64,000 nt of DNA from Actinoallomurus purpureus (GTDB lineage: Bacteria; Actinomycetota; Actinomycetes; Streptosporangiales; Streptosporangiaceae): positions 248,001 through 312,000 of the forward strand of contig NZ_JAMXMY010000007.1 in the NCBI RefSeq assembly GCF_024055795.1, read 5' to 3'. Shown in pieces: positions 1 through 64,000 of the stretch. Position 1 is the stretch's first letter. Every line of letters begins with the position of its first letter. The notes under the pieces are model-generated. The model saw only the letters and a list, made by a program, of their open reading frames with translations, ran no database searches and was not told the DNA's origin. Position numbers and translations under genes: made by a program.

Positions 1-1094
1 CCGCGCTCGAGCTCCTCCTCGGTGATGCCGTGCTCGGCCACACTGGCGACCTCCTCGCGGCAGATCTCGAGGACCTCGTCGACCTTGGCCGGCAGGCACC
101 CGGCATACACCCCGAAGATGCCGGTGTCGGCGTACTGGGAGTTGTAGCTGTACACCGAGTAGGCCAGGCCGCGCTTCTCGCGGATCTCCTGGAACAGACG
201 GGAGGACATCCCGCCGCCGAGCGCGGCGTTCAGCACGCCGAGGGCGAAGCGCCGCTCGTCGGTGCGGGTGATCCCGACGGTGCCGAGGATCAGGTTGGCC
301 TGCTCGGTGGGGCGGACGATCGACCGCACACCCGAGCTCGGCACCGCGCCGGGCCCGCCGATCCGCGGCGTGCTGGGCAGCTGCCCGCGATCGCCGAGCA
401 CGCCCTCGAACGCCGCCTGGACGTGGCGCACGACCTCGTCGTGGTCGACGTTGCCGGCGGCCGAGACGACGAGGTTCTGCGGGATGTAGCGGTCCCGGTA
501 GTACCGCGCGATGCGGTCCCGGCCGATCCCGCTGATCGACTCGACCGTCCCGAGGATCGGCCGGCCCAGCGGAGTGTCGCCGAACAGCGCCTCGGAGAAC
601 TCGTCGTGCACCGCGTCGGTGGGGTCGTCGTCGTGCATGGCGATCTCTTCGAGGATCACCCCGCGCTCGGCGTCGACGTCCTGCGGCTCGATGAGGGAGT
701 TCGTCACCATGTCGGAGACGACGTCGATGGCCAGCGGCATCTCGGAGTCCAGCACCCGCGCGTAGTAGCAGGTGTACTCCTTGGCGGTGAAGGCGTTCAT
801 CTCGCCGCCCGCCGCGTCCATCAGCGAGGAGATCTCCAGCGCGGTGCGCTTGCGCGTGCCCTTGAACAGCAGGTGCTCGAGATAGTGGCTCGCGCCGGTG
901 TCCTCGATCGACTCGTCGCGCGAGCCGACCCCGGCCCAGATGCCGAAGGCCACCGAACGCACGGTCGGCACGGTCTCGGTGACGACGCGCAGCCCGCCCG
1001 GCAGGACGGTCCGCCGGACCACCCCGGCGCCGTCGGCGCCGGGGTGTACGACGAAGGTGGAGCCGGGCTCCTGCTCTCTGGCGAGAACCGTCAT
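1..1094 (-). CDS. M16 family zinc metallopeptidase, C-terminus cut by window edge
   Basis: About 364 residues of a pitrilysin/insulinase-family peptidase are visible; the C-terminal part lies beyond the left edge. The zinc-binding inverted motif HYLEH is present around residue 60 in the context [15 protein letters not shown], and the typical downstream segment with [10 protein letters not shown] follows. The ATG at 1094 overlaps the TGA stop of pnp by four bases (ATGA), so the two genes are translationally coupled. In actinomycetes and Bacillus this peptidase commonly follows pnp (PepR/YmxG type). It is expected to be a cytoplasmic zinc-dependent protease of unknown natural substrate. The start is well supported by the coupling. 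Confidence 0.93.
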
Positions 1095-3442
1095 GAGTTG
1101 CGGTCGCTGTCGCCCCGGCCGCCGCCGCCACTGCTTCGGGTACGTCGCCGGCGGGGGCGCTCACCCCCATCGCGGCTCTCGCGGCGCTCCGGACGCTCGG
1201 TCTCGGCGCCGTCCTCCGCGGGGGCCGCCGCGTCGTCGCCGCCGGAGCCGTTGGCCTCGGCGGCCGCCGCCTCCTGCTCGACGACCTCGACCGGCACCAG
1301 CGACAGCTTGCCGCGGGAGTCGATCTCGCTGACCTCGACCTGGATCTTCTCGCCGACCTTGATGACGTCGTCGATGTTCTCGATCCGCGCGCCGCCGTGC
1401 AGCTTGCGGATCTGTGAGACGTGCAGCAGGCCGTCCTTGCCGGGCAGCAGCGACACGAAGGCGCCGAACGTGGTGGTCTTCACCACCGTGCCGAGGTAGC
1501 GCTCGCCGACCTCCGGCATGTGCGGGTTGGCGATCGAGTTGATCGCCTGCCGCGCGGCCTCGGCGGACGGGCCGTCGGTGGCGCCGACGTAGATCGTGCC
1601 GTCGTCCTCGATCGTGATCTCGGCGCCGGTGTCGTCCTGGATCGAGTTGATCATCTTGCCCTTGGGGCCGATGACCTCGCCGATCTTGTCGACCGGGACC
1701 TTGATCGTGATGATCCGCGGCGCGTTCGGGCTCATCTCGCCGGGGGCCTCGATGGCCTCCTGCATGACGTCGAGGATCGCCAGCCGCGCGCCCTTGGCCT
1801 GCCTGAGCGCCCCGGCCAGGACCGAGGCCGGGATTCCGTCCAGCTTCGTGTCGAGCTGCAGAGCCGTGATCAGGTCACGGGTGCCGGCGACCTTGAAGTC
1901 CATGTCGCCGAAGGCGTCCTCGGCGCCGAGGATGTCCGTCAGCGTGACGTACTCGTCGCCCTCGTTGATCAGGCCCATCGCGATACCGGCGACCATCTGC
2001 TTGAGTGGCACGCCCGCCGACAGCAGCGACATCGTGCTGGCGCAGACGGAGCCCATCGAGGTGGAGCCGTTGGAGCCGAGCGCCTCCGACACCTGCCGGA
2101 TGGCGTACGGGAACTCCTCACGCGTCGGCAGCACCGGGAGCAGCGCACGCTCGGCGAGAGCGCCGTGCCCGATCTCGCGCCGCTTCGGCGAGCCGACGCG
2201 GCCGGTCTCACCGGTGGAGTACGGCGGGAAGTTGTAGTTGTGCATGTAGCGCTTGGTGCGGTCGGGATTGAGCGTGTCGATCATCTGTTCCATGCGGAGC
2301 ATGTTCAGCGTCGTCACGCCCATGATCTGGGTCTCACCGCGCTCGAACAGCGCCGAGCCGTGCACGCGGGGAACGACGCCGACCTCGGCGGTCAGCTGGC
2401 GGATGTCCTTCACGCCACGGCCGTCGATGCGGACCTTCTCCGCGATGACCCGCTCACGCACGAGCTTCTTGGTCAGCGCGCGGAACGCGGCGCTGATCTC
2501 CTTCTCGCGCTCGACGAAGTCCGGGCCGACCTTCTCGGCGGCCAGCGCCTTGACACGGTCCAGCTCGGTCTCGCGCTCCTGCTTGCCCGCGATCGTGAGC
2601 GCCTGCGCCAGCTCCGTGCGGACGGCGGCCTCGACGGCGGCGTACACGTCGTCCTGGTAGTCCAGGAAGATCGGGTAGTCGGCCGTCTCCTTGGACGACT
2701 GCTCGGCGAGGCGGCTCTGCGCCTGGCAGAGCACCTTGATGAACGGCTTGGCGGCCTCGAGGCCCTCCGCGACCGTCTCCTCGGTCGGCGCGACCGCGCC
2801 CTCGGCGACGAGGTTCAGCGTGCCCGTCGTCGACTCCGCCTCGACCATCATGATCGCGACGTCGCCGTCCTCGAGCACCCGGCCGGCCACGACCATGTCG
2901 AACGTCGCGCGCTCGAGCTCGGGGTGGGTCGGGAACGCCACCCACTGGCCCTCGATCAGCGCGACACGCACGCCGCCGATCGGGCCGGAGAACGGCAGGC
3001 CCGCGATCTGCGTGGACATCGACGCGGCGTTGATCGCGACGACGTCGTACAGGTGGTCCGGGTGCAGGGCGAGGATCGTCTCGACGATCTGGATCTCGTT
3101 GCGCAGGCCCTTCTTGAACGAGGGGCGCAGCGGCCGGTCGATCAGCCGGCAGGTGAGGATGGCGTCCTCGCTCGGCCGGCCCTCGCGGCGGAAGAACGAG
3201 CCGGGGATGCGCCCGGCGGCGTACATCCGCTCCTCGACGTCGACCGTGAGCGGGAAGAAGTCGAGGTTCTCCTTCGGCTTCTTCGACGCGGTGGTCGCGG
3301 ACAGGACCATCGTCTCGTCGTCCAGGTAGACGACGGCGGAACCGGCCGCCTGGCGGGCGAGCCGTCCGGTCTCGAACCGGATCGTGCGTTGGCCGAATGA
3401 GCCGTTGTCAATGACGGCTTCGGCGATCTTCACACCATCCAC
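1091..3442 (-). CDS. pnp: polyribonucleotide nucleotidyltransferase (PNPase)
   Basis: This 783-residue protein is the phosphorolytic 3'-to-5' exoribonuclease and polymerase of the RNA decay machinery. Two RNase PH domains come first, with the family signature [17 protein letters not shown] in the second. A KH domain follows with the VIGPKGKMI loop, then an S1 domain ([20 protein letters not shown]). The tail is Glu/Arg-rich and disordered, as is usual in actinomycete PNPases. A GTG start at 3442 is chosen because AAGGAGG lies nine bases upstream and the N-terminus [17 protein letters not shown] matches the family. It lies downstream of rpsO, the classic arrangement in which pnp can be co-transcribed or separately initiated. 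Confidence 0.98.
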
Positions 3443-3631
3443 GATGTGAAACCTCCTTGGTTGGGTCGACCCCGCATCCGGACCCGGAGGTGCAGCGCTC
3501 TGGTAAGAGGTGCCGGTCTTCGATCGAAGCCGTCGGATCGCGTCTTGGGGATCCGAGGGCCACTACCGAGGACCGGCCCCCGACACACCGTACGGGCGGG
3601 CGGTAGCGGGTTCTGTGGAGTTATACGAAGA

Positions 3632-3657
3632 GAGGGAGCGGCATGCGCCGCTCCCTC
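3632..3657 (-). terminator. hairpin downstream of rpsO
   Basis: A perfect 11-bp inverted repeat (GAGGGAGCGGC and its complement) with a 4-base ATGC loop starts eight bases after the rpsO stop. Only a weak T-rich stretch follows on the minus strand. It may work as an attenuating terminator or RNA-processing stem between rpsO and pnp rather than a full stop. The 222-bp rpsO-pnp gap shows no gene. Confidence 0.75.
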
Positions 3658-3664
3658 CCGGACG

Positions 3665-3934
3665 TTATCGGCGGAGGCCGAGACGCTCGATCAGCTGCCG
3701 GTATCGGTTGATGTCCTTCTTCTGCAGGTACTTCAGAAGACGACGACGGCGGCCGACCATCAGAAGCAGGCCACGACGGCTGTGGTGATCGTGCTTGTGG
3801 GTCTTGAGGTGCTCGGTGAGCTCGTTGATCCGCTTGGTGAGCACGGCGACCTGAACCTCGGGCGACCCGGTGTCACCCTCGGCGGTGGCGTACTCGGCCA
3901 TGATCTGCTTCTTGGCGGCGGTGTCCAGCGACAC
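3665..3934 (-). CDS. rpsO: 30S ribosomal protein S15
   Basis: The 89-residue length and sequence are those of bacterial S15. The protein binds the three-way junction of 16S rRNA and helps assemble the small-subunit platform. Family segments seen include [33 protein letters not shown] and the C-terminal [12 protein letters not shown]. The start is GTG at 3934 with AAGGAG five bases upstream. It lies between ribF and pnp, as in many actinomycetes. A hairpin follows directly. Confidence 0.98.
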
Positions 3935-4128
3935 AGCTCTCCTTCTCTATCGGGTACGCGGTATGGAGTTCGAATGCACCCGGAAACCATGCGTACCCAC
4001 AGTCTCCTGGGTGAATGGGCCATGACGGTGAGCCGTCTCGCCCTTCGCGGGGGCAGCCAGCGACTGCCGGTCACTTCCCCAGCGGCAAATCACGGTACCA
4101 CGTCATGCCGAGCAGCCCATTATCAAGC

Positions 4129-5142
4129 TCAACGCGGGTGTCTGCCGGGATGTTCCCCGCGCGTCCCCGTTGGGCGCGAGCCGGTGAGCTCCCGGGCGCG
4201 CTCGACGTCACGCCGCATCTGCTCGATCAGCGATTCGATCGAATCGAACTTCAGCGTGTCGCGCAGCCGGGCGGTGAAGTCGACGCTCACGTGCTCGCCG
4301 TACAGGTCGAGGTCGTCGCGGTCCAGCGCGTACGCCTCGACCGTGCGCTCCTCCCCCGCGAACGTCGGGTTGGTGCCGATGGAGATCGCCGCCGGCCAGC
4401 AGGCGTCCGGGAATCCGGCCGAGCCGTCGCTCCGGACCCGGCCGTAGCCGGCGCAGTTCAGGTAGCCGGCGTACACCCCGTCGCCCGGGATCGCCGTGTG
4501 CGGCAGCGTCTCCAGGTTGGCGGTCGGGAAGCCGAGCTCACGGCCGCGGCGCGCGCCGCGTACGACGACGCCCTCCACCCGGTGTGGACGGCCGAGCAGC
4601 TGCGCGGCCCCGTCGACGTCTCCGGTGGCGAGCCGCTCGCGGATCCGTGTCGAGGAGATCGGCTCCCCGTTCGCGACGAGAGGGACGCCTTCCGCCTCGA
4701 AGTCGTACTTGTCCCCCAGCTCCCGCAGCAGGGCGACGTCTCCGCGCGCCTTGTGGCCGAAGCGGAAGTCCTCCCCCACGACGACGCGGGCCGCGTGCAG
4801 CCGGTCGACGAGGACCGACTGGACGAACTCGTCGGGCCCCATCCGCGACAGCTCCAGCGTGAACGGCAGGATCATGACGGCGTCGGCCCCCAGGCCCGCC
4901 AGCAGCTCGGCGCGCCGTTTCGGCGTACACAGCAGCGGCGGGTGTGTGCCGGGGCGCACGACCTCGTCCGGATGCGGATCGAACGTGATCACCACCGCCG
5001 GCAGTCCGAGCTCGCGCGCGAACTCCGACGCCCGGGCGACGATGCGCTGGTGCCCCAGGTGCACCCCGTCGAACACGCCGATGGTGACGACGGACCTGCC
5101 CCAGTCGGCGGGCACCTCGTCGAGGCCATGCCAGCGTCGCAC
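4129..5142 (-). CDS. ribF: bifunctional riboflavin kinase / FAD synthetase
   Basis: A 337-residue protein that converts riboflavin to FMN and FMN to FAD in the cytoplasm. The N-terminal nucleotidyltransferase domain has GVFDGVHLGHQ with the HLGH adenylylation motif, and ISSTRIRERL further on. The C-terminal flavokinase domain has the GFPTANLE motif and a GTNPTFAGEERTVEAY segment. The start is GTG at 5142 with a GGGG-rich ribosome site upstream. It is transcribed towards rpsO and is divergent from the membrane protein at 5220. Length is normal for the family. Confidence 0.96.
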   Translation of the reverse strand: MRRWHGLDEVPADWGRSVVTIGVFDGVHLGHQRIVARASEFARELGLPAVVITFDPHPDEVVRPGTHPPLLCTPKRRAELLAGLGADAVMILPFTLELSRMGPDEFVQSVLVDRLHAARVVVGEDFRFGHKARGDVALLRELGDKYDFEAEGVPLVANGEPISSTRIRERLATGDVDGAAQLLGRPHRVEGVVVRGARRGRELGFPTANLETLPHTAIPGDGVYAGYLNCAGYGRVRSDGSAGFPDACWPAAISIGTNPTFAGEERTVEAYALDRDDLDLYGEHVSVDFTARLRDTLKFDSIESLIEQMRRDVERARELTGSRPTGTRGEHPGRHPR

Positions 5143-5219
5143 CTGTCCACCCCTTTTCGCGGTCGTCTAAAGCCTGCCACACCGATGACAGCGGATGGGT
5201 TTCGGCTCATGATCAGGGC

Positions 5220-6617
5220 ATGCCCCTCGCCTGGAGACCCGTGCTGGCGATCAGCATCGCAGCCGGCGTCGTACTGACCGCGTTGAGCGCCCGGTACGGC
5301 TATCACCGCGACGAACTCTACTTCCGCGTCGTCGGCGCCCATCCGGCGTGGGGGTATCCGGACCAGCCTCCGCTCGTCCCGCTGTACGCCGCCCTCGCCG
5401 GAGGCTCGCTCGTCCTGCTGCGCCTGCCCGCGACGCTGGCGTTCATGGCGGGGACGGTGCTCACCGCGCTGACCGCCCGGGAGATGGGCGGCGGTCCGCG
5501 CGCCCAGACGGTCGCGGCCCTGGCGTGGGCGGTCACGCCCGCCCTGGCGGTCGGCGGGCACCTCATGCAGCCGACGATCTTCGATGTGGTGGCCTGGACC
5601 GCGGTGACCTTCCTGGTCACCCGCTGGGTACGGGTGCGGGACGACCGTCTGCTGCTCGGCGTCGGCCTCGTCACGGCCGTCGCACTGCAGATCAAGTTCC
5701 TGATCGTCTTCTTCCTCGCCGCGCTGGCCCTGGGAGTCCTCCTGGCCGGCCCGCGCGACCTGCTGCGCCGCCCGCTGCTGTACGCCGGTGCGGCGGTGAC
5801 CGTGCTCGCCTGGCTGCCCGGACTGTGGTGGCAGGGCCGGCACGGCTGGCCGCAGCTGGAGATGGGCCGGATCATCGCGGCCAAGGACACCGACGGCGGG
5901 CGGCTGGGCTTCCTGCCCTGGCAGGTGGTCGACACCGGTGTCTTCACCGCGCCGATCTGGATCGCGGGACTGGTGCGCCTGTGGCGCGGGCCGTGGCGGC
6001 TGTTCGTCTGGGCGTACGCGTTCCTCCTGCTCGTCTTCCTGATCACCGGCGGAAAGCACTACTACATGATGGGCGCGTACCCCGCGCTGTGGGCGGCCGG
6101 CGCCCAGGTCGTCGAGCGGTGGCGGCTGCGGTCGGTGATGTTCGGCGTCGTGGCGCTCACGACCGTCGGACTGCTGCTCCCGATATATCCGCTGCGGACC
6201 CTGCACGCGACGCCGGAGGCGGCGATCAGTTACGACGCCCGCGAGACCGTCGGCTGGCGGGAGCTCACGGCGGCGGTGGCGAAGGCGTATCGCCCCGGCT
6301 ACGTCATCCTGGCCGGCGACTACGGCGTCGCCGGCGCGATCGACCGGTACGGCGCGGCGTACGGCCTCCCGAAGGCCTACAGCGGCCACAACGGCCTGTG
6401 GTACCTCGGACGGCCTCGGAACGACGATGCGCCCGTTCTCGTCCTGCCCGCGGAGCGGGAGGTCCTCACGCGGTACTGGTCGGACGTCCAGGTCGCGGGG
6501 AGAGTCGACGACGGCGTGCGGATCGACAACGAGGAGCAGGGGCAGCCGATCTGGATCTGCCGAGGTCAACGCGTGCCCTGGGACCGCCTGTGGCCGCGGC
6601 TGAAGCGGCTCGCCTGA
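5220..6617 (+). CDS. polytopic membrane glycosyltransferase of the ArnT/PMT type
   Basis: This 465-residue integral membrane protein resembles the PMT_2 (GT39/GT83-like) glycosyltransferases, which use polyprenyl-phosphate sugars outside the membrane. The first periplasmic loop carries the acidic RDELYF motif, with its Asp-Glu pair, right after the first membrane helix. It is followed by AHPAWGYPDQPPLVPLYA, a typical loop of this family. About ten hydrophobic helices and a soluble C-terminal part follow. The ATG at 5220 has only a weak ribosome site. It diverges from ribF by 77 bp. The acceptor and sugar cannot be deduced. Confidence 0.82.
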   Translation: MPLAWRPVLAISIAAGVVLTALSARYGYHRDELYFRVVGAHPAWGYPDQPPLVPLYAALAGGSLVLLRLPATLAFMAGTVLTALTAREMGGGPRAQTVAALAWAVTPALAVGGHLMQPTIFDVVAWTAVTFLVTRWVRVRDDRLLLGVGLVTAVALQIKFLIVFFLAALALGVLLAGPRDLLRRPLLYAGAAVTVLAWLPGLWWQGRHGWPQLEMGRIIAAKDTDGGRLGFLPWQVVDTGVFTAPIWIAGLVRLWRGPWRLFVWAYAFLLLVFLITGGKHYYMMGAYPALWAAGAQVVERWRLRSVMFGVVALTTVGLLLPIYPLRTLHATPEAAISYDARETVGWRELTAAVAKAYRPGYVILAGDYGVAGAIDRYGAAYGLPKAYSGHNGLWYLGRPRNDDAPVLVLPAEREVLTRYWSDVQVAGRVDDGVRIDNEEQGQPIWICRGQRVPWDRLWPRLKRLA

Positions 6618-6669
6618 CGCCGTCGGGGCCGCCGCCTCGGAAACACGACACGCGGGGAAGGCAGGTGGG

Positions 6670-6825
6670 CTACAGCGGGCGGTCGGAGGCGTAGGGGCGC
6701 AGGCGGACCTGGATCTCGCCGCAGACACAGCGACTGTAGGTGACGACGCCCTCGGAGGTGAAGTGCCGGGAGAGCACCTCGTAGACGTCGGACTCGGGCC
6801 AGCCACAGGTCGGGCACTCGCTCAC
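6670..6825 (-). CDS. 51-residue zinc-ribbon-like protein
   Basis: A short reading frame encodes 51 residues with two cysteine pairs, CPTCG at positions 4-8 and CVCG at 33-36. That spacing would hold one zinc ion, as in rubredoxin-like or zinc-ribbon knuckles. A GTG start at 6825 is chosen because GGAG lies about nine bases upstream and because it places the first knuckle at the N-terminus. The longer in-frame upstream extension has no such support. Function is unknown. Similar small proteins are common in actinomycetes and may bind nucleic acid. Confidence 0.6.
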   Translation of the reverse strand: MSECPTCGWPESDVYEVLSRHFTSEGVVTYSRCVCGEIQVRLRPYASDRPL

Positions 6826-6853
6826 CGGAAGACTCCGCCTATGCGTCGCGTCG

Positions 6854-6888
6854 GGTGTAATCGAATAGATTGAGAAGACACTTACACC
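6854..6888. promoter_or_regulatory. inverted repeat between divergent genes
   Basis: GGTGTAA at 6854-6860 and its exact complement TTACACC at 6882-6888 flank an AT-rich spacer, which is rare in this sequence. The site lies in the 88-bp gap between the zinc-ribbon gene and the CGNR regulator. An overlapping small palindrome CTTA-CACC-TAAG is also present. It could be an operator for the neighbouring regulator; this is inference. Confidence 0.35.
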
Positions 6889-6913
6889 TAAGCACATCCG
6901 GGAAGATGGGGCA

Positions 6914-7453
6914 ATGCGGATAACCGGCTACAAGAGCCATGGGGTAGGGGCCGCCGCCGCCCTCGTCAACGCGGTGACGAGCCGCGAGGGAGACGACGGC
7001 GACGACGCGCTGCGCGCGGTCCTCGGCGAACACGGGTTCTTCGTGCAGCGCTTCACTCCGGCGACCGCCGCCGAGCTGCGGCCGTGGGCGCGGACGCTCC
7101 GCTCCTTCTTCGAGGCCGAGAGCCTCGACGCCGCGGTGGGGCTGCTCAACGATCTGCTGTCGGACGTGCCGATGCATCCGCACCTGGCCGACCACGACGA
7201 ACTGGGGTTGCACGTCCACCACGCGCCGCCCGAGGTGGACCTGGCGCACCGGGTCCGCGCCACGACGCTGATGAACCTCGCCGAGCTGCTCTGCGACCAC
7301 GGCATCGACCGGATCGGCGTATGCGCGGCCGACGACTGCGACCGGGTGTACGCCGACGACTCCCGCGGCGGGCGCCGCCGGTTCTGCTCCGACGGCTGCG
7401 CCAACCGGACCAACGTCGCCGCCTACCGCGCCCGCCGCCGGCGGCCCGCCTGA
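6914..7453 (+). CDS. CGNR-type zinc-finger transcriptional regulator
   Basis: A 179-residue protein with an N-terminal ABATE-like domain and a C-terminal CGNR zinc finger. The finger reads CAADDC, then a basic loop, then FCSDGCANRTNVAAYRARR. The four cysteines and the NVAAYRxRR DNA-contact helix are intact. The name-giving CGNR is CANR here, a Gly-to-Ala change. Proteins of this family are presumed DNA-binding regulators of unknown ligand. The ATG at 6914 follows an AT-rich promoter region with an inverted repeat. It converges with truB. Confidence 0.88.
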   Translation: MRITGYKSHGVGAAAALVNAVTSREGDDGDDALRAVLGEHGFFVQRFTPATAAELRPWARTLRSFFEAESLDAAVGLLNDLLSDVPMHPHLADHDELGLHVHHAPPEVDLAHRVRATTLMNLAELLCDHGIDRIGVCAADDCDRVYADDSRGGRRRFCSDGCANRTNVAAYRARRRRPA

Positions 7454-7520
7454 GTCTTCCGCCCGGTCCGGGGCGCGCGTCGAGGATCACCGCCGTGGAC
7501 CCTCGGCGGCGCCGCCCGTC

Positions 7521-8387
7521 TCAGGACACGAACACGGCGAGGGGCTTGGCGACCGGGCCGTGCTCCTCGACGAGGGCCAGCAGGGTGCCGTCGGGAGCGA
7601 AGACACCGATGGGGCCCCGGCCGAGCCCGGTCGCGGCCAGCCGGCCGCCGTGGGCGATCTTGCGCGCGTCGTCCTCGGAGACGTCCAGCCGCGGGAACGC
7701 GGCGGCCACCGCCTCCTCCATCGGCAGCACGGTGAACTCCTCGGCGAGCCGGTCGACCGTGTGCGCCATCGACAGGTCGTACGGGCCGACGCGGGTGCGG
7801 CGCAGGGCGGTCAGGTGCCCGCCGACGCCCAGGGCCGTCCCCAGGTCACGGGCGAGCGCCCGGATGTAGGTGCCGCTGGAACACGTGATGGTCGCGGTGA
7901 CGTCGAGGAGGTCGCCCTCGCGGCGCAGCTCACCGAGCCCGAACTCGTACACGCTGACGGTGCGCGGCTTGAGCTCGACGTCCTCGCCGGCGCGGGCCCG
8001 TTTGTACGCGCGCTGTCCGTTCACCTTGATCGCGCTGACCTGCGGCGGGATCTGCTCGATCGGGCCGGTCAGGTCGACCACGGCGTTGCGCACGGCGTCC
8101 TCGGTGACCTCGGCCGCCGAGGCCGTGGCGATGGGCTCACCCTCCGCGTCGTCGGTGTTGGTGGACTGCCCGAGCCGAATGACGGCCTCGTAGGTCTTCT
8201 CGGTGAGCGCCAGGTGCCCGAGCAGCCGGGTGGCCTTCTCGATTCCGACGACCAGCACGCCCGTCGCCATGGGGTCGAGCGTGCCGGCGTGCCCGACACG
8301 GCGGGTGCCCGCCAGCCGGCGTATCCTGCCCACGACGTCGTGGGAGGTCCAGCCGGCCGGCTTGTCGACGATGACAAGTCCGTTCAT
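7521..8387 (-). CDS. truB: tRNA pseudouridine(55) synthase
   Basis: A 288-residue TruB enzyme that makes pseudouridine 55 in the T-loop of tRNA. The catalytic-Asp motif GHAGTLDPMATGVL is present near residue 40, preceded by VDKPAGWTSHDVV. A C-terminal PUA-like region follows. The ATG at 8387 overlaps the stop of the upstream DHH phosphoesterase gene as ATGA. It is the last gene of the rimP-to-truB cluster. Confidence 0.97.
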   Translation of the reverse strand: MNGLVIVDKPAGWTSHDVVGRIRRLAGTRRVGHAGTLDPMATGVLVVGIEKATRLLGHLALTEKTYEAVIRLGQSTNTDDAEGEPIATASAAEVTEDAVRNAVVDLTGPIEQIPPQVSAIKVNGQRAYKRARAGEDVELKPRTVSVYEFGLGELRREGDLLDVTATITCSSGTYIRALARDLGTALGVGGHLTALRRTRVGPYDLSMAHTVDRLAEEFTVLPMEEAVAAAFPRLDVSEDDARKIAHGGRLAATGLGRGPIGVFAPDGTLLALVEEHGPVAKPLAVFVS

Positions 8388-9412
8388 GAGCGCGCGGCGA
8401 CCTCGATCTCCTTGAGGAGCCCGCGCAGCCGTGCGACGGCAGGCTCGACCTCGCCGTGCAGGGTGAAGCCCGCCGCGGTGGGGTGGCCGCCGCCGCCGAG
8501 GGCCACGCAGGCCATTCCGACGTCGATGCGGCCCTTCGACCGCGTGGACACCTGCCAGGCGCCTTCGTCGTCCTCCTTGAAGACGACGGCGACCTCGGCC
8601 TCGTCCGTACGGCGGACGACGTCGATGACGCCTTCGAGCAGGTCGTACGAGAGGCCGTGAGCGGCACGGTCGGCGCGCGTCACGGTCGTCCAGACCATGC
8701 CGAGCCCGCCCGCGACGTCCGGCTCCAGCCGGGCCCGGCCGAGCGCTGCCGCCAGGACCGGCAGGTAGCCGAAGGGGGCGCGGTCCCAGACCTCGCGGGC
8801 GACCCGCTCCGGCCGGATGCCCGTCGCCAGCAGCCGCTGCGCGAGGGCGTGGACCTCGGGGGTCGTGGACCGGTACTTGAACGAGCCGGTGTCGGTGGCC
8901 AGCCCGACGTACAGGTCGAGCGCGATGTCGTGGGTGAGCGGCACGCCGAGCCGGGAGATCAGGTGTTCGACGACCACGGCGGTGGCGGCGGCGCCCGGGA
9001 CGACCAGATGCGTGGTGCCGAACCACGTGTTCGACGCGTGATGGTCGATCACGATCAGCTCCCGCGCCTTGCCCGCATTGGCCGCGAGGCTGCCGAGACG
9101 ATCGCTGCCGGCCGCGTCGAACGTGATCATCACGTCCGGCTCGGTGGGGAAGTCGGCCGGGTCGGTGAGCAGATCGAGGCCGGGTAGGAAGCGCAGGATC
9201 CGCGGCACGACGAAGGCGTCGCCGAACGAGGCCGTGAACGGCTTGCCCAGCGCGCGCAGCGCCTGTGCGAACGCCAGCATCGAACCCAGCGCGTCGCCGT
9301 CCGGACAGACGTGGCAGGCGAGGCACACCTCGTCCGTCCGCTGGATCGAATCGACCGCCCTGTCCCACTCATCGGCGGCGATGGCTGCGACCTTACCCGG
9401 CGCGGAGTTCAC
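8384..9412 (-). CDS. DHH/DHHA1 phosphoesterase (NrnA-like nanoRNase / pAp phosphatase)
   Basis: This 342-residue protein belongs to the DHH superfamily of manganese-dependent phosphoesterases, which degrade short oligoribonucleotides and 3'-phosphoadenosine 5'-phosphate. Metal-binding motifs are visible: HVCPDGDALGS near residue 35, FDAAGSDRL, and IDHHASN, which names the family. The C-terminal DHHA1 motif GGGGHPTAAGF is intact. The GTG at 9412 overlaps the rbfA stop as GTGA. The place between rbfA and truB is conserved in Gram-positive bacteria. Confidence 0.93.
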   Translation of the reverse strand: MNSAPGKVAAIAADEWDRAVDSIQRTDEVCLACHVCPDGDALGSMLAFAQALRALGKPFTASFGDAFVVPRILRFLPGLDLLTDPADFPTEPDVMITFDAAGSDRLGSLAANAGKARELIVIDHHASNTWFGTTHLVVPGAAATAVVVEHLISRLGVPLTHDIALDLYVGLATDTGSFKYRSTTPEVHALAQRLLATGIRPERVAREVWDRAPFGYLPVLAAALGRARLEPDVAGGLGMVWTTVTRADRAAHGLSYDLLEGVIDVVRRTDEAEVAVVFKEDDEGAWQVSTRSKGRIDVGMACVALGGGGHPTAAGFTLHGEVEPAVARLRGLLKEIEVAARS

Positions 9413-9891
9413 GACCGGGAGTATCCCGCGTCGCCGCCACCGCCGCCGTCGGTTTCGTCAACATCGTCCTCGACGAGCGTCTCCCGGTACGGGTTGGCGT
9501 CTCCCGCGGGCCGGGCGTTCTCCGCCACCTTCGCGACCCGCTCGTCGGCGGCGCGCGCCCTGGCGAGCAGGTCGTTGATCTGGCGGGCGTTGTCCGGCAG
9601 CGCGTCCGGCACGAAGGTCAGGCTGGGCGTGTGCCGCACTCCCGTGCGCTTGCCCACCTCCGAGCGGATCACGCCCTTGGCGCTCTCCAGCGCCGCGGCG
9701 CTGTCGGCGCGCTCGGCGTCGCTGCCGTACACCGTGTAGTAGACCGTCGCGTCCCGCAGATCGTTGGTCAGCCGCGTGTCCGTCACGGTGACGAAGCCGA
9801 GCCGCGGATCCTTGATCCGCAGCTCCAGCATCTCCGCGACGATCTGCTGAATGCGATCGGCGAGCTTACGAGCCCTCGCGGGGTCGGTCAC
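9409..9891 (-). CDS. rbfA: 30S ribosome-binding factor A
   Basis: A 160-residue RbfA with the KH-like core RIKDPRLGFVTVTDTRLTNDL and the later RTGVRHTPSLTFVPD segment. It binds immature 30S subunits and supports 16S rRNA 5'-end maturation. The C-terminal Gly/Asp tail is longer than in E. coli, as in other actinomycetes. The start is GTG at 9891 with GGAGGA three bases upstream. It is coupled to the DHH gene by a GTGA overlap. Confidence 0.96.
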   Translation of the reverse strand: MTDPARARKLADRIQQIVAEMLELRIKDPRLGFVTVTDTRLTNDLRDATVYYTVYGSDAERADSAAALESAKGVIRSEVGKRTGVRHTPSLTFVPDALPDNARQINDLLARARAADERVAKVAENARPAGDANPYRETLVEDDVDETDGGGGGDAGYSRS

Positions 9892-9967
9892 AGTTCCTCC
9901 ATCGTCATTCGCCCGCTCGACCGGTTCCGGCCGGGACGTGCCCTCACCGATGCCTCGCGAACGTCAC

Positions 9968-10276
9968 TCAGGACTCCTCATCACTGAAGAGCCGCTGTCT
10001 GGCGGACAGCAGTTCTATCTCCGGCCGACCGGCGACGAGGCGTTCGCACGCCTCCAGCACCTCGACGCAGTTACCCGCCGTGGCGGACACGACCGCCACG
10101 GCGATCTCCCCGCGACGGTGCAGCTCCAGGTGGCCGGTCTCGGCCGCCGCGACCGCCGGGAACCGCCGCCGTATCTCGGCGACGATCGGACGGATGACGG
10201 CGCGCTTCTGCTTGAGCGACTGTATGTCGCCGAGCAGCAGGTCCAGAGTCAGCGATCCCACATACACAACGGTCAT
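9968..10276 (-). CDS. ylxP: DUF503 (YlxP-like) small protein
   Basis: A 102-residue protein matching the DUF503 family found between infB and rbfA in many Gram-positive bacteria. The family opening MTVVYVGSLTLDLLLGD and the SLKQKRAVIRPIVAEIRRRF stretch are clear. The Bacillus homologue YlxP has been linked to ribosome assembly. Its exact biochemical role is unsettled. The ATG is at 10276. Confidence 0.9.
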   Translation of the reverse strand: MTVVYVGSLTLDLLLGDIQSLKQKRAVIRPIVAEIRRRFPAVAAAETGHLELHRRGEIAVAVVSATAGNCVEVLEACERLVAGRPEIELLSARQRLFSDEES

Positions 10277-10410
10277 CCCCCGCGATCGGTTCCGGCCATC
10301 CGCTATCGGTCGTCACCCGAGTGCCAACAGCGGAGGTGGGGGGCGACGAAGCCGCACGCCACCTCTCGCCACGTCAGATCAGGCCTCTCGGGCCCTTCGT
10401 CCGATCAGGA

Positions 10411-13400
10411 TCAGCCGCGCGGCTTCTCCCGCATCTCGAAGGTCTCGATGATGTCACCGATCCTGATGTCGCCGTACCCGACGCCGATACCGCACTCGAA
10501 GCCCTCGCGGACCTCGGTCGCGTCCTCCTTGAACCGGCGGAGCGAGGACACGGTGAGGTTGTCGGAGATGACCACACCGTCCCGGACCAGCCGCGCCTTG
10601 CTGTTGCGGTTGATCGTGCCGGACTGGACCATCGAACCGGCGACGTTGCCGATGCGCGGCACCTTGAAGATCTCGCGGATCTCCGCGGTGCCGAGCCGCA
10701 CCTCTTCGTACTCGGGCTTGAGCATGCCCTTGAGTGCGGCTTCGACCTCCTCGATCGCCTGGTAGATGACCGAGTAGTAGCGGATGTCGACGCCTTCGCG
10801 GTCGGCCAGCTCCTGCGCGTTGCGCTCGGGCCGGACGTTGAAGCCGATGATGACGGTGCCCTCGGACGTGAGCGCGAGGTTCACGTCGTCCTGCGTGATG
10901 GCGCCGACGCCGCGGCGGATCACCCGCAGACCGACCTCCTCGCCGACGTCGATCTTGAGCAGTGCGTCCTCGAGGGCTTCCACCGAACCGGACACGTCAC
11001 CCTTGACGACGAGCAGCAGCTCCTGGAGCTCGCCCTTCTCGAGGTCCTTGAACAGCTCCTCGAGGGTGCGGCGACCACGGCTGCGGAGCAGCTCGGCGTT
11101 GCGCTTGCGCGCCTGACGGCGGTCGGCGATCTGCCGTGCCATCCGGTCGTCGTCGACGACGATGAAGTTGTCGCCGGCGCCGGGGGTGGCCGACAGGCCG
11201 AGCACCAGGACCGGACGCGACGGCAGCGCCTCTTCGAGGTTGTTGCCGTTCTCGTCCAGCATCGCCCGGACGCGGCCGAAGGCCTCGCCACAGACGATGG
11301 AGTCGCCGACCCGGAGCGTGCCGCGCTGTACGAGCACGGTCGCCACGGAGCCGCGGCCCTTGTCGAGGTGCGCCTCGATCGCGACGCCCTGCGCGTCCTG
11401 CTCGGGGTTGGCCCGCAGGTCGAGCTCGGCGTCGGCGGTCAGCACGACCGCCTCGAGGAGCTCCTCGATGCCCAGCCGCTGCTTCGCCGAGATGTCGACG
11501 AACTGCGTCTGGCCACCGAACTCCTCGGCGACGAGGCCGTACTCGGTGAGCTGGGCGCGCACCCGCTGCGGGTCCGCCCCCTCCTTGTCCACCTTGTTGA
11601 CCGCCACGACGATCGGCACTCCGGCCGCGTTGGCGTGGTCGATCGCCTCGGTGGTCTGCGGCTTCACCCCGTCGTCGGCGGCGACCACCAGCACGACCAG
11701 GTCGGTCGTCTCGGCACCACGGGCACGCATGGCGGTGAACGCCTCGTGACCCGGGGTGTCGATAAAGGTGATCTTGCGCTCCTGGCCGTCGACCTCGGTC
11801 GCGACCTGGTAGGCACCGATGTGCTGGGTGATGCCGCCGGCCTCGCCGGCGACCACGTTGGCGTTACGGATGGCGTCGAGCAGCTTCGTCTTACCGTGGT
11901 CGACGTGACCCATGACGGTCACGACCGGCGGACGCGACACGAGGTGCTCGTCGCCGCCCTCGTCCTCACCGAACTCGATGTCGAAGGACTCGAGCAGCTC
12001 GCGGTCCTCGTCCTCCGGGCTGACGACCTGGATGTTGTAGTCCAGCTCGGTGCCGAGGATCTGCAGCGTCTCCTCGCTGACCGACTGGGTCGCCGTCACC
12101 ATCTCACCGAGGTGCAGCATCACCTCGACGAGCGACGCCGGGTTGGCGCCGATCTTCTCGGCGAAGTCGGTGAGCGAGGCACCCTGCGGCAGGCGGATCG
12201 CCTGGCCGTTGCCACGCGGGACGCGGACGCCGCCGATCGAGGGCGCCTGCATGTTGTCGAACTCTTGACGCCGCTGCTTCTTGGACTTGCGGCCACGCGT
12301 GGGACGCCCGCCCGGACGGCCGAACGCGCCCTGCGTGCCGCCACGGCCGCGACCGCCGCCACCGGGGCGCGGACCGCCGAAGCCACCGCCGCCACCGGGA
12401 CGACCGGCACCACCGCCGGCACCCGCGGGACGGCCGCCGAAGCCACCGCCGCCACCGGGACGACCGGCACCACCGGGACGACCGCCACCGCCACCGCCGC
12501 CACCGGGACGACCGCCACCGCCACCGCCGCCACCGGGACGACCGCGGCCGCCACCACCGGGACCGCCGGGGCCACCGCTGTCACGCTGCGGACGGGACGG
12601 CATGTTCATCGGGCTGGGCCGCGGGCCGCCTCCGCCTCCACCTCCGGGCCGGGGCGGCATGCCGCCCGGGTTCGGACGCGGACCACCGGCGCCGGGCGCA
12701 CCCGGACGACCGGGAGCCCCCGGACGCGGCGGCGCGCCCGCGGGACGGTCACCACGCGGTGCGCCGGGACGGTCACCACGGGGTCCACCGGGACGGTCGG
12801 GACGGTCGCCGCGCGGACCCGCGGGGCGATCGCCACGCTGCCCGGGGGGACCCGGACGCGGACCCGGCTTGGCCGAGCCCATGCCGGTGTTGGTCGAAGA
12901 GAACGGGTTGTTGCCCGGACGGGGACGTCCCCCGCCGGAACGCTGCCCACCAGAGCCGCCGGCACCACCGGGACCGCCCGTGCCACCCGGGCGCGAGCTC
13001 GGGCCCGGCTTCGGCGAGGAACCGGGCCGACCGGCCGCGGGCCCCGGACGGGGACCGGGCCTGGGCGCGGTGCTTCCGCCACGCTCGGCGGCGGGAGCGG
13101 AATCAGGCGTCGCCGGACGCGGCGCCGGCTGACGGGGACCCGGCTTCGGACCCTGGGGCGCGGACGGCGCCTCAGGGCGCGCGGCCTCCGCCTTGAACTC
13201 GGGCCTCAGATCCTGCTTGGGCTCGGGCTTCAGTTCCTGCGTCGGCTCCGGCCTCAGTTCCTGCGTCGGCTCCGGCTTCGGCTCCTGCCTCGGCGCGGCC
13301 GGCTTCGGACCCGGAACCGGCTTCCTCGGACCCGGCTTCGGAACCGGGGCCGACCTTCTGTCGGCGGACGGCTTTGCCGGTCCGCCACCGAATGCTTCTT

Positions 13401-13539
13401 TAAGTCTGCGTACGACCGGCGCCTCGATCGTCGAGGACGCCGAACGGACGAACTCGCCCATTTCGTTGAGCTTGGCCATGACGGCCTTGCTCTCTACACC
13501 GAACTCCTTGGCGAGCTCGTACACCCGGACCTTTGCCAC
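10411..13539 (-). CDS. infB: translation initiation factor IF-2
   Basis: At 1042 residues this is a long actinobacterial IF-2, the GTPase that places initiator tRNA on the 30S subunit. The N-terminal IF2_N domain ([19 protein letters not shown]) is followed by some 350 residues of Pro/Gly/Arg-rich linker. A second IF2_N-like region ([21 protein letters not shown]) precedes the G domain, which has [16 protein letters not shown] and NKVDK. Domains II, III and the fMet-tRNA-binding IV follow. The start is GTG at 13539 with AGGGAG upstream. The linker is encoded by perfect and near-perfect DNA repeats. Confidence 0.98.
12361..12540. repeat. tandem repeats in the infB linker
   Basis: Two identical 30-bp units abut at 12481-12510 and 12511-12540. 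A further 60-bp-period repeat spans 12361-12480. All units are multiples of three and encode Gly-rich runs ending in RPGG in the IF-2 linker. Copy number is likely to vary between strains by slippage. Confidence 0.85.
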
Positions 13540-13648
13540 TGCACTCCCTACTCGGCCCGGGGAAACGCGTCCTCGGACCGTCGCTACCTTGCGGTAATCA
13601 TCGCTGCGTGCTCATCGAGCGCTCATAGCAATCTCGACCTGCTTCCGA

Positions 13649-13936
13649 CTAGACGTCGCTTACAGAACCGCCCTGCTGTGACTCGAGCCAGTGCCGTAGC
13701 GCACTGACGTCGAGCGGACCCGGCAGGCGAAACGCCCGCGAGAACGCCCGACGACGCTCAGCCAGCTCGAGACATGCCTGATCGGGGTGCAGGGAGGCAC
13801 CCCGGCCCGGCAGCCGCCCTCGCGGATCGGGGACGATGGAGCCCTCGATCACGACCAGGCGTAGCAAGTCGGACTTGGCCGCGCAAACCCGGCAGCCCAC
13901 ACACGTGCGCCGCGGGGCCGCTCGGCCACGATTCAT
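13649..13936 (-). CDS. ylxR: YlxR (DUF448) RNA-binding-like protein
   Basis: A 95-residue protein of the YlxR/DUF448 family, placed between nusA and infB as usual. It carries the hallmark RTCVGCR near the N-terminus with a second cysteine soon after (VCAAKSDLLRLV), and the GRGAS element. Members are proposed nucleic-acid-binding or regulatory factors. The ATG at 13936 lies five bases after the nusA stop codon, so the genes are co-translated. Confidence 0.9.
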   Translation of the reverse strand: MNRGRAAPRRTCVGCRVCAAKSDLLRLVVIEGSIVPDPRGRLPGRGASLHPDQACLELAERRRAFSRAFRLPGPLDVSALRHWLESQQGGSVSDV

Positions 13937-13940
13937 GAGT

Positions 13941-14963
13941 CTACCGCGTCGACGCGTCGGCGGGACCTGCCGCATGCTCCCCTTCGGTGGAAGACCCGGC
14001 CTCGGTGTCCGGCCGGATGTCGATCCGCCACCCGGTGAGCCGGGCGGCCAGACGGGCGTTCTGCCCCTCTTTACCGATCGCCAGGGACAGCTGGTAGTCG
14101 GGGACCACCACCCGGGCGACGCGCCCCTCGGCGTCGACGACCTCGACGTGGTTAACCCGCGCCGGAGACAGGGCATTCCCGACGAAATCGGCCGGTTCGT
14201 CCGACCAGTCGACGATGTCGATCTTTTCGCCGTGCAACTCGTGCATCACGTTGCGGACCCGGCTGCCCATCGGCCCGATGCAGGCGCCCTTGGCGTTGAC
14301 CCCCGACTTCCGGGACCGTACGGCGATCTTCGTGCGGTGGCCGGCCTCGCGGGCGATCGCCGCGATCTCCACGGTGCCGTCGGCGATCTCCGGGACCTCG
14401 AGCGCGAACAGCTTCTTCACAAGATTGGGATGGGTGCGGGACAGCTTGATCAGCGGCCCGCGGTGCCCCTTCTTGACCTGCACGACGTACGAACGGATCC
14501 GCTCGCCGTGCTCGTAGCTCTCGCCCGGCACCTGCTCCTCCGGAGGGAGCACGCCCTCGATCTTGCCGAGGTCGACGAGGACGTTGCGCGGGTCCCTGCC
14601 CTGCTGGATCACGCCCGCCACGATGTCGCCCTCGCGCCCGGCGTACTCCCCGAACGTCAGCTCGTCCTCGGCGTTGCGCAGGTGCTGCAGGATGACCTGC
14701 TTCGCGGTGGTCGCCGCGATCCGGCTGAAATTGGTCGGTGTGTCGTCGTACTCGCGTACGCCGACGCCCTCCTCGTCGGTCTCCGTCGCCCAAACGGTGA
14801 CGTGACCGGTCTTCCTGTCGAGCTCGACGCGTGCCTTGGGCGCCGCGCCCTCGGTCCGGTGGTACGCGATGAGCAGTGCTTCCTCGATCGCCTTGACCAC
14901 GAGATCGAGAGAGATGTCCTTCTCACTCTCGAGACTCCGCAGGGCCGTCATGTCGATGTCCAC
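13941..14963 (-). CDS. nusA: transcription termination/antitermination factor NusA
   Basis: A 340-residue NusA. The N-terminal RNA-polymerase-binding domain comes first, then an S1 domain ([29 protein letters not shown]). Two KH domains follow, with [18 protein letters not shown] and [19 protein letters not shown]. The start is GTG at 14963, because GGGAGG lies close upstream. An internal ATG four codons later is less well placed. It follows rimP by 12 bp in the standard rimP-nusA-ylxR-infB operon. Confidence 0.98.
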
Positions 14964-14975
14964 GAGGCCTCCCCC

Positions 14976-15509
14976 CTAGTCCTCGTCGCCGGCGGCGTCA
15001 TCGCCCCGGCGGTTGAACTCCACCTGGACCAGTCCGCGGGTGAGCTCGTCGTAACCCAGCCGGCGCTCTTGGCCGTCACCGTCCAGAACGACGGTCGTGT
15101 CGTCGGCGCTCGTGACCCGGCCGGTGATCTCCCCGTCCTCGGAGAGCGTCGCGCGGACGAGACGGCCGACAGCGCGCCGCCAGTGCCGTGGCTGGGTGAG
15201 CGGCCGGTCGACGCCCGGTGAGGTGACCTCCAGGACGTACGGCCCGGAGCCCATCTCGTCGCTGTCGTCGAGGAGCGCAGAGATCTCCCGGCTGACGTCC
15301 GCGACGCCGTCGAGGCTGATCCCTCCGTCGGCGTCGACGATGACCCGCACCTGCCGGCGCTTGCCGGCGGGGGTCACGATGACGTCCTCGAGGTCGAACC
15401 CGGCACCGGCGACCACCGGTTCGAGTAGTCGCATCAGCGCGGCCCGCGTCTCGTGCCCGGACCCGCGCCGGCCCGCCTGAGCGCTGCCATGGCGGCCGTC
15501 CACGCTCAT
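14976..15509 (-). CDS. rimP: ribosome maturation factor RimP
   Basis: A 177-residue RimP, needed for 30S maturation. Typical segments are LEPVVAGAGFDLEDVIV and YVLEVTSPGVDRPLTQPRHW. The ATG at 15509 is chosen because AAGGAGG stands five bases before it; the frame is open further upstream without a ribosome site. It is the first gene of the minus-strand operon, so the promoter should lie between 15510 and 15676. Confidence 0.94.
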   Translation of the reverse strand: MSVDGRHGSAQAGRRGSGHETRAALMRLLEPVVAGAGFDLEDVIVTPAGKRRQVRVIVDADGGISLDGVADVSREISALLDDSDEMGSGPYVLEVTSPGVDRPLTQPRHWRRAVGRLVRATLSEDGEITGRVTSADDTTVVLDGDGQERRLGYDELTRGLVQVEFNRRGDDAAGDED

Positions 15510-15676
15510 GTGGGCCTCCTTCATGCCTGATGGGACGGTGGCCGCCCGATGCGCCCACTCCGCACCCAAGACTATCCACAGCCGAGGGGGCCGGGTGCCC
15601 GCATCGCCAGCAGCCGGGTACAGCCTTGTGGAATGCTTGCGCAGCGGAGTGCAAGAGATCACGAACGGAGGCACGC

Positions 15677-16180
15677 TTGGACGCGCTGCGGTTCTCGAAT
15701 CCCACGCGGCGCGCGGTGATGCTCGGTGGCTCCGCGGCGACGCTGACCGCGCTGGCCGGATGCACCAGTGTGGGGCAGGCGGAGGCTCCGGTGCCGGGTC
15801 CCGACGTGTCCGTGCTGACCGCCGCCATCGCGAGCGAGACGGCCCTCATCGCCCTGTACGAGGCGGTGCTCGGCGCGCACCAGACGCTGGCCGACCGGCT
15901 CAAGCCGCTGCACGACCACCACACGCAGCACCTCGCGGTCCTGAGACGCCACTACGTCCCCGGCACGAAGACCGGCACGGCGCCACCGTCCCCCGGGGCC
16001 ACGGCCACGGCGCCGGACGGTGAGTCACGCGCCCTCGCGGCGCTGCGGTCCGCCGAGCACAAGGCCGCCACGGCCCGCGCCGACGACGTACGCCGGGCCG
16101 GCCCGGGGCTCGCCCAGCTGCTCGCCTCCATCGGCGCCTGCGAGGCCGGCCACGCCCAGGCCCTGGCCGGAGGCGTGTGA
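15677..16180 (+). CDS. exported ferritin-like protein with lipobox (DUF4439 type)
   Basis: A 167-residue protein with an N-terminal export signal. A basic TRR pair, a hydrophobic stretch and a lipobox-like LAGC at about residues 27-30 suggest a lipoprotein, perhaps Tat-exported. The mature part is helical and has EHKAATARADDVRRAGPGLAQLLASIGACEAGHAQAL, which resembles the DUF4439 ferritin-like fold. The start is TTG at 15677, with GGAGG seven bases upstream. Its stop overlaps the start of the next gene by one base, so the two are a unit. Metal binding is not proven. Confidence 0.7.
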   Translation: MDALRFSNPTRRAVMLGGSAATLTALAGCTSVGQAEAPVPGPDVSVLTAAIASETALIALYEAVLGAHQTLADRLKPLHDHHTQHLAVLRRHYVPGTKTGTAPPSPGATATAPDGESRALAALRSAEHKAATARADDVRRAGPGLAQLLASIGACEAGHAQALAGGV

Positions 16181-16632
16181 TGGGCGCGCAGGACACAGTG
16201 GCCGCGCTGCAGGCGGCGCTCGCGGCCGAGCACGTCGCCGTCTTCGGATACGGCGTTCTCGGCGGTCACGTCTCGCCGGCGCAGCGCCAGAGCGTCACAC
16301 AGATGTGGAACGCCCATCGCGCCCGGCGCGACCGCCTGCGCGGCTACGTCCAGGCGGCCGGCGGCCGTCCGGTGGCCGCGGCCGCCGCCTACCGGCTGCC
16401 GTTCAAGGTCACGTCCGCGAGCGGCGCCGCACGACTCGCCGCCGCGCTGGAGGACGGCGTGGTCGCGGGGTACGCGGTGCTCGCGGGGGTGAGCGATCCG
16501 GCCGTTCGCCGCTACGCCGCCCTGGCGATGCAGGAGGCCGCGGTGCGCGCGGTCCGCTGGCGGGGTTCGCCGCCGACGGAGGCCTTCCCGGGCCTTCCCT
16601 CGAGCGCCCTGTCTCCCAAGCCGGAGCGTTAG
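16180..16632 (+). CDS. ferritin-like DUF4439 protein
   Basis: A 150-residue helical protein of the DUF4439 ferritin-like group. Glu and His residues of the opening helix (LQAALAAEHVAVFGYGVLGGHV) and the DGVVAGYAVLAG helix fit the four-helix bundle. The ATG at 16180 is preceded by GGAGG at six bases and overlaps the stop of the exported partner. No signal peptide is seen, so this partner is cytoplasmic or at the membrane face. The substrate is unknown. Confidence 0.75.
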   Translation: MGAQDTVAALQAALAAEHVAVFGYGVLGGHVSPAQRQSVTQMWNAHRARRDRLRGYVQAAGGRPVAAAAAYRLPFKVTSASGAARLAAALEDGVVAGYAVLAGVSDPAVRRYAALAMQEAAVRAVRWRGSPPTEAFPGLPSSALSPKPER

Positions 16633-16723
16633 CCGCCCGTTTCCCCTTGAGAAACAGCCGTCCGTTTCCCCCTGAGCGATAGCCTGCCCGGGACGACCGA
16701 TATTGGAGGTTACGGGCCGACTT

Positions 16724-18097
16724 ATGGGTGTGGCGGCGAATCGACTCCGGGACACGTGGCGGACGCTGATGGGCGAGGTGTCCGCCGAACCTCCCGATGA
16801 GGAGGCCGGCGACTCCGTCTCTCCTCGGGCCCTCGACCTCGTCCTGCGCGTCGGCGAGCTGCTGCTGGCCAGCGGTGAGGCCACCGAACGCGTGAACGAG
16901 TCGATGCTCAGCCTCGCGGTGGCGTACGAGCTGCCCCGCGCGGACGTCGCGGTCAGCTTCACCGTCATCACGGTGAACGTCCACCCTGGCAACGGCGCGC
17001 TGCCGGTGACCGGCGGGCGCGCGATCCGGCGCCGCTTTCCCGCGTACTGGCGCCTGGTCGCGCTGCACTCGCTAGTCCTGGAGGCCTCTCTCGGCGTTCT
17101 GGACGTCGAGGAGGCCCACCGCCGGCTCGCGGAGATCAAGCGGATGCCGCCGCCCTACCCGCCCTGGCTGATCGTCGTCTGCTTCGGCCTGATCGCCGCC
17201 TCCGCCAGCGTCATGGTGGGCGGCGGCCCGCTCGTCGCCGGCACGGCCTTCGTTGCCACGGTCCTGGGCGACCGGACCGCGGCCGCCCTGGCCCGTCGTG
17301 GCGTCGCGGAGTTCTTCCAGCTGACGGTGGCCGCCGCCATCGGCGCGGCGAGCGCCTCGCTGGTGCTCGCGGTGGGCGCCCCGGCCCACGCGTCGGCCAT
17401 CGTGACCGGCGCGATCCTGGCGCTGCTGCCGGGACGGCCGCTCGTCGCCAGCATCCAGGACGGCATCACCGGCGATCTCATCAGCGCGGGCGCCCGGCTG
17501 CTCGAGGTGTTCTTCATCGTGGCGGCGATCGTGTCGGGGCTCGGCATGGTCGTGTACCTCGCCGTTCGCCTGGGCATCCAGGTCGACGTGGGCGACCTGC
17601 CCTCGGCTCCCGTCGCCCTGCTGCCGGTGACGGTCATCGCGGCGGCGGCCGTGTCGCTGACGTTCGCGGTGTCCCTCGCCGTCCCCCGACGGGTGCTGCC
17701 CGCCGCTTCACTGGGCGGCGCGCTGATCTGGGTGGTGTACGTCCTGGCCCGCGGCGCCGGCGTGACGCCGGTGCTCGCCTCGGCGGTCGGCGCGATCCTC
17801 GTCGGGCTCCTCGGGAACCTGCTGGCCCGCCGCCGTCAGGAGCCCGCGCTGCCGTACATCGTGCCCTCGATCGCGCCGCTGCTGCCCGGCACGGCGCTGT
17901 ACCGCGGGATGATCGAGCTGAACCTCGGGTTGCCCCAGGACGGCGTGCTGAGCCTGATCGGCGGGATGTCCATCGCGCTGGCCCTCGGCGCGGGGGTGAA
18001 CCTGGGCGGTGAGTTCGTGCGCGCCTTCCAGCGGGTCGGCCTGGGCGTCTCCGGTCGCGGCGCCCGTCCCGCCGCCCGCCGCACGCGCGGCTACTGA
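16724..18097 (+). CDS. ThrE-family threonine/serine exporter
   Basis: A roughly 457-residue protein with the two-part ThrE build. A soluble, protease-like N-terminal half (residues 40-150, with GELLLASGEATERVNESM) is followed by about ten membrane helices. The N-terminal half corresponds to DUF1212 and the C-terminal half to DUF3815. It probably exports threonine, serine or related metabolites. The ATG at 16724 was picked. The only strong ribosome site (GGAGGT) lies 13 bases away, so the true start could be a few codons earlier at a TTG (16703). Confidence 0.82.
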   Translation: MGVAANRLRDTWRTLMGEVSAEPPDEEAGDSVSPRALDLVLRVGELLLASGEATERVNESMLSLAVAYELPRADVAVSFTVITVNVHPGNGALPVTGGRAIRRRFPAYWRLVALHSLVLEASLGVLDVEEAHRRLAEIKRMPPPYPPWLIVVCFGLIAASASVMVGGGPLVAGTAFVATVLGDRTAAALARRGVAEFFQLTVAAAIGAASASLVLAVGAPAHASAIVTGAILALLPGRPLVASIQDGITGDLISAGARLLEVFFIVAAIVSGLGMVVYLAVRLGIQVDVGDLPSAPVALLPVTVIAAAAVSLTFAVSLAVPRRVLPAASLGGALIWVVYVLARGAGVTPVLASAVGAILVGLLGNLLARRRQEPALPYIVPSIAPLLPGTALYRGMIELNLGLPQDGVLSLIGGMSIALALGAGVNLGGEFVRAFQRVGLGVSGRGARPAARRTRGY

Positions 18098-18208
18098 GGC
18101 GTCGCCGGCCGGGCCTCGCGCTGCCCGCGGAGCGGCCGTTCAGCATGGTCACCGGCAGATGCGGCTCCTCAGTACGCCGCGATCACGGTGATCAGCCCTT
18201 ATCTCTTG

Positions 18209-18222
18209 ACCAATCGTTTGGT
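18209..18222. promoter_or_regulatory. KstR2-like operator, site 1
   Basis: ACCAATCGTTTGGT has matching half-sites (ACCAA/TTGGT) and differs at two positions from the mycobacterial KstR2 motif AnCAAGnnCTTGnT. It lies 12 bases before the GTG of the acyl-CoA dehydrogenase, just upstream of a TATCAT -10-like box. Repression by the regulator at 49775 is inferred. Confidence 0.6.
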
Positions 18223-18234
18223 TATCATCCTCCG

Positions 18235-19239
18235 GTGAGCGACGAACTCGACGACCTGCGAGCGACCGTCCGCGCCTTCCTGGCCGAAGCGTGCCCGCCC
18301 ACCGCCGTACGGCGGCTCATGGCCGACCCGGCGGCGCATGACGCGGCGCTGTGGCGGCGGCTCGCCGGCGAACTCGGGCTGACCGGGCTGGCCGTTCCCG
18401 AGGAGCACGGCGGGGCGGGGTGCGGGCTCGGCGAGCTCGCGGTCGTCTGTGAGGAGCTCGGCCGGGCGCTGACCCCCGTCCCGTACCTGGCGACGGCCGT
18501 CCTGGCGGCGCACGCCGTACGCGACGGGCACCTGCTCGCCGGGATCGCCGACGGTTCCCTCATCGCGACCGTCGTCCTCGACGGGGACCTCACGGCGAAC
18601 GGCGATCGCCTGACCGGCACCGCGCCGTACGTCCTCGACGGGCACCTGGCCGACGTGATCGTCTGCGCGGCCGGCGGCCGGGTGTACGCGGTACGGGGCG
18701 CGGACGTCGCGCGGACCCCGTACGTGACGCTCGACCAGACACGGCGGCTGGCCCGCCTGCGGTTCGACCGCACACCGGCCGAGCCGATCGACGGAGACGT
18801 GACCCGCCTGCGCGACATCGCCCTGACCGCGCTCGCCGCAGAGCAGGTGGGCGGCGCGCAGTGGTGCCTGGAGACGGCGGTCGAGTACGCGAAGACGCGG
18901 GTCCAGTTCGGCCGGCCCATCGGCTCCTTCCAGGCGATCAAGCACAAGCTGGCCGACGTGCTGCTGCGCGTCGAGTCGGCGCGTTCGGCCGCGTACGAGG
19001 CCGCGCGGGTCGCCGATCACGAGCCGGAGTCGTTGCCGGTGTACGCCGCGCTCGCGGCGTCGTACTGCGCCGAGGCCCATCTCCACGCGGCGGGCGAGAC
19101 GATCCAGGTCCTCGGCGGCATCGGCGTCACCTGGGAGCACGACGCCCAGCTGCACTTCAAGCGGGCGACCGCGTCCGCGCGCCTGTTCGGCAGCCCGGAG
19201 TCCCACCGCGCCCGGCTGGCCGCGGCCGTGGGGCTCTAG
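18235..19239 (+). CDS. acyl-CoA dehydrogenase, small FadE subunit type (IpdE2/FadE33-like)
   Basis: This 334-residue flavoprotein-type acyl-CoA dehydrogenase is shorter than the usual 380 residues. It has the N-terminal helical domain (GLTGLAVPEEHGGAG), a reduced middle domain and the C-terminal helical domain with TRVQFGRPIGSFQAIKHKLAD and GGIGVTWEHDAQLHFKRA. Short subunits like this often pair with a second FadE as alpha2beta2 enzymes in actinobacterial steroid catabolism. A partner could be the FadE30-like protein at 28243. The GTG at 18235 gives the natural N-terminus SDELDDLRATVRAFL. A KstR2-like operator lies directly upstream. The 3' end is repeated downstream in tandem. Confidence 0.85.
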   Translation: MSDELDDLRATVRAFLAEACPPTAVRRLMADPAAHDAALWRRLAGELGLTGLAVPEEHGGAGCGLGELAVVCEELGRALTPVPYLATAVLAAHAVRDGHLLAGIADGSLIATVVLDGDLTANGDRLTGTAPYVLDGHLADVIVCAAGGRVYAVRGADVARTPYVTLDQTRRLARLRFDRTPAEPIDGDVTRLRDIALTALAAEQVGGAQWCLETAVEYAKTRVQFGRPIGSFQAIKHKLADVLLRVESARSAAYEAARVADHEPESLPVYAALAASYCAEAHLHAAGETIQVLGGIGVTWEHDAQLHFKRATASARLFGSPESHRARLAAAVGL

Positions 19240-19385
19240 CCGCCCGCTGCCCGGGAGCGCCCGGACCCCTCCACCCCACCCGGCCGGCCACGGCCCTGGG
19301 GTTGCTACCGCCCGCTGGTCGGCAGCCCGGAGTCCCACCGCGCCCGGCCGGCCGCAGCCGTGGGGTTGTGGCCGCCGTCCGGCCC
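19188..19385. repeat. three imperfect 66-bp tandem repeats at the dehydrogenase 3' end
   Basis: The last coding bases of the acyl-CoA dehydrogenase and its stop region (unit 1, 19188-19253) recur twice downstream (19254-19319 and 19320-19385). Units 1 and 3 are the closest, sharing CGGCAGCCCGGAGTCCCACC and the following bases. The stop codon in unit 1 ends translation, so units 2 and 3 are non-coding remnants of a tandem duplication. Confidence 0.8.
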
Positions 19386-19475
19386 GGCCTCCGGTCGGCC
19401 CGGACGGCGGTCGCCGGGAATGCGGCCCGGACGCGGCTCGTTGCTCCGAGGAGACTCCCCACGAGGTGCCCCCCA

Positions 19476-20627
19476 GTGATCGACATTTCCCTGACGCCTG
19501 CCCAGACCTCATCGGTGCCGCGCCCGTCGGCGCGGCGCCGGTGGCTGCGCTGGGCGGGGCGCGCGGCCATGTTCGGGGCGATCGGCGTGGCCGCCTGGGC
19601 GTTCCGCGACCAGCTGCCCGACGCCGGAGCCCTGGTGCACGCCGCCGCGCACGCGAACCCCGGCTGGCTGGCCGTCGTGGTGCTCACCCAGCTGGCCTCC
19701 ATGAGCATGTTCACGCGCGTGCAGCGACGGCTGCTGCGGGCGGGCGGAGTCCGGATGTCGCTGCCCAGGGCGCTGCAGATCACGTACGCGGGCAACGCGC
19801 TCTCGACGACGCTCCCGGTGGGTCCGGCGGTCAGCGTGGCGTTCGGCTTTCGTCAGTTCCGCCGCGCCGGAGCCACGGCGCGGTCGGCGACGGCCGTGAT
19901 CGTGCTCGGCGGCGTGGTGATGAACCTCGGCTATGCCGCCGTCGGCCTGACCGCGCTGATCGCCGAACCGAACTCCCGGTCGTTCGCCATCACGGGTCTG
20001 GCGTCCCTGGTGGGCGCGGCGGGCGCGCTCGTCCTGCTCTGGAACTGGAAGCGGGGAGCGGTGAACCGCCTGGCGCTGCGCGCCTTCGGTCCGCTGCTGC
20101 GGCACCGGCTCATGGCTCCGCTCACCGAGATGTGGCAGGGCCGGGGCGCGCTGCGCCTGAGCCCACGCGACTGGGGCGTGCTCGGCCTGATGGCCGTACT
20201 GAACTGGGCGTTCGACATCCTCTCCCTCGCGACCGCCGAGCGCGCGGTCGGCGTGCACACCCCGCTCTACGCCGTCACGCTCGCGTACTTCGCCGCGCAG
20301 GCCGCCGGCAGTGTCCTGCCGCTGCTGCCCGGCGGGCTCGGTGCGATCGAGGCGAGCCTGGCGGCGTCGCTGGTCGCCTTCGGAGCACTCGCCGTCCCGG
20401 CCGGGGCGGCGGTGGCCCTGTACCGGCTCGTGTCCTTCTGGGGCGTCATCGGCGCCGGCTGGCTCGCCTGGCTGGCGGTCAAGGTCGGCGAGGACGACGG
20501 GACACGCCTCCGCCTGCGGAAGACGTTCGGCGACCTGGGAACGTCGCTGTACACCCCGTCGCTCACGATGGTCTGCGCCGCCCCCGCTCCCCCGGTTCCC
20601 GACTCCCCGGAATCCGCCCGGCCCTGA
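19476..20627 (+). CDS. lysylphosphatidylglycerol synthase-type transmembrane protein (UPF0104)
   Basis: A 383-residue polytopic membrane protein of the UPF0104/LPG_synthase_TM family, the flippase-like half of MprF, without the aminoacyl-transferase domain. Eight or so membrane helices are visible, with the family motif LLPGGLGAIEASLAASL near residue 290. The start is GTG at 19476 with GAGGT about nine bases upstream. Substrates of such stand-alone proteins are mostly unknown. It sits between catabolic genes but has no KstR2-like site of its own. Confidence 0.85.
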   Translation: MIDISLTPAQTSSVPRPSARRRWLRWAGRAAMFGAIGVAAWAFRDQLPDAGALVHAAAHANPGWLAVVVLTQLASMSMFTRVQRRLLRAGGVRMSLPRALQITYAGNALSTTLPVGPAVSVAFGFRQFRRAGATARSATAVIVLGGVVMNLGYAAVGLTALIAEPNSRSFAITGLASLVGAAGALVLLWNWKRGAVNRLALRAFGPLLRHRLMAPLTEMWQGRGALRLSPRDWGVLGLMAVLNWAFDILSLATAERAVGVHTPLYAVTLAYFAAQAAGSVLPLLPGGLGAIEASLAASLVAFGALAVPAGAAVALYRLVSFWGVIGAGWLAWLAVKVGEDDGTRLRLRKTFGDLGTSLYTPSLTMVCAAPAPPVPDSPESARP

Positions 20628-20698
20628 CCTGGCCTTGGGGCCGCGGAATCCGTCCGGCCCACTCGACACGTCGCACCCGCGTGACCGCTTCTCACGGC

Positions 20699-20745
20699 TT
20701 GTTGCCGTACGATCCCGCTGCTACGCTTCCCAAGCGAGCGCTTGG
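20699..20745 (+). promoter_or_regulatory. promoter with KstR2-like operator, site 2
   Basis: A -35 box TTGTTG (20699-20704) and a -10 box TACGCT (20722-20727) are 17 bases apart. The palindrome CCAAGCGAGCGCTTGG (20730-20745) begins two bases after the -10. It contains AGCGAGCGCTTGGT, one mismatch from the KstR2 motif. A repressor here would cover the transcription start of the luciferase-like gene. Confidence 0.75.
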
Positions 20746-20777
20746 TCATTTTGGAGCAGCACACTGCCGGAGGCGTG

Positions 20778-21842
20778 ATGTCCCTACGGGTCAGCGTGGG
20801 TTACGAGCTCGAGGTGCGCGGGCGCACCCGCGAGGTCGAGCGGCGGGCCTTCGAGAACGTCATCGACCAGGTCGTTCTGGCCGACCGCCTCGGCTACGAC
20901 ACGGCATGGTTCGTGGAGCACCACTTCACGCGCGGGTTCTCCCACTCGTCCGCGCCCGACCTCGTCCTCGCCGCCTGCTCGCAGCGGACCGAGCGCATCC
21001 ACCTCGGCCTGGGCGTCGTGCTCCTGCCGTTCCAGCATCCCGTCCGCACCGCCGAACGAGTCGCGACCCTCGACGTCCTCAGCGGCGGGCGGGTGGAGTT
21101 CGGCACCGGGCGCGGGGCGTCCCCGCTGGAGTACCAGGCGTTCCAGCGTCCCTTCGAGCAGTCCCGGCAGATCTGGGAGGACACCCTCGATGCGGTGCTG
21201 GCGATCTGGAACGCCGACGGCGAGCCGGTCACGCGGTCGAGCGAGTTCTTCGAGGTGCCGGGCGTCGCGGTCTACCCGCGCCCGGCGCAGGAGCCCCATC
21301 CGCCGGTCTGGGTCGCCTCCACCTCGCTCGACGGCTACCTCGCGGCGGCGCGCAAGGGCTACAACCTGCTCGGCATGACGATGTTGAAGGGCCTCGACGA
21401 CGTCGCCGAGGACATCGCCAAGTACAAGGAGTGCCTGGCGAGCAGTGGGTTCGACCCGGAGACCCGGCGTGTCGCGCTGATGATCCCCTGGCACGTCGCG
21501 CCGTCGAAGGACGAGGCGATCTCCAGGGCCGCCGACGCGATCCTGTGGTACATCCGCCGCCAGGTGAACCTCGTCACTCCCCCGGACTACTACGACGCCC
21601 GGCACGCGACGCATCGGGTGCTGGGCCAGCTCGCGGCCGGCCTGCCGCCCGAGGAGGCCATGGAGACGCTGCGCGAGCACCACATGGTCGTCGTGGACGA
21701 CGTCGAGGGCTCCCGTAAGGCCGTCGAGCGCATCCAGGCCGCCGGCGCCACCGATCTCATCCTCCAGGCCCAGGTCGGCGGCCTGGCGAACGAGCACGTG
21801 ACCGGATCGATGCGGCTGTTCATGGACGAGGTGATGGGTTGA
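20778..21842 (+). CDS. luciferase-like monooxygenase (LLM family)
   Basis: A 354-residue TIM-barrel flavin- or F420-dependent oxidoreductase of the bacterial luciferase superfamily. Typical motifs are WFVEHHFTRGFSHSSAPDL, then ERIHLGLGVVLLPFQHPVR and LSGGRVEFGTGRG. The ATG at 20778 follows GGAGG at four bases. The gene begins a probable three-gene unit with the two downstream adenylate-forming genes, and it has a KstR2-like operator over its promoter. A role in oxygenating or oxidising a steroid-derived or branched acyl-CoA is inference. The nearby flavin reductase at 27621 could supply reduced flavin. Confidence 0.88.
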   Translation: MSLRVSVGYELEVRGRTREVERRAFENVIDQVVLADRLGYDTAWFVEHHFTRGFSHSSAPDLVLAACSQRTERIHLGLGVVLLPFQHPVRTAERVATLDVLSGGRVEFGTGRGASPLEYQAFQRPFEQSRQIWEDTLDAVLAIWNADGEPVTRSSEFFEVPGVAVYPRPAQEPHPPVWVASTSLDGYLAAARKGYNLLGMTMLKGLDDVAEDIAKYKECLASSGFDPETRRVALMIPWHVAPSKDEAISRAADAILWYIRRQVNLVTPPDYYDARHATHRVLGQLAAGLPPEEAMETLREHHMVVVDDVEGSRKAVERIQAAGATDLILQAQVGGLANEHVTGSMRLFMDEVMG

Positions 21843-21856
21843 CCGAAGGAGAGCGC

Positions 21857-22933
21857 ATGACCTGGAGCACCCGAGGCGCCCTCGCGACTCCCCGCGACGC
21901 GGCGGGGCTGCTGCTCGTCTCCCCCGAGGCCGACGTGGTGGTGCCGCTGACCGCCGGGGACCGCGCGGCCGCGCTGGACATCGCGACGACGACGCTGCGC
22001 GCCGCGGGCGTCGGCCCGTCCGACCGGGTCGTGGTCGCGCTGGGCAACGACGGCGAGGCGACCGGCACGCTGATCGCGCAGGCGTGCGCGGAGATCGCCC
22101 AGGCCGCGGCCGCTCCGGGGCCCCGGGGGCGGCTGCGCCTGCACCACGCGCTGGAGGCCGTACGGGCCACCACCCTCGTCGCGACGCCCACGGGGGCGAT
22201 GGACCTGCTCGCCCGGCTGCACCTGGAGTTCCTCCTCGACCCGCTCGACCTCGGCCTGCGCCGGGTCCTGCTCACCGGCGAGATCCCGTCGCCGGGCACC
22301 GCCGGACAGCTCGCGTCCGAATTCGAGGCGGAGGTGGGCGAGCTGTACGCCGACCCGTACTTCGGGCTCCCGTCGGCGTACCGGTCCCCGCGCGACGCCG
22401 CGTACACCCCGGCCCGCGACGGCCTGCTGGGCCTCGCGCCGATCGGCAAGGACGTGCTGCTGGAGCCGCCGTACCCGCCCGGAACGGCGGAGATCGTGGT
22501 CACTCCCGCCTGGCACTCCACGCTGGCCGGCACGACGCTGCGCACCGGGCAGGTCGTGCGCCTGACCGAGGGCGCGGGGATTCCCGCTCCGGAGCACACC
22601 GTGGGCGAGCACATCCTCCTGCGAGGGCGGTGGCTGTCGATCCCGCGCGTGGCCGAGGCCCTGTCCCGGATCGACGGCATCGCCCACTGGGACCTGCGCG
22701 CCGCCCGCGAGGGCACGCTCGACGCCGCCGCGCTGCACGTCACGTTCAACCGCGCGACGCTCGTGAAGAGCCCGATGTGGCGGTCGCGCATCCACCAGGC
22801 CCTCGTCGCGATCACCCCGGTGACCATCGAGGTCGTCGTCGAGGACGACGTCGCGGAGCAGGCCCGGCCGGGTTCGGTCACCGATCTGCGCGGCCACCAT
22901 CTCGGCCGTGACCGGTCAGCGGTCGCGGAGTGA
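21857..22933 (+). CDS. divergent PaaK-like adenylate-forming protein
   Basis: A 358-residue protein resembling phenylacetate-CoA ligase in its later parts. AEIVVTPAWHSTLAGTTL and RTGQVVRLTEG mirror the PaaK core strand and RTGD motif, and GRWLSIPRVAEALSRIDG mirrors the C-terminal domain. The ATP-binding loop of PaaK is not recognisable in the N-terminal half, and the protein is shorter than the usual 430 residues. It may be a non-adenylating paralogue or a very divergent ligase. The ATG at 21857 follows AAGGAG and lies 14 bases past the upstream stop, so the gene is in the same operon as the luciferase-like gene. Confidence 0.6.
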   Translation: MTWSTRGALATPRDAAGLLLVSPEADVVVPLTAGDRAAALDIATTTLRAAGVGPSDRVVVALGNDGEATGTLIAQACAEIAQAAAAPGPRGRLRLHHALEAVRATTLVATPTGAMDLLARLHLEFLLDPLDLGLRRVLLTGEIPSPGTAGQLASEFEAEVGELYADPYFGLPSAYRSPRDAAYTPARDGLLGLAPIGKDVLLEPPYPPGTAEIVVTPAWHSTLAGTTLRTGQVVRLTEGAGIPAPEHTVGEHILLRGRWLSIPRVAEALSRIDGIAHWDLRAAREGTLDAAALHVTFNRATLVKSPMWRSRIHQALVAITPVTIEVVVEDDVAEQARPGSVTDLRGHHLGRDRSAVAE

Positions 22934-22963
22934 CCCGGCCCGTTTTCCGAGCGGAGGCAGGTC

Positions 22964-24556
22964 ATGAAACCGGTGCCGGACTGGGGGACGATCCCGCGGA
23001 TGCTGCGCGATCAGGCGGTGCGCCATCCGGATGACGTGGTCGTCGTGGACGGCGACACGACGCTGACGCTGCGCGCGTTGCGGGAGGAGGCCGCGCGCGT
23101 GGCCCGGGGCCTGATCGCGCTCGGTGTCCAGCGCGGCGACCGGGTCGCCGTGTGGGCGCCGAACTCCGCGGCCTGGGCGGTCATCGCGTACGGCGTCTGG
23201 GACGCCGGGGCGATCATCATGCCGCTGTCGACGCGGTTCCGCGGGATCGAGGCCGCCGCCATGCTGCGCAGGACCGGCGCGCGGGCGCTCTTCGTCGACG
23301 AGGGGTTCCTGGGCTTCTCCTACCTCGGCGCACTGCAGGAGACCTGCGGCGGGCCGGTCGGGGGCCGCCCGTTCGGCGACCTGCCGGAGCTGCGGCAAGT
23401 CGTCACCCTGGCGGGGACCGGAGCCCGGCCGCCGGCGCTCTCGTACGAGGACCTCCTCGCGGGCGGCGAGGAGGTGGCGGACGCCGAGGAGCGCGCGCTG
23501 GCGGTACGCCCGGACGACCTGGCCGAGGTCATGGCCACGTCCGGCACGACCGGCGCGCCGAAGGGCGTCATGCTGCCCCACGCGCAGCTGCTGCGCGGCT
23601 ACTGGGACTGGGCGTCGATCGTCACGCTGCGCGCGGACGACCGTTATCCGATCATCGCGCCGTTCTCCCACGGATTCGGGATCAACGCCGGGCTGCTGGC
23701 CTGCGTCCTCAAACGCGCGACGATGATGCCGATCTCGGTGTTCGCGCCCGACGCCCTGATGGACATGATCGAGCGGGACCGGATCAGCGTCCTGGCCGGT
23801 CCGCCGACGCTGTTCCACCGGATCCTGGAGGAGCTGGACGGCCGTGACGTGTCCTCGCTGCGGGTGGCGATCTGCGGGGCGGCGGCGGTGCCGCCGGAGC
23901 TGATCCGGCGGCTGGTCGAGCGCGTCGGCCTGGACCGGATGATCAACGCGTACGGCCTGATGGAGGGCACCGTCGTGTCGATGACGCGGGCCGACGACCC
24001 GGTCGAGGTGATCGCCGCCACCACCGGGCGACCGGTGCCCGGCGTGACCGTGCGCATCGTGGACGACGACGGGAAGGACCTGCCGGCCGGCGAACGCGGG
24101 GAGATCCTCGTCGGCGGGTACGGCGTCATGCGCGGCTACTGGGACGATCCGGAGCGCACGGCGGAGGCCGTGGACGCCGACGGCCGGCTGCACACGGGCG
24201 ACATCGGCACGCTCGACGAACGGGGCGACCTCGCGATCGTCGACCGGAAGAAGGACATGTTCATCGTCGGTGGCTTCAACGCCTACCCCGCCGAGATCGA
24301 GGCGCTGCTGCTCCACCATCCGGCCATCGCCCAGGCCGCCGTGGTCGCCGTGCCCGACGACACGTTGGGCGAGGTCGGCTGGGCGTTCGTCGTCCCCGCC
24401 GCCCCGGTCGAGCCGGCCGAGATCATCGACTGGGCGCGCGAGCACATGTCCAACTACAAGGTCCCCCGGCGCGTCACGCTCGTCGACGCGCTCCCCGCCA
24501 ACGTCAACGGCAAGGTCGACAAGCAGGCCCTCCGCGCCCGCACCGCCGCCCGCTGA
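22964..24556 (+). CDS. acyl-CoA synthetase, FadD3-like
   Basis: A 530-residue AMP-forming ligase with all expected motifs: the phosphate loop TSGTTGAPKGVMLPH, the YGLMEGT core, HTGDIG, DRKKDMFIVGGFN and the C-terminal catalytic lysine in NVNGKVDKQAL. Overall it resembles mycobacterial FadD3, which activates HIP, the steroid C/D-ring fragment, to its CoA thioester. Orthology is inferred from recall of that sequence and from the neighbouring FadE30-like and KstR2-like genes. The ATG at 22964 follows GGAGG. It is the last gene of the 20778-24556 unit. Confidence 0.85.
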   Translation: MKPVPDWGTIPRMLRDQAVRHPDDVVVVDGDTTLTLRALREEAARVARGLIALGVQRGDRVAVWAPNSAAWAVIAYGVWDAGAIIMPLSTRFRGIEAAAMLRRTGARALFVDEGFLGFSYLGALQETCGGPVGGRPFGDLPELRQVVTLAGTGARPPALSYEDLLAGGEEVADAEERALAVRPDDLAEVMATSGTTGAPKGVMLPHAQLLRGYWDWASIVTLRADDRYPIIAPFSHGFGINAGLLACVLKRATMMPISVFAPDALMDMIERDRISVLAGPPTLFHRILEELDGRDVSSLRVAICGAAAVPPELIRRLVERVGLDRMINAYGLMEGTVVSMTRADDPVEVIAATTGRPVPGVTVRIVDDDGKDLPAGERGEILVGGYGVMRGYWDDPERTAEAVDADGRLHTGDIGTLDERGDLAIVDRKKDMFIVGGFNAYPAEIEALLLHHPAIAQAAVVAVPDDTLGEVGWAFVVPAAPVEPAEIIDWAREHMSNYKVPRRVTLVDALPANVNGKVDKQALRARTAAR

Positions 24557-24703
24557 GGCCGCTGCCGCGTGCCAATTCCATCAATCCGGGCATCGAGACC
24601 GCCTCACTGTGCCGGAGCAGCGCGCATCACCGCGGAACCGGGCGGACCGAGCGTAGGCGCGGCGCATGCCGGTGGGAAGACCGGCCCGGGACCGCGACGG
24701 CGC

Positions 24704-25618
24704 TCAGCCGATGCGGTCGGTGACCAGCGCGGGGGCGCCGAGCACCTCGACCGGCTCCTCGTCGTGCCGGGGCATCAGCACGACCACGACCATCGAGGCG
24801 GCGAACCCGGCCGTCCGCAGCCCGAGCCGGAGAGGATCGTGCGGCAGCGGCTCACCGAACACCGCGGTGCCCGCCATGACGGTGTACACGCTGCCGACGA
24901 CGCTCGAGACCGGCACCACGATGGAGGCGCGGCCGCGCTGGAGCCCGGTCTGGAACAGCGCCAGGCCCGCTCCCGACAGCAGGAGGTACAGGTAGGGGTA
25001 GGGCGACGCGAACGTCCGCCCGATGAAACCGCCGGACCCGTCGGCGAGGAAGCCGGCGACGCCCTTGGTCTGCAGCGCTCCCGCGCCGTACAGCAGGCCG
25101 GCGGCGGCACCGTACAGCACGCCGGGAACGGGCCGCCCGGTGCGGCGCCCGGAGCGCGTCGCCGAGAGGAAGGCGCCGAGGCCGAGCACGACTGTGCCCG
25201 CCGACACGGCCAGCATGACGCCGGTGTCGGCGCGCACCCCGAGCCGGGTCGGCTCCATCGACATGCAGACGAGCAGCAGCGACAGCGCGAGCACGCCGAG
25301 CCCCGTCCACTCGCGCGAAGTGGTCCGCTCGCCCAGGAACACCGCCGAGAACACGACGAGCAGCGCCAGGCCGGCGAGCTGGATCGGCTGCCCGACGCTG
25401 AGCGGCACGAGCGACATGACGCCGACCTGGCAGAGCAGGCCCATGCCCATGACGAGGAACCCGGTCACCCACGCCCGGCTGCCGCACAGCACGCGGACCA
25501 TGTGGCCCACCCGGTGCGCGTCGATCGGCGGCAGGTCGCGCAGCGCCCGCTTCTCGAGGACGAAGCCGGCGTTGTACAGGACCGTCGCCACCAAGGCGAG
25601 GATGATGCCGAAGAACAA
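24704..25618 (-). CDS. DMT-type membrane transporter (EamA/NIPA-like)
   Basis: A 304-residue protein with nine or ten hydrophobic helices, built like the drug/metabolite or NIPA magnesium transporter families. Examples are IILALVATVLYNAGFVLEKRAL at the start and LAGLALLVVFSAVFLGE. The TTG at 25618 is chosen because AGGAGG lies four bases upstream and the protein then begins at its first membrane helix. It converges with the FadD3-like gene across 147 bp without recognisable features. The substrate is unknown. Confidence 0.75.
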   Translation of the reverse strand: MFFGIILALVATVLYNAGFVLEKRALRDLPPIDAHRVGHMVRVLCGSRAWVTGFLVMGMGLLCQVGVMSLVPLSVGQPIQLAGLALLVVFSAVFLGERTTSREWTGLGVLALSLLLVCMSMEPTRLGVRADTGVMLAVSAGTVVLGLGAFLSATRSGRRTGRPVPGVLYGAAAGLLYGAGALQTKGVAGFLADGSGGFIGRTFASPYPYLYLLLSGAGLALFQTGLQRGRASIVVPVSSVVGSVYTVMAGTAVFGEPLPHDPLRLGLRTAGFAASMVVVVLMPRHDEEPVEVLGAPALVTDRIG

Positions 25619-25798
25619 GCAGCCTCCTGGGCTACGGGGGAAAGCGGCGCGATATGGGGGCGCCGTCGTGATCAGGTGACGCCTGTGAGCTGGGCGGAGA
25701 CGTGCGATGGCATCGGCCCACGGCTCACGAAAATACCGGATCGCCCCCAATGCGACACACCGACCCGGCGAAAAACACGGCTCAACGTGCCGGGCGGC

Positions 25799-26212
25799 TC
25801 ATCGTGGCCGCCACCGGACGAGCGTCAGGTCTTCGTCCACGTCGGTGAAGACCGCCTCGACCGGCATGCCCGCCGTGACCTCGGCCGGGTCACCCTCGGT
25901 GAGATCACCGTACATGAAAAGATCTTCGGCATCGTCGAGCCGGACGTGCAACACGGCGTACGGCACCTCGTCGGCGAAGGCCCGCATGAAGACCTGGTGG
26001 CAGACGATCCAGCTCGCGACCCGCCCGGTGCCCTCGATCGGGACCCAGCCGCTCTCCCGTGCCCGGCACCGGCCGCAGATGGCGCGCGGCGGGAAGCGCA
26101 GCGTGCCGCAGCCGCCGCACTTCTGGACCAGCAGCTCGTGCCGCCGGACGGCCTCCCACCACGGCACGGAGTCCCGGTCGACCTGCGGCCTCGGCCGCTC
26201 GGCGAGGCTCAT
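25799..26212 (-). CDS. DUF35 OB-fold acyl-CoA-binding partner protein
   Basis: A 137-residue protein with an N-terminal rubredoxin-like zinc ribbon (CGGCGTLRFPPRAICGRC) followed by an OB-fold. Such DUF35 proteins pair with thiolase-fold lipid-transfer proteins, as in the ChsH2-DUF35/Ltp2 retro-aldolase of steroid side-chain breakdown. The ATG at 26212 overlaps the stop of the thiolase gene by ATGA, matching the known obligate pairing. It probably forms a complex with the product of 26209-27366. Confidence 0.9.
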   Translation of the reverse strand: MSLAERPRPQVDRDSVPWWEAVRRHELLVQKCGGCGTLRFPPRAICGRCRARESGWVPIEGTGRVASWIVCHQVFMRAFADEVPYAVLHVRLDDAEDLFMYGDLTEGDPAEVTAGMPVEAVFTDVDEDLTLVRWRPR

Positions 26213-27366
26213 GCGTCCGTCCGGAGGATCAGCGCCGACGTGCCGGCGAGGACGTAGCCGGGCTGGGCCGTCGACAGCGCCACCTCGGCGCCGCTCACCT
26301 GCCGGTCGCCGGCCGTGCCGCGCAGCTGCGCGACGGCCTCGGCGATGTGGTTGATGCCGTGCACGTATCCCTCCGAGAGGAAGCCGCCGTGGGTGTTGAC
26401 GGGCAGCGGGCCGTCGAGGCTGGTCGCGCCGGAGGCGGCGTACGGGCCGCCCTCCCCCTTGGCGCAGAAGCCGTAGTCCTCCAATTGGACGAGGACCGAG
26501 TAGGTGAAGCAGTCGTACAGCTCGGCGACGTCGATGTCCTCGGGCCCGACCCCCGCCATCGCGTACAGGCGGGGGGCGATCCGCGCGGCCTCGGAGACGG
26601 TGAAGTCGCCGCCCTGACCGGAGAAGAAGCTGTCGCCGCCGCCCCAGACCGCACCGGAGATCAGGACCGGCGGGGTGGCCAGGTCCCGGGCGCGCTCGGC
26701 CGACGTGACGACGACCGCGCAGGCCCCGTCGGTCTCCAGGCAGCAGTCGAGCAGCCGGAGGGGCTCGGCGATCCACCGGGAGGCCAGGTAGTCGTCGAGC
26801 GTGATCGGGTCGCGTTTCAGGGCGCGGGGGTTCTTCACGGCGTTGGCGCGCTGGCCGACCGCGATGTGGCCGAGCTGCTCGTGCGTCGTGCCGTACTTGA
26901 TCATGTGGGCACGGGTGGCCATCGCGAACTGCTGCGGCGGCGCGAAGTAGCCGTACGGCGCCTGGTACTGCGCGTCGAAGACCGGGGCGGCGCCGCGGCC
27001 GGTGCCGCCCATGCGGAACTCCGAGCGCGCGTTGATCGCGCGGTAGCAGACGACGGTGCGGGCGACGCCGGTGGCGACCGCCATGGCCGCCTGCCCGATC
27101 ACCGCGTGCGAGACGCTGCCCCCGCCGAACTGGTCGAGGTACCAGCTCACCTCGGGGACCCCGAGCGCCGGGGCGACCACCCACGGCGGCGTCGAGTCGC
27201 CGACACGGTGGGTCGCGAGCGCGTCGACGTCGTCGACGGCCAGCCCCGCGTCGTCCAGCGCGGCGAGGATCGCGTCGATCGCGAGGGTGAGCGTGGAGAC
27301 GCCGGAGTCCTTGCTGAACGGCGTGTACCCGACCCCGGCGATCGCCGCCCGATCCCGCAACCCCAT
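26209..27366 (-). CDS. thiolase-fold lipid-transfer protein (Ltp2-like aldolase or SCP-x thiolase)
   Basis: A 385-residue thiolase-superfamily protein of the non-specific lipid-transfer type. The family segments CCLETDGACAVVVTSAERA, AELYDCFTYSVLVQLEDYGFC and THGGFLSEGYVHGINHIAEAV are seen. The coupled DUF35 gene argues for a retro-aldolase such as Ltp2 rather than a classical thiolase. In that group conserved tyrosines replace the catalytic cysteines. The ATG at 27366 has a KstR2-like operator 21 bases upstream, and the gene is divergent from the flavin reductase. Substrate is unknown but is expected to be a beta-hydroxy or beta-keto acyl-CoA. Confidence 0.88.
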   Translation of the reverse strand: MGLRDRAAIAGVGYTPFSKDSGVSTLTLAIDAILAALDDAGLAVDDVDALATHRVGDSTPPWVVAPALGVPEVSWYLDQFGGGSVSHAVIGQAAMAVATGVARTVVCYRAINARSEFRMGGTGRGAAPVFDAQYQAPYGYFAPPQQFAMATRAHMIKYGTTHEQLGHIAVGQRANAVKNPRALKRDPITLDDYLASRWIAEPLRLLDCCLETDGACAVVVTSAERARDLATPPVLISGAVWGGGDSFFSGQGGDFTVSEAARIAPRLYAMAGVGPEDIDVAELYDCFTYSVLVQLEDYGFCAKGEGGPYAASGATSLDGPLPVNTHGGFLSEGYVHGINHIAEAVAQLRGTAGDRQVSGAEVALSTAQPGYVLAGTSALILRTDA

Positions 27367-27386
27367 GAGCCGCCCTTCGTCGTTTG

Positions 27387-27400
27387 AACAAGCGCTCGGT
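27387..27400. promoter_or_regulatory. KstR2-like operator, site 3
   Basis: AACAAGCGCTCGGT departs at one position from AnCAAGnnCTTGnT. It sits between the ATG of the thiolase-fold gene and a TAGGGT -10-like box on the minus strand. Confidence 0.65.
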
Positions 27401-27554
27401 CAACCCTAGCAACCAACGCGGGTCTACCGGAACGCCGAACACTGAGGTGCGTGAGGCGTAGGACTTTCGGCCGATTTCACCGCTCGTCCGGAATTCGGGG
27501 GATACGGCGACGCTTTACTGGGAGATGTGGAGCAGTGGGCGGCATCCGGTCAGC

Positions 27555-27600
27555 TTGACACCCCCGGACGGGGCCGCCTATCGTCCAAGCAAGCGCTTGG
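27555..27600 (+). promoter_or_regulatory. promoter with KstR2-like operator, site 4
   Basis: A consensus -35 TTGACA (27555-27560) is followed after 18 bases by TATCGT (27579-27584). The palindrome CCAAGCAAGCGCTTGG (27585-27600) begins at once after the -10. It has the perfect core CAAGCGCTTG. It should control the flavin reductase and the following dehydrogenase. Confidence 0.78.
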
Positions 27601-27620
27601 CTAAGAGAAGGGAACCGGTC

Positions 27621-28235
27621 ATGCCCGATGGCGCGACCGCCGCCACGTCGATCCCCCGAGGCTCGGCTGCGCGATCCTCCGGCCAGAACACGCCACGGCG
27701 CGCACCCCACTCGCCCAACGGAACGCCACGTCCGGGCGCGACCGAGCAGGTCACCGACATCGACACGATGCGTTTTCGCAACATCCTCGGCCGCTTCGCC
27801 ACCGGCGTGGTCGCCATCACCGCGATCGATCCGGAGACGGGCCGGCCCACCGGCCTGGCCGCCAACTCCTTCACCTCGGTGTCGCTGGACCCGGCGCTCA
27901 TCTCCTTCTGCGTCGCGCACACCAGCTCCACGTGGCCCCGGCTGCGCGACGCCGGCCGTCACTGCGTCAACATCCTCTCCGAGCCGCAGCGCGAGGTCTG
28001 CCTGCAGTTGGCCACGAAGGGCGGGGACAAGTTCGCCGGCCTGGAGTGGACCAAGTCCCCCGGCGGCAGCCCCGTGATCGACGGCGCGCTCGCCTGGCTG
28101 GAGTGCTCCGTCGAGGCGGAGTACGTCGCCGGCGACCACGTCATCGTCGTGGCCCAGGTCCACCATCTCGACAAACACCACGACGGCGATCCCCTCGTCT
28201 TCTACAAGGGCTCCTACGGCCGGTTCGACGGCTGA
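27621..28235 (+). CDS. flavin reductase domain protein (HsaB-like)
   Basis: A 204-residue protein with a flavin-reductase-like FMN-binding split barrel. The core opens with MRFRNILGRFATGVVAITA and continues with GLAANSFTSVSLDPALISFCVA, the flavin-binding stretch of two-component monooxygenase reductases. About 50 low-complexity residues precede it. The ATG at 27621 follows GAAGGGA, though the N-terminal extension makes an internal start possible. Steroid degraders use such reductases (HsaB) to feed flavin-dependent monooxygenases. Here the luciferase-like enzymes are candidate partners. Confidence 0.85.
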   Translation: MPDGATAATSIPRGSAARSSGQNTPRRAPHSPNGTPRPGATEQVTDIDTMRFRNILGRFATGVVAITAIDPETGRPTGLAANSFTSVSLDPALISFCVAHTSSTWPRLRDAGRHCVNILSEPQREVCLQLATKGGDKFAGLEWTKSPGGSPVIDGALAWLECSVEAEYVAGDHVIVVAQVHHLDKHHDGDPLVFYKGSYGRFDG

Positions 28236-28242
28236 ACCGGTG

Positions 28243-29394
28243 ATGGACACGGGCTTCCGGGCCGAGGTGCGCGGCTGGCTCGAGGCGCACCTCACCGGTG
28301 AGTTCGCCGGGGCTCGCGGGCTCGGGGGCCCCGGACGCGAGCACGAGGGGTTCGACCTGCGCCGCGCCTGGGAACGCCGGCTCGGCGAGGCGGGCTGGAC
28401 CTGCCTGGGCTGGCCCAAGGCGTACGGCGGGCGCGACGCGACGCTGGAACAGCAGGTCGTGTTCCACGAGGAGTACGCCCGCGCGAACGCGCCCCACCGC
28501 GTCGGCCACATCGGCGAGGGCCTCATCGGACCGACGATCATCGACTTCGGTACCGAGGAGCAACGGCGGCGATTCCTGCCGCCGATCCAGCGCGGCGACG
28601 AGCTGTGGTGCCAGGGCTACTCCGAACCGGGGGCGGGATCGGACCTTGCGAACGTGCGGACGCGGGCGGAGCCACACGCCGGCGAATGGGTGATCACCGG
28701 GCAGAAGGTCTGGACCTCCCTCGCGCACCTCTCGGACTGGTGCTTCGTCCTCTGCCGTACGGAGCCGGGTTCCCGGAGGCACCACGGCCTGTCGTACCTG
28801 CTCGTGCCGATGCGCCAGGCCGGCGTCGAGGTACGGCCGATCGTCCAGCTGACCGGCACCAGCGAGTTCAACGAGGTGTTCTTCGACGGCGCCCGTACCG
28901 ACGAGGCGAACATCCTCGGCGCACCCGGCGACGGCTGGCGCGTCGCCCTGGCGACCCTCGGGTACGAACGCGGCGCCTCGACGCTCGGTCAGCAGATCGG
29001 GTTCCGGCGGGAGTTCGAGCAGGTCGTCGCCGCGGCCCGGCGCAGCGGCGCGGCGGCGGATCCCGTGCTGCGCGACCGGCTCGTCCAGTCGTGGATCGAA
29101 CTGGAGATCATGCGCCTGAACGCACTGCGCACCATGTCGTCCCTGGCTGCCGGCGAGCCCGGGCCCGAGGTGTCGATCGCCAAGCTGTACTGGTCGGAGT
29201 GGCACCGGCGGCTCGGCGAGCTCGCCGTGGCGGCCCTCGGCGACGAGGTCCTGGTCGCCGACGCCGGACCGTACGAGCTGTCGGAGCTGCAGCGGCTCTA
29301 CCTGTTCAGCCGCGCCGACACCATCTATGCCGGCTCCAGCGAGATCCAGCGCAACATCATCGCCGAGCGCACTCTCGGCCTGCCGCGAATCTGA
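28243..29394 (+). CDS. acyl-CoA dehydrogenase, FadE30/IpdE1-like
   Basis: This 383-residue acyl-CoA dehydrogenase closely resembles mycobacterial FadE30 as I recall it. Shared segments include the opening GLGGPGREHE, CQGYSEPGAGSDLA, GQKVWTSLAHLS and YAGSSEIQRNIIAERTLGLP. FadE30 (IpdE1) takes part in breakdown of the steroid C/D-ring acid HIP as one half of a heteromeric enzyme. The ATG at 28243 lies seven bases after the flavin reductase stop, so the two are one operon under the KstR2-like operator at 27585. A terminator hairpin follows. Assignment beyond the family rests on sequence likeness only. Confidence 0.9.
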   Translation: MDTGFRAEVRGWLEAHLTGEFAGARGLGGPGREHEGFDLRRAWERRLGEAGWTCLGWPKAYGGRDATLEQQVVFHEEYARANAPHRVGHIGEGLIGPTIIDFGTEEQRRRFLPPIQRGDELWCQGYSEPGAGSDLANVRTRAEPHAGEWVITGQKVWTSLAHLSDWCFVLCRTEPGSRRHHGLSYLLVPMRQAGVEVRPIVQLTGTSEFNEVFFDGARTDEANILGAPGDGWRVALATLGYERGASTLGQQIGFRREFEQVVAAARRSGAAADPVLRDRLVQSWIELEIMRLNALRTMSSLAAGEPGPEVSIAKLYWSEWHRRLGELAVAALGDEVLVADAGPYELSELQRLYLFSRADTIYAGSSEIQRNIIAERTLGLPRI

Positions 29395-29401
29395 CGCCGG
29401 C

Positions 29402-29427
29402 GCTGGAGGCCTTTCGTCGCCTCCAGC
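29402..29427. terminator. bidirectional hairpin terminator
   Basis: A perfect 9-bp stem (GCTGGAGGC with complement GCCTCCAGC) encloses the loop CTTTCGTC. It lies between the dehydrogenase stop at 29394 and the end of the convergent small gene at 29437, so it can serve both strands. Confidence 0.8.
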
Positions 29428-29436
29428 ACCGCCTCC

Positions 29437-29736
29437 TCAGTCGTGCTCTCCCGTTGTGGCGAGCACCCGCAGGACGCGTTCGACGACGACGTCGAGATCA
29501 TCGACGCGTGCGATCCGCTCGGCCCACGACCACCAGTACCACCAGCCATCGTCGGAGTTCTCGGCGAGGATGTGCTCGGCGAGAACCGACACCTGTGGGT
29601 TCACCACATGCAGGCTCGGTGGTCCGACCCGTGGCACCGTCAGCCGTACGGCGAAGCCCCGCCCCCGGAGCTCGTCGCCGAGGCTTTCGAGATATGTGAT
29701 GCGTGTCCGCGCTAAGGCGGCGGTCTCATTCGACAC
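29437..29736 (-). CDS. hypothetical small protein
   Basis: A 99-residue, mildly acidic protein of unknown function. It has an Arg/Leu-rich first half and the tryptophan-rich segment DDGWWYWWSWAERIA near residue 70. The GTG start at 29736 has AGGAGG twelve bases upstream, a long but usable spacing. I do not recognise a characterised family; similar small proteins are frequent in sporulating actinomycetes. It converges with the dehydrogenase across a hairpin. Confidence 0.55.
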   Translation of the reverse strand: MSNETAALARTRITYLESLGDELRGRGFAVRLTVPRVGPPSLHVVNPQVSVLAEHILAENSDDGWWYWWSWAERIARVDDLDVVVERVLRVLATTGEHD

Positions 29737-30014
29737 GCTCGGATCACCCCTCCTGGAACGGATCCGTCCCGACCGTGGACAGCATTCCGATGTGATGTAC
29801 ACCACGCAACGCGCAGCACCGAACACGCATGAACTTCCCCGACGCGCGCCCGAAGGGGGTGAGGAAGGTCCGTTCCGGTGGCACGTTTCCTCTCCCGACC
29901 GGCATGCTCGCAGGCAAGACTTTTAACCGGGATGTTCCGCCCTGCGCCAACTCAGCAGGCCGTGCGCACGTCTTAGTCGGCGGTAGTCGGCGGTAGAGGA
30001 GAAGAGAGGCGCAT

Positions 30015-31130
30015 ATGGAACTCGACGCGGGATCACACTCGCCGGTCCCGGGTGCCGGGTGGCACCGCCTGCACTATCCGGTGGGCGTGTTTCTGATCGT
30101 CTTCGGCGCCACGCGGGTGGGTTCGCTGCTCGACTGGTCCGGGCGCCACCGCGACGCCGCCCGGATGCTCGGCGTGGGCGACGGGGCGGTGACCGCCCTG
30201 CTGGGCGTGTCGGCCGTCGGCGAGCTGCTGCTCACCCTCGTCGCCGTCCTCGCCGTGAGCCGCCGCCGCGACGTCTGGCTGCTGGTCGCGCTCGCCGGGT
30301 GGCTGGCGGAGTTCCTGGTGCTGGCGGTCGTCGCCGGCGTCGCCGGGGACGTCCCCCGGCTCGCCGAGCACGGTCTGTTCCTCGTGGCGTTCGGCGGGCT
30401 GCTGGCGGCGACCTACCGCTGGAGCGGGGCCACGCGCGTCTCCGGTCGTCCCGGCGCCCCGGACGCGGTGGTCTCGGCTCCCCCGCAGCCGGCGCTCGCC
30501 ACCCTGGCCGCGCCGCTCGGCCCCTCCGTCACCACGGCAGAGGCGACGCCCGAACCGCGGGTCGCGCCCGAACAGGCGCCCGTACGTCCGAGCAGCGACA
30601 CCACCCGCCGGGATCTCAGGGCGCAGGGCCGTGACGCCGACCGCGAGGACGTCGGCGAACCGGCCGGCGACCCCCCGCCCCGGAACGCCGGTCCGTCGCG
30701 GAGCGACGTCACCCGTCGAGACGTCGCCGAGCCCACGCGACATGCCGGCCACCGGGACGCCGGAATCAGGGAGAGCGATGTCACCCATCGGGACGTCGGC
30801 GCTCCGGACGACGACGCCGCCCGCCGCGACGTTGGCGCCTCGGAAGACTCGGAAGACGACGCCGCCCGCCGCGACATCGACGCTTCGGACGACGACGACG
30901 CCCGCCGGGACGGCGCCGAGCCCCCGAGCGACGCGACCCGCCAGGACCTCACCGTCCGCAGGGGCGGATCCGCCGGTAAGAAGTCCGAGGGTGAGGACCC
31001 CGCCACGGACGACGCCGGCGCCACGAGGAATGACCTCCCCGTCCGCCCGCGCGGTGCCGAGCCGCCGGCCGCCGCCGATGCCGCCGATGCCGCCGATGCG
31101 AGCGAAACGCTGCTCGACCGGGACGGGTGA
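30015..31130 (+). CDS. membrane protein with repetitive Asp/Arg cytoplasmic tail
   Basis: A 371-residue protein. Residues 15-135 form about four membrane helices. The rest is a hydrophilic, disordered tail built from degenerate repeats around the theme (D/T)xTRRDV or DDAARRDV, about ten copies at 10-30-residue spacing. The high Asp and Arg content alternates and could promote electrostatic self-association. The ATG at 30015 has GAGAGG upstream. I do not recognise a function. The DNA repeats behind the tail may expand and contract. Confidence 0.6.
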   Translation: MELDAGSHSPVPGAGWHRLHYPVGVFLIVFGATRVGSLLDWSGRHRDAARMLGVGDGAVTALLGVSAVGELLLTLVAVLAVSRRRDVWLLVALAGWLAEFLVLAVVAGVAGDVPRLAEHGLFLVAFGGLLAATYRWSGATRVSGRPGAPDAVVSAPPQPALATLAAPLGPSVTTAEATPEPRVAPEQAPVRPSSDTTRRDLRAQGRDADREDVGEPAGDPPPRNAGPSRSDVTRRDVAEPTRHAGHRDAGIRESDVTHRDVGAPDDDAARRDVGASEDSEDDAARRDIDASDDDDARRDGAEPPSDATRQDLTVRRGGSAGKKSEGEDPATDDAGATRNDLPVRPRGAEPPAAADAADAADASETLLDRDG

Positions 31131-31381
31131 GGCGGCATTGCTCGGTAAAGCCGGGATCGCGCGCGAGATTCTGGGTTGTTCCTCCCGCTTCGCGGTCACG
31201 TTTACCGAGCATTCCGCGCGCCGACCGCACCCGGACACGGGCTGGGCGAGCCGGGCCGCGAACCTGGCGGGGCTGCCGGTCTCTCTCGACGGTCTTCTCG
31301 AGGCGCTGTCCGCCGTCCGCACCGCCTGACCGGGTGAAGGACGTGCCGGACCCGCAGGCGGTCGGTGTGGCCGGATCGAGA

Positions 31382-32413
31382 TCAGCGGCGTCCGGTCAGC
31401 AGTTCGCGGAGTCGGCCGCCGGGCGGGTGGGCGGTCAGGGGCGGCGTCGGGAGGCCGGCGCCCGCGCGGAGGCCGTCGAGGAACTCCCGGAGCGCGTCGA
31501 GCGAGGAGTGCCGGGGAGACCAGCCGAGTTCGCGGCGTGCCCGGCCGATGTCCATGATCGGAAGCCGCAGCACGGCGTCGAACAGCCCCGGTGAGGCCGG
31601 TACGAGGTTGAGGTGCCAGCCCGCCCAGATCACGCCGCGCACGAGCGATGCCGGGACACGGACCGGCCGTGCTCCGAGCAGCTCGGCGAGCTCGGCGGTG
31701 CCCACGACCGGTTCGGCGGCGACGTTGAAGGCGCCGCGTGCGTCGCCCAACGCCGCGAGGCGGTAGGCCTCGGCGACGTCGGCGGTGTGCAGCGCCTGGA
31801 ACCGCAGGCCCGGAATGTCCGGGACGATCGGCAGCAGCCCGGCCGGGAGGTTCGGCACCAACGGGCCGCCGAAGATCCGGCGCTGCTCCTGGGCGGACTC
31901 CCGCTTGAAGATGAACCCGGGCCGCAGGCGTACGACCCGGCGGTCCGGGTGGGCGTTCTCGAAGGCGTCCAGCACGCGTTCGACGTAGGCCTTCTCCCGG
32001 GTGTAGGAGGCACCGGGCCAGCCGTGCGTGGGCCAGGACTCGTCGACGGCGCGGTCCTTCGGGCCCGGGGAGTACGCGCCGACCGACGAGGAGTACACCA
32101 GGGCCGGCACGCCCGCCGCAGCCACCGCGTCGAACACGCGCGCGCTCCCGACGACGTTGGTCCGCCAGGTCGCCGCGGAGTCGTGGGTCGGGTGGAACGC
32201 CCAGGCGAGGTGGATGACCGCGTCGGCGCCCCGCATCAAGGGGACGAGGTCGGCCGTCGCGACGTCGGCGGCCGCCCATTCGGTCTTCGGAGCCGTCCAG
32301 TCGGGCTCACGCCGGGCGAGGCCGAGCACCGAGTCGACGCCGGGGTCCCGTGCGAGGGCCTCGACCACGCTGGTCCCGACGTTCCCGGTCGCTCCGGTCA
32401 CGACGACGCGCAT
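31382..32413 (-). CDS. NAD-dependent epimerase/dehydratase family protein
   Basis: A 343-residue extended short-chain dehydrogenase. The Rossmann motif VTGATGNVGTSVVEAL is at the N-terminus. YSSSVGAYSPG supplies the conserved serine, and YTREKAYVE gives the catalytic Tyr-x-x-x-Lys pair (Y, then K). Substrate is likely a nucleotide sugar or a small carbonyl compound. The ATG is at 32413. It is isolated, with no operon partner. Confidence 0.85.
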   Translation of the reverse strand: MRVVVTGATGNVGTSVVEALARDPGVDSVLGLARREPDWTAPKTEWAAADVATADLVPLMRGADAVIHLAWAFHPTHDSAATWRTNVVGSARVFDAVAAAGVPALVYSSSVGAYSPGPKDRAVDESWPTHGWPGASYTREKAYVERVLDAFENAHPDRRVVRLRPGFIFKRESAQEQRRIFGGPLVPNLPAGLLPIVPDIPGLRFQALHTADVAEAYRLAALGDARGAFNVAAEPVVGTAELAELLGARPVRVPASLVRGVIWAGWHLNLVPASPGLFDAVLRLPIMDIGRARRELGWSPRHSSLDALREFLDGLRAGAGLPTPPLTAHPPGGRLRELLTGRR

Positions 32414-32423
32414 GTTGATGCGC

Positions 32424-32608
32424 CTACCCGGACGGGCGTCCCCTAATCACGGTGCCCCCCGGTTCCGCGCTGGTCACGGACGATCTGCTGGGCAGGCCGG
32501 TCGCGGCGGCGATCCGGTCGAGGGCACGGTGGAGCGTCGCCACCCCCTCCGGGTCCATCGCGGCCAGGAGCTCCTCATCGTTCTGCCGCGCCACTGCGGC
32601 TCGGTGAC
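32424..32608 (-). pseudogene. remnant of a MarR-type regulator C-terminus
   Basis: On the minus strand the open frame ending at a TAG (32424-32426) reads VARQNDEELLAAMDPEG followed by ATLHRALDRIAAATGLP. This looks like the last helix region of MarR-family regulators. No DNA-binding domain or start codon with a ribosome site precedes it. The 293-bp gap between the epimerase and Pth2 genes otherwise holds no gene. The family call is tentative. Confidence 0.35.
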
Positions 32609-32706
32609 ACGGTGATCGGCGCGGCCCACGGCCAGGTCCCGCAGACGGTCGGTCCCGCCGCCGCCCTGCCGGCGGCCGTGCGGCTGCTCAGTCGGCCGCG
32701 TGACCG

Positions 32707-33336
32707 CTACGAGATGAGCCGGGCGACGGCGGTCATCGTGCCGGGGGCCACCTCGGTGAAGCCGCCGTCCCGTACGGTCACGTCGGCCTCGGCCACGCTG
32801 CGGGCCCAGTCGTCGGCCTCAAGCACACGGACCCGCAGGCCCGGCCACTCACCGCGGGCGCGCAGCAGCAACTGGGCCGCGTGCCCGCACTGTGCGGCGG
32901 CCTTGCCGGTGGTCATCCCGACGCCGGGGTTCAACGTGACCAGGGCGTACGGCGGCTCGGGCGGGGGTTTCGGCTCGTCGTCACGCGCCAGGTCGGTGCC
33001 GCCGACCTGAAGCCTGGAGATCTCCGGCGGCACCTCCGTGACCGGTCCGGGCACGAAGGCCCGCGCCGGCGCGCCATCGTGGTCGACCAGCACGCCGGGC
33101 AGGGCGGCGAGGGCGTCCCAGCGCGCGCCTCGGGCCCGGCGCGCCACCTTGCGGATGTGCCGTGCCTCCCAGGCCGCCACCGCGTCGTGCCACTCCCCAT
33201 CGGGTGCCGAACGCGGGTCGGTGAGCAGGCCGACGACGGCCATCGCCGCGGCCTCACAGATCGCCAGATGGGTCGGCGGCGAAGCCTTCTCGATGCGCAG
33301 GGCCAGTTGCATCGCCCAGGTGGGCTCCTCGGTCAC
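32707..33336 (-). CDS. peptidyl-tRNA hydrolase, Pth2 family
   Basis: A 209-residue protein whose C-terminal 100 residues match the archaeal/eukaryotic-type peptidyl-tRNA hydrolase Pth2. VTLNPGVGMTTGKAAAQCGHAA is followed by VRDGGFTEVAPGTMTAVA, with the conserved Lys and Asp. The N-terminal half is an actinobacterial extension without recognised function. Bacteria normally use the unrelated Pth; this would be an accessory enzyme. The start is GTG at 33336. Confidence 0.82.
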   Translation of the reverse strand: MTEEPTWAMQLALRIEKASPPTHLAICEAAAMAVVGLLTDPRSAPDGEWHDAVAAWEARHIRKVARRARGARWDALAALPGVLVDHDGAPARAFVPGPVTEVPPEISRLQVGGTDLARDDEPKPPPEPPYALVTLNPGVGMTTGKAAAQCGHAAQLLLRARGEWPGLRVRVLEADDWARSVAEADVTVRDGGFTEVAPGTMTAVARLIS

Positions 33337-33398
33337 GCCCCAATGTCTACCAGCCGTCGGCCTCGCGCGACGCCATGGCGGCGTGGCAGGGTGGCCGT

Positions 33399-33812
33399 AT
33401 GAAGGTGGTCTTCGGCGCCGACGACGAGAACGAATGCACCCGCGCCGTCATCGAGCACCTCCGCAAGGTGGCCGACCTGCGGGTGATCGACGATCTCGAC
33501 AGGTGGCCCGACTTCTCGCGGGAGGCGGGCCGCGCGGTGGCGAGCGGCGAGGCCGACTACGGCGTGCTGATGTGCTGGACCGGCACCGGCACGTCCATCG
33601 CGGCGAACAAGGTCCCCGGCGTACGCGCCGCGCTCGCCTGGGAGCCGTGGATCGCCCGGAACGCCCGGCTCTGGAACGACGCGAACGTCCTGGCGCTCAG
33701 CCTGAAGCGCCTGGCCCCCGACGTCGCCGTCGAGTGCGTCACGGCCTTCCTCGAGACCGAGCGCGAGGACCCCGAGGAGACCCCGAACATCGACCTGATC
33801 CGCGATCTCTGA
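33399..33812 (+). CDS. RpiB/LacAB family sugar-phosphate isomerase
   Basis: A 137-residue protein of the RpiB/LacA/LacB fold. The phosphate-binding start MKVVFGADDEN and the cysteine-containing loop CWTGTGTSIAANK (catalytic-type Cys near residue 59) are visible, as is NDANVLALSL. It probably interconverts an aldose and a ketose phosphate; whether ribose-5-phosphate is the substrate is uncertain. The start ATG at 33399 fits the family N-terminus. A Nudix gene follows after 24 bp. Confidence 0.82.
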   Translation: MKVVFGADDENECTRAVIEHLRKVADLRVIDDLDRWPDFSREAGRAVASGEADYGVLMCWTGTGTSIAANKVPGVRAALAWEPWIARNARLWNDANVLALSLKRLAPDVAVECVTAFLETEREDPEETPNIDLIRDL

Positions 33813-33836
33813 GCGTCCCCGTGAGACGCTGACGGC

Positions 33837-34373
33837 ATGATCCAGATCTCCAGTCGCGTGGTGTACCGCAACCGGTGGATGACGGTTCGGGAGGACGACA
33901 TCCGGCATCCGGACGGCTCCCCCGGCATCTACGGCGTGGTGGACAAGCCCACGGCGGCGTTGATCATTCCGATGGAGAATGACGGGTTCCACCTCGTCGA
34001 GCAGTACCGCTACACGCTCTCCCGCCGGTCGCTGGAGTTCCCGCAGGGCACCTGGCCCGATGACCGGGAGACGAGCACCGAGGAGCTGGCCCGCGCGGAG
34101 CTGGTCCAGGAGACGGGCCTGCGCGCGGCGGCGATCGAGCGGATCGGCTCGTTCGCGATCGGCCCAGGATTCACCAGCCAGCGCTGCGACGTCTTCCTCG
34201 CGACCGGCCTGACGCCGGGTGAGGCGGCCGACCGCGACCCCGAGGAGCAGGAGATGACGCAGCGCTGGGTCCCCCGGCCGGATCTGGAGCGGTTGATCCG
34301 CGACGGCGAGATCGTCGACGGCTGCACGATGGCCGCCTACACCCTGCTCGGACTCGGCGGATCCGCCCGGTAG
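33837..34373 (+). CDS. Nudix hydrolase, ADP-ribose pyrophosphatase-like
   Basis: A 178-residue Nudix protein. The YRYTLSRRSLEFPQGTWPD approach to the Nudix box is typical of ADP-ribose or nucleotide-sugar pyrophosphatases. The box is off-consensus. Gly is followed by six rather than five residues before Glu, and the core reads AELVQETGL where REUxEExGU is expected. The last Glu is kept, but the preceding metal-ligand Glu is Gln. Activity may be altered. It ends one base before the convergent kinase gene. Confidence 0.8.
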   Translation: MIQISSRVVYRNRWMTVREDDIRHPDGSPGIYGVVDKPTAALIIPMENDGFHLVEQYRYTLSRRSLEFPQGTWPDDRETSTEELARAELVQETGLRAAAIERIGSFAIGPGFTSQRCDVFLATGLTPGEAADRDPEEQEMTQRWVPRPDLERLIRDGEIVDGCTMAAYTLLGLGGSAR

Positions 34374-34374
34374 A

Positions 34375-35667
34375 TCAGACGGCGGGCAGCTCGGAGAGGA
34401 GCGTGTCGGCACGGCCCCTGGTCAGGCCGCCCTCTCTGCGCCGGGTGAAGATCTTCTGGCGGAGGTCCGCCACCCGCTGCCGCAGGTCGACGTGCTGTCC
34501 GGCGGCCACTTCGTTCGTCAGGGTGGTGATGAGGTTGTCGAGGTCCACGGCCACGTCGGCGCGGACCTCCCGGACGGCCATGCCCTCGTCCACCGTCCGC
34601 CGCATCCGGGTCAGCGCGTCGATCACGTCGGCGGGGTTCGGCGTGGTGCGGGCCCGGGCCGGCCGGGTGGTGGGCGGCGGGGACGCCGGGCTGGACATGC
34701 GAGACTCCGTCGACGGCCCAGCGGACCTGCTCTCCGGCGTCGCGACGGGTGTGACGGGCGTGGCGGGTCCCGGGACACCGGACTGGGCCGAGGACGCCAC
34801 CGGACCGGACGGGGAGCTCATCGCCGCCCTGGGACCGACGTCGCCGGAGCTCAGCACCACGGCGATCACCGCCGTCGTAACCGCGGCGGCGGCACCGGCG
34901 GCCACCGGCACCCGGCGCCGCCGGACGGCCGGCGCGGTGAGCACCCGCGTGATCGGATGCGAGGCCCTTCTCGGCGTGACGGCTTCGGGATCGACGGCGG
35001 GCTCGTCGCCCACGCCGAGCTCCCGGGCGACCTCGGCCGCACCGGGCCGGTCCGGCGCCGCGTGGGCGACACAGCGCGCCTGGAGACCGCCCAGGGTCTC
35101 CCCCGGCTGCGGGCGACGGCCCTTCACCGCCTCGAACCACACGACGCCGAGGGAGTACACGTCGGCGGACGGCGACAGGTCGTGCTCAGGCGGGAGGTAG
35201 TCGGGCGTTCCCATCCGCGCGTCACCGGCGATGCCGAAGTCGAGGACCTTCACCCCCGCCGACGTCACGAAGACGTTGTTGGGCTTGATGTCCCGGTGGA
35301 CGATCCGCGCCCCGTGCGCGGCGGCCAGCGCCGAGGCGATCTGGCCGATCACCCGCTCGGCGTCGGGCACGGGGTACACGTCGGCGAGCGTCGAGCCGGT
35401 CAGCAGCTCCATGACGATGTACGGCGTGCCGTCGGACTCGCCGTAGTCGTGCACGGTGACGATGTGCGGGTGGGAGAGCGCGGCGGCGGCGCGGGCCTCG
35501 TCCCGGAACCGCGCCCGGAACTCCGGGTCGCGCGCCAGGTGCGGGTCGATGAGCTTGACCGCGACCTGCCGGACCAGCACCTCGTCACGGGCCAGCCACA
35601 CGGATGCCATGCCACCACGGCCGATCCGCTCGTGGAGGCGGTACCGGCCGGCCAGAAGCGACTGCAT
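34375..35667 (-). CDS. membrane-anchored Ser/Thr protein kinase with short activation loop
   Basis: A 430-residue Hanks-type kinase. The glycine-rich loop GRGGMASVW, the VAVKLID lysine, the catalytic loop VHRDIKPNN and DFG are intact. The stretch from DFG to the PPE (normally APE) is only about a dozen residues (DFGIAGDARMGTPDYLPPE), far shorter than in PknB-type kinases. A single membrane helix near residue 275 and a Pro/Ser-rich extracellular part with a final helical segment follow. The ATG at 35667 was preferred to the in-frame TTG at 35685 because it fits the family opening. Confidence 0.88.
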   Translation of the reverse strand: MQSLLAGRYRLHERIGRGGMASVWLARDEVLVRQVAVKLIDPHLARDPEFRARFRDEARAAAALSHPHIVTVHDYGESDGTPYIVMELLTGSTLADVYPVPDAERVIGQIASALAAAHGARIVHRDIKPNNVFVTSAGVKVLDFGIAGDARMGTPDYLPPEHDLSPSADVYSLGVVWFEAVKGRRPQPGETLGGLQARCVAHAAPDRPGAAEVARELGVGDEPAVDPEAVTPRRASHPITRVLTAPAVRRRRVPVAAGAAAAVTTAVIAVVLSSGDVGPRAAMSSPSGPVASSAQSGVPGPATPVTPVATPESRSAGPSTESRMSSPASPPPTTRPARARTTPNPADVIDALTRMRRTVDEGMAVREVRADVAVDLDNLITTLTNEVAAGQHVDLRQRVADLRQKIFTRRREGGLTRGRADTLLSELPAV

Positions 35668-35707
35668 CGGCACAGTCTTCCCCAAGTTTCGCGTTTCGCA
35701 CGGGCTT

Positions 35708-36742
35708 TCAGCGCGCTCCGGACTTCGCGCCGCCGAGGGAGGACGCCCGGGCCACCAGATGCGTGTCGAGGATGACGACGGGGCGCTCGAGCTCCTCGCC
35801 GCGGATGCGGGCGAGGAGCAGCCGCGCCATCTCCCGGCCCATCGCCTCCAGCGGCTGGTGCACCGAGGTCAGGGGCGGGTCGGTGTGCCTCGCCGTCGAG
35901 GAGTCATCGAACCCCACGACCGCGATCTCCCTGGGGATGTGGATTCCGCGTTCCTTGAGCGTCCGCATGGCGCCGACCGCCATCGGGTCGGACGCCGCGA
36001 ACACGGCGTCCAGCTCCGGGTCGAGGGCGAGCAGCTCGCGCATCCCACTCTCGCCGGACTCCTCGCTGAAGTCCCCGTACGCGACTCGGCCGGTGAGCCC
36101 GGCCGCGGTCAGGGCGTCGTGGTACCCGTCGAGACGGTCGACGCCCACCTGCATGTCCTGCGGGCCGGTGATGATGCCGATCCGGCGGCGTCCCAGGCCG
36201 ACGAGGTGCTCGACGGCCTGGCGGGCACCGCCTCGGTTGTCGGCGTCCACGCAGCTCACCGGCAGGACCCCGGCGGGCCGGCCGCCGAGCACGGTCGGCA
36301 CGCCGTTCTCCTCCAGGTGGTGGGGCAGCGGGTCGTCACCGTGCAGCGAGATCAGCAGGACCCCGTCGACGTGCTGGCCGGTGAGGTAGCGCTCGAACCG
36401 CGCGTGCTCGTCCTCCGACTGGGCGATCACCAGGAGCAGTTGCAGCCCGGTGTCCGCGAGGCCGGCGCTGATCCCCCGGATGATCCCGGCGAAGTACGGC
36501 TCGCCGAAGACGCGTTCCTCCGATTCCGACACGAACAGCGCGACCGTGTCCGTACGGCGCGTGACCAGGGCGCGCGCCGCGCGGTTCGGGACGTACCCGA
36601 GCTCGTCGATGGCCCGCAGCACGGCCTCGCGCGCCTCCGCGCTGACCTTCGGCGAACCGTTGATCACCCGGGAGACGGTGCCGCGGCCGACGCCGGCCCG
36701 CGCCGCGACGGCCTCGAGGGTCGGTCGCCGCCCGCCCGTCAC
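35708..36742 (-). CDS. cebR: LacI-family repressor CebR (cellobiose)
   Basis: A 344-residue LacI/GalR regulator. The N-terminal helix-turn-helix reads LEAVAARAGVGRGTVSRVING, with the hinge YVPNRAARALVTRRTDTVALF, followed by a periplasmic-binding-like effector domain. The overall sequence resembles Streptomyces CebR. A perfect CebR operator upstream of cebE in this window supports it. In Streptomyces, CebR is released by cellobiose or cellotriose. Here cebR lies after bglC on the same strand, not divergent from cebE. The start is GTG at 36742. Confidence 0.9.
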   Translation of the reverse strand: MTGGRRPTLEAVAARAGVGRGTVSRVINGSPKVSAEAREAVLRAIDELGYVPNRAARALVTRRTDTVALFVSESEERVFGEPYFAGIIRGISAGLADTGLQLLLVIAQSEDEHARFERYLTGQHVDGVLLISLHGDDPLPHHLEENGVPTVLGGRPAGVLPVSCVDADNRGGARQAVEHLVGLGRRRIGIITGPQDMQVGVDRLDGYHDALTAAGLTGRVAYGDFSEESGESGMRELLALDPELDAVFAASDPMAVGAMRTLKERGIHIPREIAVVGFDDSSTARHTDPPLTSVHQPLEAMGREMARLLLARIRGEELERPVVILDTHLVARASSLGGAKSGAR

Positions 36743-36830
36743 GTGGTCTCCGGCCGCAGCGGGAGGAACAGCCTCTCGTCCGGCGGAAGTGCCCGTGACG
36801 GCGGGCGACGCGATGGTCGGTCGAGAGTGT

Positions 36831-38254
<1,424 letters not shown>

Positions 38255-38258
<4 letters not shown>

Positions 38259-39130
38259 GCCTTGACGGCCCCTTCCATGATTCCGCCGATGATCTGGCGG
38301 CCGAACACGACGAAGACGACGAACAGGGGGATGGTCGCCACGAGGGTGCCGGCGAACATCAGCGTGTAGTCGTTGAAGTACGCGTTGTTCAGCAGCGCCA
38401 GGGAGTACTGCACGGTCGGGTTGTCCGGGTTCAGTACGGCCCGCGGCCAGATGAACTCGTTCCAGGTCGACATGAAGGTGAACAGCGCCAGCACGGAGGC
38501 GGCGGGGCGCAGCGCGGGCAGCACCACGCTCCAGAAGATCCGGAACGTCGACGCGCCGTCGACGCGGGCCGCCTCGATCAGCTCGTCGGGGATGGCCTGC
38601 GAGGCGTACTGCCGCATCATGAACACGCCGAAGCCGGTGACGAGGAAAGGGACGATCACCGCTTGGAGCCTGCCGGTCCAGTGCAGGTGCACCATCACCA
38701 TGTACAGCGGGATGATGCCCATCTGCACCGGGACCATCATGGTGGCGACGATGACCACGAGCAGCGCGTTGCGGCCGCGGAAGCGCAGCTTGGCGAAGGC
38801 GAAGCCGGCCAGCGAGGCGAAGAACACCGTGGAGGCGGCGACGACGGCCGAGGCGATCGCGGAGTTCACCAGGGCCTTGGCGAAGTGCGCCTGTTCGTTG
38901 TCGAACAGCCGGCGCAGGTTGTCGCCGAGGTGCTGACCGGCGATGAACGGCGGCGGCACCGCGCCGACGACGGCGTTGGTCCGCGTCGCCACGACGAACA
39001 TCCAGTACAGCGGGAACGCCGACAGGACGATCCCGAAGATCAGCACGATGTACGTCAGCGGGCTGGCCTCCCACAGCCGCGCGGAGCCGGCGACGGCCTT
39101 CCGGGAGCGCCGCAGAACGGTCTCCTTCAT
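38255..39130 (-). CDS. cebG: cellobiose ABC transporter permease CebG
   Basis: A 291-residue permease of the MalG type with six membrane helices. The cytoplasmic EAA loop is EAARVDGASTFRIFWSVVLP. The ATG at 39130 overlaps the upstream permease stop by four bases. Together with CebF it forms the membrane channel. No ATPase gene is present, so, as for other actinomycete sugar importers, a shared MsiK-type ATPase elsewhere would energise it. Confidence 0.92.
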
Positions 39131-40092
39131 TTCTCGCCACCTCCGGCGAAACGGCGGATCAGCAGGAAATTGACGAGGGAGAACACGAGGATCATCAGGA
39201 AGAGCATCCAGGCGACCGCGGAGCCGTAGCCGTACTGGAAGCGGTTGAAGGCGTTCTCGAACATGTACATCGCCACGGTCTGCGACTGCCGCAGCGAGCC
39301 GCCGTTCATGTACCCGAAGTTGAACAGCAGCGGCTCGGTGAACAGTTGCAGGCCCCCGATGGTGGAGATGATCGACACGAACACGATCGTGGGGCGCAGC
39401 AGGGGCACGGTGATCCGCCAGAACTGCTGCCGCCGTGCCGCGCCGTCGATGGCCGCCGCCTCGTACAGGTCGCGCGGGATCGCCTGCATGCCGGCCAGGA
39501 AAATGAGGGCGTTGTAGCCGGTCCAGCGCCAGTCGACCATGGTGGAGACGGCCACCCAGGCGGCCCACCGGTTCGCCTGCCAGTCGATCTTGTGCACGCC
39601 GAGGAAGTGCAGGAGCCAGTTGGCCATGCCGTAGTCGCGGCCGTAGATCTGGGTGAACACGATCGCGACCGCCGCGACCGACGTGACGAGCGGGAGCAGC
39701 ACGCCCATCCGGAACAGCGTCTGGAACCGCAGCCGCCGGTTCAGCGCGTTGGCCAGCAGGAGCGCGAGCAGCAGCTGCGGCACGGTCGCGATGACGAACA
39801 TGCCGAAGGTGTTGACGACGGCGTTCCAGAACTGGTCGTCGGTCAGCAGCCGCGAGTAGTTGCGCAGGCCCACGAACTGGTGGTCACCGATGATCTCCCA
39901 GCGGTGCAGGGAGACCCAGAAGGTGTAGCCGAGCGGGAACAGCCCGAACAGCAGAAAGAGCAGGTAGAACGGGGAGATGTACAGGTAGGGCGAGACCTTC
40001 AGGTCCAGCCGGGACAGCCGGGCGCGCCAGCCGCGCCGCCCGGGTGGTGCGGCGCGCGGTGCGGCCGGGGCGGGCCGCAGGTCGACAGCCAT
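39127..40092 (-). CDS. cebF: cellobiose ABC transporter permease CebF
   Basis: A 321-residue permease of the MalF type. After a basic N-terminus come six membrane helices, and the EAA loop reads EAAAIDGAARRQQFWRITVP. The ATG is at 40092. It is followed by cebG with an ATGA overlap and preceded by the binding-protein gene after 90 bp. Confidence 0.92.
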   Translation of the reverse strand: MAVDLRPAPAAPRAAPPGRRGWRARLSRLDLKVSPYLYISPFYLLFLLFGLFPLGYTFWVSLHRWEIIGDHQFVGLRNYSRLLTDDQFWNAVVNTFGMFVIATVPQLLLALLLANALNRRLRFQTLFRMGVLLPLVTSVAAVAIVFTQIYGRDYGMANWLLHFLGVHKIDWQANRWAAWVAVSTMVDWRWTGYNALIFLAGMQAIPRDLYEAAAIDGAARRQQFWRITVPLLRPTIVFVSIISTIGGLQLFTEPLLFNFGYMNGGSLRQSQTVAMYMFENAFNRFQYGYGSAVAWMLFLMILVFSLVNFLLIRRFAGGGEK

Positions 40093-40182
40093 GTCCGAGG
40101 TCCTTTCGCGGAGACGGGCGAGCAGGGGAGACGGGCGACGCCGGCCGACGTTCCTGGGGAAGGCCGGCGCCGCCCGCCGGTC

Positions 40183-41508
40183 TCAGCTGCCCGAAGCCTT
40201 CTTCGCGTCGGAGACGGCCTTGCTCCAGCCGGAGCCGGGCGAGAGCTTGCCCTGGGCGATCGCGCGCAGGTCCGCCTCGACGGCCTGCCTGACCTCCTGG
40301 TTGTCCGCGCCGAGGTACACCGGCTTGAGGTTGATCGCGGCCGGAGCGTAGATCTGGCCGACGGGCGCGTTGTTGAAGTACGGGTTGGCGAACGCCTTGA
40401 CCGCCGGGTCGTTCAGCGCCTGCGGTGAGGACGGCAGGTTGTTGGCCGCCTTGAACGCGGCGACCTGCCCCTGCGCGCTGGTCAGGAACTGCACCAGCTC
40501 GGCGGCCTCCTTCGGGTGTTTGCTCTGCGTGGGCACCGCCAGCCAGGAGCCGCCCCAGCTGCCGCCGCCGCCCGGCACACCGGCGACGTCCCACTTGCCC
40601 TGCTGCTCGTCACCGCCGAACTGCTTGATGAGGCCGAGCATCCACGCCGGGCAGGGCGCGGTGGCGAACGCGTCCTTCTTCAGCGCCTGGCTCCACGGGT
40701 CGGACAGGAACTGCACGCCGTTGGCGAGTCCGGCCTGGGACATCTTCACGGTCTCGTCGAACGCCGTCTTGACGGCCGGGTTCGACTCCATGACGAACTT
40801 GTTGCCCTGGTCGAAGTACGTCTGGTTGGAGCCCTTGCCGGCCTCCTGCATGAGGATCGTGTTGTAGTACGTCTCGGGGCTGTCGATGAACTTGGTCTTG
40901 CCCCCGACCTTCGACGTGAACTGCTGACCCACCTTGATGAAGTCGTCCCAGGTGGGCCACAGCTTGGTGACCGCGTCGCGGTCCGAGGCGAGGCCGGCCT
41001 TCTTGAACAGGTCCTTGCGGTAGCACAGCGCCATGCTGCCGACGTCCGTGCCGAGGCCGATCAGCTTGGAACCGTCCGGGCTCATGCCGCCCTGCCACTT
41101 CCACGGCAGGAAGTTGTTCTGCAGCGACGCCGCGCCGTACTGCTTGAGGTCGGCGAACTTGTCGGGCTGGGCCTTGAACTTGACCATGATGCCCTCTTCG
41201 ATCGCCACCACGTCGCCGGCACCGGCGCCGGCCGCGATCCACTGCTGGAGCCGCGGCAGGTAGTCGTCGAGCTTCGGGACGTTGCGTTCGGTCACCTTGA
41301 TGTTCGGGTGCTGGGCCATGAACTGCTTGTAAAGGTCCTGGTAGCCGAAGGTGCCGAAGTCGTCGACCGTCAGGGTGATCTTCTCGTTCGAGCTGTTCGA
41401 ATCGCTCGTCTTGCCGTCGTCCCCCGAGCACGCCGTCGCCGCCGCGAGCGCGGCGGACAGCACGATCGCCAGGGCACCAATTCGCCCGCGATGCATGTTG
41501 ACCCTCAT
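40183..41508 (-). CDS. cebE: cellobiose/cellotriose-binding lipoprotein CebE
   Basis: A 441-residue extracellular solute-binding protein of the family 1 sugar type. The signal peptide ends in a lipobox-like ATAC with cysteine near residue 27, so the protein is lipid-anchored outside the membrane. The mature part has WDDFIKVGQQF and QGKWDVAGVPGGGGSWGGSWLAVP, common in this family. The ATG at 41508 follows GAGAGG. The CebR operator 70 bp upstream indicates cellobiose-dependent control. It is the first gene of the transport operon. Confidence 0.92.
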   Translation of the reverse strand: MRVNMHRGRIGALAIVLSAALAAATACSGDDGKTSDSNSSNEKITLTVDDFGTFGYQDLYKQFMAQHPNIKVTERNVPKLDDYLPRLQQWIAAGAGAGDVVAIEEGIMVKFKAQPDKFADLKQYGAASLQNNFLPWKWQGGMSPDGSKLIGLGTDVGSMALCYRKDLFKKAGLASDRDAVTKLWPTWDDFIKVGQQFTSKVGGKTKFIDSPETYYNTILMQEAGKGSNQTYFDQGNKFVMESNPAVKTAFDETVKMSQAGLANGVQFLSDPWSQALKKDAFATAPCPAWMLGLIKQFGGDEQQGKWDVAGVPGGGGSWGGSWLAVPTQSKHPKEAAELVQFLTSAQGQVAAFKAANNLPSSPQALNDPAVKAFANPYFNNAPVGQIYAPAAINLKPVYLGADNQEVRQAVEADLRAIAQGKLSPGSGWSKAVSDAKKASGS

Positions 41509-41577
41509 GACGGACCCCTCTCAGGTCGTCTCCATAGGCGGGGTTTTGCCGGAACCCTTGGTGAGCCCGGTTTGCGG

Positions 41578-41591
41578 TGGGAGCGCTCCCA
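41578..41591. promoter_or_regulatory. CebR operator
   Basis: TGGGAGCGCTCCCA is a perfect 14-bp palindrome identical to the CebR box described in Streptomyces. It lies 70 bases upstream of the cebE ATG. Confidence 0.93.
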
Positions 41592-41739
41592 CGAGGGAAT
41601 CCGGGAGGCGCAGGGGGTGTCAATAGCCCGCAACACATTCGTTACGCGGCCGTCACGCCGCCTTCTCCCACGACGACACGGTCCGCCCGTCGCGGGCCGC
41701 CTGACGCCTCGCGGCCCGCACCCGTGACAACCTCGGAGG

Positions 41740-42156
41740 ATGAGGCTTCCGGAGCAGATCACGCGCGCCCGCTTCGCGTCCGCGCGCGCCGTGCGCCTGG
41801 CGACCGTGGACGAGACCGGGCGTCCACATCTGGTCGTCGTGACGTTCGCGGTCGACGGCGACCGGATCTACTCGGCCGTCGACGCCAAGCCGAAGCGCAC
41901 CCGGGATCTCAAGCGGCTGCGCAACATCCAGGCCGACCCTCGCGTCGCCGTGCTGGCCGACCACTACGAGGACGAGTGGTCCCGCCTGTGGTGGGTCCGC
42001 GCCGACGCCACCGCCGAGATCATCGAGGATCCGGAGGCGATGGCGGCGCCGATCGGCCTGCTCCGCGAGCGCTACCGCCAGTACCGCGCCCATCCCCCCG
42101 ACGGCCCCGTCATCGCCATGACCGTCCACCGCTGGTCCGGCTGGTCCGCCTCCTGA
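41740..42156 (+). CDS. PPOX-class (probably F420-dependent) oxidoreductase
   Basis: A 138-residue split-barrel protein of the pyridoxamine-phosphate-oxidase-like superfamily. The pattern RLATVDETGRPHLVVVTFA, YSAVDAKPKRTRDLKRLRNI and VLADHYEDEWSRLWWVRADA is that of the TIGR03668 probable F420-dependent group. The ATG at 41740 abuts GGAGG, an unusually tight spacing, but it gives the family N-terminus. The substrate is unknown. Confidence 0.85.
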   Translation: MRLPEQITRARFASARAVRLATVDETGRPHLVVVTFAVDGDRIYSAVDAKPKRTRDLKRLRNIQADPRVAVLADHYEDEWSRLWWVRADATAEIIEDPEAMAAPIGLLRERYRQYRAHPPDGPVIAMTVHRWSGWSAS

Positions 42157-42358
42157 TCGCCGCAATGCGGCGGAAATCGCGTTAAACGCCGGAATTCCAA
42201 CTCCGTTCCCGGAATTTGCGGCCCCCATAATCGGCCTTTACTCCGGTCGATTAGTCAATTATTTAAAGTGATCTCCCGTGGGCCGCAGCGGCGACATCGA
42301 GCGAAAGCATCGCATCACCGCGACCGAAACGCATTCCATGCCGCACATAGGAGGACAC

Positions 42359-42895
42359 ATGCATCGCATTGGATACGCAACAGGTGGCGCGATCGCTCTG
42401 GCGATCGCCGCCCTGCCGCAAGCGGCGAACGCGGCGGACACGACCGTGACCTTCGGCGTGACCGCCGGAACACTCACGATCTCGGCACCGACGGCCGTCT
42501 CCCTGGGCAACGGCGCGCCCGGCGGAACCATCACCGGGAGCTTCAGCGGAGGTGGCGTCACCGGTGTCACCGTCACCGACGCACGCGGCCTCAATCCCGC
42601 ACCGTGGACGGCCACGGTGTCCTCCACGGATTTCTCCCCCACCGCCGGTACGGGCGCAATTCCCGCCGCGGATGTGAATTACACCCCGAACACGGCCACG
42701 TTTACCGGTGACGGGACGTTCACCGCGGGAACGGCGGGTCCGCTGAGCTCGGGTGGTTTCACCGCCTACAGCCACACCGGCGGAACCGGGGGCAACACCG
42801 CCAACTGGATTCCCACCCTGCTGGTCAACGTGCCCGTCACCGCCCACGTCACCACCTACACCGGAATCGTGACCCACTCGGTGGTCGCGAGTTGA
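42359..42895 (+). CDS. secreted WxL-like beta-sandwich protein 1
   Basis: A 178-residue secreted protein. A signal peptide ends near ANAADTT (residue 25). The mature domain has LTISAPTAVSLGNGAPGG, then VTVTDARG, WTATVSSTDF and the final WIPTLLVNVP with a TGIVTHSV ending. This pattern is shared by the proteins at 45552 and 47180 and resembles WxL domains of Gram-positive surface proteins, though no exact Trp-x-Leu is present. The ATG at 42359 follows AGGAGG at five bases. The stop overlaps the DUF916-type gene, so they form a two-gene unit. Cell-wall attachment is inferred. Confidence 0.72.
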   Translation: MHRIGYATGGAIALAIAALPQAANAADTTVTFGVTAGTLTISAPTAVSLGNGAPGGTITGSFSGGGVTGVTVTDARGLNPAPWTATVSSTDFSPTAGTGAIPAADVNYTPNTATFTGDGTFTAGTAGPLSSGGFTAYSHTGGTGGNTANWIPTLLVNVPVTAHVTTYTGIVTHSVVAS

Positions 42896-43881
42896 TCCGA
42901 CTTGCCGCCGTGACGCTGCTGACCGCGCTGTCCCAGAGCACGGTCAGCATGGCGCCCCAGGCAGGCGCGGTCGCGGGCGGGAAGGGCACCGGCGGCTTCG
43001 GCATCCGGCTGGCCGAGGCGCCCGTGGCCCGGCGCCACGACCCGCGCGCGCGTACCGGCATCGTCGACCATCTCGCCCCCGGCACCACCATCAAGCGACG
43101 GGTGGAGCTCTCCAGCACCTTCCGGAAGGCACTGCACGTCCAGTTGTACGCCGCAGCCGCCACGATCGCGCACCACCGGTTCACGATCACCCCCGATCGC
43201 ACCCCGAACGAGCTGACGACCTGGACCTCGCTCGACCAGCCCGCGGTCACCTTGTCGGCGTTCGGCAAGAAGACCGCGCGTGTCACGATCCGGGTACCGG
43301 CGACGGCATCACAGGGCGAGCGGTACGGCGTGATCTGGGCGCAGGTCACGGCCCGGCCCGATGCCAAGCACAACGTCGGGGTCACCAACCGGGTGGGGAT
43401 CCCCATCTACCTCGACATCGGCCCGGGCGGCGAGCCGCCGTCGGACCTGCGGATCGAGAAGCTGACCCCGGCCCGCGCCGAGGACGGCCGGCCGCGACTC
43501 GTCGCCCAGGTCCACAACACCGGGGGCCGTGCGCTCGACGTGAGCGGGACGCTCTGGCTGTCCGACGGCCCCGGCGGCCTGAGGGCCGGCCCGTACGCCG
43601 CCACGCTCGGCGTCACGCTGCCTCCCGGAGACACCGCACCGGTGATGGTGGTGCTGGACAGGCGGATGCCGAACGGCCCGTGGAAGGCACGGCTGACGCT
43701 CCGGAGCGGCATGGTCAGCCGGACGGTATCGGCCACCGTCTCGTTCCCGGATAAGGGCACCGGCACGGCGATCGCCCTGACCTCGAACTCCGCGTACACG
43801 GTCCCGGCGCTGGCCGGCCTCGTCATCGTGGTGGGCGGCGTGCCGCTGTTCCTGCTTCGCCGGCGGTCAAGGACGAGGTGA
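42892..43881 (+). CDS. DUF916-type (WxL-interacting) membrane-anchored protein 1
   Basis: A 329-residue protein with a signal peptide, an N-terminal domain of the DUF916 kind, a second beta domain and a C-terminal membrane helix followed by the basic tail RRRSRTR. The first domain has DPRARTGIVDHLAPGTT and SQGERYGVIWAQV, and the second has VHNTGGRALDVSGTLWLSDGP. DUF916 proteins of firmicutes bind peptidoglycan and WxL proteins. A TTG start at 42892 is chosen because it overlaps the upstream stop and preserves the signal sequence. It has a paralogue at 47733. Confidence 0.75.
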   Translation: MIRLAAVTLLTALSQSTVSMAPQAGAVAGGKGTGGFGIRLAEAPVARRHDPRARTGIVDHLAPGTTIKRRVELSSTFRKALHVQLYAAAATIAHHRFTITPDRTPNELTTWTSLDQPAVTLSAFGKKTARVTIRVPATASQGERYGVIWAQVTARPDAKHNVGVTNRVGIPIYLDIGPGGEPPSDLRIEKLTPARAEDGRPRLVAQVHNTGGRALDVSGTLWLSDGPGGLRAGPYAATLGVTLPPGDTAPVMVVLDRRMPNGPWKARLTLRSGMVSRTVSATVSFPDKGTGTAIALTSNSAYTVPALAGLVIVVGGVPLFLLRRRSRTR

Positions 43882-43934
43882 CGCCACCTGCTCTCCGGCA
43901 GGGCGGGCCACGGTCGGGCCGGACGTGAGCGCCA

Positions 43935-43981
43935 GGCCGGCCGGCAGCCGCCGGAATCGCGCGAGCGGCTGCCGGCCGGCC
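43935..43981. terminator. bidirectional hairpin terminator
   Basis: A perfect 17-bp stem (GGCCGGCCGGCAGCCGC and complement) with a 13-base loop lies between the DUF916-type stop (43881) and the end of the convergent propeller gene (43987). Confidence 0.85.
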
Positions 43982-43986
43982 CGTGT

Positions 43987-45171
43987 TCACAGGACCGCTT
44001 TGGCGATCTTGTCGACGTAGTCCTCGGTGAACCAGAGGTTGCTGTCGGGTCCGACCGTGATGTCGAGCGGTCCGGAGACGCTGGTCGGGACCGCGTACTC
44101 GCTGATCGTCCCCGAGGTGCTGACGCTGGCGAGGTTGTTCGCGGACTGCTCGACGAACCACAGGTTGTCGTCCGGGCCGGCGGTGATGCCCCACGGGAAG
44201 CTGTTCGGATCGCTCAGCGAGTACTCGGTGAACGATCCGCCGGTGGTGACGGAACTGACCTTTCCGTTGCCGTCGGTGTACCACAGGTTCCCGTCCGAAC
44301 CAGTGGTGATCCCGATCGGCATCGCGCCGCTGCTCGGGATGGTGTATTCGGTGACCGACCCGGACGTGGTGATCTGGCCGATCGCGCCGACCTGGGCCTC
44401 GGTGAACCACAAGGCGCCGTTCGGGCCCGAGGTGATGCGCAACGGGTAGGCGCCGCTGGTCGGCAGGGAGTACTCGGTGAGGGTCCCGGAGGTCGTCAGC
44501 TTCGCGATCTTGTTGCCCTCGAGCTCGGTGAACCACAGGTTGTCGTCCGGCCCGGCGGTGATGCCCCAGGGGTAGGCGCCGCTGGTCGGCACGGAGTACT
44601 CGGTGATCGTCCCGGAGGTCGTTATCTTCCCGATCTGGTTGGCGTTGGACTCGGTGAACCAGAGGGCGCCGTCCGAGCCGACGGTGATGTGGGTCGGCCC
44701 GGCATCGGCGGTGGGCAGTGAGTACTCGGTGAACAGACCGCCGGTGGTGAGCTTCCCGATCTTGTTCGCGTAGTTCTCGGTGAACCACAGGTTGCCGTCC
44801 GGGCCGCTGATGATGCCGACGGGCGTCGCCGGGCTGGTCGGTATGGATATCTCACTGATCGTTGGCGTCTTTCGAGCCTGGAGTGCCTTTGGGGGCTGGA
44901 AGGCCTTTGGAGGCTGGAAGGTCTTTTGAGTCTGCAGCGCCCTTAGAGCCTGCGCCGGCGCGCCGACGGCGACTCGCTGCGTGGGTGGGTAGTGACACCG
45001 GATGTTCCGGTGCTGGGGCATGCGCTTGAGCTTGAGGCACAGCTTCACGTACGGGGGCAGGACCCGCTGGCCCGGCGGAGTAGCGGACGCCGCAGGCATG
45101 AGTGCGGCTATCGCCAGCACCAGCGCCATGGCCGCGAACAGGTATCTGAATGGTCGAATGCGGTAACGCAT
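43987..45171 (-). CDS. secreted seven-bladed propeller, virginiamycin-lyase-like fold
   Basis: A 394-residue exported protein with a signal peptide of about 30 residues. A Lys/Gln/Pro-rich stretch with small repeats (QPPKAFQPPKALQ) follows, then seven 41-residue blades each carrying an LWFTE-like motif (LWFTE, LWYTD, LWFVE). This is the virginiamycin B lyase fold. The known lyase needs two histidines and a glutamate, but this propeller contains one histidine only, so lyase activity is unlikely. It is more plausibly a binding module of the surface locus. The ATG at 45171 follows GGAAGGGA. Confidence 0.8.
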   Translation of the reverse strand: MRYRIRPFRYLFAAMALVLAIAALMPAASATPPGQRVLPPYVKLCLKLKRMPQHRNIRCHYPPTQRVAVGAPAQALRALQTQKTFQPPKAFQPPKALQARKTPTISEISIPTSPATPVGIISGPDGNLWFTENYANKIGKLTTGGLFTEYSLPTADAGPTHITVGSDGALWFTESNANQIGKITTSGTITEYSVPTSGAYPWGITAGPDDNLWFTELEGNKIAKLTTSGTLTEYSLPTSGAYPLRITSGPNGALWFTEAQVGAIGQITTSGSVTEYTIPSSGAMPIGITTGSDGNLWYTDGNGKVSSVTTGGSFTEYSLSDPNSFPWGITAGPDDNLWFVEQSANNLASVSTSGTISEYAVPTSVSGPLDITVGPDSNLWFTEDYVDKIAKAVL

Positions 45172-45551
45172 GACATCCCTTCCACCGAAGAGTTCGGAAT
45201 AACGCGGATAGGCCGCCGGGATTCGATTGAACGATGTGAAGGGCCGCGACGTTGGACCGCCGCGAATCGACTCGGCATCAGATGTACGCCCTGACGGCCC
45301 CGGCCCGAACAGCACTGCGAGTCCCGCCCGGCCCGACGATCCAGATATCTCCCAATTCCGCCATGGCCTACATTCACGCCCGGTCATGAGTCGGTCAATT
45401 CAGCGGACCAGATCGACACAGAGCAGGAGGGTTTCCGCAGAAGAATTCCGCGTCGCCACACGCCACGAACCGTGGTGCCGAAAATGGACTTTCGACCGGT
45501 AATGTCGCCAGGCGATCTCACCGGGTATTCGCCGGATCCCGGCGCGGGCCG
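45172..45551. other. 380-bp intergenic region
   Basis: This stretch separates the propeller gene start from the stop of WxL-like gene 3. It is less GC-rich than its surroundings and should contain the propeller promoter. I see no convincing gene, RNA or strong hairpin. Confidence 0.5.
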
Positions 45552-46835
45552 TCAGGCGACCGAATGGGAGACCACGGCAGTGTAGGTGCCCGCGACGGCC
45601 GACGCCGGGACGGTGACGACGAGCGTCGGCGCCCAGCTCATGGTGCTGGTGCCCAGCGCCTTGAACGCCGAGAACGCGGTCACCGTCGTGGACAGCGGCA
45701 CTCGCTGTGCCGCAGTGGTCTGGCCCGGGGTACGGAAGCTACCTCCGACCGAAGCGGTGGCCGGACCGGACCAGTACGCGATGTTGCCGTTCGTGATGGT
45801 CTCGGCCGTCGTGCCGCCACCGGTCGTGAGGTTCGTGGCCGACACGGTCGCCGTCCAGCCGACCGTCCCGAGCCGGCTGTCGGTCACGGTCACCGTGCCC
45901 ATGGAGGCGCTGATCGTGCCGCCGGGAAGGGCGCTGCCCAGACTCGCCGTGCCGGGTACGGTGATCGTCAACGTGTTCGCGAGTGCCGCGGTCATCGACC
46001 GTCGCACCACGCGGGAGCCGTCGGCCGCGCAGGAACGGTCGGGTCGCGCCCCGGCCCGGCCGCCTGGGATGAGGCGGGCCTCACCCGGGGACAGGGCGAA
46101 CCGTCCGGCCTTCCGGAGATCAGCTGGCACCGGGCGGCGCCGCCGGGCGGGCAACGCCGGCCGACGGGCCGGAACCCGAACCGGCCGGTGTGCGACGGAC
46201 GTTCGATCACGACGGTCCGGTTCCGCCGCTCGCGCGCCCCGGGCGGGCCGGCGGTGGAGCCTGGATGTCGCCGGTGGGATGGCGGACCGCCGGCGCCGTC
46301 CGGTATCTGAGGCGTGCCAGCGGGCCGGCGTGCCGTCGATCCGGCGCCGGACCTCTCGCGCACCAGCGGCCGAAGGACCGGGCCCGGCGCGTTCGCCCGG
46401 CCCGGGCAGGAGGAGATCGGATGCTGACCGACCGCCCGAGCGGCCCGGCACCGCCGGGCCGCCGGAGCCGGCCCGTGGCGTGGCCTCCGGCAGGTCGCTG
46501 GAAGGCGCCGGGTCGGGCGAGTCGCTCGCCGCGGGTTCCCGTGGTGTGACCGCCGGGTTCGCGGACGGCGACGACGTGCCGGTCCCGTCGGCGGCGGACG
46601 TCGGCGAGCCGGCGGCGGACCGAGCCGGCGTCACCGCCCCGCTCGTCCCCCCGGTCCGCGGCGACGCGGGCGTCGTCGGGGGACACCAGGCCGTCGCCGC
46701 CGGCGACCGCCAGGGCTGGAGCGTATGAGGGTGGTCTGGTCCCCGCACCGGGGAGGCGGCGGCCGGAGCGCCCGTGCCGAGAACCAGCGCGATCGAAACG
46801 ATCAGCGATGGACCGCGTCCGTGGCTCTTCCTCAT
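45552..46835 (-). CDS. secreted WxL-like protein 3 with long Pro/Arg-rich linker
   Basis: A 427-residue open frame. Residues 1-28 look like a signal peptide (SLIVSIALVLGTGAPAAAS). A long Pro/Ser/Thr- then Arg-rich segment follows. From about residue 285 a WxL-like domain appears, with LTITVPGTASLGSALPGG, WTATVSATNL and WAPTLVVTVP. The Arg-rich middle, roughly 46150-46400, has weaker third-position GC in this frame than in a neighbouring frame. Compensating frameshifts or a relaxed linker are therefore possible. No DUF916-type partner adjoins it. The ATG at 46835 has a poor ribosome site. Confidence 0.55.
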   Translation of the reverse strand: MRKSHGRGPSLIVSIALVLGTGAPAAASPVRGPDHPHTLQPWRSPAATAWCPPTTPASPRTGGTSGAVTPARSAAGSPTSAADGTGTSSPSANPAVTPREPAASDSPDPAPSSDLPEATPRAGSGGPAVPGRSGGRSASDLLLPGPGERAGPGPSAAGAREVRRRIDGTPARWHASDTGRRRRSAIPPATSRLHRRPARGARAAEPDRRDRTSVAHRPVRVPARRPALPARRRRPVPADLRKAGRFALSPGEARLIPGGRAGARPDRSCAADGSRVVRRSMTAALANTLTITVPGTASLGSALPGGTISASMGTVTVTDSRLGTVGWTATVSATNLTTGGGTTAETITNGNIAYWSGPATASVGGSFRTPGQTTAAQRVPLSTTVTAFSAFKALGTSTMSWAPTLVVTVPASAVAGTYTAVVSHSVA

Positions 46836-47179
46836 CCCGGTCCCCGAAAGTTCGCATCAGCGCCGCATACATGCATCCGCCCGGCGGTGCACGAAGAAAA
46901 TCAATGGCAGCTTAGCCCCCCAGACCGAACCGTGTTCTCCGATCGCTCCCGTGGACGGCAAATGCCGTTCAAAGAAGCAGTCGAACCTCGCATCAACCGC
47001 AGTTATCGGGCGACCGTTCCAAGCCGCAGCCGACGACATACCACCCGCACCATCCGGAAGCCGATCAAATAATTACCTGACACTTACTCGGATGGTTTTC
47101 AAATTTCGACCACCGAGCAGGGTACGCTCGCGCAAGCGCCCGACCCCAGGCGGATTGTTTCGGCGGAGGAGATCGACAG
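46836..47179. other. 344-bp divergent intergenic region
   Basis: The region lies between the starts of WxL-like genes 3 and 2. It is clearly AT-richer than the rest (for example around 47065-47105), and a TACGCT -10-like box occurs near 47125. It should hold the promoters of both genes. No gene is apparent. Confidence 0.45.
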
Positions 47180-47740
47180 TTGCCCAGAAACCGCCTCGGC
47201 ATTCCGTCGGCGAGCGCCGCCGTGGTGGTCGCCATGCTCGTCGCCCTGCCCTCTCACGCCGGCACCTGCACGTCGCCGACCGCGTGCCCCACCACGACGA
47301 CCGCCGTGGTGACGGCGCCGGGCGGGCTGACCATCAGCGTGCCCGCTAGCCCGGTCAGCCTCGGGAGTGGCGCGCCGGGCACCCAGATCAGCAAACATCT
47401 CGGCTCTACCACGGTCACGGATCAGCGTGCCGTGCTCACCGCCACGTGGACGGCGAGCGCGTCGGCCACGAACTTCACCACCGGCGGCAACACCATCTCC
47501 AACAGCGCCGTCCTGTACTGGTCCGGCACCGCCACCGCCACCACCGGAACCGGAACCTTCGTTCCCGGGCAGGCCAACGCGGCGGCCGCGCAGTCGCTGA
47601 ATGTGTCCCGGACCGCGTTCAGCAAGACGATCGGATCCGGTGACAACTCCGCCACCTGGAACCCCACCATCGTGGTCAACATCCCCGCCCTGGCGGGTTC
47701 GGGGACCTACACCGGTACGGTGAGCCAGTCCGTTGTCTGA
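47180..47740 (+). CDS. secreted WxL-like beta-sandwich protein 2
   Basis: A 186-residue secreted protein. The signal peptide ends near PSHAG (residue 27), and a CTSPTAC pair could form a disulfide. The domain has LTISVPASPVSLGSGAPG, WTASASATNF, YWSGTAT and WNPTIVVNIP, aligned with its two paralogues. The start is TTG at 47180 with GGAGGAGA upstream. Its stop lies inside the start of the next gene (8-base overlap), repeating the gene pair at 42359-43881. Confidence 0.72.
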   Translation: MPRNRLGIPSASAAVVVAMLVALPSHAGTCTSPTACPTTTTAVVTAPGGLTISVPASPVSLGSGAPGTQISKHLGSTTVTDQRAVLTATWTASASATNFTTGGNTISNSAVLYWSGTATATTGTGTFVPGQANAAAAQSLNVSRTAFSKTIGSGDNSATWNPTIVVNIPALAGSGTYTGTVSQSVV

Positions 47741-48782
47741 AGCCCGGCGGCCCGCCTCGGCGACACTTCTCGTGCTCGCCCTTCACCTGTTCGGTGCCAC
47801 ACCGGCGACCGCGCATGCCGACGGGAGGCACGCGCGTCCTGGGGACGAGGGTGCCATCGGCATCAGCCTCGTCGGGACTCCGTCAGATCGGACGGACGAT
47901 CCACGCGCGCGCGTCTTCATCGACGACCACGTCGATCCCGGCACCACGCTCACCCGGCGCCTGCGGGTCGACAGCACCTCGCGAACGCCCCAGCATGTGA
48001 CGCTCTACGCCGGCGCCGCCGGAATCAGCGGCCACCGCTTCACCTTCGCACCGGGCGCCACCGGTAACGAGCTGACCTCATGGATCACGCTCGACCGTTC
48101 CCGGCTCGCCCTGAAGGCGCACGCCGGCGAATCGGTCGAGGCCACCATCGCCGTACCGCCATGGGCGACGAAAGGCGAGCGGTACGCCGTCATCTGGGCA
48201 CAGGTGTCCTCCGTCGCGCGGAGCCGTAAGGCGAACATCGCCCTGGTCAACCGGGTCGGGATACGCACGTATCTCGACGTCGGCCCGGGCGGCGAACCGC
48301 CGTCGGACTTCACGATCGGCGAGGTACGGCCGCAGCGAACCAGGGGCGGACAACGGACGGTCGTGGCGACCGTCTCCAACACCGGCCGGCGCGCCATCGA
48401 CCTCGGTGGGCGGTTGTTCCTGTCCGCCGGCCCCGGTTCCCTGCGCACCGGCCCCCTCCCGGTCATCCGCGGCACGACACTGGCGCCCGGCGATCAGGGA
48501 CAGATCACCGTGCCCCTGGGCCCGGACCTGCCGGAGGGCCCGTGGACGTTCCGCCTCACCCTGCGAAGCGGCCGGATCGAGCACACGGCGACCGGCGCTC
48601 TCACCTTCTCGAAGAAAGCCAGCGCGTCAGGCGTATTGCCGTCATTCGTCACCTGCCTCCTGAGACCGGCCGGCACGCTCGCCGGATTCCTGACCGCCGC
48701 GCTGATCCTTCTTCTCGTCCGCCTGCGCCGTTTCCGCGCCGGTACACAAGTCCCCGGCCACCGGCCGTCTCGGACCAGGTGA
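47733..48782 (+). CDS. DUF916-type (WxL-interacting) membrane-anchored protein 2
   Basis: A 349-residue paralogue of the 42892 product. The same landmarks occur: DPRARVFIDDHVDPGTT, then TKGERYAVIWAQVSS, VGPGGEPPSDFTIGEVRP and VSNTGRRAIDLGGRLFLSAGPGS. A C-terminal membrane helix and the basic end SRTR follow. The TTG start at 47733 overlaps the WxL-like gene. Likely exported and anchored in the membrane with both domains outside. An inverted repeat lies downstream. Confidence 0.75.
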   Translation: MSEARRPASATLLVLALHLFGATPATAHADGRHARPGDEGAIGISLVGTPSDRTDDPRARVFIDDHVDPGTTLTRRLRVDSTSRTPQHVTLYAGAAGISGHRFTFAPGATGNELTSWITLDRSRLALKAHAGESVEATIAVPPWATKGERYAVIWAQVSSVARSRKANIALVNRVGIRTYLDVGPGGEPPSDFTIGEVRPQRTRGGQRTVVATVSNTGRRAIDLGGRLFLSAGPGSLRTGPLPVIRGTTLAPGDQGQITVPLGPDLPEGPWTFRLTLRSGRIEHTATGALTFSKKASASGVLPSFVTCLLRPAGTLAGFLTAALILLLVRLRRFRAGTQVPGHRPSRTR

Positions 48783-48917
48783 TCAACGGTGGTCACCCCG
48801 CATGCCGTTTCTCACGGAAGTGACGAATGCGCTCACCCGTCGAGAAGTCAGCACGTAGCTCCATGGCCCCTCCGGGGAGAGCGAACTCCATCCGCAGACT
48901 ATGGAGGCCATACCGTT

Positions 48918-48966
48918 GATCATCGAGGGTTTTCGCCTCTATCGGTGCGAAAACCCTCGCCGATCA
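48918..48966. terminator. long inverted repeat between convergent genes
   Basis: The arms CGAGGGTTTTCGC (48924-48936) and GCGAAAACCCTCG (48947-48959) form a perfect 13-bp stem with a 10-base loop. They extend to about 20 bp with two mismatches (TGATC/GATCA). It lies between the DUF916-type and HAD genes and is probably a bidirectional terminator. Confidence 0.7.
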
Positions 48967-49002
48967 TGGCCCCCTCGGCGCCTGCGGCTACGGCGCGGCG
49001 CG

Positions 49003-49599
49003 CTACCCGGCGGTCAGGTCTCGGGCCTGGTCCGGGGAGTGGAAGACCTCGGCGCGCATGCCGACCTCGCGGGCGGCCAGGACGTTGACCTCCGTGTCGT
49101 CGATGAACAGGCAGTCGGCGGGCGCGACGCCGAGGTGTTCGGCGGCGATCTCGAACGCGCGGTGGTCGGGCTTGGCCACGCCGATGGCGCAGGAGTACGT
49201 CAACGCGTCGAAGTGCGCGAGCCACGGCCCGTGCCGCTCCTCGAACACCGGGACCAGGTCGGCGATGATGTTCGACAGCAGGCCGAGGGTGCGCTCCTGC
49301 CCAGCGAGCTCGCCGAGGAGGGAGACCATGGCCGGGTCGACGTCGGTCCAGCTCGCGAGGTCCGCCTCGATCAACGCGCGGATCGTCTCGGAGGTGAACC
49401 GCACGCCCACCCTGTCGGCGACCGCCGCCCAGTACTCCGCGCTGGGCTGTCCGGCGTCGTACGGCTTGCGGAGCGCCCAGTAGGCGTCCCACAGCGCCTC
49501 CGGCTCGACGCCGGCGATCTCCTCGATCCGGCGCTTGGCGTCGGGCGTCTGGGGCAGCGCGATGACGCCGAACAGGTCGAACAGGATCGCACGCGGCAT
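49003..49599 (-). CDS. HAD-superfamily hydrolase (HAD-IA type)
   Basis: A 198-residue HAD hydrolase. Motif I reads LFDLFGVI: the nucleophile Asp is present, but the second Asp of DxD is missing, as in the epoxide-hydrolase-N/YihX-like subgroup (FDLGxV). LLSNI is motif II, GVAKPDHRAF motif III and FIDDTEVNV motif IV. It likely removes phosphate from a small metabolite. The ATG at 49599 follows GAGGAGAGGG. Confidence 0.88.
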   Translation of the reverse strand: MPRAILFDLFGVIALPQTPDAKRRIEEIAGVEPEALWDAYWALRKPYDAGQPSAEYWAAVADRVGVRFTSETIRALIEADLASWTDVDPAMVSLLGELAGQERTLGLLSNIIADLVPVFEERHGPWLAHFDALTYSCAIGVAKPDHRAFEIAAEHLGVAPADCLFIDDTEVNVLAAREVGMRAEVFHSPDQARDLTAG

Positions 49600-49739
49600 G
49601 CTGCCCTCTCCTCGAACAGGATCACAATCGGTCATGTGAGCCTATGCGCCGCCGCGCCGGTGTCGCGAACATGTGAGGGGACCAGGGCGGCCGTCCGGCG
49701 CGTCCGGGCCCGCCGGTGACGGGACGTGACAGGCACTTG

Positions 49740-49768
49740 AACAAGCGGTTGGGCGGACACGCCATAAT
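49740..49768 (+). promoter_or_regulatory. KstR2-like operator (site 5) and promoter of the regulator
   Basis: AACAAGCGGTTGGG (49740-49753) differs at two positions from AnCAAGnnCTTGnT. A -10-like CATAAT (49763-49768) follows. The GTG start lies six bases after the -10, so the transcript may be leaderless. The site suggests self-control of the regulator. Confidence 0.65.
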
Positions 49769-49774
49769 GAGGGG

Positions 49775-50452
49775 GTGACGACCACGAGCAAGGACAACGG
49801 ACGGCAGCGGGCCGACGCCCGCACCGGCACCGCGGGGGGCGGCCGCCGGCGCGCGAAGGGCTCGTCGGCGCTCGCCTCCGAGCGCCGCGACCACCTCGTG
49901 AAGCTCGCCGCGGAGCTCTTCGCGAAGAAGGGGTACCAGGCTACGACCGTCCGCAACATCGCGGACGAGGCCGGCATCCTGTCCGGGAGTCTCTACCACC
50001 ACTTCGACTCCAAGGAGTCGATCGTGGACGAGATCCTGACGTCCTTCTTCGACGTGCTGGCCGCCGCGAACCAGGCGGCGCTGGCGAGGGGCGGTGACCC
50101 GCGCGAGGTCCTGTCCGAGCTCGTGCGCATCTGCTTCGGCACGCTGGTCCCGCACCGCGCCGCCATCATGGTGCTGCAGAACGACTGGAACTACCTCAAG
50201 CAGTTCGACCGGTTCGACTATCTGACCAAGGCCGAGGCCGACACCGAGCGGTTGTGGGTCGACCAGATCAAGCGGGGTCAGGAGAGCGGCCTGTTCCGCG
50301 ACGACATCGAGCCGAAGCTCACCTACCGGATGATCCGCGACACCATCTGGGTGACGGTCCGGTGGTTCCACCCCGAGGGCCGGCTCGACGCCGACGGCCT
50401 CGCCGACCACTACATCAAGGTCCTGTTCGACGGCATCTCCAAGCATCACTGA
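49775..50452 (+). CDS. TetR-family regulator, KstR2-like
   Basis: A 225-residue TetR-type repressor. After a 35-residue basic extension comes the helix-turn-helix segment ATTVRNIADEAGILSGSLYHHF (about residues 56-77). The C-terminal ligand domain ends in MIRDTIWVTVRWFHPEG and HYIKVLFDGISK. Both parts closely resemble mycobacterial KstR2 (Rv3557c) as recalled; KstR2 represses HIP catabolism genes and is released by HIP-CoA. The KstR2-like sites in this window agree. The start is GTG at 49775 near a -10 box. No catabolic gene is directly adjacent. Confidence 0.85.
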   Translation: MTTTSKDNGRQRADARTGTAGGGRRRAKGSSALASERRDHLVKLAAELFAKKGYQATTVRNIADEAGILSGSLYHHFDSKESIVDEILTSFFDVLAAANQAALARGGDPREVLSELVRICFGTLVPHRAAIMVLQNDWNYLKQFDRFDYLTKAEADTERLWVDQIKRGQESGLFRDDIEPKLTYRMIRDTIWVTVRWFHPEGRLDADGLADHYIKVLFDGISKHH

Positions 50453-50512
50453 GGCCGCGCCGGGCGCCACAGGCCGGGCACTGCCGACCCGGGCGCCCGC
50501 GGCGCGGTCACT

Positions 50513-50599
50513 TCAGCCGAGCTGGACGATGCGTTCGGCGAGCATGTCCGTGTGCGTCTGCTCCTCGGCCGCGTGCTCCTGACCTACCTCCGCGCTCAC
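50513..50599 (-). other. 28-codon ORF or gene remnant
   Basis: A GTG-initiated frame encodes VGQEHAAEEQTHTDMLAER and ends IVQLG. The helical pattern looks like the C-terminus of a ferritin-like or similar four-helix protein. It lies 18 bases downstream of the MMPL gene. It could be a remnant or chance; a function cannot be assigned. Confidence 0.25.
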
Positions 50600-50617
50600 G
50601 GTCTACACCGCCCCCGC

Positions 50618-52756
50618 CTACTCGGCGCGGACCGGCACGCGCGGCGCGGCGGTGGCGGGTTCGGCGGCGGGCAGCAGGCGGGCGAGCCAGCCGGGCAGCC
50701 ACCAGTTCGCCCCGCCGAGGAGCTCCATGACCGCCGGGACGAGGACCATGCGGACGACCGTCGCGTCGATGAGCACGGCCACGCCCAGCCCCAGGCCCAT
50801 CTGCTTGACCGCGATGTCCGCGCCGAGCAGCACTGACAGGAACACGCACACCATGATCGCCGCAGCGGCGGTGATCACACGGGCGGTACGGGCGAGCCCC
50901 CGCGTGACGGCCTCCCGCGTCGCCACGCCCGCGTCGTACTCCTCACGGACCCGGGAGATCAGGAACACCTCGTAGTCCATGGACAGCCCGAACAGGATCG
51001 GGAACATGAACAGCGGCACCCACGCGGTCACCGGCATCCCGGTCGGGAAGCCGAGCTGACGCCCCAGCCATCCCCACTGGACGACGGCGGTGAGCACACC
51101 GTAGGCCGCCCCGATGGACAGCAGGTTCATCAGCGCGGCCTTGATCGCGATCGCCACCGACCGGACCAGCACCAGGAGCAGGAGCAGCGACAGGCCCACG
51201 ACCACCGCGATCAGCAAGACCAGCCGGGACGTGACCGCGTCGGCGAAGTCGATCGTCCCGGCGTTCGGGCCGCCGACGTACACCTGCGGGCCGCCGGCGT
51301 CGCGCCGCGCGGCCATGGCCGCGCGCAGGGTGTGCACCAGCCTCGGCGTCGCGGCGTCCTGCAGACCCGTCTTCGGGTACGCGACGAACATGGCGGTCGT
51401 CCCGTCCCGGCTGGTCCGTACGGGCGTCACCGAGGCGACCCCGGGCGTGCTCCGGACGGCGTCGGCCACCGGCCGGGCGTCACCGGGCGGGCGGGCCACC
51501 ACGACCAGCGGCGCGTCGTATCCGGCGCCGAAGCCGTCGGCGAGGATGCGGTGCGAGGCGTAGGCACTCGTGTCGTGGGGCTGGGTGCTGGAGTCGGTGA
51601 AGCTCAGCCGCATCGACAGCGTCGGCACGGCCAGGGTGAGCAGCGCGATCGCGGAGGTCGCGAGGGCGAGGACCGGCCGCCGCTGGATCACCCCGGCCCA
51701 CCGCTCGGACAGCGGACGGCGCGCGCGCCGCCGGGTCAGGAGGCGCAGCCCGAACCGGTCGATGTTCCGGCCGGTGAAGCCGAGCAACGCGGGGAGCAGG
51801 GTGATCGCGGTGACCATCGTCATCAGCACCGTCAGCGACGCGGCGACGGCGACGGCGTTCAGCAGCCGCTGGCCCATGACGAACAGGCCCATCAGCGCGA
51901 CGACCACGGTCGTGCCCGCGAACAGCACCGACCGCCCGGCGGTCGCGATGGCGACGACGGTGGCGTGCTCGGGGTCGGCTCCGTCCTCGGACAGGGCCTC
52001 GCGGTACCGGGTGACGATGAACAGCGCGTAGTCGATGCCCACGCCAAGGCCGATGAGGCCGGCGACGATCGGGCTGAAGCCCGGCGCGGGCAGCAGGTGG
52101 CCGAGCAGGCCGATGCCGGCCAGGCCGGTGCCGATCCCGAACACCGCGGTGACGATCGGCAGGCCCATCGCCAGCAGCGATCCGAACGCGATGAGCAGCA
52201 CGATGACGGCCGCGAGCAGCCCGATGCCCTCCGTCGGCCCGCCCCCGGGCGTCTCCGCGTTGATCACCGCGCTGCCGCCGAGCGCGAGGGCCAGGCCGTC
52301 CCCGGACGCCTTCCGCACGTCGGAGATCATCGCGGTGACGTCCTTCACCGGCATGTCGTCGGACACCTTGTCGAGCTGGACCGGGGCGAACGCCGTCCGT
52401 TGATCGGGCGACACCTGGCCGGGCGCCTGATAAGGCGAGCTCACCGACACGACGTGCGGGGTGTGGGCGAGGTCGCCGAGCACCTTCTCCACCCGGGACC
52501 GTACGGCCTGGACGCCGCCGTCGGCGCGGATGGCGAGGGTGAGGGTGTCACCGTTCTGGCCCGGGAAGTGTTGCTTGATCAGCTCCTGGGCACGGGAGGA
52601 CTCGGATTTTCCTCCCGAGAAGTCGTTGTCGGCGGGTGCGGCGAAGCTGAAGCCGACGGCGATGATGATCGCGGCGCCGACGATCCAGGCCGCCAGGACC
52701 AGGCGCCTGCGGCGATGACAGAAACGGGCCAGCCGTGCGAGCGGTCCGTCGTACAT
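50618..52756 (-). CDS. MMPL/RND-family membrane transporter
   Basis: A 712-residue transporter with the MMPL layout: helix 1, a large external domain, five helices, a second external domain and five more helices. GLGVGIDYALFIVTRYREA and the mirror segment GLSMDYEVFLISRVREEY are the two conserved half-repeat motifs. MMPL proteins export lipids or drugs using the proton gradient. The ATG at 52756 was chosen over the GTG nine bases upstream because GAGGTGAT is then at a good distance. A fragment of a paralogue lies at 55722-56183. Confidence 0.93.
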   Translation of the reverse strand: MYDGPLARLARFCHRRRRLVLAAWIVGAAIIIAVGFSFAAPADNDFSGGKSESSRAQELIKQHFPGQNGDTLTLAIRADGGVQAVRSRVEKVLGDLAHTPHVVSVSSPYQAPGQVSPDQRTAFAPVQLDKVSDDMPVKDVTAMISDVRKASGDGLALALGGSAVINAETPGGGPTEGIGLLAAVIVLLIAFGSLLAMGLPIVTAVFGIGTGLAGIGLLGHLLPAPGFSPIVAGLIGLGVGIDYALFIVTRYREALSEDGADPEHATVVAIATAGRSVLFAGTTVVVALMGLFVMGQRLLNAVAVAASLTVLMTMVTAITLLPALLGFTGRNIDRFGLRLLTRRRARRPLSERWAGVIQRRPVLALATSAIALLTLAVPTLSMRLSFTDSSTQPHDTSAYASHRILADGFGAGYDAPLVVVARPPGDARPVADAVRSTPGVASVTPVRTSRDGTTAMFVAYPKTGLQDAATPRLVHTLRAAMAARRDAGGPQVYVGGPNAGTIDFADAVTSRLVLLIAVVVGLSLLLLLVLVRSVAIAIKAALMNLLSIGAAYGVLTAVVQWGWLGRQLGFPTGMPVTAWVPLFMFPILFGLSMDYEVFLISRVREEYDAGVATREAVTRGLARTARVITAAAAIMVCVFLSVLLGADIAVKQMGLGLGVAVLIDATVVRMVLVPAVMELLGGANWWLPGWLARLLPAAEPATAAPRVPVRAE

Positions 52757-52981
52757 GGGGATCACCTCGTGGACGTGTCAATGGCGTCCCGAGGGTGACG
52801 GCCGGTCGCGCCCGTGCGCGTCAGCCCGGCGATGACACTTCGCGGCGGCCGTACTCCTCGGGGAGTACGGCGGTGGTGGTAGCGGATGGCCGTGGTCGTC
52901 CGTACGGAGCAGGAAGCCGGTGCGGCGGCTCGCCCGTGAGACCTGCCGGTGTGCAGGGGCCGCCCAGAACTCCCGACTTAA

Positions 52982-53029
52982 GTAAGATGACATCTACGTA
53001 AGATGCAATCTACGTTGGTTCGATCTTAC
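52982..53029. promoter_or_regulatory. tandem 16-bp repeats before the ATPase gene
   Basis: GTAAGATGACATCTAC (52982-52997) is followed directly by GTAAGATGCAATCTAC (52998-53013). Each is a near-palindrome, and a further half-site ATCTTAC lies at 53023-53029. The cluster is AT-rich and sits just before the chosen ATG, so it looks like an operator array covering the promoter of the ATPase gene. Confidence 0.6.
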
Positions 53030-53044
53030 TTCGGGGGGCTCGAC

Positions 53045-54490
53045 ATGGAGTTCAGAGGACGGGTGGCCGATCTGGCGTTGCTGGACCGCCAGCTGGAGCT
53101 CGTCTCCGCGGGCAAGGGGAGCACCCGCGGGCAGGCACTGATCATGACGGGCCGCCGCCGAGTCGGAAAGTCACGCCTTGTGCAGGAGTTCTGCGATCGG
53201 TCGGCGGTGCCGTATGTCGTCTTTCAGGCGACTCGTGGCAGGAATGCGGCCGCCGAACGCTCCGACTTCATAGAAGGCATCGGCCAATCCGGTCTACGGG
53301 GTGCCGAGCTGATCGAAGGACTCGAGCCCCGCGACTGGAACCAGGCCCTGCGGTCCCTTGCCGTGGCCCTTCCGGACGACACGCCCAGCATCGTCGTTCT
53401 GGATGAGGTGCCGTGGCTGATCGAACAGGACGGGGAGTTCGAAGGCGCTCTCCAGACCGCGTGGGATCGCCATCTGTCGAACAAGCCCGTTCTGATGATT
53501 CTCGTCGGCAGTGACCTGTCGATTATGGAGTCGCTCCAGGAGTACGGACGACCGTTCTTCGGACGAGCGGCCAGAATGACCGTTCGCCCTCTCAGCCTCA
53601 GTGACGTCCAGTCGATGACGGGACTGCCCGCCGCCGAGACGATCGACGCCTTCCTGATCACCGGTGGGCTACCAGAGGTGATCAGGCCGTGGGAGCCGGG
53701 AATGACCCGCGCCGATTACCTCAGGGACAGCCTGGCCAACCCCCTCTCGCCGTTGTTGATGGCGGGGGAGCTCACCTTGCTCGGCGAATTCCCCGAGGCC
53801 ACATACACCCGGACCGTCCTGGAGTCGATCGGCACAGGCGAACGGACATTCGGTTCCATCGCCAACAAGGCCGGCGCGGGCTCCCCGATCCCCTCGGGAA
53901 CGCTCTCACCCATCCTGGCGAACTTGATCGCTAAACGCGTCATAGCCGTCGACATTCCGCTCTCCGGAAAACTTGACAGCAAGAACAAGCGCTACCGGGT
54001 GGCAGATCCCTACCTCAGGTTCTGGTTGGCGTTCCTGCAACGGGGGATCGCGGAAAGCGAGCGTGGCCGAGGCGATCTGGTTCACCGCCGCATCGAACGA
54101 TCATGGACCTCCTGGCGTGGACGGGCCGTCGAGCCGGTGATCAGGGAATCCCTGGCCATGATGCTCCCTGCTGACGAGTGGCCGGAGACCGAGGCGATCG
54201 GTGGCTGGTGGAACCGGCAGAACAATCCGGAGATCGATCTGATAGGAGCCGATCGATCACCGGTCGCGAACCGGATCCACTTCGTCGGCTCGATCAAGTG
54301 GCTGGAGGACCAGCCGTTCTCACGGCACGACTATGACTGCCTCGCCCGGGACCGTTTCTCGGTTCCCGGAAGCGACCATCAGACCCCCCTGGTCGCCGTG
54401 ACGCGCTCCGGAGTGGTCGACGCACTCCCGTTGACCCAGGTCTGGGGACCGGACCACCTCGTCGACGCGTGGCGGCGCACGGTCGGCTGA
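53045..54490 (+). CDS. archaeal-type ATPase with DUF234 (DExX-box AAA protein)
   Basis: A 481-residue ATPase. Walker A is TGRRRVGKSRL near residue 40 and Walker B IVVLDEVPWLI near residue 120. The winged-helix region contains SPILANLIAKRVI, followed by the DUF234 nuclease-like end. The ATG at 53045 is preferred: GGGGGG lies upstream, and the family starts with FxGRxxEL. An ATG at 53003 falls inside the operator repeats. Members are often found near mobile or defence genes, role unknown. The coding region is slightly less GC-rich than its neighbours. Confidence 0.85.
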   Translation: MEFRGRVADLALLDRQLELVSAGKGSTRGQALIMTGRRRVGKSRLVQEFCDRSAVPYVVFQATRGRNAAAERSDFIEGIGQSGLRGAELIEGLEPRDWNQALRSLAVALPDDTPSIVVLDEVPWLIEQDGEFEGALQTAWDRHLSNKPVLMILVGSDLSIMESLQEYGRPFFGRAARMTVRPLSLSDVQSMTGLPAAETIDAFLITGGLPEVIRPWEPGMTRADYLRDSLANPLSPLLMAGELTLLGEFPEATYTRTVLESIGTGERTFGSIANKAGAGSPIPSGTLSPILANLIAKRVIAVDIPLSGKLDSKNKRYRVADPYLRFWLAFLQRGIAESERGRGDLVHRRIERSWTSWRGRAVEPVIRESLAMMLPADEWPETEAIGGWWNRQNNPEIDLIGADRSPVANRIHFVGSIKWLEDQPFSRHDYDCLARDRFSVPGSDHQTPLVAVTRSGVVDALPLTQVWGPDHLVDAWRRTVG

Positions 54491-54495
54491 TCCGC

Positions 54496-55590
54496 TCAGC
54501 GGACCAGGATGGCGGCGCTGCCGTAGCTGCCGCCGAAGCCGGTGCACAGGGCGACCTCGGCGCCGGGGACCTGGTTCACTCCGTCGCCGCGCAGCTGCCG
54601 CACCGCCTCGGCGACGTTGTTGAGGCCGTGGACGTACCCCTCCGACAGCAGCCCGCCGTGCGGGTTCACGGTGGCGAGTCCCTGGCGGAGCGCGTCGGAC
54701 AGGTCCGCCCGCGCGCAGAGCCCGAAGTCCTCCAGTTGGCGCGGGACCAGCCAGGAGTAGGCGTCGTACAGCAGGGCCACGTCGACGTCCGCTGGTGTCA
54801 TGCCCGCGGCCGCGTAGAGCGGACCGGCGACATGGGAGGAGAAGATCCTCGTCACGTCACCGGTCCTGTCCATGGCCGAGGCACCCGGCCCCCCGCCGCG
54901 GACGACGGCGTGGACGCGCGGGGCGCCCGGCGCCCGGTCGGCGGAGGTGACGACCAGGGCGCAGGCGCCGTCCGTCTCCTGACAGCAGTCGGCGCGGCGC
55001 AGAGGCGAGGCCACGGGCGGGCTCGCCCAGTAGTCCTCCTGCTCGCGGCGCAGCGCCCGCGGGTTGGCCGCGGCGTGGGCGCGGGAACCGCGGACGACCG
55101 CGCACAGGTCCTCCTCGGTGAGACCGGTGTCGTGCAGGTAGCGCTGGGCGGCGAGGGCGAACTGCAGCACCGGTCCGGCCAGGCCGTACGGATGGGTGAA
55201 CTGCTCCTCGACCCCCTCCCCCAGCTTCAGGGAGAGGGTGTTCATCCGCCGTCCGGACCGGCCGTTGAGGGCCCGGTAGACGAGGACGGTCCGGGCCAGG
55301 CCCGCGTCGATGAGCATGGCGGCGTCGCCGAGGATCGACGCGGACTGCGTGCCGCCGCCGTAGATCTCGTTGTGCCAGCCGAGCTCGATCCGCAGTTCCC
55401 GGGCGACGTGGATCACGGGGGCGGAGTCGCCGAGGTGGTAGCTGAGGATCGCGTCCGGCTGCTGCCCCGCCTCCTCGATCGCCCGGCGCGCGGCCTCGAC
55501 CGCCAGCTGCAGTTCGGTGCGGCCGGAGCTCCGGGACAGGTCGGTCATGCCGATCCCGGCGATCGCCGCCTTTCCGGAGAAACCCTGCAT
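54496..55590 (-). CDS. thiolase-fold lipid-transfer protein, intact copy
   Basis: A 364-residue thiolase-superfamily protein of the SCP-x/Ltp type. It has CCQETDGACALVVTSADRA, VALLYDAYSWLVPRQLEDFGLC, PHGGLLSEGYVHGLNNVAEAV and the end TGFGGSYGSAAILVR. Unlike the 26209 gene it has no DUF35 partner next to it. The ATG is at 55590. A KstR2-like operator lies 80 bp upstream. A truncated copy with the same promoter occurs at 59178-59629. The catalytic-type cysteine position (YDCF in the paralogue) is YDAY here, so it is unlikely to be a classical thiolase. Confidence 0.85.
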   Translation of the reverse strand: MQGFSGKAAIAGIGMTDLSRSSGRTELQLAVEAARRAIEEAGQQPDAILSYHLGDSAPVIHVARELRIELGWHNEIYGGGTQSASILGDAAMLIDAGLARTVLVYRALNGRSGRRMNTLSLKLGEGVEEQFTHPYGLAGPVLQFALAAQRYLHDTGLTEEDLCAVVRGSRAHAAANPRALRREQEDYWASPPVASPLRRADCCQETDGACALVVTSADRAPGAPRVHAVVRGGGPGASAMDRTGDVTRIFSSHVAGPLYAAAGMTPADVDVALLYDAYSWLVPRQLEDFGLCARADLSDALRQGLATVNPHGGLLSEGYVHGLNNVAEAVRQLRGDGVNQVPGAEVALCTGFGGSYGSAAILVR

Positions 55591-55605
55591 GGCACCTCAC
55601 CCGAT

Positions 55606-55721
55606 GACGGCCGGGCGGCAGGGACCGCCCTGGCGGGAGCGACCCGGCCTGGTGCCGCCAGTCTGTCATAACAATCGCTTGCTCGGCAGCTGGCCCGATC
55701 CGGCTCCGGAGACGATCTTGA
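55606..55721. repeat. duplicated thiolase promoter, copy 1, with KstR2-like operator (site 6)
   Basis: These 116 bases recur at 59514-59629 in the same orientation with about six differences by eye and no length change. They hold the operator AACAATCGCTTGCT (55670-55683), one mismatch from the KstR2 motif on the minus strand. Likeness stops sharply at GATCTTGA, exactly where the MMPL fragment begins. Confidence 0.88.
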
Positions 55722-56183
55722 TTCGGCCGGCCCACCGCCGGGCGTTTCGGCGTTCACCACCGCGGCGCCGCCGAGGGCGAGCGTCAGCCCGTCCCCGGAC
55801 CCCGCGCGCACGTCGGAGATCATCGCCGCGACGTCCTGCTTCGGCACGTCGCCGGACCCCCTGTCGAGCTGGATCGGGGCGAAGGCCGTCCGGCGGTTCG
55901 GCGACACCTGACCCGGCGCCCGGTACGGCGAGCTCACGGATGTGACATGCCGGGCGTGGGCGAGTTCGCCGAGCACCTTCTCCACCCGGGGCCGTACGGC
56001 GTCGATCCCGCCGTCGGCGCGGATGGCGAGGGTGAGCGTGTCGCCTTCCTGGCTGGGGAAGTGCTTCTTGATCAGATCCTGGGCCTGGGAGGACTCGGCC
56101 TTGCCTCCGGAGAAGTCGTTGTCGGCCGGTGCGGCGAAGCTGAAACCGACGGCGATGACGGCCGCGGCGCCGACGATCCAGGC
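55722..56183 (-). pseudogene. MMPL transporter fragment
   Basis: About 154 codons match residues 27-180 of the intact MMPL protein at 50618-52756, from AWIVGAAAVIAVGFSF through DTLTLAIRADGGIDAVR to NAETPGGGPAE. Both ends are abrupt. Upstream is histidine-kinase sequence in another frame, and downstream is the thiolase promoter. No start or stop of its own is present. This is a recombination remnant, not a functional gene. Confidence 0.9.
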
Positions 56184-56239
56184 CGGCAGGCAGGCGGACA
56201 CCGTGAACCCTCCGGCCGGCCCCCGCCGCGTGGCGAACC

Positions 56240-56878
56240 GTCGTCCCCGTCGCCGAGCAGGTGCAGGGCGCTGCCGGCCTGCACGGTGATCGTGACCATG
56301 CTGTGCGCGACGGTGTCGTGCAGCTCCCGGGCGATCCGCAGACGCTCCTCCACGACGCGCCGGGCGGTCTCCCGCTCGCGGCTCTCCTCGGCCTGCCGCA
56401 GCCGCTCGGCGGCAAGCTCGCGTCGGCTGCGCGCGTACTCGCCGAACAGGATGATCCCGGCCAGCAGGGTGACCTGCGGCAGGGAGTCACTCAGCGTCTG
56501 CATCACCGACTCGCCCTTGAGCCCCAGGGTCACGACGTACCCGGCGATCAGGTAGAACACCGTGACGCCGGTGGCCCAGCGCCACTTTCCGGCCAGGGCG
56601 GCGAAGTACAGCTGGACCGACAGCACGTACGCCGGGGAGAACCCCGGATATCCGGTCGAGTAGTAGACGAAGAGCAGGGCGGAGGAGGCGAGGAGGACGC
56701 CGAGCGGCCACCGCCGGTGCAGCGGGATCGGCAGCGCGATCAGCGCGACCACGATTTACGCCCCGAGGTCGACCGGCCTCGAACGGGGCTCGCGGGCCAC
56801 CGACACGGTGATGCACAGACCGATCACCTCGCCGATCGTCAGGATCACGTCGATCAGCACGGCACGGGACGGACGCAT
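56240..56878 (-). pseudogene. truncated sensor histidine kinase
   Basis: From an ATG at 56878 the frame encodes membrane helices (AVLIDVILTIGEVIGLCI, LIALPIPLHRRWPLGVLL) and then the HisKA_3 dimerisation helix ERLRIARELHDTVAHSMVTI with its phospho-accepting His. An in-frame TAA at 56756-56758 interrupts the first 41 codons from the rest. The ATP-binding domain is missing: homology ends shortly after the His-box, where MMPL sequence starts. No response regulator gene follows. It is a decayed two-component gene. Confidence 0.85.
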
Positions 56879-57082
56879 GCGCGAACCGTACGCCGCTCGA
56901 CCGCTACTGGGTATGGTGCCGGCCCGATCCTCGACCCCCTGCGGGCTTGCCGCGAACCCGAGATCACCTTTTCGCGTGACGCAGCATGCCCGGATGACCA
57001 TAAAGTGCATGCCCGCCACGGTGACCGAAAGCGACGTTACACTGGGTCGCCCAAGGTCGGGATTCATCAGTCGGAGGTCGTC

Positions 57083-58432
57083 ATGCATGTCGCCAGGCTG
57101 GAGATATCCGGCGTACGCGGCTTTTCTGGCGATCGCTCGGTTGAGCTCGATTTCTCTCGCCCCGACGGATCACTCGCCGGCTGGACCGTACTCGCCGGCA
57201 GAAACGGATCGGGTAAATCAACACTTCTCCAGGCATTGGCCCTATTGCTCGCAGGCCCGCGATCCACGGCATTCATTCCAAGCCTCGCCGATTGGATAAG
57301 CACCGGCAGCACGACCGCGAGGATGGCGGCCACACTCCGCGCATCCGCCATGGATGCGTACCAGCCCACTCTGTTCGACAACCCCGCATCAGAGCCTAGG
57401 GTTTGGATGGATTTCGTAGGGCCGTCATCAGATACCGGCCAGGGACAGGATCTCCAAGAGCCCGAATTCTCCGGTACAGGAGTCGACTCACTCGCACGTC
57501 CCCACGGAATTCACTCTGTCGCCGGGACCTCTCTCGGATGGTTCTACGCGGGTTACGGGCCGTTTCGCCACTTGGGGACGGCCGGAGCATGGAGACGCCG
57601 AGGAGGCGGCGCTTCGAAAGTCGCACGTCAGGTGTCTTCGCTGTTCGACGAGAGCGTCTCTTTGGCGGATGGCATCGGCTGGCTGATCGAACAGCATTTG
57701 TACCAACTCGAGGGCCGGCGCGGAGCCGCGGAATTCCTCCGGACGGTGCTGAGCCTTCTCGGCGATGGTCTTCTGCCCGACGGATTCCAGGTCTGCCGGG
57801 TTGATTCGGAAGGACTGTGGGTCTCGCACCAGGGCACCGAATTTCCGCTACGGGAGATGAGTGATGGATACCGTGCTGTCACCGCGCTGGTGGTCGACAT
57901 GGTGCGGCAGATGCACATCGCATACCGCGACCTCACGCTGGAGTACCAAGGCGACACCCCCACGCTCCCGTACCCGGGCGTCGTTCTGATCGACGAGGTC
58001 GACGCGCATCTACACGTGAGCTGGCAGAAGGTGATCGGCACCTGGCTGAAGGAGCATTTCCCTCAGATACAGTTCATCGTCACGACCCACAGTCCCTATG
58101 TCTGCCAGAGCGCGGACCCGGGCGGTCTCATCCTCCTCCCTGGCCCCGGCGAGCGAAAATCGCCCCACGCGGTAGATGACGACCTATACGAACGGGTTGT
58201 CTACGGCAGCGGCGACGACGCGGTTCTCAGCGATTTGTTCGGCATCGGATCACCATACTCCGCCGTTGCGGAGAAGCTTCGTCGAAGGCTCGGCGACCTT
58301 GAGGTCAAGGTGCTGGACGGATCGGCGTCAGAAGCCGAGGCCAACGAATACAAGAGACTGAGCAGCGCATTGACCAGTTCGCTCAGCGCCCGCATCGACG
58401 AGGTGGCGGCTCGGTTGGGGCGCGAGAGATGA
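57083..58432 (+). CDS. AAA/ABC-type ATPase of a Septu-like defence module (PtuA-like)
   Basis: A 449-residue ABC/SMC-like ATPase. Walker A is GRNGSGKS at residues 39-46. A signature-like MSDGYRAV is near 259, Walker B is VVLIDEVDAHLH at 300-311, and the switch histidine lies in TTHSP at 334-338. The C-terminal 100 residues are helical. An HNH nuclease gene overlaps its stop by four bases, the PtuA-PtuB arrangement of the Septu anti-phage system. The ATG at 57083 follows GGAGGT at five bases. Codon use is more AT-rich than nearby genes, suggesting transfer. No reverse transcriptase is seen, arguing against a retron. Confidence 0.78.
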   Translation: MHVARLEISGVRGFSGDRSVELDFSRPDGSLAGWTVLAGRNGSGKSTLLQALALLLAGPRSTAFIPSLADWISTGSTTARMAATLRASAMDAYQPTLFDNPASEPRVWMDFVGPSSDTGQGQDLQEPEFSGTGVDSLARPHGIHSVAGTSLGWFYAGYGPFRHLGTAGAWRRRGGGASKVARQVSSLFDESVSLADGIGWLIEQHLYQLEGRRGAAEFLRTVLSLLGDGLLPDGFQVCRVDSEGLWVSHQGTEFPLREMSDGYRAVTALVVDMVRQMHIAYRDLTLEYQGDTPTLPYPGVVLIDEVDAHLHVSWQKVIGTWLKEHFPQIQFIVTTHSPYVCQSADPGGLILLPGPGERKSPHAVDDDLYERVVYGSGDDAVLSDLFGIGSPYSAVAEKLRRRLGDLEVKVLDGSASEAEANEYKRLSSALTSSLSARIDEVAARLGRER

Positions 58433-59157
58433 TCCCGATCATGCGGCATCCCTTGGACGATGGGCTGGGATCGCGGTTGAGCGCCCGTACGACCGCCCTG
58501 AAAGCGAACGCGCATTCCCCCGAGGCGGCGCGGCGCGCCTGGAAGTCCGCGTCCGCCGAGCGGCAGGGGCTACGCGAACGACTGAACCGCATGGCCGCAG
58601 GGATCATGCGCTGCATGTACTGCGGGGACAACCTCGGAACCGACATCGACCACTTCGAACCCATCAGTCGCGCCCCGCTGAGAACCTTCGAGTGGCCGAA
58701 TCATCTACTTGCCTGCAGCTTCTGCAACAGCAATCAGAAACGCGATACGTATCCCTGCGACCCTCAAGGCACACCCCTTTTGATCGACCCCTCAACAGAA
58801 GATCCAAATGAGCATCTGAGATTGGCCTTAGCGACCGGCGAATATCGACACCTCACGGCGAAAGGAGAGGTGACGATCCAGGTCTTCGGCCTGAATCGAG
58901 CCGACCTCGTCCGGGGCCGGGCCGGAGCGTTCCACACCCGCCGAGCGGTCCTGTGTCACGCTCGGTCACTTCTCTACGGTGACCGCAAGGACGAGGCCGA
59001 CCGCTGCTTGCGAGCTCTGGCCGAGGAGCCTCATGCGAGCGTTCTCCACGCGATGCTGCGGTCGGTCGACCTGCCGGGCGCGGTGGTGGTGCTGGGAGCG
59101 GACGTCGTCGCGGCACTCAGGGACCCGAAGATCCTCGACCTCCTGAGTCTCACTTAG
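58429..59157 (+). CDS. HNH endonuclease of a Septu-like defence module (PtuB-like)
   Basis: A 242-residue HNH nuclease. CMYC (62-65) and CSFC (96-99) form the zinc site. The catalytic core reads DIDHFEPISR with H75, then FEWPNHLLACSFCNSNQK. This matches the PtuB-type or TIGR02646-like HNH proteins that act with an ATPase partner. The ATG at 58429 overlaps the ATPase stop (ATGA). The last 90 residues are helical and may mediate complex formation. In Septu the nuclease is held by the ATPase and released on infection; that role here is inference. Confidence 0.8.
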   Translation: MIPIMRHPLDDGLGSRLSARTTALKANAHSPEAARRAWKSASAERQGLRERLNRMAAGIMRCMYCGDNLGTDIDHFEPISRAPLRTFEWPNHLLACSFCNSNQKRDTYPCDPQGTPLLIDPSTEDPNEHLRLALATGEYRHLTAKGEVTIQVFGLNRADLVRGRAGAFHTRRAVLCHARSLLYGDRKDEADRCLRALAEEPHASVLHAMLRSVDLPGAVVVLGADVVAALRDPKILDLLSLT

Positions 59158-59177
59158 GGGACGACTGTAGTACCGCG

Positions 59178-59513
59178 TCAGCGGGTGAGGATGGCGGCGC
59201 TGCCGTAGGAGCCGCCGAAGCCGGTGCAGAGGGCGACCTCGGCTCCGGCGACCTGGTTCACCCCGTCGCCGCGCAGCTGGCGCACCGCCTCGCCGCGCAG
59301 CTGGCGCACCGCCTCGGCGACGTTGTTGAGGCCGTGGACGTAGCCCTCCGACAGCAGCCCGCCGTGCGGGTTGACGGTGCCGAGGCCGTGGTGCAGCGTC
59401 TCGGCCAGGTCAGATCGGCCGCACAGCCCGAAGTCCTCCAGCTGCCGGGGGACCAGCCAGGAGTACGCGTCGTAGAGCAGGGCCACGTCGATGTCGGCGG
59501 GCGTCATGCCCGC
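59178..59513 (-). pseudogene. truncated thiolase copy with internal deletion
   Basis: This copy keeps only the last third of the gene at 54496-55590, from GMTPADIDVALLYDAYSWL to GSYGSAAILTR. It is joined directly to the duplicated promoter region. About 800 bp, including the start codon and two thirds of the coding region, are lost. A 24-bp tandem duplication (59268-59291 and 59292-59315) inserts eight extra residues, giving EAVRQLRGEAVRQLRG. A 126-codon frame opening at an ATG in the former promoter could still be read, but a functional product is improbable. Confidence 0.88.
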
Positions 59514-59629
59514 GACGGCCGGGCGGCAGGGGCCGCGCTGGCGGGGGCGACCCGGCATGGTGCCGCCAGTCTGTCATAACAATCGCTTGCTCGGCAGCTG
59601 GCCCGATCCGGCCCCGGAAACGATCTTGA
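59514..59629. repeat. duplicated thiolase promoter, copy 2, with KstR2-like operator (site 7)
   Basis: This is the partner of the 116-bp repeat at 55606-55721. The operator AACAATCGCTTGCT (59578-59591) is unchanged. It now stands before the broken thiolase copy and 57 bases from the start of the divergent methyltransferase gene, so it might affect that gene instead. Confidence 0.88.
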
Positions 59630-59647
59630 CAGGGCATACTGACTCCC

Positions 59648-60442
59648 GTGCCAAGCGACAATGGGACTCCTCCCGCCTTCGACGTGAACATCCCGAGTTC
59701 GGCGCGGATGTATGACTACGCGCTCGGAGGCAAGGACAATTACGCCGTCGACCGGGAGACCGCGGAGCGCATCTTCACCGCGTTCCCCGCCCTGCGTGAG
59801 CTGGTGGTGGCCAATCGCGGCTTCCTGACCCGGGCGGTGCGTTTCATCGCCGACCAGGGCGTACGCCAGTTCGTCGACCTGGGGGCCGGAATCCCCACCT
59901 CGCCGAACGTTCACGAGATCGCCCGCGAGGTCCACCCGGACGCCCGCGTCGTCTACGTGGACCACGATCCGATCGTCGCCGCCCACAGCAGGGCGCTGCG
60001 CGCGGACGGGGAGGGGGTCGCCGTCGTCGAGGCGGACATCCGCGAACCCGATGCGGTTCTGTCCCGGATCGAGGACGAGGGGCTCATCGACTTCGCCGAG
60101 CCGGTCGGTGTCCTCTTCATCGACGTGCTGCACTTCGTCACCGATGACGAGGACCCGGCGGCGATCGTCGCACGCTTCGGGGATCGCCTCGCACCGGGCA
60201 GTCACCTGGCACTCTCCGCCGCGTGCAGTGACGGGGTCGACCCCGAGAGCGCCGAGAAGGTCACCGCGGCCTACAAGAACGCCACGACCCCGCTGGTCCC
60301 GCGCACCCGTGACCAGATCGAACGCTTCCTCCACGGTTTCGAGCCCGTCTCGCCGGGGCTGGTCAACATGGCCGTCTGGCGCGCCGCAGGACGGGACATC
60401 CCCGGCGGACTGGCGGGTGTCGCCCGCAAACCCGCCCCATGA
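59648..60442 (+). CDS. SAM-dependent methyltransferase (Methyltransf_19 / DUF574 type)
   Basis: A 264-residue protein of a family abundant in actinomycetes. The opening NIPSSARMYDYALGGKDNYAVDRETAE is diagnostic. The SAM-binding motif is FVDLGAGIPTSPNVHEIA near residue 78, followed by VVYVDHDPIV. The target is unknown; members are scattered in regulatory and secondary-metabolite contexts. The GTG at 59648 lies eight bases after a CATACT -10-like box, so the transcript may be leaderless. Confidence 0.9.
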   Translation: MPSDNGTPPAFDVNIPSSARMYDYALGGKDNYAVDRETAERIFTAFPALRELVVANRGFLTRAVRFIADQGVRQFVDLGAGIPTSPNVHEIAREVHPDARVVYVDHDPIVAAHSRALRADGEGVAVVEADIREPDAVLSRIEDEGLIDFAEPVGVLFIDVLHFVTDDEDPAAIVARFGDRLAPGSHLALSAACSDGVDPESAEKVTAAYKNATTPLVPRTRDQIERFLHGFEPVSPGLVNMAVWRAAGRDIPGGLAGVARKPAP

Positions 60443-60497
60443 GCCGGCCCCGCGAGCCCGCTGTTCGGCGGGCTGGCGGTCGTCTCGATCCCCGCAG

Positions 60498-60531
60498 GCC
60501 CCTCCCGGCGTTCGGCGGGCGCGGGAGGGGC
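60498..60531. terminator. bidirectional hairpin terminator
   Basis: A perfect 10-bp stem (GCCCCTCCCG and complement) with a 14-base loop lies between the convergent methyltransferase and Dabb genes. Confidence 0.8.
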
Positions 60532-60548
60532 TCCGGACGCTCAGCGCG

Positions 60549-60848
60549 TCACAGGTCGTACTGCACCGCGGCGCGTTCGGCGAGGATCGGCTTGATGTAC
60601 TCGTCGATGACCGCGCGGTGCACCGGATGGTCGCGATAGACGACATAGGCGTCGCGGTCGGCGAAGTCGGCGACCACGGCGAAGTCGAAGTTGCCGTCGT
60701 TCAGCCCGGCGTCGCCGCCCACGTGGTACGCCGCGATCTCGGGGATGGCGCCGGGCAGGGCGTTCAGCCGGCCCACCACCTCCCGCCTCCGCTCGTCCGT
60801 CGCGCTCTCGTTCCACCGGAAAACCACCACGTGCCGGAATCCGGCCAT
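60549..60848 (-). CDS. Dabb-family stress-responsive alpha/beta-barrel protein
   Basis: A 99-residue dimeric alpha+beta barrel protein. FRHVVVFRWNESATDE at the N-terminus and FDFAVVADFADRDAYVVYRDHPVHRAV are the classic Dabb pattern. Members act as small stress proteins or as cyclases and degradative enzymes. Nothing here shows the substrate. The ATG at 60848 follows GGAGGGG. Confidence 0.9.
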   Translation of the reverse strand: MAGFRHVVVFRWNESATDERRREVVGRLNALPGAIPEIAAYHVGGDAGLNDGNFDFAVVADFADRDAYVVYRDHPVHRAVIDEYIKPILAERAAVQYDL

Positions 60849-60957
60849 GTCCCCTCCTCGGTCGATGCTTCGCTGCAGACGATACGAGAAGGGCCCCGGC
60901 GGTCACCGGGCGCCTCCCAACGCCGCGCTCTCGCTCCGCGGCTCTCTGCGGGCCGGT

Positions 60958-61152
60958 TCATCCCGCCAGGTGCGCCGCCGTGCGTTCGGCCAGGTCGAAG
61001 GCCTTCCGCCGGACGCGCGAGGGCGGCCGGGCTTTCGCCCGGCCGCCCGTCCCACTGGGCCGGTCAGGCCCAGGACACGCCGCCCATCGCAGGCCTCCTT
61101 CCCCCACGCCGATCAGGGTCGCCGCTCCCCCGAGAATGACGATCTCTGACAT
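60958..61152 (-). CDS. possible 64-residue small protein
   Basis: An ATG at 61152 opens a frame beginning MSEIVILGGAATLIGVGEGG and ending in a basic region. TTGCCC and TAGCCT, 16 bases apart, precede it and would give a leaderless transcript. There is no ribosome site, and a strong hairpin lies inside the frame. No family is recognised, so the gene may not be real. The rest of the 524-bp gap between 60848 and 61373 holds no other gene besides the hairpin and operator listed. Confidence 0.25.
   Translation of the reverse strand: MSEIVILGGAATLIGVGEGGLRWAACPGPDRPSGTGGRAKARPPSRVRRKAFDLAERTAAHLAG
61021..61048. terminator. strong GC-rich hairpin
   Basis: A perfect 12-bp stem (GGGCGGCCGGGC and complement) encloses a TTTC loop. 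It resembles actinomycete intrinsic terminators without a T-tract. Which transcript it ends is unclear. Confidence 0.6.
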
Positions 61153-61293
61153 AGAGGCTAGGGAAACGATCACTGCGGGCAAATACGTAGTTTGACATAT
61201 TTTGTAGGTATCACCGCCTGTATGCGGCAATTCACGGCAGGTATTCCATCTCCCCGACCTCTTCCAGGACTCCATCCCGGGCGACATGCCTGC

Positions 61294-61318
61294 TACGCTA
61301 CCAAGCGAGCGCTTGGTA
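61294..61318 (+). promoter_or_regulatory. promoter -10 with KstR2-like operator, site 8
   Basis: A TACGCT -10 box (61294-61299) is followed by the nearly perfect palindrome TACCAAGCGAGCGCTTGGTA (61299-61318). The layout repeats that of 20722-20745, including the preceding CTGC. The contained 14-mer AGCGAGCGCTTGGT has one mismatch to the KstR2 motif. Confidence 0.78.
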
Positions 61319-61372
61319 CACGGCCGGTCGCGGCACGCCGAGGCGACAGCGGGAGAAGGGGCCCTATTCGTC

Positions 61373-62431
61373 ATGAAGTTCTCCACCTTCCACCTCTTCC
61401 ACCGGTTCGAAGGGCAGACCGTCCGGGAGGTGTACGACTACCAGATCGAGATCGCCGAGCTCTGCGAAGAGCTGGGCTTCGACGGACTCTGGGTGGCCGA
61501 GCACCACTTCCGCGACTACGGCGTCATTCCGAACATCTTCCCCCTGCTGTCCCACCTCGCCGCGCGCACCGAACGGCTGCGACTCGGCACCGGGATCGTC
61601 GTGCTGCCGCTGCACAACCCCGTCCACGTGGCCGAGGAGGCCGCGATGGTCGACCTGCTGTCCGGCGGCAGACTCGAGATGGGCATCGGCCGCGGCTACC
61701 AGAGTGTGGAGTTCGAGAGCTTCGGCGTCGACCTGGGCGAGGCCCGCGAGCGCTTCAACGAGGCACTCGACATGATCATCGCGCTGTGGACGCAGGAGAA
61801 CGTCCACTTCCAGGGCAAGTTCTACGGCACGGGCAAGGAGGTCACCCTCATGCCGCGGCCGGTGCAGCGACCGCACCCGCCGCTGCACGTCGCCGCCGTG
61901 AGCCCCGAGACCGTCGAGCTGTACGCCGCGCGCGGGCTGCCGATCCTCGCCGACCCCTCCGCGCCCTTCAAGAAGATCGCCAAGGCCGCGGAGACCTGGC
62001 ACGAGACCGCACGGGCGAGCGGCGTCGACACCGAGGGGACCGAGCTCGTGGCCAGCCGGTCGGTGTACGTCGCGCCGACCGTCGAGCAGGCCCGAGCCGA
62101 CCAGGCCCGCTTCGAGAGCTCATTCGACCGGTCGCGCATCTTCAACCGGCAGAGCGCGCCGATCGACTCCCGGACCGGCCAGGTCGCCAAGGGCTTCGAG
62201 TACTGGCAGGACCGCTACCTCAAGGGCGGGGAGGTCGGCAACGACTTCCGCTGGGAGCAGCTGGAGGTCATCGGCGACCCTGACCGCGTCATCAACCAGA
62301 TCAAGATGATCCAGGACTTCGGGTTCGCCAACCTCATGTGCGACTTCGGCAGCACCCGGCCGGTCCCCATCGAGGAGATGAAGAAGGTCCTGCGGTTCTT
62401 CGCCGCCGAGGTGATGCCGGCCTTCCGCTGA
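61373..62431 (+). CDS. luciferase-like monooxygenase (LLM family), second
   Basis: A 352-residue luciferase-superfamily oxidoreductase. LWVAEHHFRDYGVIPNIFPLL, ERLRLGTGIVVLPLHNPVHVAEE and LSGGRLEMGIGRGYQ are the family motifs. The ATG at 61373 was chosen at the conserved N-terminus KFSTFHLF; the GGGAGAAGGG upstream is 12 or 13 bases away. The KstR2-like operator at 61299 controls it by inference. It precedes an adenylate-forming gene, as does the luciferase-like gene at 20778. It is a paralogue, not a close duplicate, of that gene. Confidence 0.88.
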   Translation: MKFSTFHLFHRFEGQTVREVYDYQIEIAELCEELGFDGLWVAEHHFRDYGVIPNIFPLLSHLAARTERLRLGTGIVVLPLHNPVHVAEEAAMVDLLSGGRLEMGIGRGYQSVEFESFGVDLGEARERFNEALDMIIALWTQENVHFQGKFYGTGKEVTLMPRPVQRPHPPLHVAAVSPETVELYAARGLPILADPSAPFKKIAKAAETWHETARASGVDTEGTELVASRSVYVAPTVEQARADQARFESSFDRSRIFNRQSAPIDSRTGQVAKGFEYWQDRYLKGGEVGNDFRWEQLEVIGDPDRVINQIKMIQDFGFANLMCDFGSTRPVPIEEMKKVLRFFAAEVMPAFR

Positions 62432-62524
62432 CGCCCACCCCGGATCGCACCCGCGCAAGCCCCGCCTCCACGACACGCACACCCGACCCGACCTCTGCAC
62501 GCGCGGGATTCGACAGGAGACGTG

Positions 62525-64000
62525 ATGTCCGTACACGGGTTGACCCTGGGAGACGTTCTCGGCGAGCACCGGCGCGGCCGGCCACTCGGCCTGGCGGTCG
62601 TGGACGCGGACGTACGCCTGACCTATGCCGGGCTCGACGAGCGGGTGAACCGGCTCGCCGCCGCGCTGGCCGCCGACGGGGTCGCGCCGGGCGAGCGCGT
62701 CCTGTGGCTCGGCCGCAACTCCTTCCGGGTCCTGGAGCTGCTGCTGGCCGCCGCCCGGCTCGGCGCGATCTTCTGTCCCGCCAACTGGCGGCAGAGCGCC
62801 GACGAACTGACGTTCGTCCTGGACGACCTGCGGCCCGCCGTCGTCGTGTTCGAGGAGTCCGAGGCGGCCGGGCAGGCCCGCACCCGTACCGCCGCATGGG
62901 CCCGCTGGATCGCCGCCGGCGAGGAGTACGACGCCTGGGCCGCCGCCGGCGCTCCGACGGAGCCCGCCGTGGAGGTCGCACCCGATCGCCCGGTGCTCGC
63001 CCAGTACACGGCGGCGTTCGACGGGCGGCCGGCGGCGGCCCTGCTCAGCCACTCGGCGCTGATCGCGCACTCCATGGCGATCCTGCACATCCGGCAGATG
63101 GAGGACGGCTTCACCTACCTCGGCTGCGGGCCGCTCTTCCACGTCGGAACGATGATGTTCTGCCTGGCCACCTTCCAGCTCGGCGGCACGAACGTCTTCA
63201 CCCCCGCGTACGACCCGAAGGAGGTCTGCCGGCTCATCGAGGCCGAGCGCTGCACCCAGGCGTTCCTGTTCGGCCCGATGATCGACCAGCTCGTCGAGGC
63301 GAACTCCGGCGGCACCTACGACCTGTCGTCGCTGCGCTTCGTCTCCCACTCCCCCGAGTGGGACGCCATGATCACGGTCGACGACAGCCCGTGGTGCGCC
63401 TCGAAGATGGGCGGCTACGGGCAGACCGAGGTGGGCGGCATGCTCACGTTCCTCGGCCTGGCCCCCGGCGGGCAGGGGTACGCCGGGCGAACCTCCCCGC
63501 TCGCCCACGTGCGCATTCTCGACCCGGAGGGGAACGAGGTGCCCGCCGGGGAGACCGGCGAGATCTGCGCCCGGGGCCCCGGCGTGTTCAGCGGCTACTG
63601 GAACCGGCCCGAGCTGAACGCGGCCAAGACGGCGGGCGGCTGGCACCACACCGGCGACCTCGGCCGCCGGGAGCCCGACGGCACCCTCACGTTCATCGGC
63701 CCGAGGCTGCGGCTGATCAAATCGGCCAACGAGAACATCTATCCCGCCGAGGTCGAGCGCGCGCTGAAGTCGCACGAGGCCGTCGCCGACGCGGCCGTGA
63801 TCGGCGTGCCGGACCCCGAATGGGGCCAGAACGTCAAGGCGATCGTCGTCCTGAAGGAGGGCGCGTCGCTGACGCGCGAGCAGGTCGTCGAGCACGTGCG
63901 GTCCCAGATCGCCTCGTACAAGAAGCCGCGCCATGTCGAGTTCGCCGCGTCCATCCCGAAGAAGGGGTACACGCCGGACTACGACGCCCTCGACGCGGCG
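62525..64000 (+). CDS. adenylate-forming (FadD-like) protein with degenerate ATP loop, cut by window edge
   Basis: At least 492 residues of an acyl-CoA synthetase-like protein; the stop lies beyond the right edge. The fold is clear from GGYGQTEVGG, GEICARGPGVFSGYW, HHTGDLGRREPDG and SANENIYPAEVERAL. However, the phosphate loop YTSGTTGxPKG is replaced by YTAAFDGRPAA at residues 161-171. The C-terminal catalytic Lys is also absent (IPKKGYTPDYDAL where PxNxxGK is expected). It may lack adenylation or be a repurposed acyl-CoA binder. The ATG at 62525 follows AGGAGA at six bases, 93 bp after the luciferase-like gene, so they share an operon. Confidence 0.85.
   Translation, partial: MSVHGLTLGDVLGEHRRGRPLGLAVVDADVRLTYAGLDERVNRLAAALAADGVAPGERVLWLGRNSFRVLELLLAAARLGAIFCPANWRQSADELTFVLDDLRPAVVVFEESEAAGQARTRTAAWARWIAAGEEYDAWAAAGAPTEPAVEVAPDRPVLAQYTAAFDGRPAAALLSHSALIAHSMAILHIRQMEDGFTYLGCGPLFHVGTMMFCLATFQLGGTNVFTPAYDPKEVCRLIEAERCTQAFLFGPMIDQLVEANSGGTYDLSSLRFVSHSPEWDAMITVDDSPWCASKMGGYGQTEVGGMLTFLGLAPGGQGYAGRTSPLAHVRILDPEGNEVPAGETGEICARGPGVFSGYWNRPELNAAKTAGGWHHTGDLGRREPDGTLTFIGPRLRLIKSANENIYPAEVERALKSHEAVADAAVIGVPDPEWGQNVKAIVVLKEGASLTREQVVEHVRSQIASYKKPRHVEFAASIPKKGYTPDYDALDAA

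What the first reader, a model, noticed from the sequence alone, without database searches (positions are those of the whole stretch)
18209..61318. A scattered KstR2-like regulon with the regulator in the same window
Eight palindromes at 18209, 20730, 27387, 27585, 49740, 55670, 59578 and 61299 fit the KstR2 motif AnCAAGnnCTTGnT with zero to two mismatches in the defined positions. They precede acyl-CoA dehydrogenase, luciferase-like, thiolase-fold/DUF35, flavin reductase-FadE30 and thiolase genes, and the KstR2-like gene itself. In mycobacteria the KstR2 genes are clustered; here they are spread over 43 kb among unrelated genes and take in luciferase-like monooxygenases, which are not part of the described HIP pathway as far as I recall.
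Basis: partly seen in the sequence, partly recalled or inferred. Interest (0 to 1): 0.85.

Follow-up and report, generated by a model that had tools for sequence, protein, structure and literature searches.

The report
KstR2-type steroid regulon, split between paralogues
A soil actinobacterium appears to carry a real steroid-breakdown gene switch whose DNA sites sit before several scattered operons, including luciferase-like oxygenase genes not known from this pathway, while a sister switch with a changed DNA site appears to run the rest of the pathway.

Summary
Confirmed and extended. All eight palindromes exist. A 20-bp matrix scores them 20.5-27.4 (next best in the window 15.4) and recognises the three EMSA-positive M. 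tuberculosis KstR2 sites (18.5-25.8). One site (59578) is a duplicate before a broken thiolase copy. The regulator (49775) is KstR2-type: best PDB matches are 2ibd and KstR2, with KstR2's recognition helix. Sites recur before homologues in relatives: first luciferase-like gene 18/18, Ltp2-like thiolase 16/19, second luciferase-like gene 13/13. In four relatives one such regulator lies in the same 29-62 kb as these genes plus the HIP genes echA20-ipdABC, fadA6, ipdF; the window looks like an eroded version. This genome (Actinoallomurus-like) holds a second KstR2-like gene beside its own echA20-ipdABC-fadA6-ipdF, with changed recognition-helix residues and a different operator. Upstream of echA20, operator class follows regulator class in 29 of 30 genomes examined; the other has no clear site. 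Likely story: KstR2 duplicated and its operator diverged, splitting the ring C/D regulon, with luciferase-like monooxygenases conserved in the ancestral-type half. Binding, effector, clean separation of the two regulators, and the oxygenase reaction are untested. Scattered KstR2 sites were already predicted in Nocardioides simplex.

The parts
49775..50452 (+). KstR2-type TetR repressor (W-type), 225 aa, probable regulator of the sites below
   Evidence: best PDB hits 2ibd (E 5.2e-49), KstR2 4w1u and 4w97 (1.3e-46, 1.5e-46); same recognition helix as KstR2; W-type group on one side of a 95/90 branch
49740..49753 (+). operator upstream of the regulator (autoregulation)
   Evidence: matrix 20.5; a hit of 12 or more upstream of 68 of 80 named homologues, 60 at 15 or more
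18209..18222 (+). operator upstream of the IpdE2-like gene
   Evidence: matrix 26.7; a hit of 12 or more in 16 of 30 homologue loci
18235..19239 (+). IpdE2-like acyl-CoA dehydrogenase
   Evidence: NF050027 IpdE2 261 bits, cut-off 450; best PDB match Tcur3481, 6wy8
20733..20746 (+). operator, within CCAAGCGAGCGCTTGG, upstream of luciferase-like gene 1
   Evidence: matrix 23.0; site upstream of 18 of 18 homologues
20778..21842 (+). luciferase-like monooxygenase 1 (LLM1)
   Evidence: PF00296, E 2.2e-55; best NCBIfam TIGR04020 147.5 bits, cut-off 244
21857..22933 (+). 358-aa protein with PaaK-like (adenylate-forming) fold, function unknown
   Evidence: AF2 model mean pLDDT 86.5; Foldseek best PaaK2 2y4o, TM 0.74-0.76 on the query
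22964..24556 (+). FadD3-type acyl-CoA ligase, likely HIP-CoA synthetase
   Evidence: NF005801 602 bits, cut-off 657; next best in the genome 359.5 bits
25799..26212 (-). DUF35 / ChsH2-type OB-fold partner
   Evidence: PF01796, PF12172
26209..27366 (-). SCP2-thiolase / Ltp2-like protein
   Evidence: PRK07855 406 bits, cut-off 469; best PDB match 6ok1, lipid-transfer protein
27387..27400 (+). operator 28 bp from the Ltp2-like gene
   Evidence: matrix 27.4; sites upstream of 16 of 19 homologue rows
27588..27601 (+). second operator in the divergent region, towards flavin reductase and FadE30-like genes
   Evidence: matrix 23.9; most homologous divergent regions hold two sites
27768..28235 (+). 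flavin reductase (HsaB-like)
   Evidence: PF01613; NF045630 176 bits, cut-off 230
28243..29394 (+). FadE30-like acyl-CoA dehydrogenase
   Evidence: best PDB match Tcur3483, 6wy9/6wy8; directly followed by ipdF in 4 of 4 mapped relatives
54496..55590 (-). second SCP2-thiolase-type protein
   Evidence: PF22691; PRK07855 302 bits, cut-off 469
55670..55683 (+). operator upstream of the second thiolase
   Evidence: matrix 21.5; hit of 15 or more upstream of 13 of 18 homologues
59578..59591 (+). duplicate of the 55670 operator, no intact thiolase behind it
   Evidence: 95% identical 116-bp copy
59178..59507 (-). thiolase remnant
   Evidence: 82% identical to 54492-54808; no other part of the gene matched there
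61304..61317 (+). operator upstream of luciferase-like gene 2
   Evidence: matrix 20.5; hit of 17 or more upstream of 13 of 13 homologues
61373..62431 (+). luciferase-like monooxygenase 2 (LLM2)
   Evidence: PF00296, E 1.4e-82; PDB matches 7bip and bacterial luciferase 1brl
62525..64000 (+). AMP-binding acyl-CoA ligase downstream of LLM2, runs off the window
   Evidence: PF00501, PF13193

Best explanation
The window holds the ancestral-type half of a KstR2-type steroid ring C/D (HIP) regulon. The 49775 TetR protein (W-type) most likely represses its own gene and operons for a FadD3-type ligase, FadE30/IpdE2-type dehydrogenases, an SCP2-thiolase/DUF35 pair, a flavin reductase and two luciferase-like monooxygenases, by binding CAAGCGCTTG-type palindromes near the promoters, and lets go when an acyl-CoA such as HIP-CoA is made. 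In this lineage a second KstR2-like paralogue (C-type) with altered recognition-helix residues most likely controls echA20-ipdABC and ipdF/fadE30 through a changed operator (TCTAACAAAYGTTTGGTGGA class), so the regulon is split. The wide spacing here is most simply an eroded form of a region that is together in several relatives. Shown by sequence: sites, conservation, regulator family, co-variation of regulator and operator class, gene order. Inferred: binding, repression, effector, direction of change, and the reactions of the luciferase-like enzymes.
For: Matrix separation, leave-one-out and null. Three EMSA-positive M. tuberculosis KstR2 sites score 18.5-25.8 with the window matrix (PMC3068626 passages). 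Regulator homology and helix. Footprints: hit of 12 or more upstream of 68 of 80 named homologues of the regulator against 2 of 79 downstream control stretches; LLM1 18/18, Ltp2-like 16/19; LLM2 13/13, second thiolase 13/18, neighbouring MMPL gene 0/29. Maps of four relatives with one W-type gene and the whole set within 29-62 kb. C-type paralogue beside the ipd genes; its operator pattern occurs at two places in 9.25 Mb at up to one mismatch. Upstream of echA20: C class in 21 of 21 genomes with C-type, W class in 8 of 9 without. Residues 44 and 49: S and H in 25 of 25 W-type rows, G/A and Y in 24 of 24 C-type rows. In the EchA20 tree the regulator label changes about 4-5 times. LLM1 with echA20 in 18 of 18 genomes.
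Against: No binding or expression data. In this genome echA20-ipdABC does not carry the W operator. C-class sites still score 8.9-22.1 on the W matrix, and one C-type locus (L199) also holds a W-class site of 23.2, so cross-binding is likely to some degree and a clean split is not proved. Strongly supported branches of the EchA20 tree force only one label change, so the co-variation may rest on few events. KstR2-like genes that are not C-type persist in 13 genomes without a close echA20, so the effector may not be HIP-CoA everywhere. G034 lacks C-type but has no clear echA20 site. 12 of 80 named homologues had no upstream hit of 12 or more, and one control stretch reached 20.1. Stricter counting gave 50 of 62 for the regulator. 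14 of 30 IpdE2-like homologue loci lack a site.
Confidence: 0.82

Rival explanations
1. The 49775 protein governs a different acyl-CoA pathway (for example terpenoid or branched-acid catabolism using LLM2, a ligase and a thiolase); its sites on HIP-type genes are a later recruitment.
For: 13 of 53 genomes with a KstR2-like hit lack a close echA20; LLM2 and thiolase sites recur in many Actinomadura loci.
Against: Closest solved relatives are KstR2-type; in four of four mapped relatives the W-type gene faces fadA6 with W sites between, and echA20-ipdABC lie in the same region; W-class sites precede echA20 in 8 of 9 genomes without C-type; LLM1 was found only with echA20.
Confidence: 0.15
2. The two KstR2 paralogues bind both operator classes and form one overlapping regulon rather than a split one.
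For: C-class sites score 8.9-22.1 on the W matrix; both share the core CAA..TTG; one C-type locus also holds a W-class site.
Against: Regulator and operator class co-vary in 29 of 30 genomes and two recognition-helix positions differ without overlap; the C matrix reaches only 7.7 in the window, though it is narrow, being built from near-identical sites.
Confidence: 0.25
3. The palindromes are chance matches.
For: The loose consensus finds 20 other places in the window.
Against: Matrix gap, null, footprints and negative controls.
Confidence: 0.01

Closest known systems
KstR2 regulon of Mycobacterium and Rhodococcus (Kendall 2010, PMC3068626, passages read)
   Same: TetR repressor, palindrome AnCAAGnnCTTGnT, autoregulation, fadD3- and fadE30-type targets; recognition helix identical in the KstR2 PDB chain
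   Different: there 15 genes and three promoter regions near kstR2; here sites spread over 43 kb and probably beyond, with luciferase-like genes, flavin reductase, SCP2-thiolase/DUF35 and a PaaK-like protein, and the ipd genes beside a paralogue with another operator class
Predicted KstR2 regulon of Nocardioides simplex (PMC7807495, passages read)
   Same: KstR2 sites predicted in 29 operons, target genes in more than one cluster, so dispersal is already known
   Different: term search of its main text found no 'luciferase' or 'LLM class'; the passages seen name one kstR2
HIP (ring C/D) pathway (Crowe 2017, PMC5380842, passages read)
   Same: homologues of FadD3, FadE30, IpdF, IpdC, EchA20, IpdAB, FadA6 in this genome
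   Different: 'luciferase' has 0 hits in its main text
Thermomonospora curvata steroid genes (Bergstrand 2016, PMC4810484, passages read)
   Same: a related actinobacterium with ring C/D genes in a cluster apart from its cholate genes; its dehydrogenase pair Tcur3481/Tcur3483 is the closest solved relative of the window pair
   Different: the passages seen describe neither luciferase-like members nor two KstR2 genes

Membership tests
KstR2-type TetR repressor | full-length similarity to KstR2 above other TetR families | tested here: met
   2ibd, 4w1u, 4w97 at 1.5e-46 or better; next 3dcf 1.6e-20. That 2ibd is a R. jostii KstR2 is recalled; the call lists it as possible transcriptional regulator
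KstR2-type TetR repressor | KstR2 recognition helix | tested here: met
   S44 and H49 in 25 of 25 aligned W-type rows as in KstR2; AGILSGSLYHHF in 76 of 80 named homologues, 3 differ by one residue, 1 not matched
KstR2-type TetR repressor | KstR2 palindrome at its own promoter | tested here: met
   49740 site; 68 of 80 named homologues at 12 or more
KstR2-type TetR repressor | HIP-CoA contact residues R162, W166, R170 (their roles are recalled, from no call) | tested here: met
   R, W, R in 25 of 25 W-type rows; position 170 is S/T/G/N in 24 of 24 C-type rows
KstR2-type TetR repressor | DNA binding and release by HIP-CoA | not testable with these tools
   needs a binding assay
canonical single-cluster KstR2 regulon including echA20-ipdABC | regulator and ipd genes together under the same operator class in this genome | tested here: not met
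   ipd genes at C33 with the C class; W class before echA20 in 8 of 9 genomes without C-type
KstR (NF033703) | score over curated cut-off | tested here: not met
   28.5 bits, cut-off 280
SACE_7040 family (NF050111) | score over curated cut-off | tested here: not met
   70 bits, cut-off 250
two-component FMN-dependent luciferase-like monooxygenase | Bac_luciferase domain with a flavin reductase under the same sites | tested here: met
   PF00296 and PF01613, W operators upstream of both
two-component FMN-dependent luciferase-like monooxygenase | oxygenase activity and flavin use | not testable with these tools
   needs an enzyme assay

The most novel reading that the evidence does not exclude
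In Streptosporangiales-type actinobacteria the KstR2 regulon includes an oxygen-dependent module (luciferase-like monooxygenase, flavin reductase, PaaK-like protein, SCP2-thiolase/DUF35) that opens a route through the last two steroid rings absent from the mycobacterial pathway, and a duplicated KstR2 with a re-tuned recognition helix has taken over the hydrolytic ipd half through a matching operator change that tracks it across genera.
Probability: 0.35. Interest if true: 0.78.

Novelty: new variant of a known kind. Interest (0 to 1): 0.64.

Why it matters
It ties luciferase-like oxygenases to steroid ring C/D catabolism by shared operators and co-occurrence, and it offers a natural test of how a duplicated repressor and its operator diverge in step: two recognition-helix positions and a few operator positions that change together across genera. 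I found no paper joining KstR2 with luciferase-like enzymes (0 papers) or Actinomadura with KstR and steroid catabolism (0 papers); the library is open-licence only, and of broader searches only listings were seen (15 of 235, 15 of 1,774; none of the listed rows contains KstR2).

Tried and rejected
Chance was rejected. The 14-mer consensus genome-wide was unspecific, 90 forward matches against 199 for the reversed control, and was dropped for the matrix. A narrower pattern gave 61 strand hits against 49 for the reversed control; 11 of the 61 are the eight window places, which the pattern was drawn from, and most others are probably chance. The pattern is not exhaustive. Of the places scored outside the window, eight reached 21.7 or more; one of them (C6:232656) lies inside a called gene and is probably chance. 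Lower ones (C22:499179 19.9, C33:65579 19.8, C52:207795 19.1, C23:75404 17.4, C25:2204 16.9) are left open. KstR and SACE_7040 membership were rejected by cut-off. Gene starts come from a home-made codon-usage caller; some calls near sites were overlong, so distances are approximate. One search scanned echA20 loci without turning the minus-strand ones and was superseded.
Full report
OBSERVATION. The eight palindromes are real. The published consensus AnCAAGnnCTTGnT (Kendall 2010, PMC3068626, passages read) at up to two mismatches is weak evidence alone, since it also hits 20 other places in the window. A 20-bp symmetric matrix from seven sites scores all eight 20.5-27.4; the next best place scores 15.4; all eight are intergenic, 19 to 173 bp from a called gene start. 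Leave-one-out ranks every site above every non-site, 49740 narrowly, and a Markov null gives 4 hits of 17 or more in 3.84 Mb. Without retraining, the same matrix gives 25.8, 21.6 and 18.5 to the three M. tuberculosis KstR2 sites reported EMSA-positive. Site 59578 is a duplicate in front of a thiolase remnant.

REGULATOR. The 49775 protein is nearest in the PDB to 2ibd and KstR2 4w1u/4w97 and 43% identical to both segments and to this genome's other KstR2-like protein. Closest named homologue: Actinoallomurus soli, 89%. W-type proteins were found in Thermomonosporaceae, Streptosporangiaceae and one Nocardiopsis. The 80 named loci are the best 80 of 579 confirmed stretches, the scan itself being capped. 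A matrix hit of 12 or more lies upstream of 68 of 80 (60 at 15 or more, 52 at 17 or more), against 2 of 79 downstream control stretches, one of which reached 20.1. Counting only well-placed starts, 50 of 62 have a hit of 15 or more. In 29 loci with exactly two hits of 15 or more, the two lie 42-62 bp apart.

REGULON MEMBERS. Each protein was searched in the same 120 genomes, own genome included, and up to 30 loci were scanned. W-class sites lie upstream of 18 of 18 LLM1 homologues and 16 of 19 Ltp2-like rows (misses: G015 at 74% identity, copies in G035 and G011 at 60 and 59%). For the IpdE2-like gene 16 of 30 loci have a hit of 12 or more, all at 57% identity or above; 14 have none, among them four at 57-58% (G044, G072, G092, G055). 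In the named loci, which are chosen by nearness to the regulator, LLM2 has a hit in 13 of 13, the second thiolase in 13 of 18, the neighbouring MMPL gene in 0 of 29, and the Dabb gene in 3 of 50. LLM1 was found only with echA20 (18 of 18 genomes) and with the Ltp2-like gene in 17 of 18; 28 genomes have echA20 without LLM1.

SYNTENY. In G065, G010, G058 and G034, which have no C-type gene, a W-type gene faces fadA6 with two W-class sites between them, and echA20-ipdA-ipdB-ipdC, Ltp2-like facing the FadE30-ipdF operon, LLM1-PaaK-like-FadD3 and an IpdE2-like gene lie within about 29 to 62 kb. FadE30 is directly followed by ipdF in all four. DUF35 was not called in G058, flavin reductase not in G034. 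In G065 and G058 the region ends beside homologues of window genes 13941-16632 (rimP/nusA by my reading of the sequences, from no call); in G034 it reaches the homologue of 16180; G010 was not fetched that far. The window genes at 18-29 kb lie beside the same neighbours, so the window looks like this region with the ipd half gone and unrelated genes in between.

THE PARALOGUE. FadA6, IpdF, a FadE30-like and a short dehydrogenase, IpdC, IpdB, IpdA and EchA20 homologues lie at C33:208-220 kb with a second KstR2-like gene (IpdA and IpdB are CoA-transferase family; several names rest on gene order and similarity). Two promoters there carry ACCAAACA(G/T)TTGTTAGA; CCAAACANTTGTTA at up to one mismatch occurs only at these two places in 9.25 Mb. 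C-type genes (64% identity or more to it) occur in 24 of 120 genomes, each with echA20. Upstream of echA20, in 30 loci fetched out of 46 genomes with a match, 21 of 21 genomes with C-type have the C class and 8 of 9 without have the W class; G034 has no clear site. Seven of the nine were checked to hold a W-type gene; G026 and G036 are judged by percent identity. The EchA20 tree mixes the two groups, needing about 4-5 changes, although well-supported branches alone force only one. Position 44 is S in 25 of 25 aligned W-type rows and G/A in 24 of 24 C-type rows; 49 is H in 25 and Y in 24; eleven further columns also differ almost cleanly, so the helix changes are candidates, not proof. A C-class site was found in 19 of 24 C-type loci (regulator plus about 1.5 kb each side). 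Against a clean split, C-class sites score 8.9-22.1 on the W matrix, and L199 also holds a W-class site of 23.2.

OTHER SITES IN THE GENOME. Candidates of 21.7 or more: 352 bp before an mce operon with a Mce4_CUP1 protein (C22:291670); 49 bp before a P450-SDR-P450 set that follows a steroid 3-ketoacyl-CoA thiolase gene (C2:229976); before a steroid-22-oyl-CoA synthetase-like ligase (C20:32491; 673 bits, cut-off 900); before an F420-type luciferase-like gene and a 3beta-HSD/F420 fusion (C33:53235 and 45633); near a hydrolase-like frame and two luciferase-like genes (C25:9884); before a metallo-hydrolase (C48:189816). None was tested by conservation. A KstR-like gene (139 bits, cut-off 280) beside an Ltp2 (681 bits, cut-off 469) and ChsH2-type operon suggests a steroid-degrading lifestyle; ring A/B genes were not searched.

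MECHANISM. By analogy with KstR2, whose inducer is HIP-CoA (PMC9782250 and PMC7807495, passages), FadD3 would make HIP-CoA, which releases the repressor. The LLM1/flavin reductase pair suggests a two-component FMNH2-dependent oxygenase of unknown substrate. The 358-aa protein between LLM1 and fadD3 has a PaaK-like fold.

VERDICT. A genuine, conserved KstR2-type regulon; a new variant through its luciferase-like module and its division between two paralogues. Dispersal of KstR2 sites as such was predicted before in Nocardioides simplex.

Noticed in passing
59173-59629: Partial duplicate of the 54.5-55.7 kb thiolase locus: promoter copy joined to a thiolase fragment, operator kept.
   Followed up: yes
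52235-52705 and 55728-56196: Two stretches 84.5% identical; part of the MMPL gene is copied beside the second thiolase promoter.
   Followed up: no
L039:9671 (G000 C22:291670): W-class site upstream of an mce operon (ATPase, permease, Mce4_CUP1 protein), possibly steroid uptake under this regulator.
   Followed up: partly
L333:12450-19735 (G000 C2:212-220 kb): Ltp2 / ChsH2-type / two dehydrogenases / ligase operon beside a KstR-like gene: probable steroid side-chain operon.
   Followed up: partly
L106-L185, upstream of the regulator: Two operators 42-62 bp apart in many homologues; the window keeps one.
   Followed up: partly
e.g. G003, G011, G012: KstR2-like genes persist in 13 genomes without a close echA20, so the regulator has some other use there; 6 genomes have echA20 without a KstR2-like hit.
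   Followed up: no
many Actinomadura loci, e.g. L134:19077, L138:16173: A recurring W-class site (TTGACCAAGCGTTCGCTAGG) about 45 bp before a 253-aa SDR gene some kb from the regulator.
   Followed up: no
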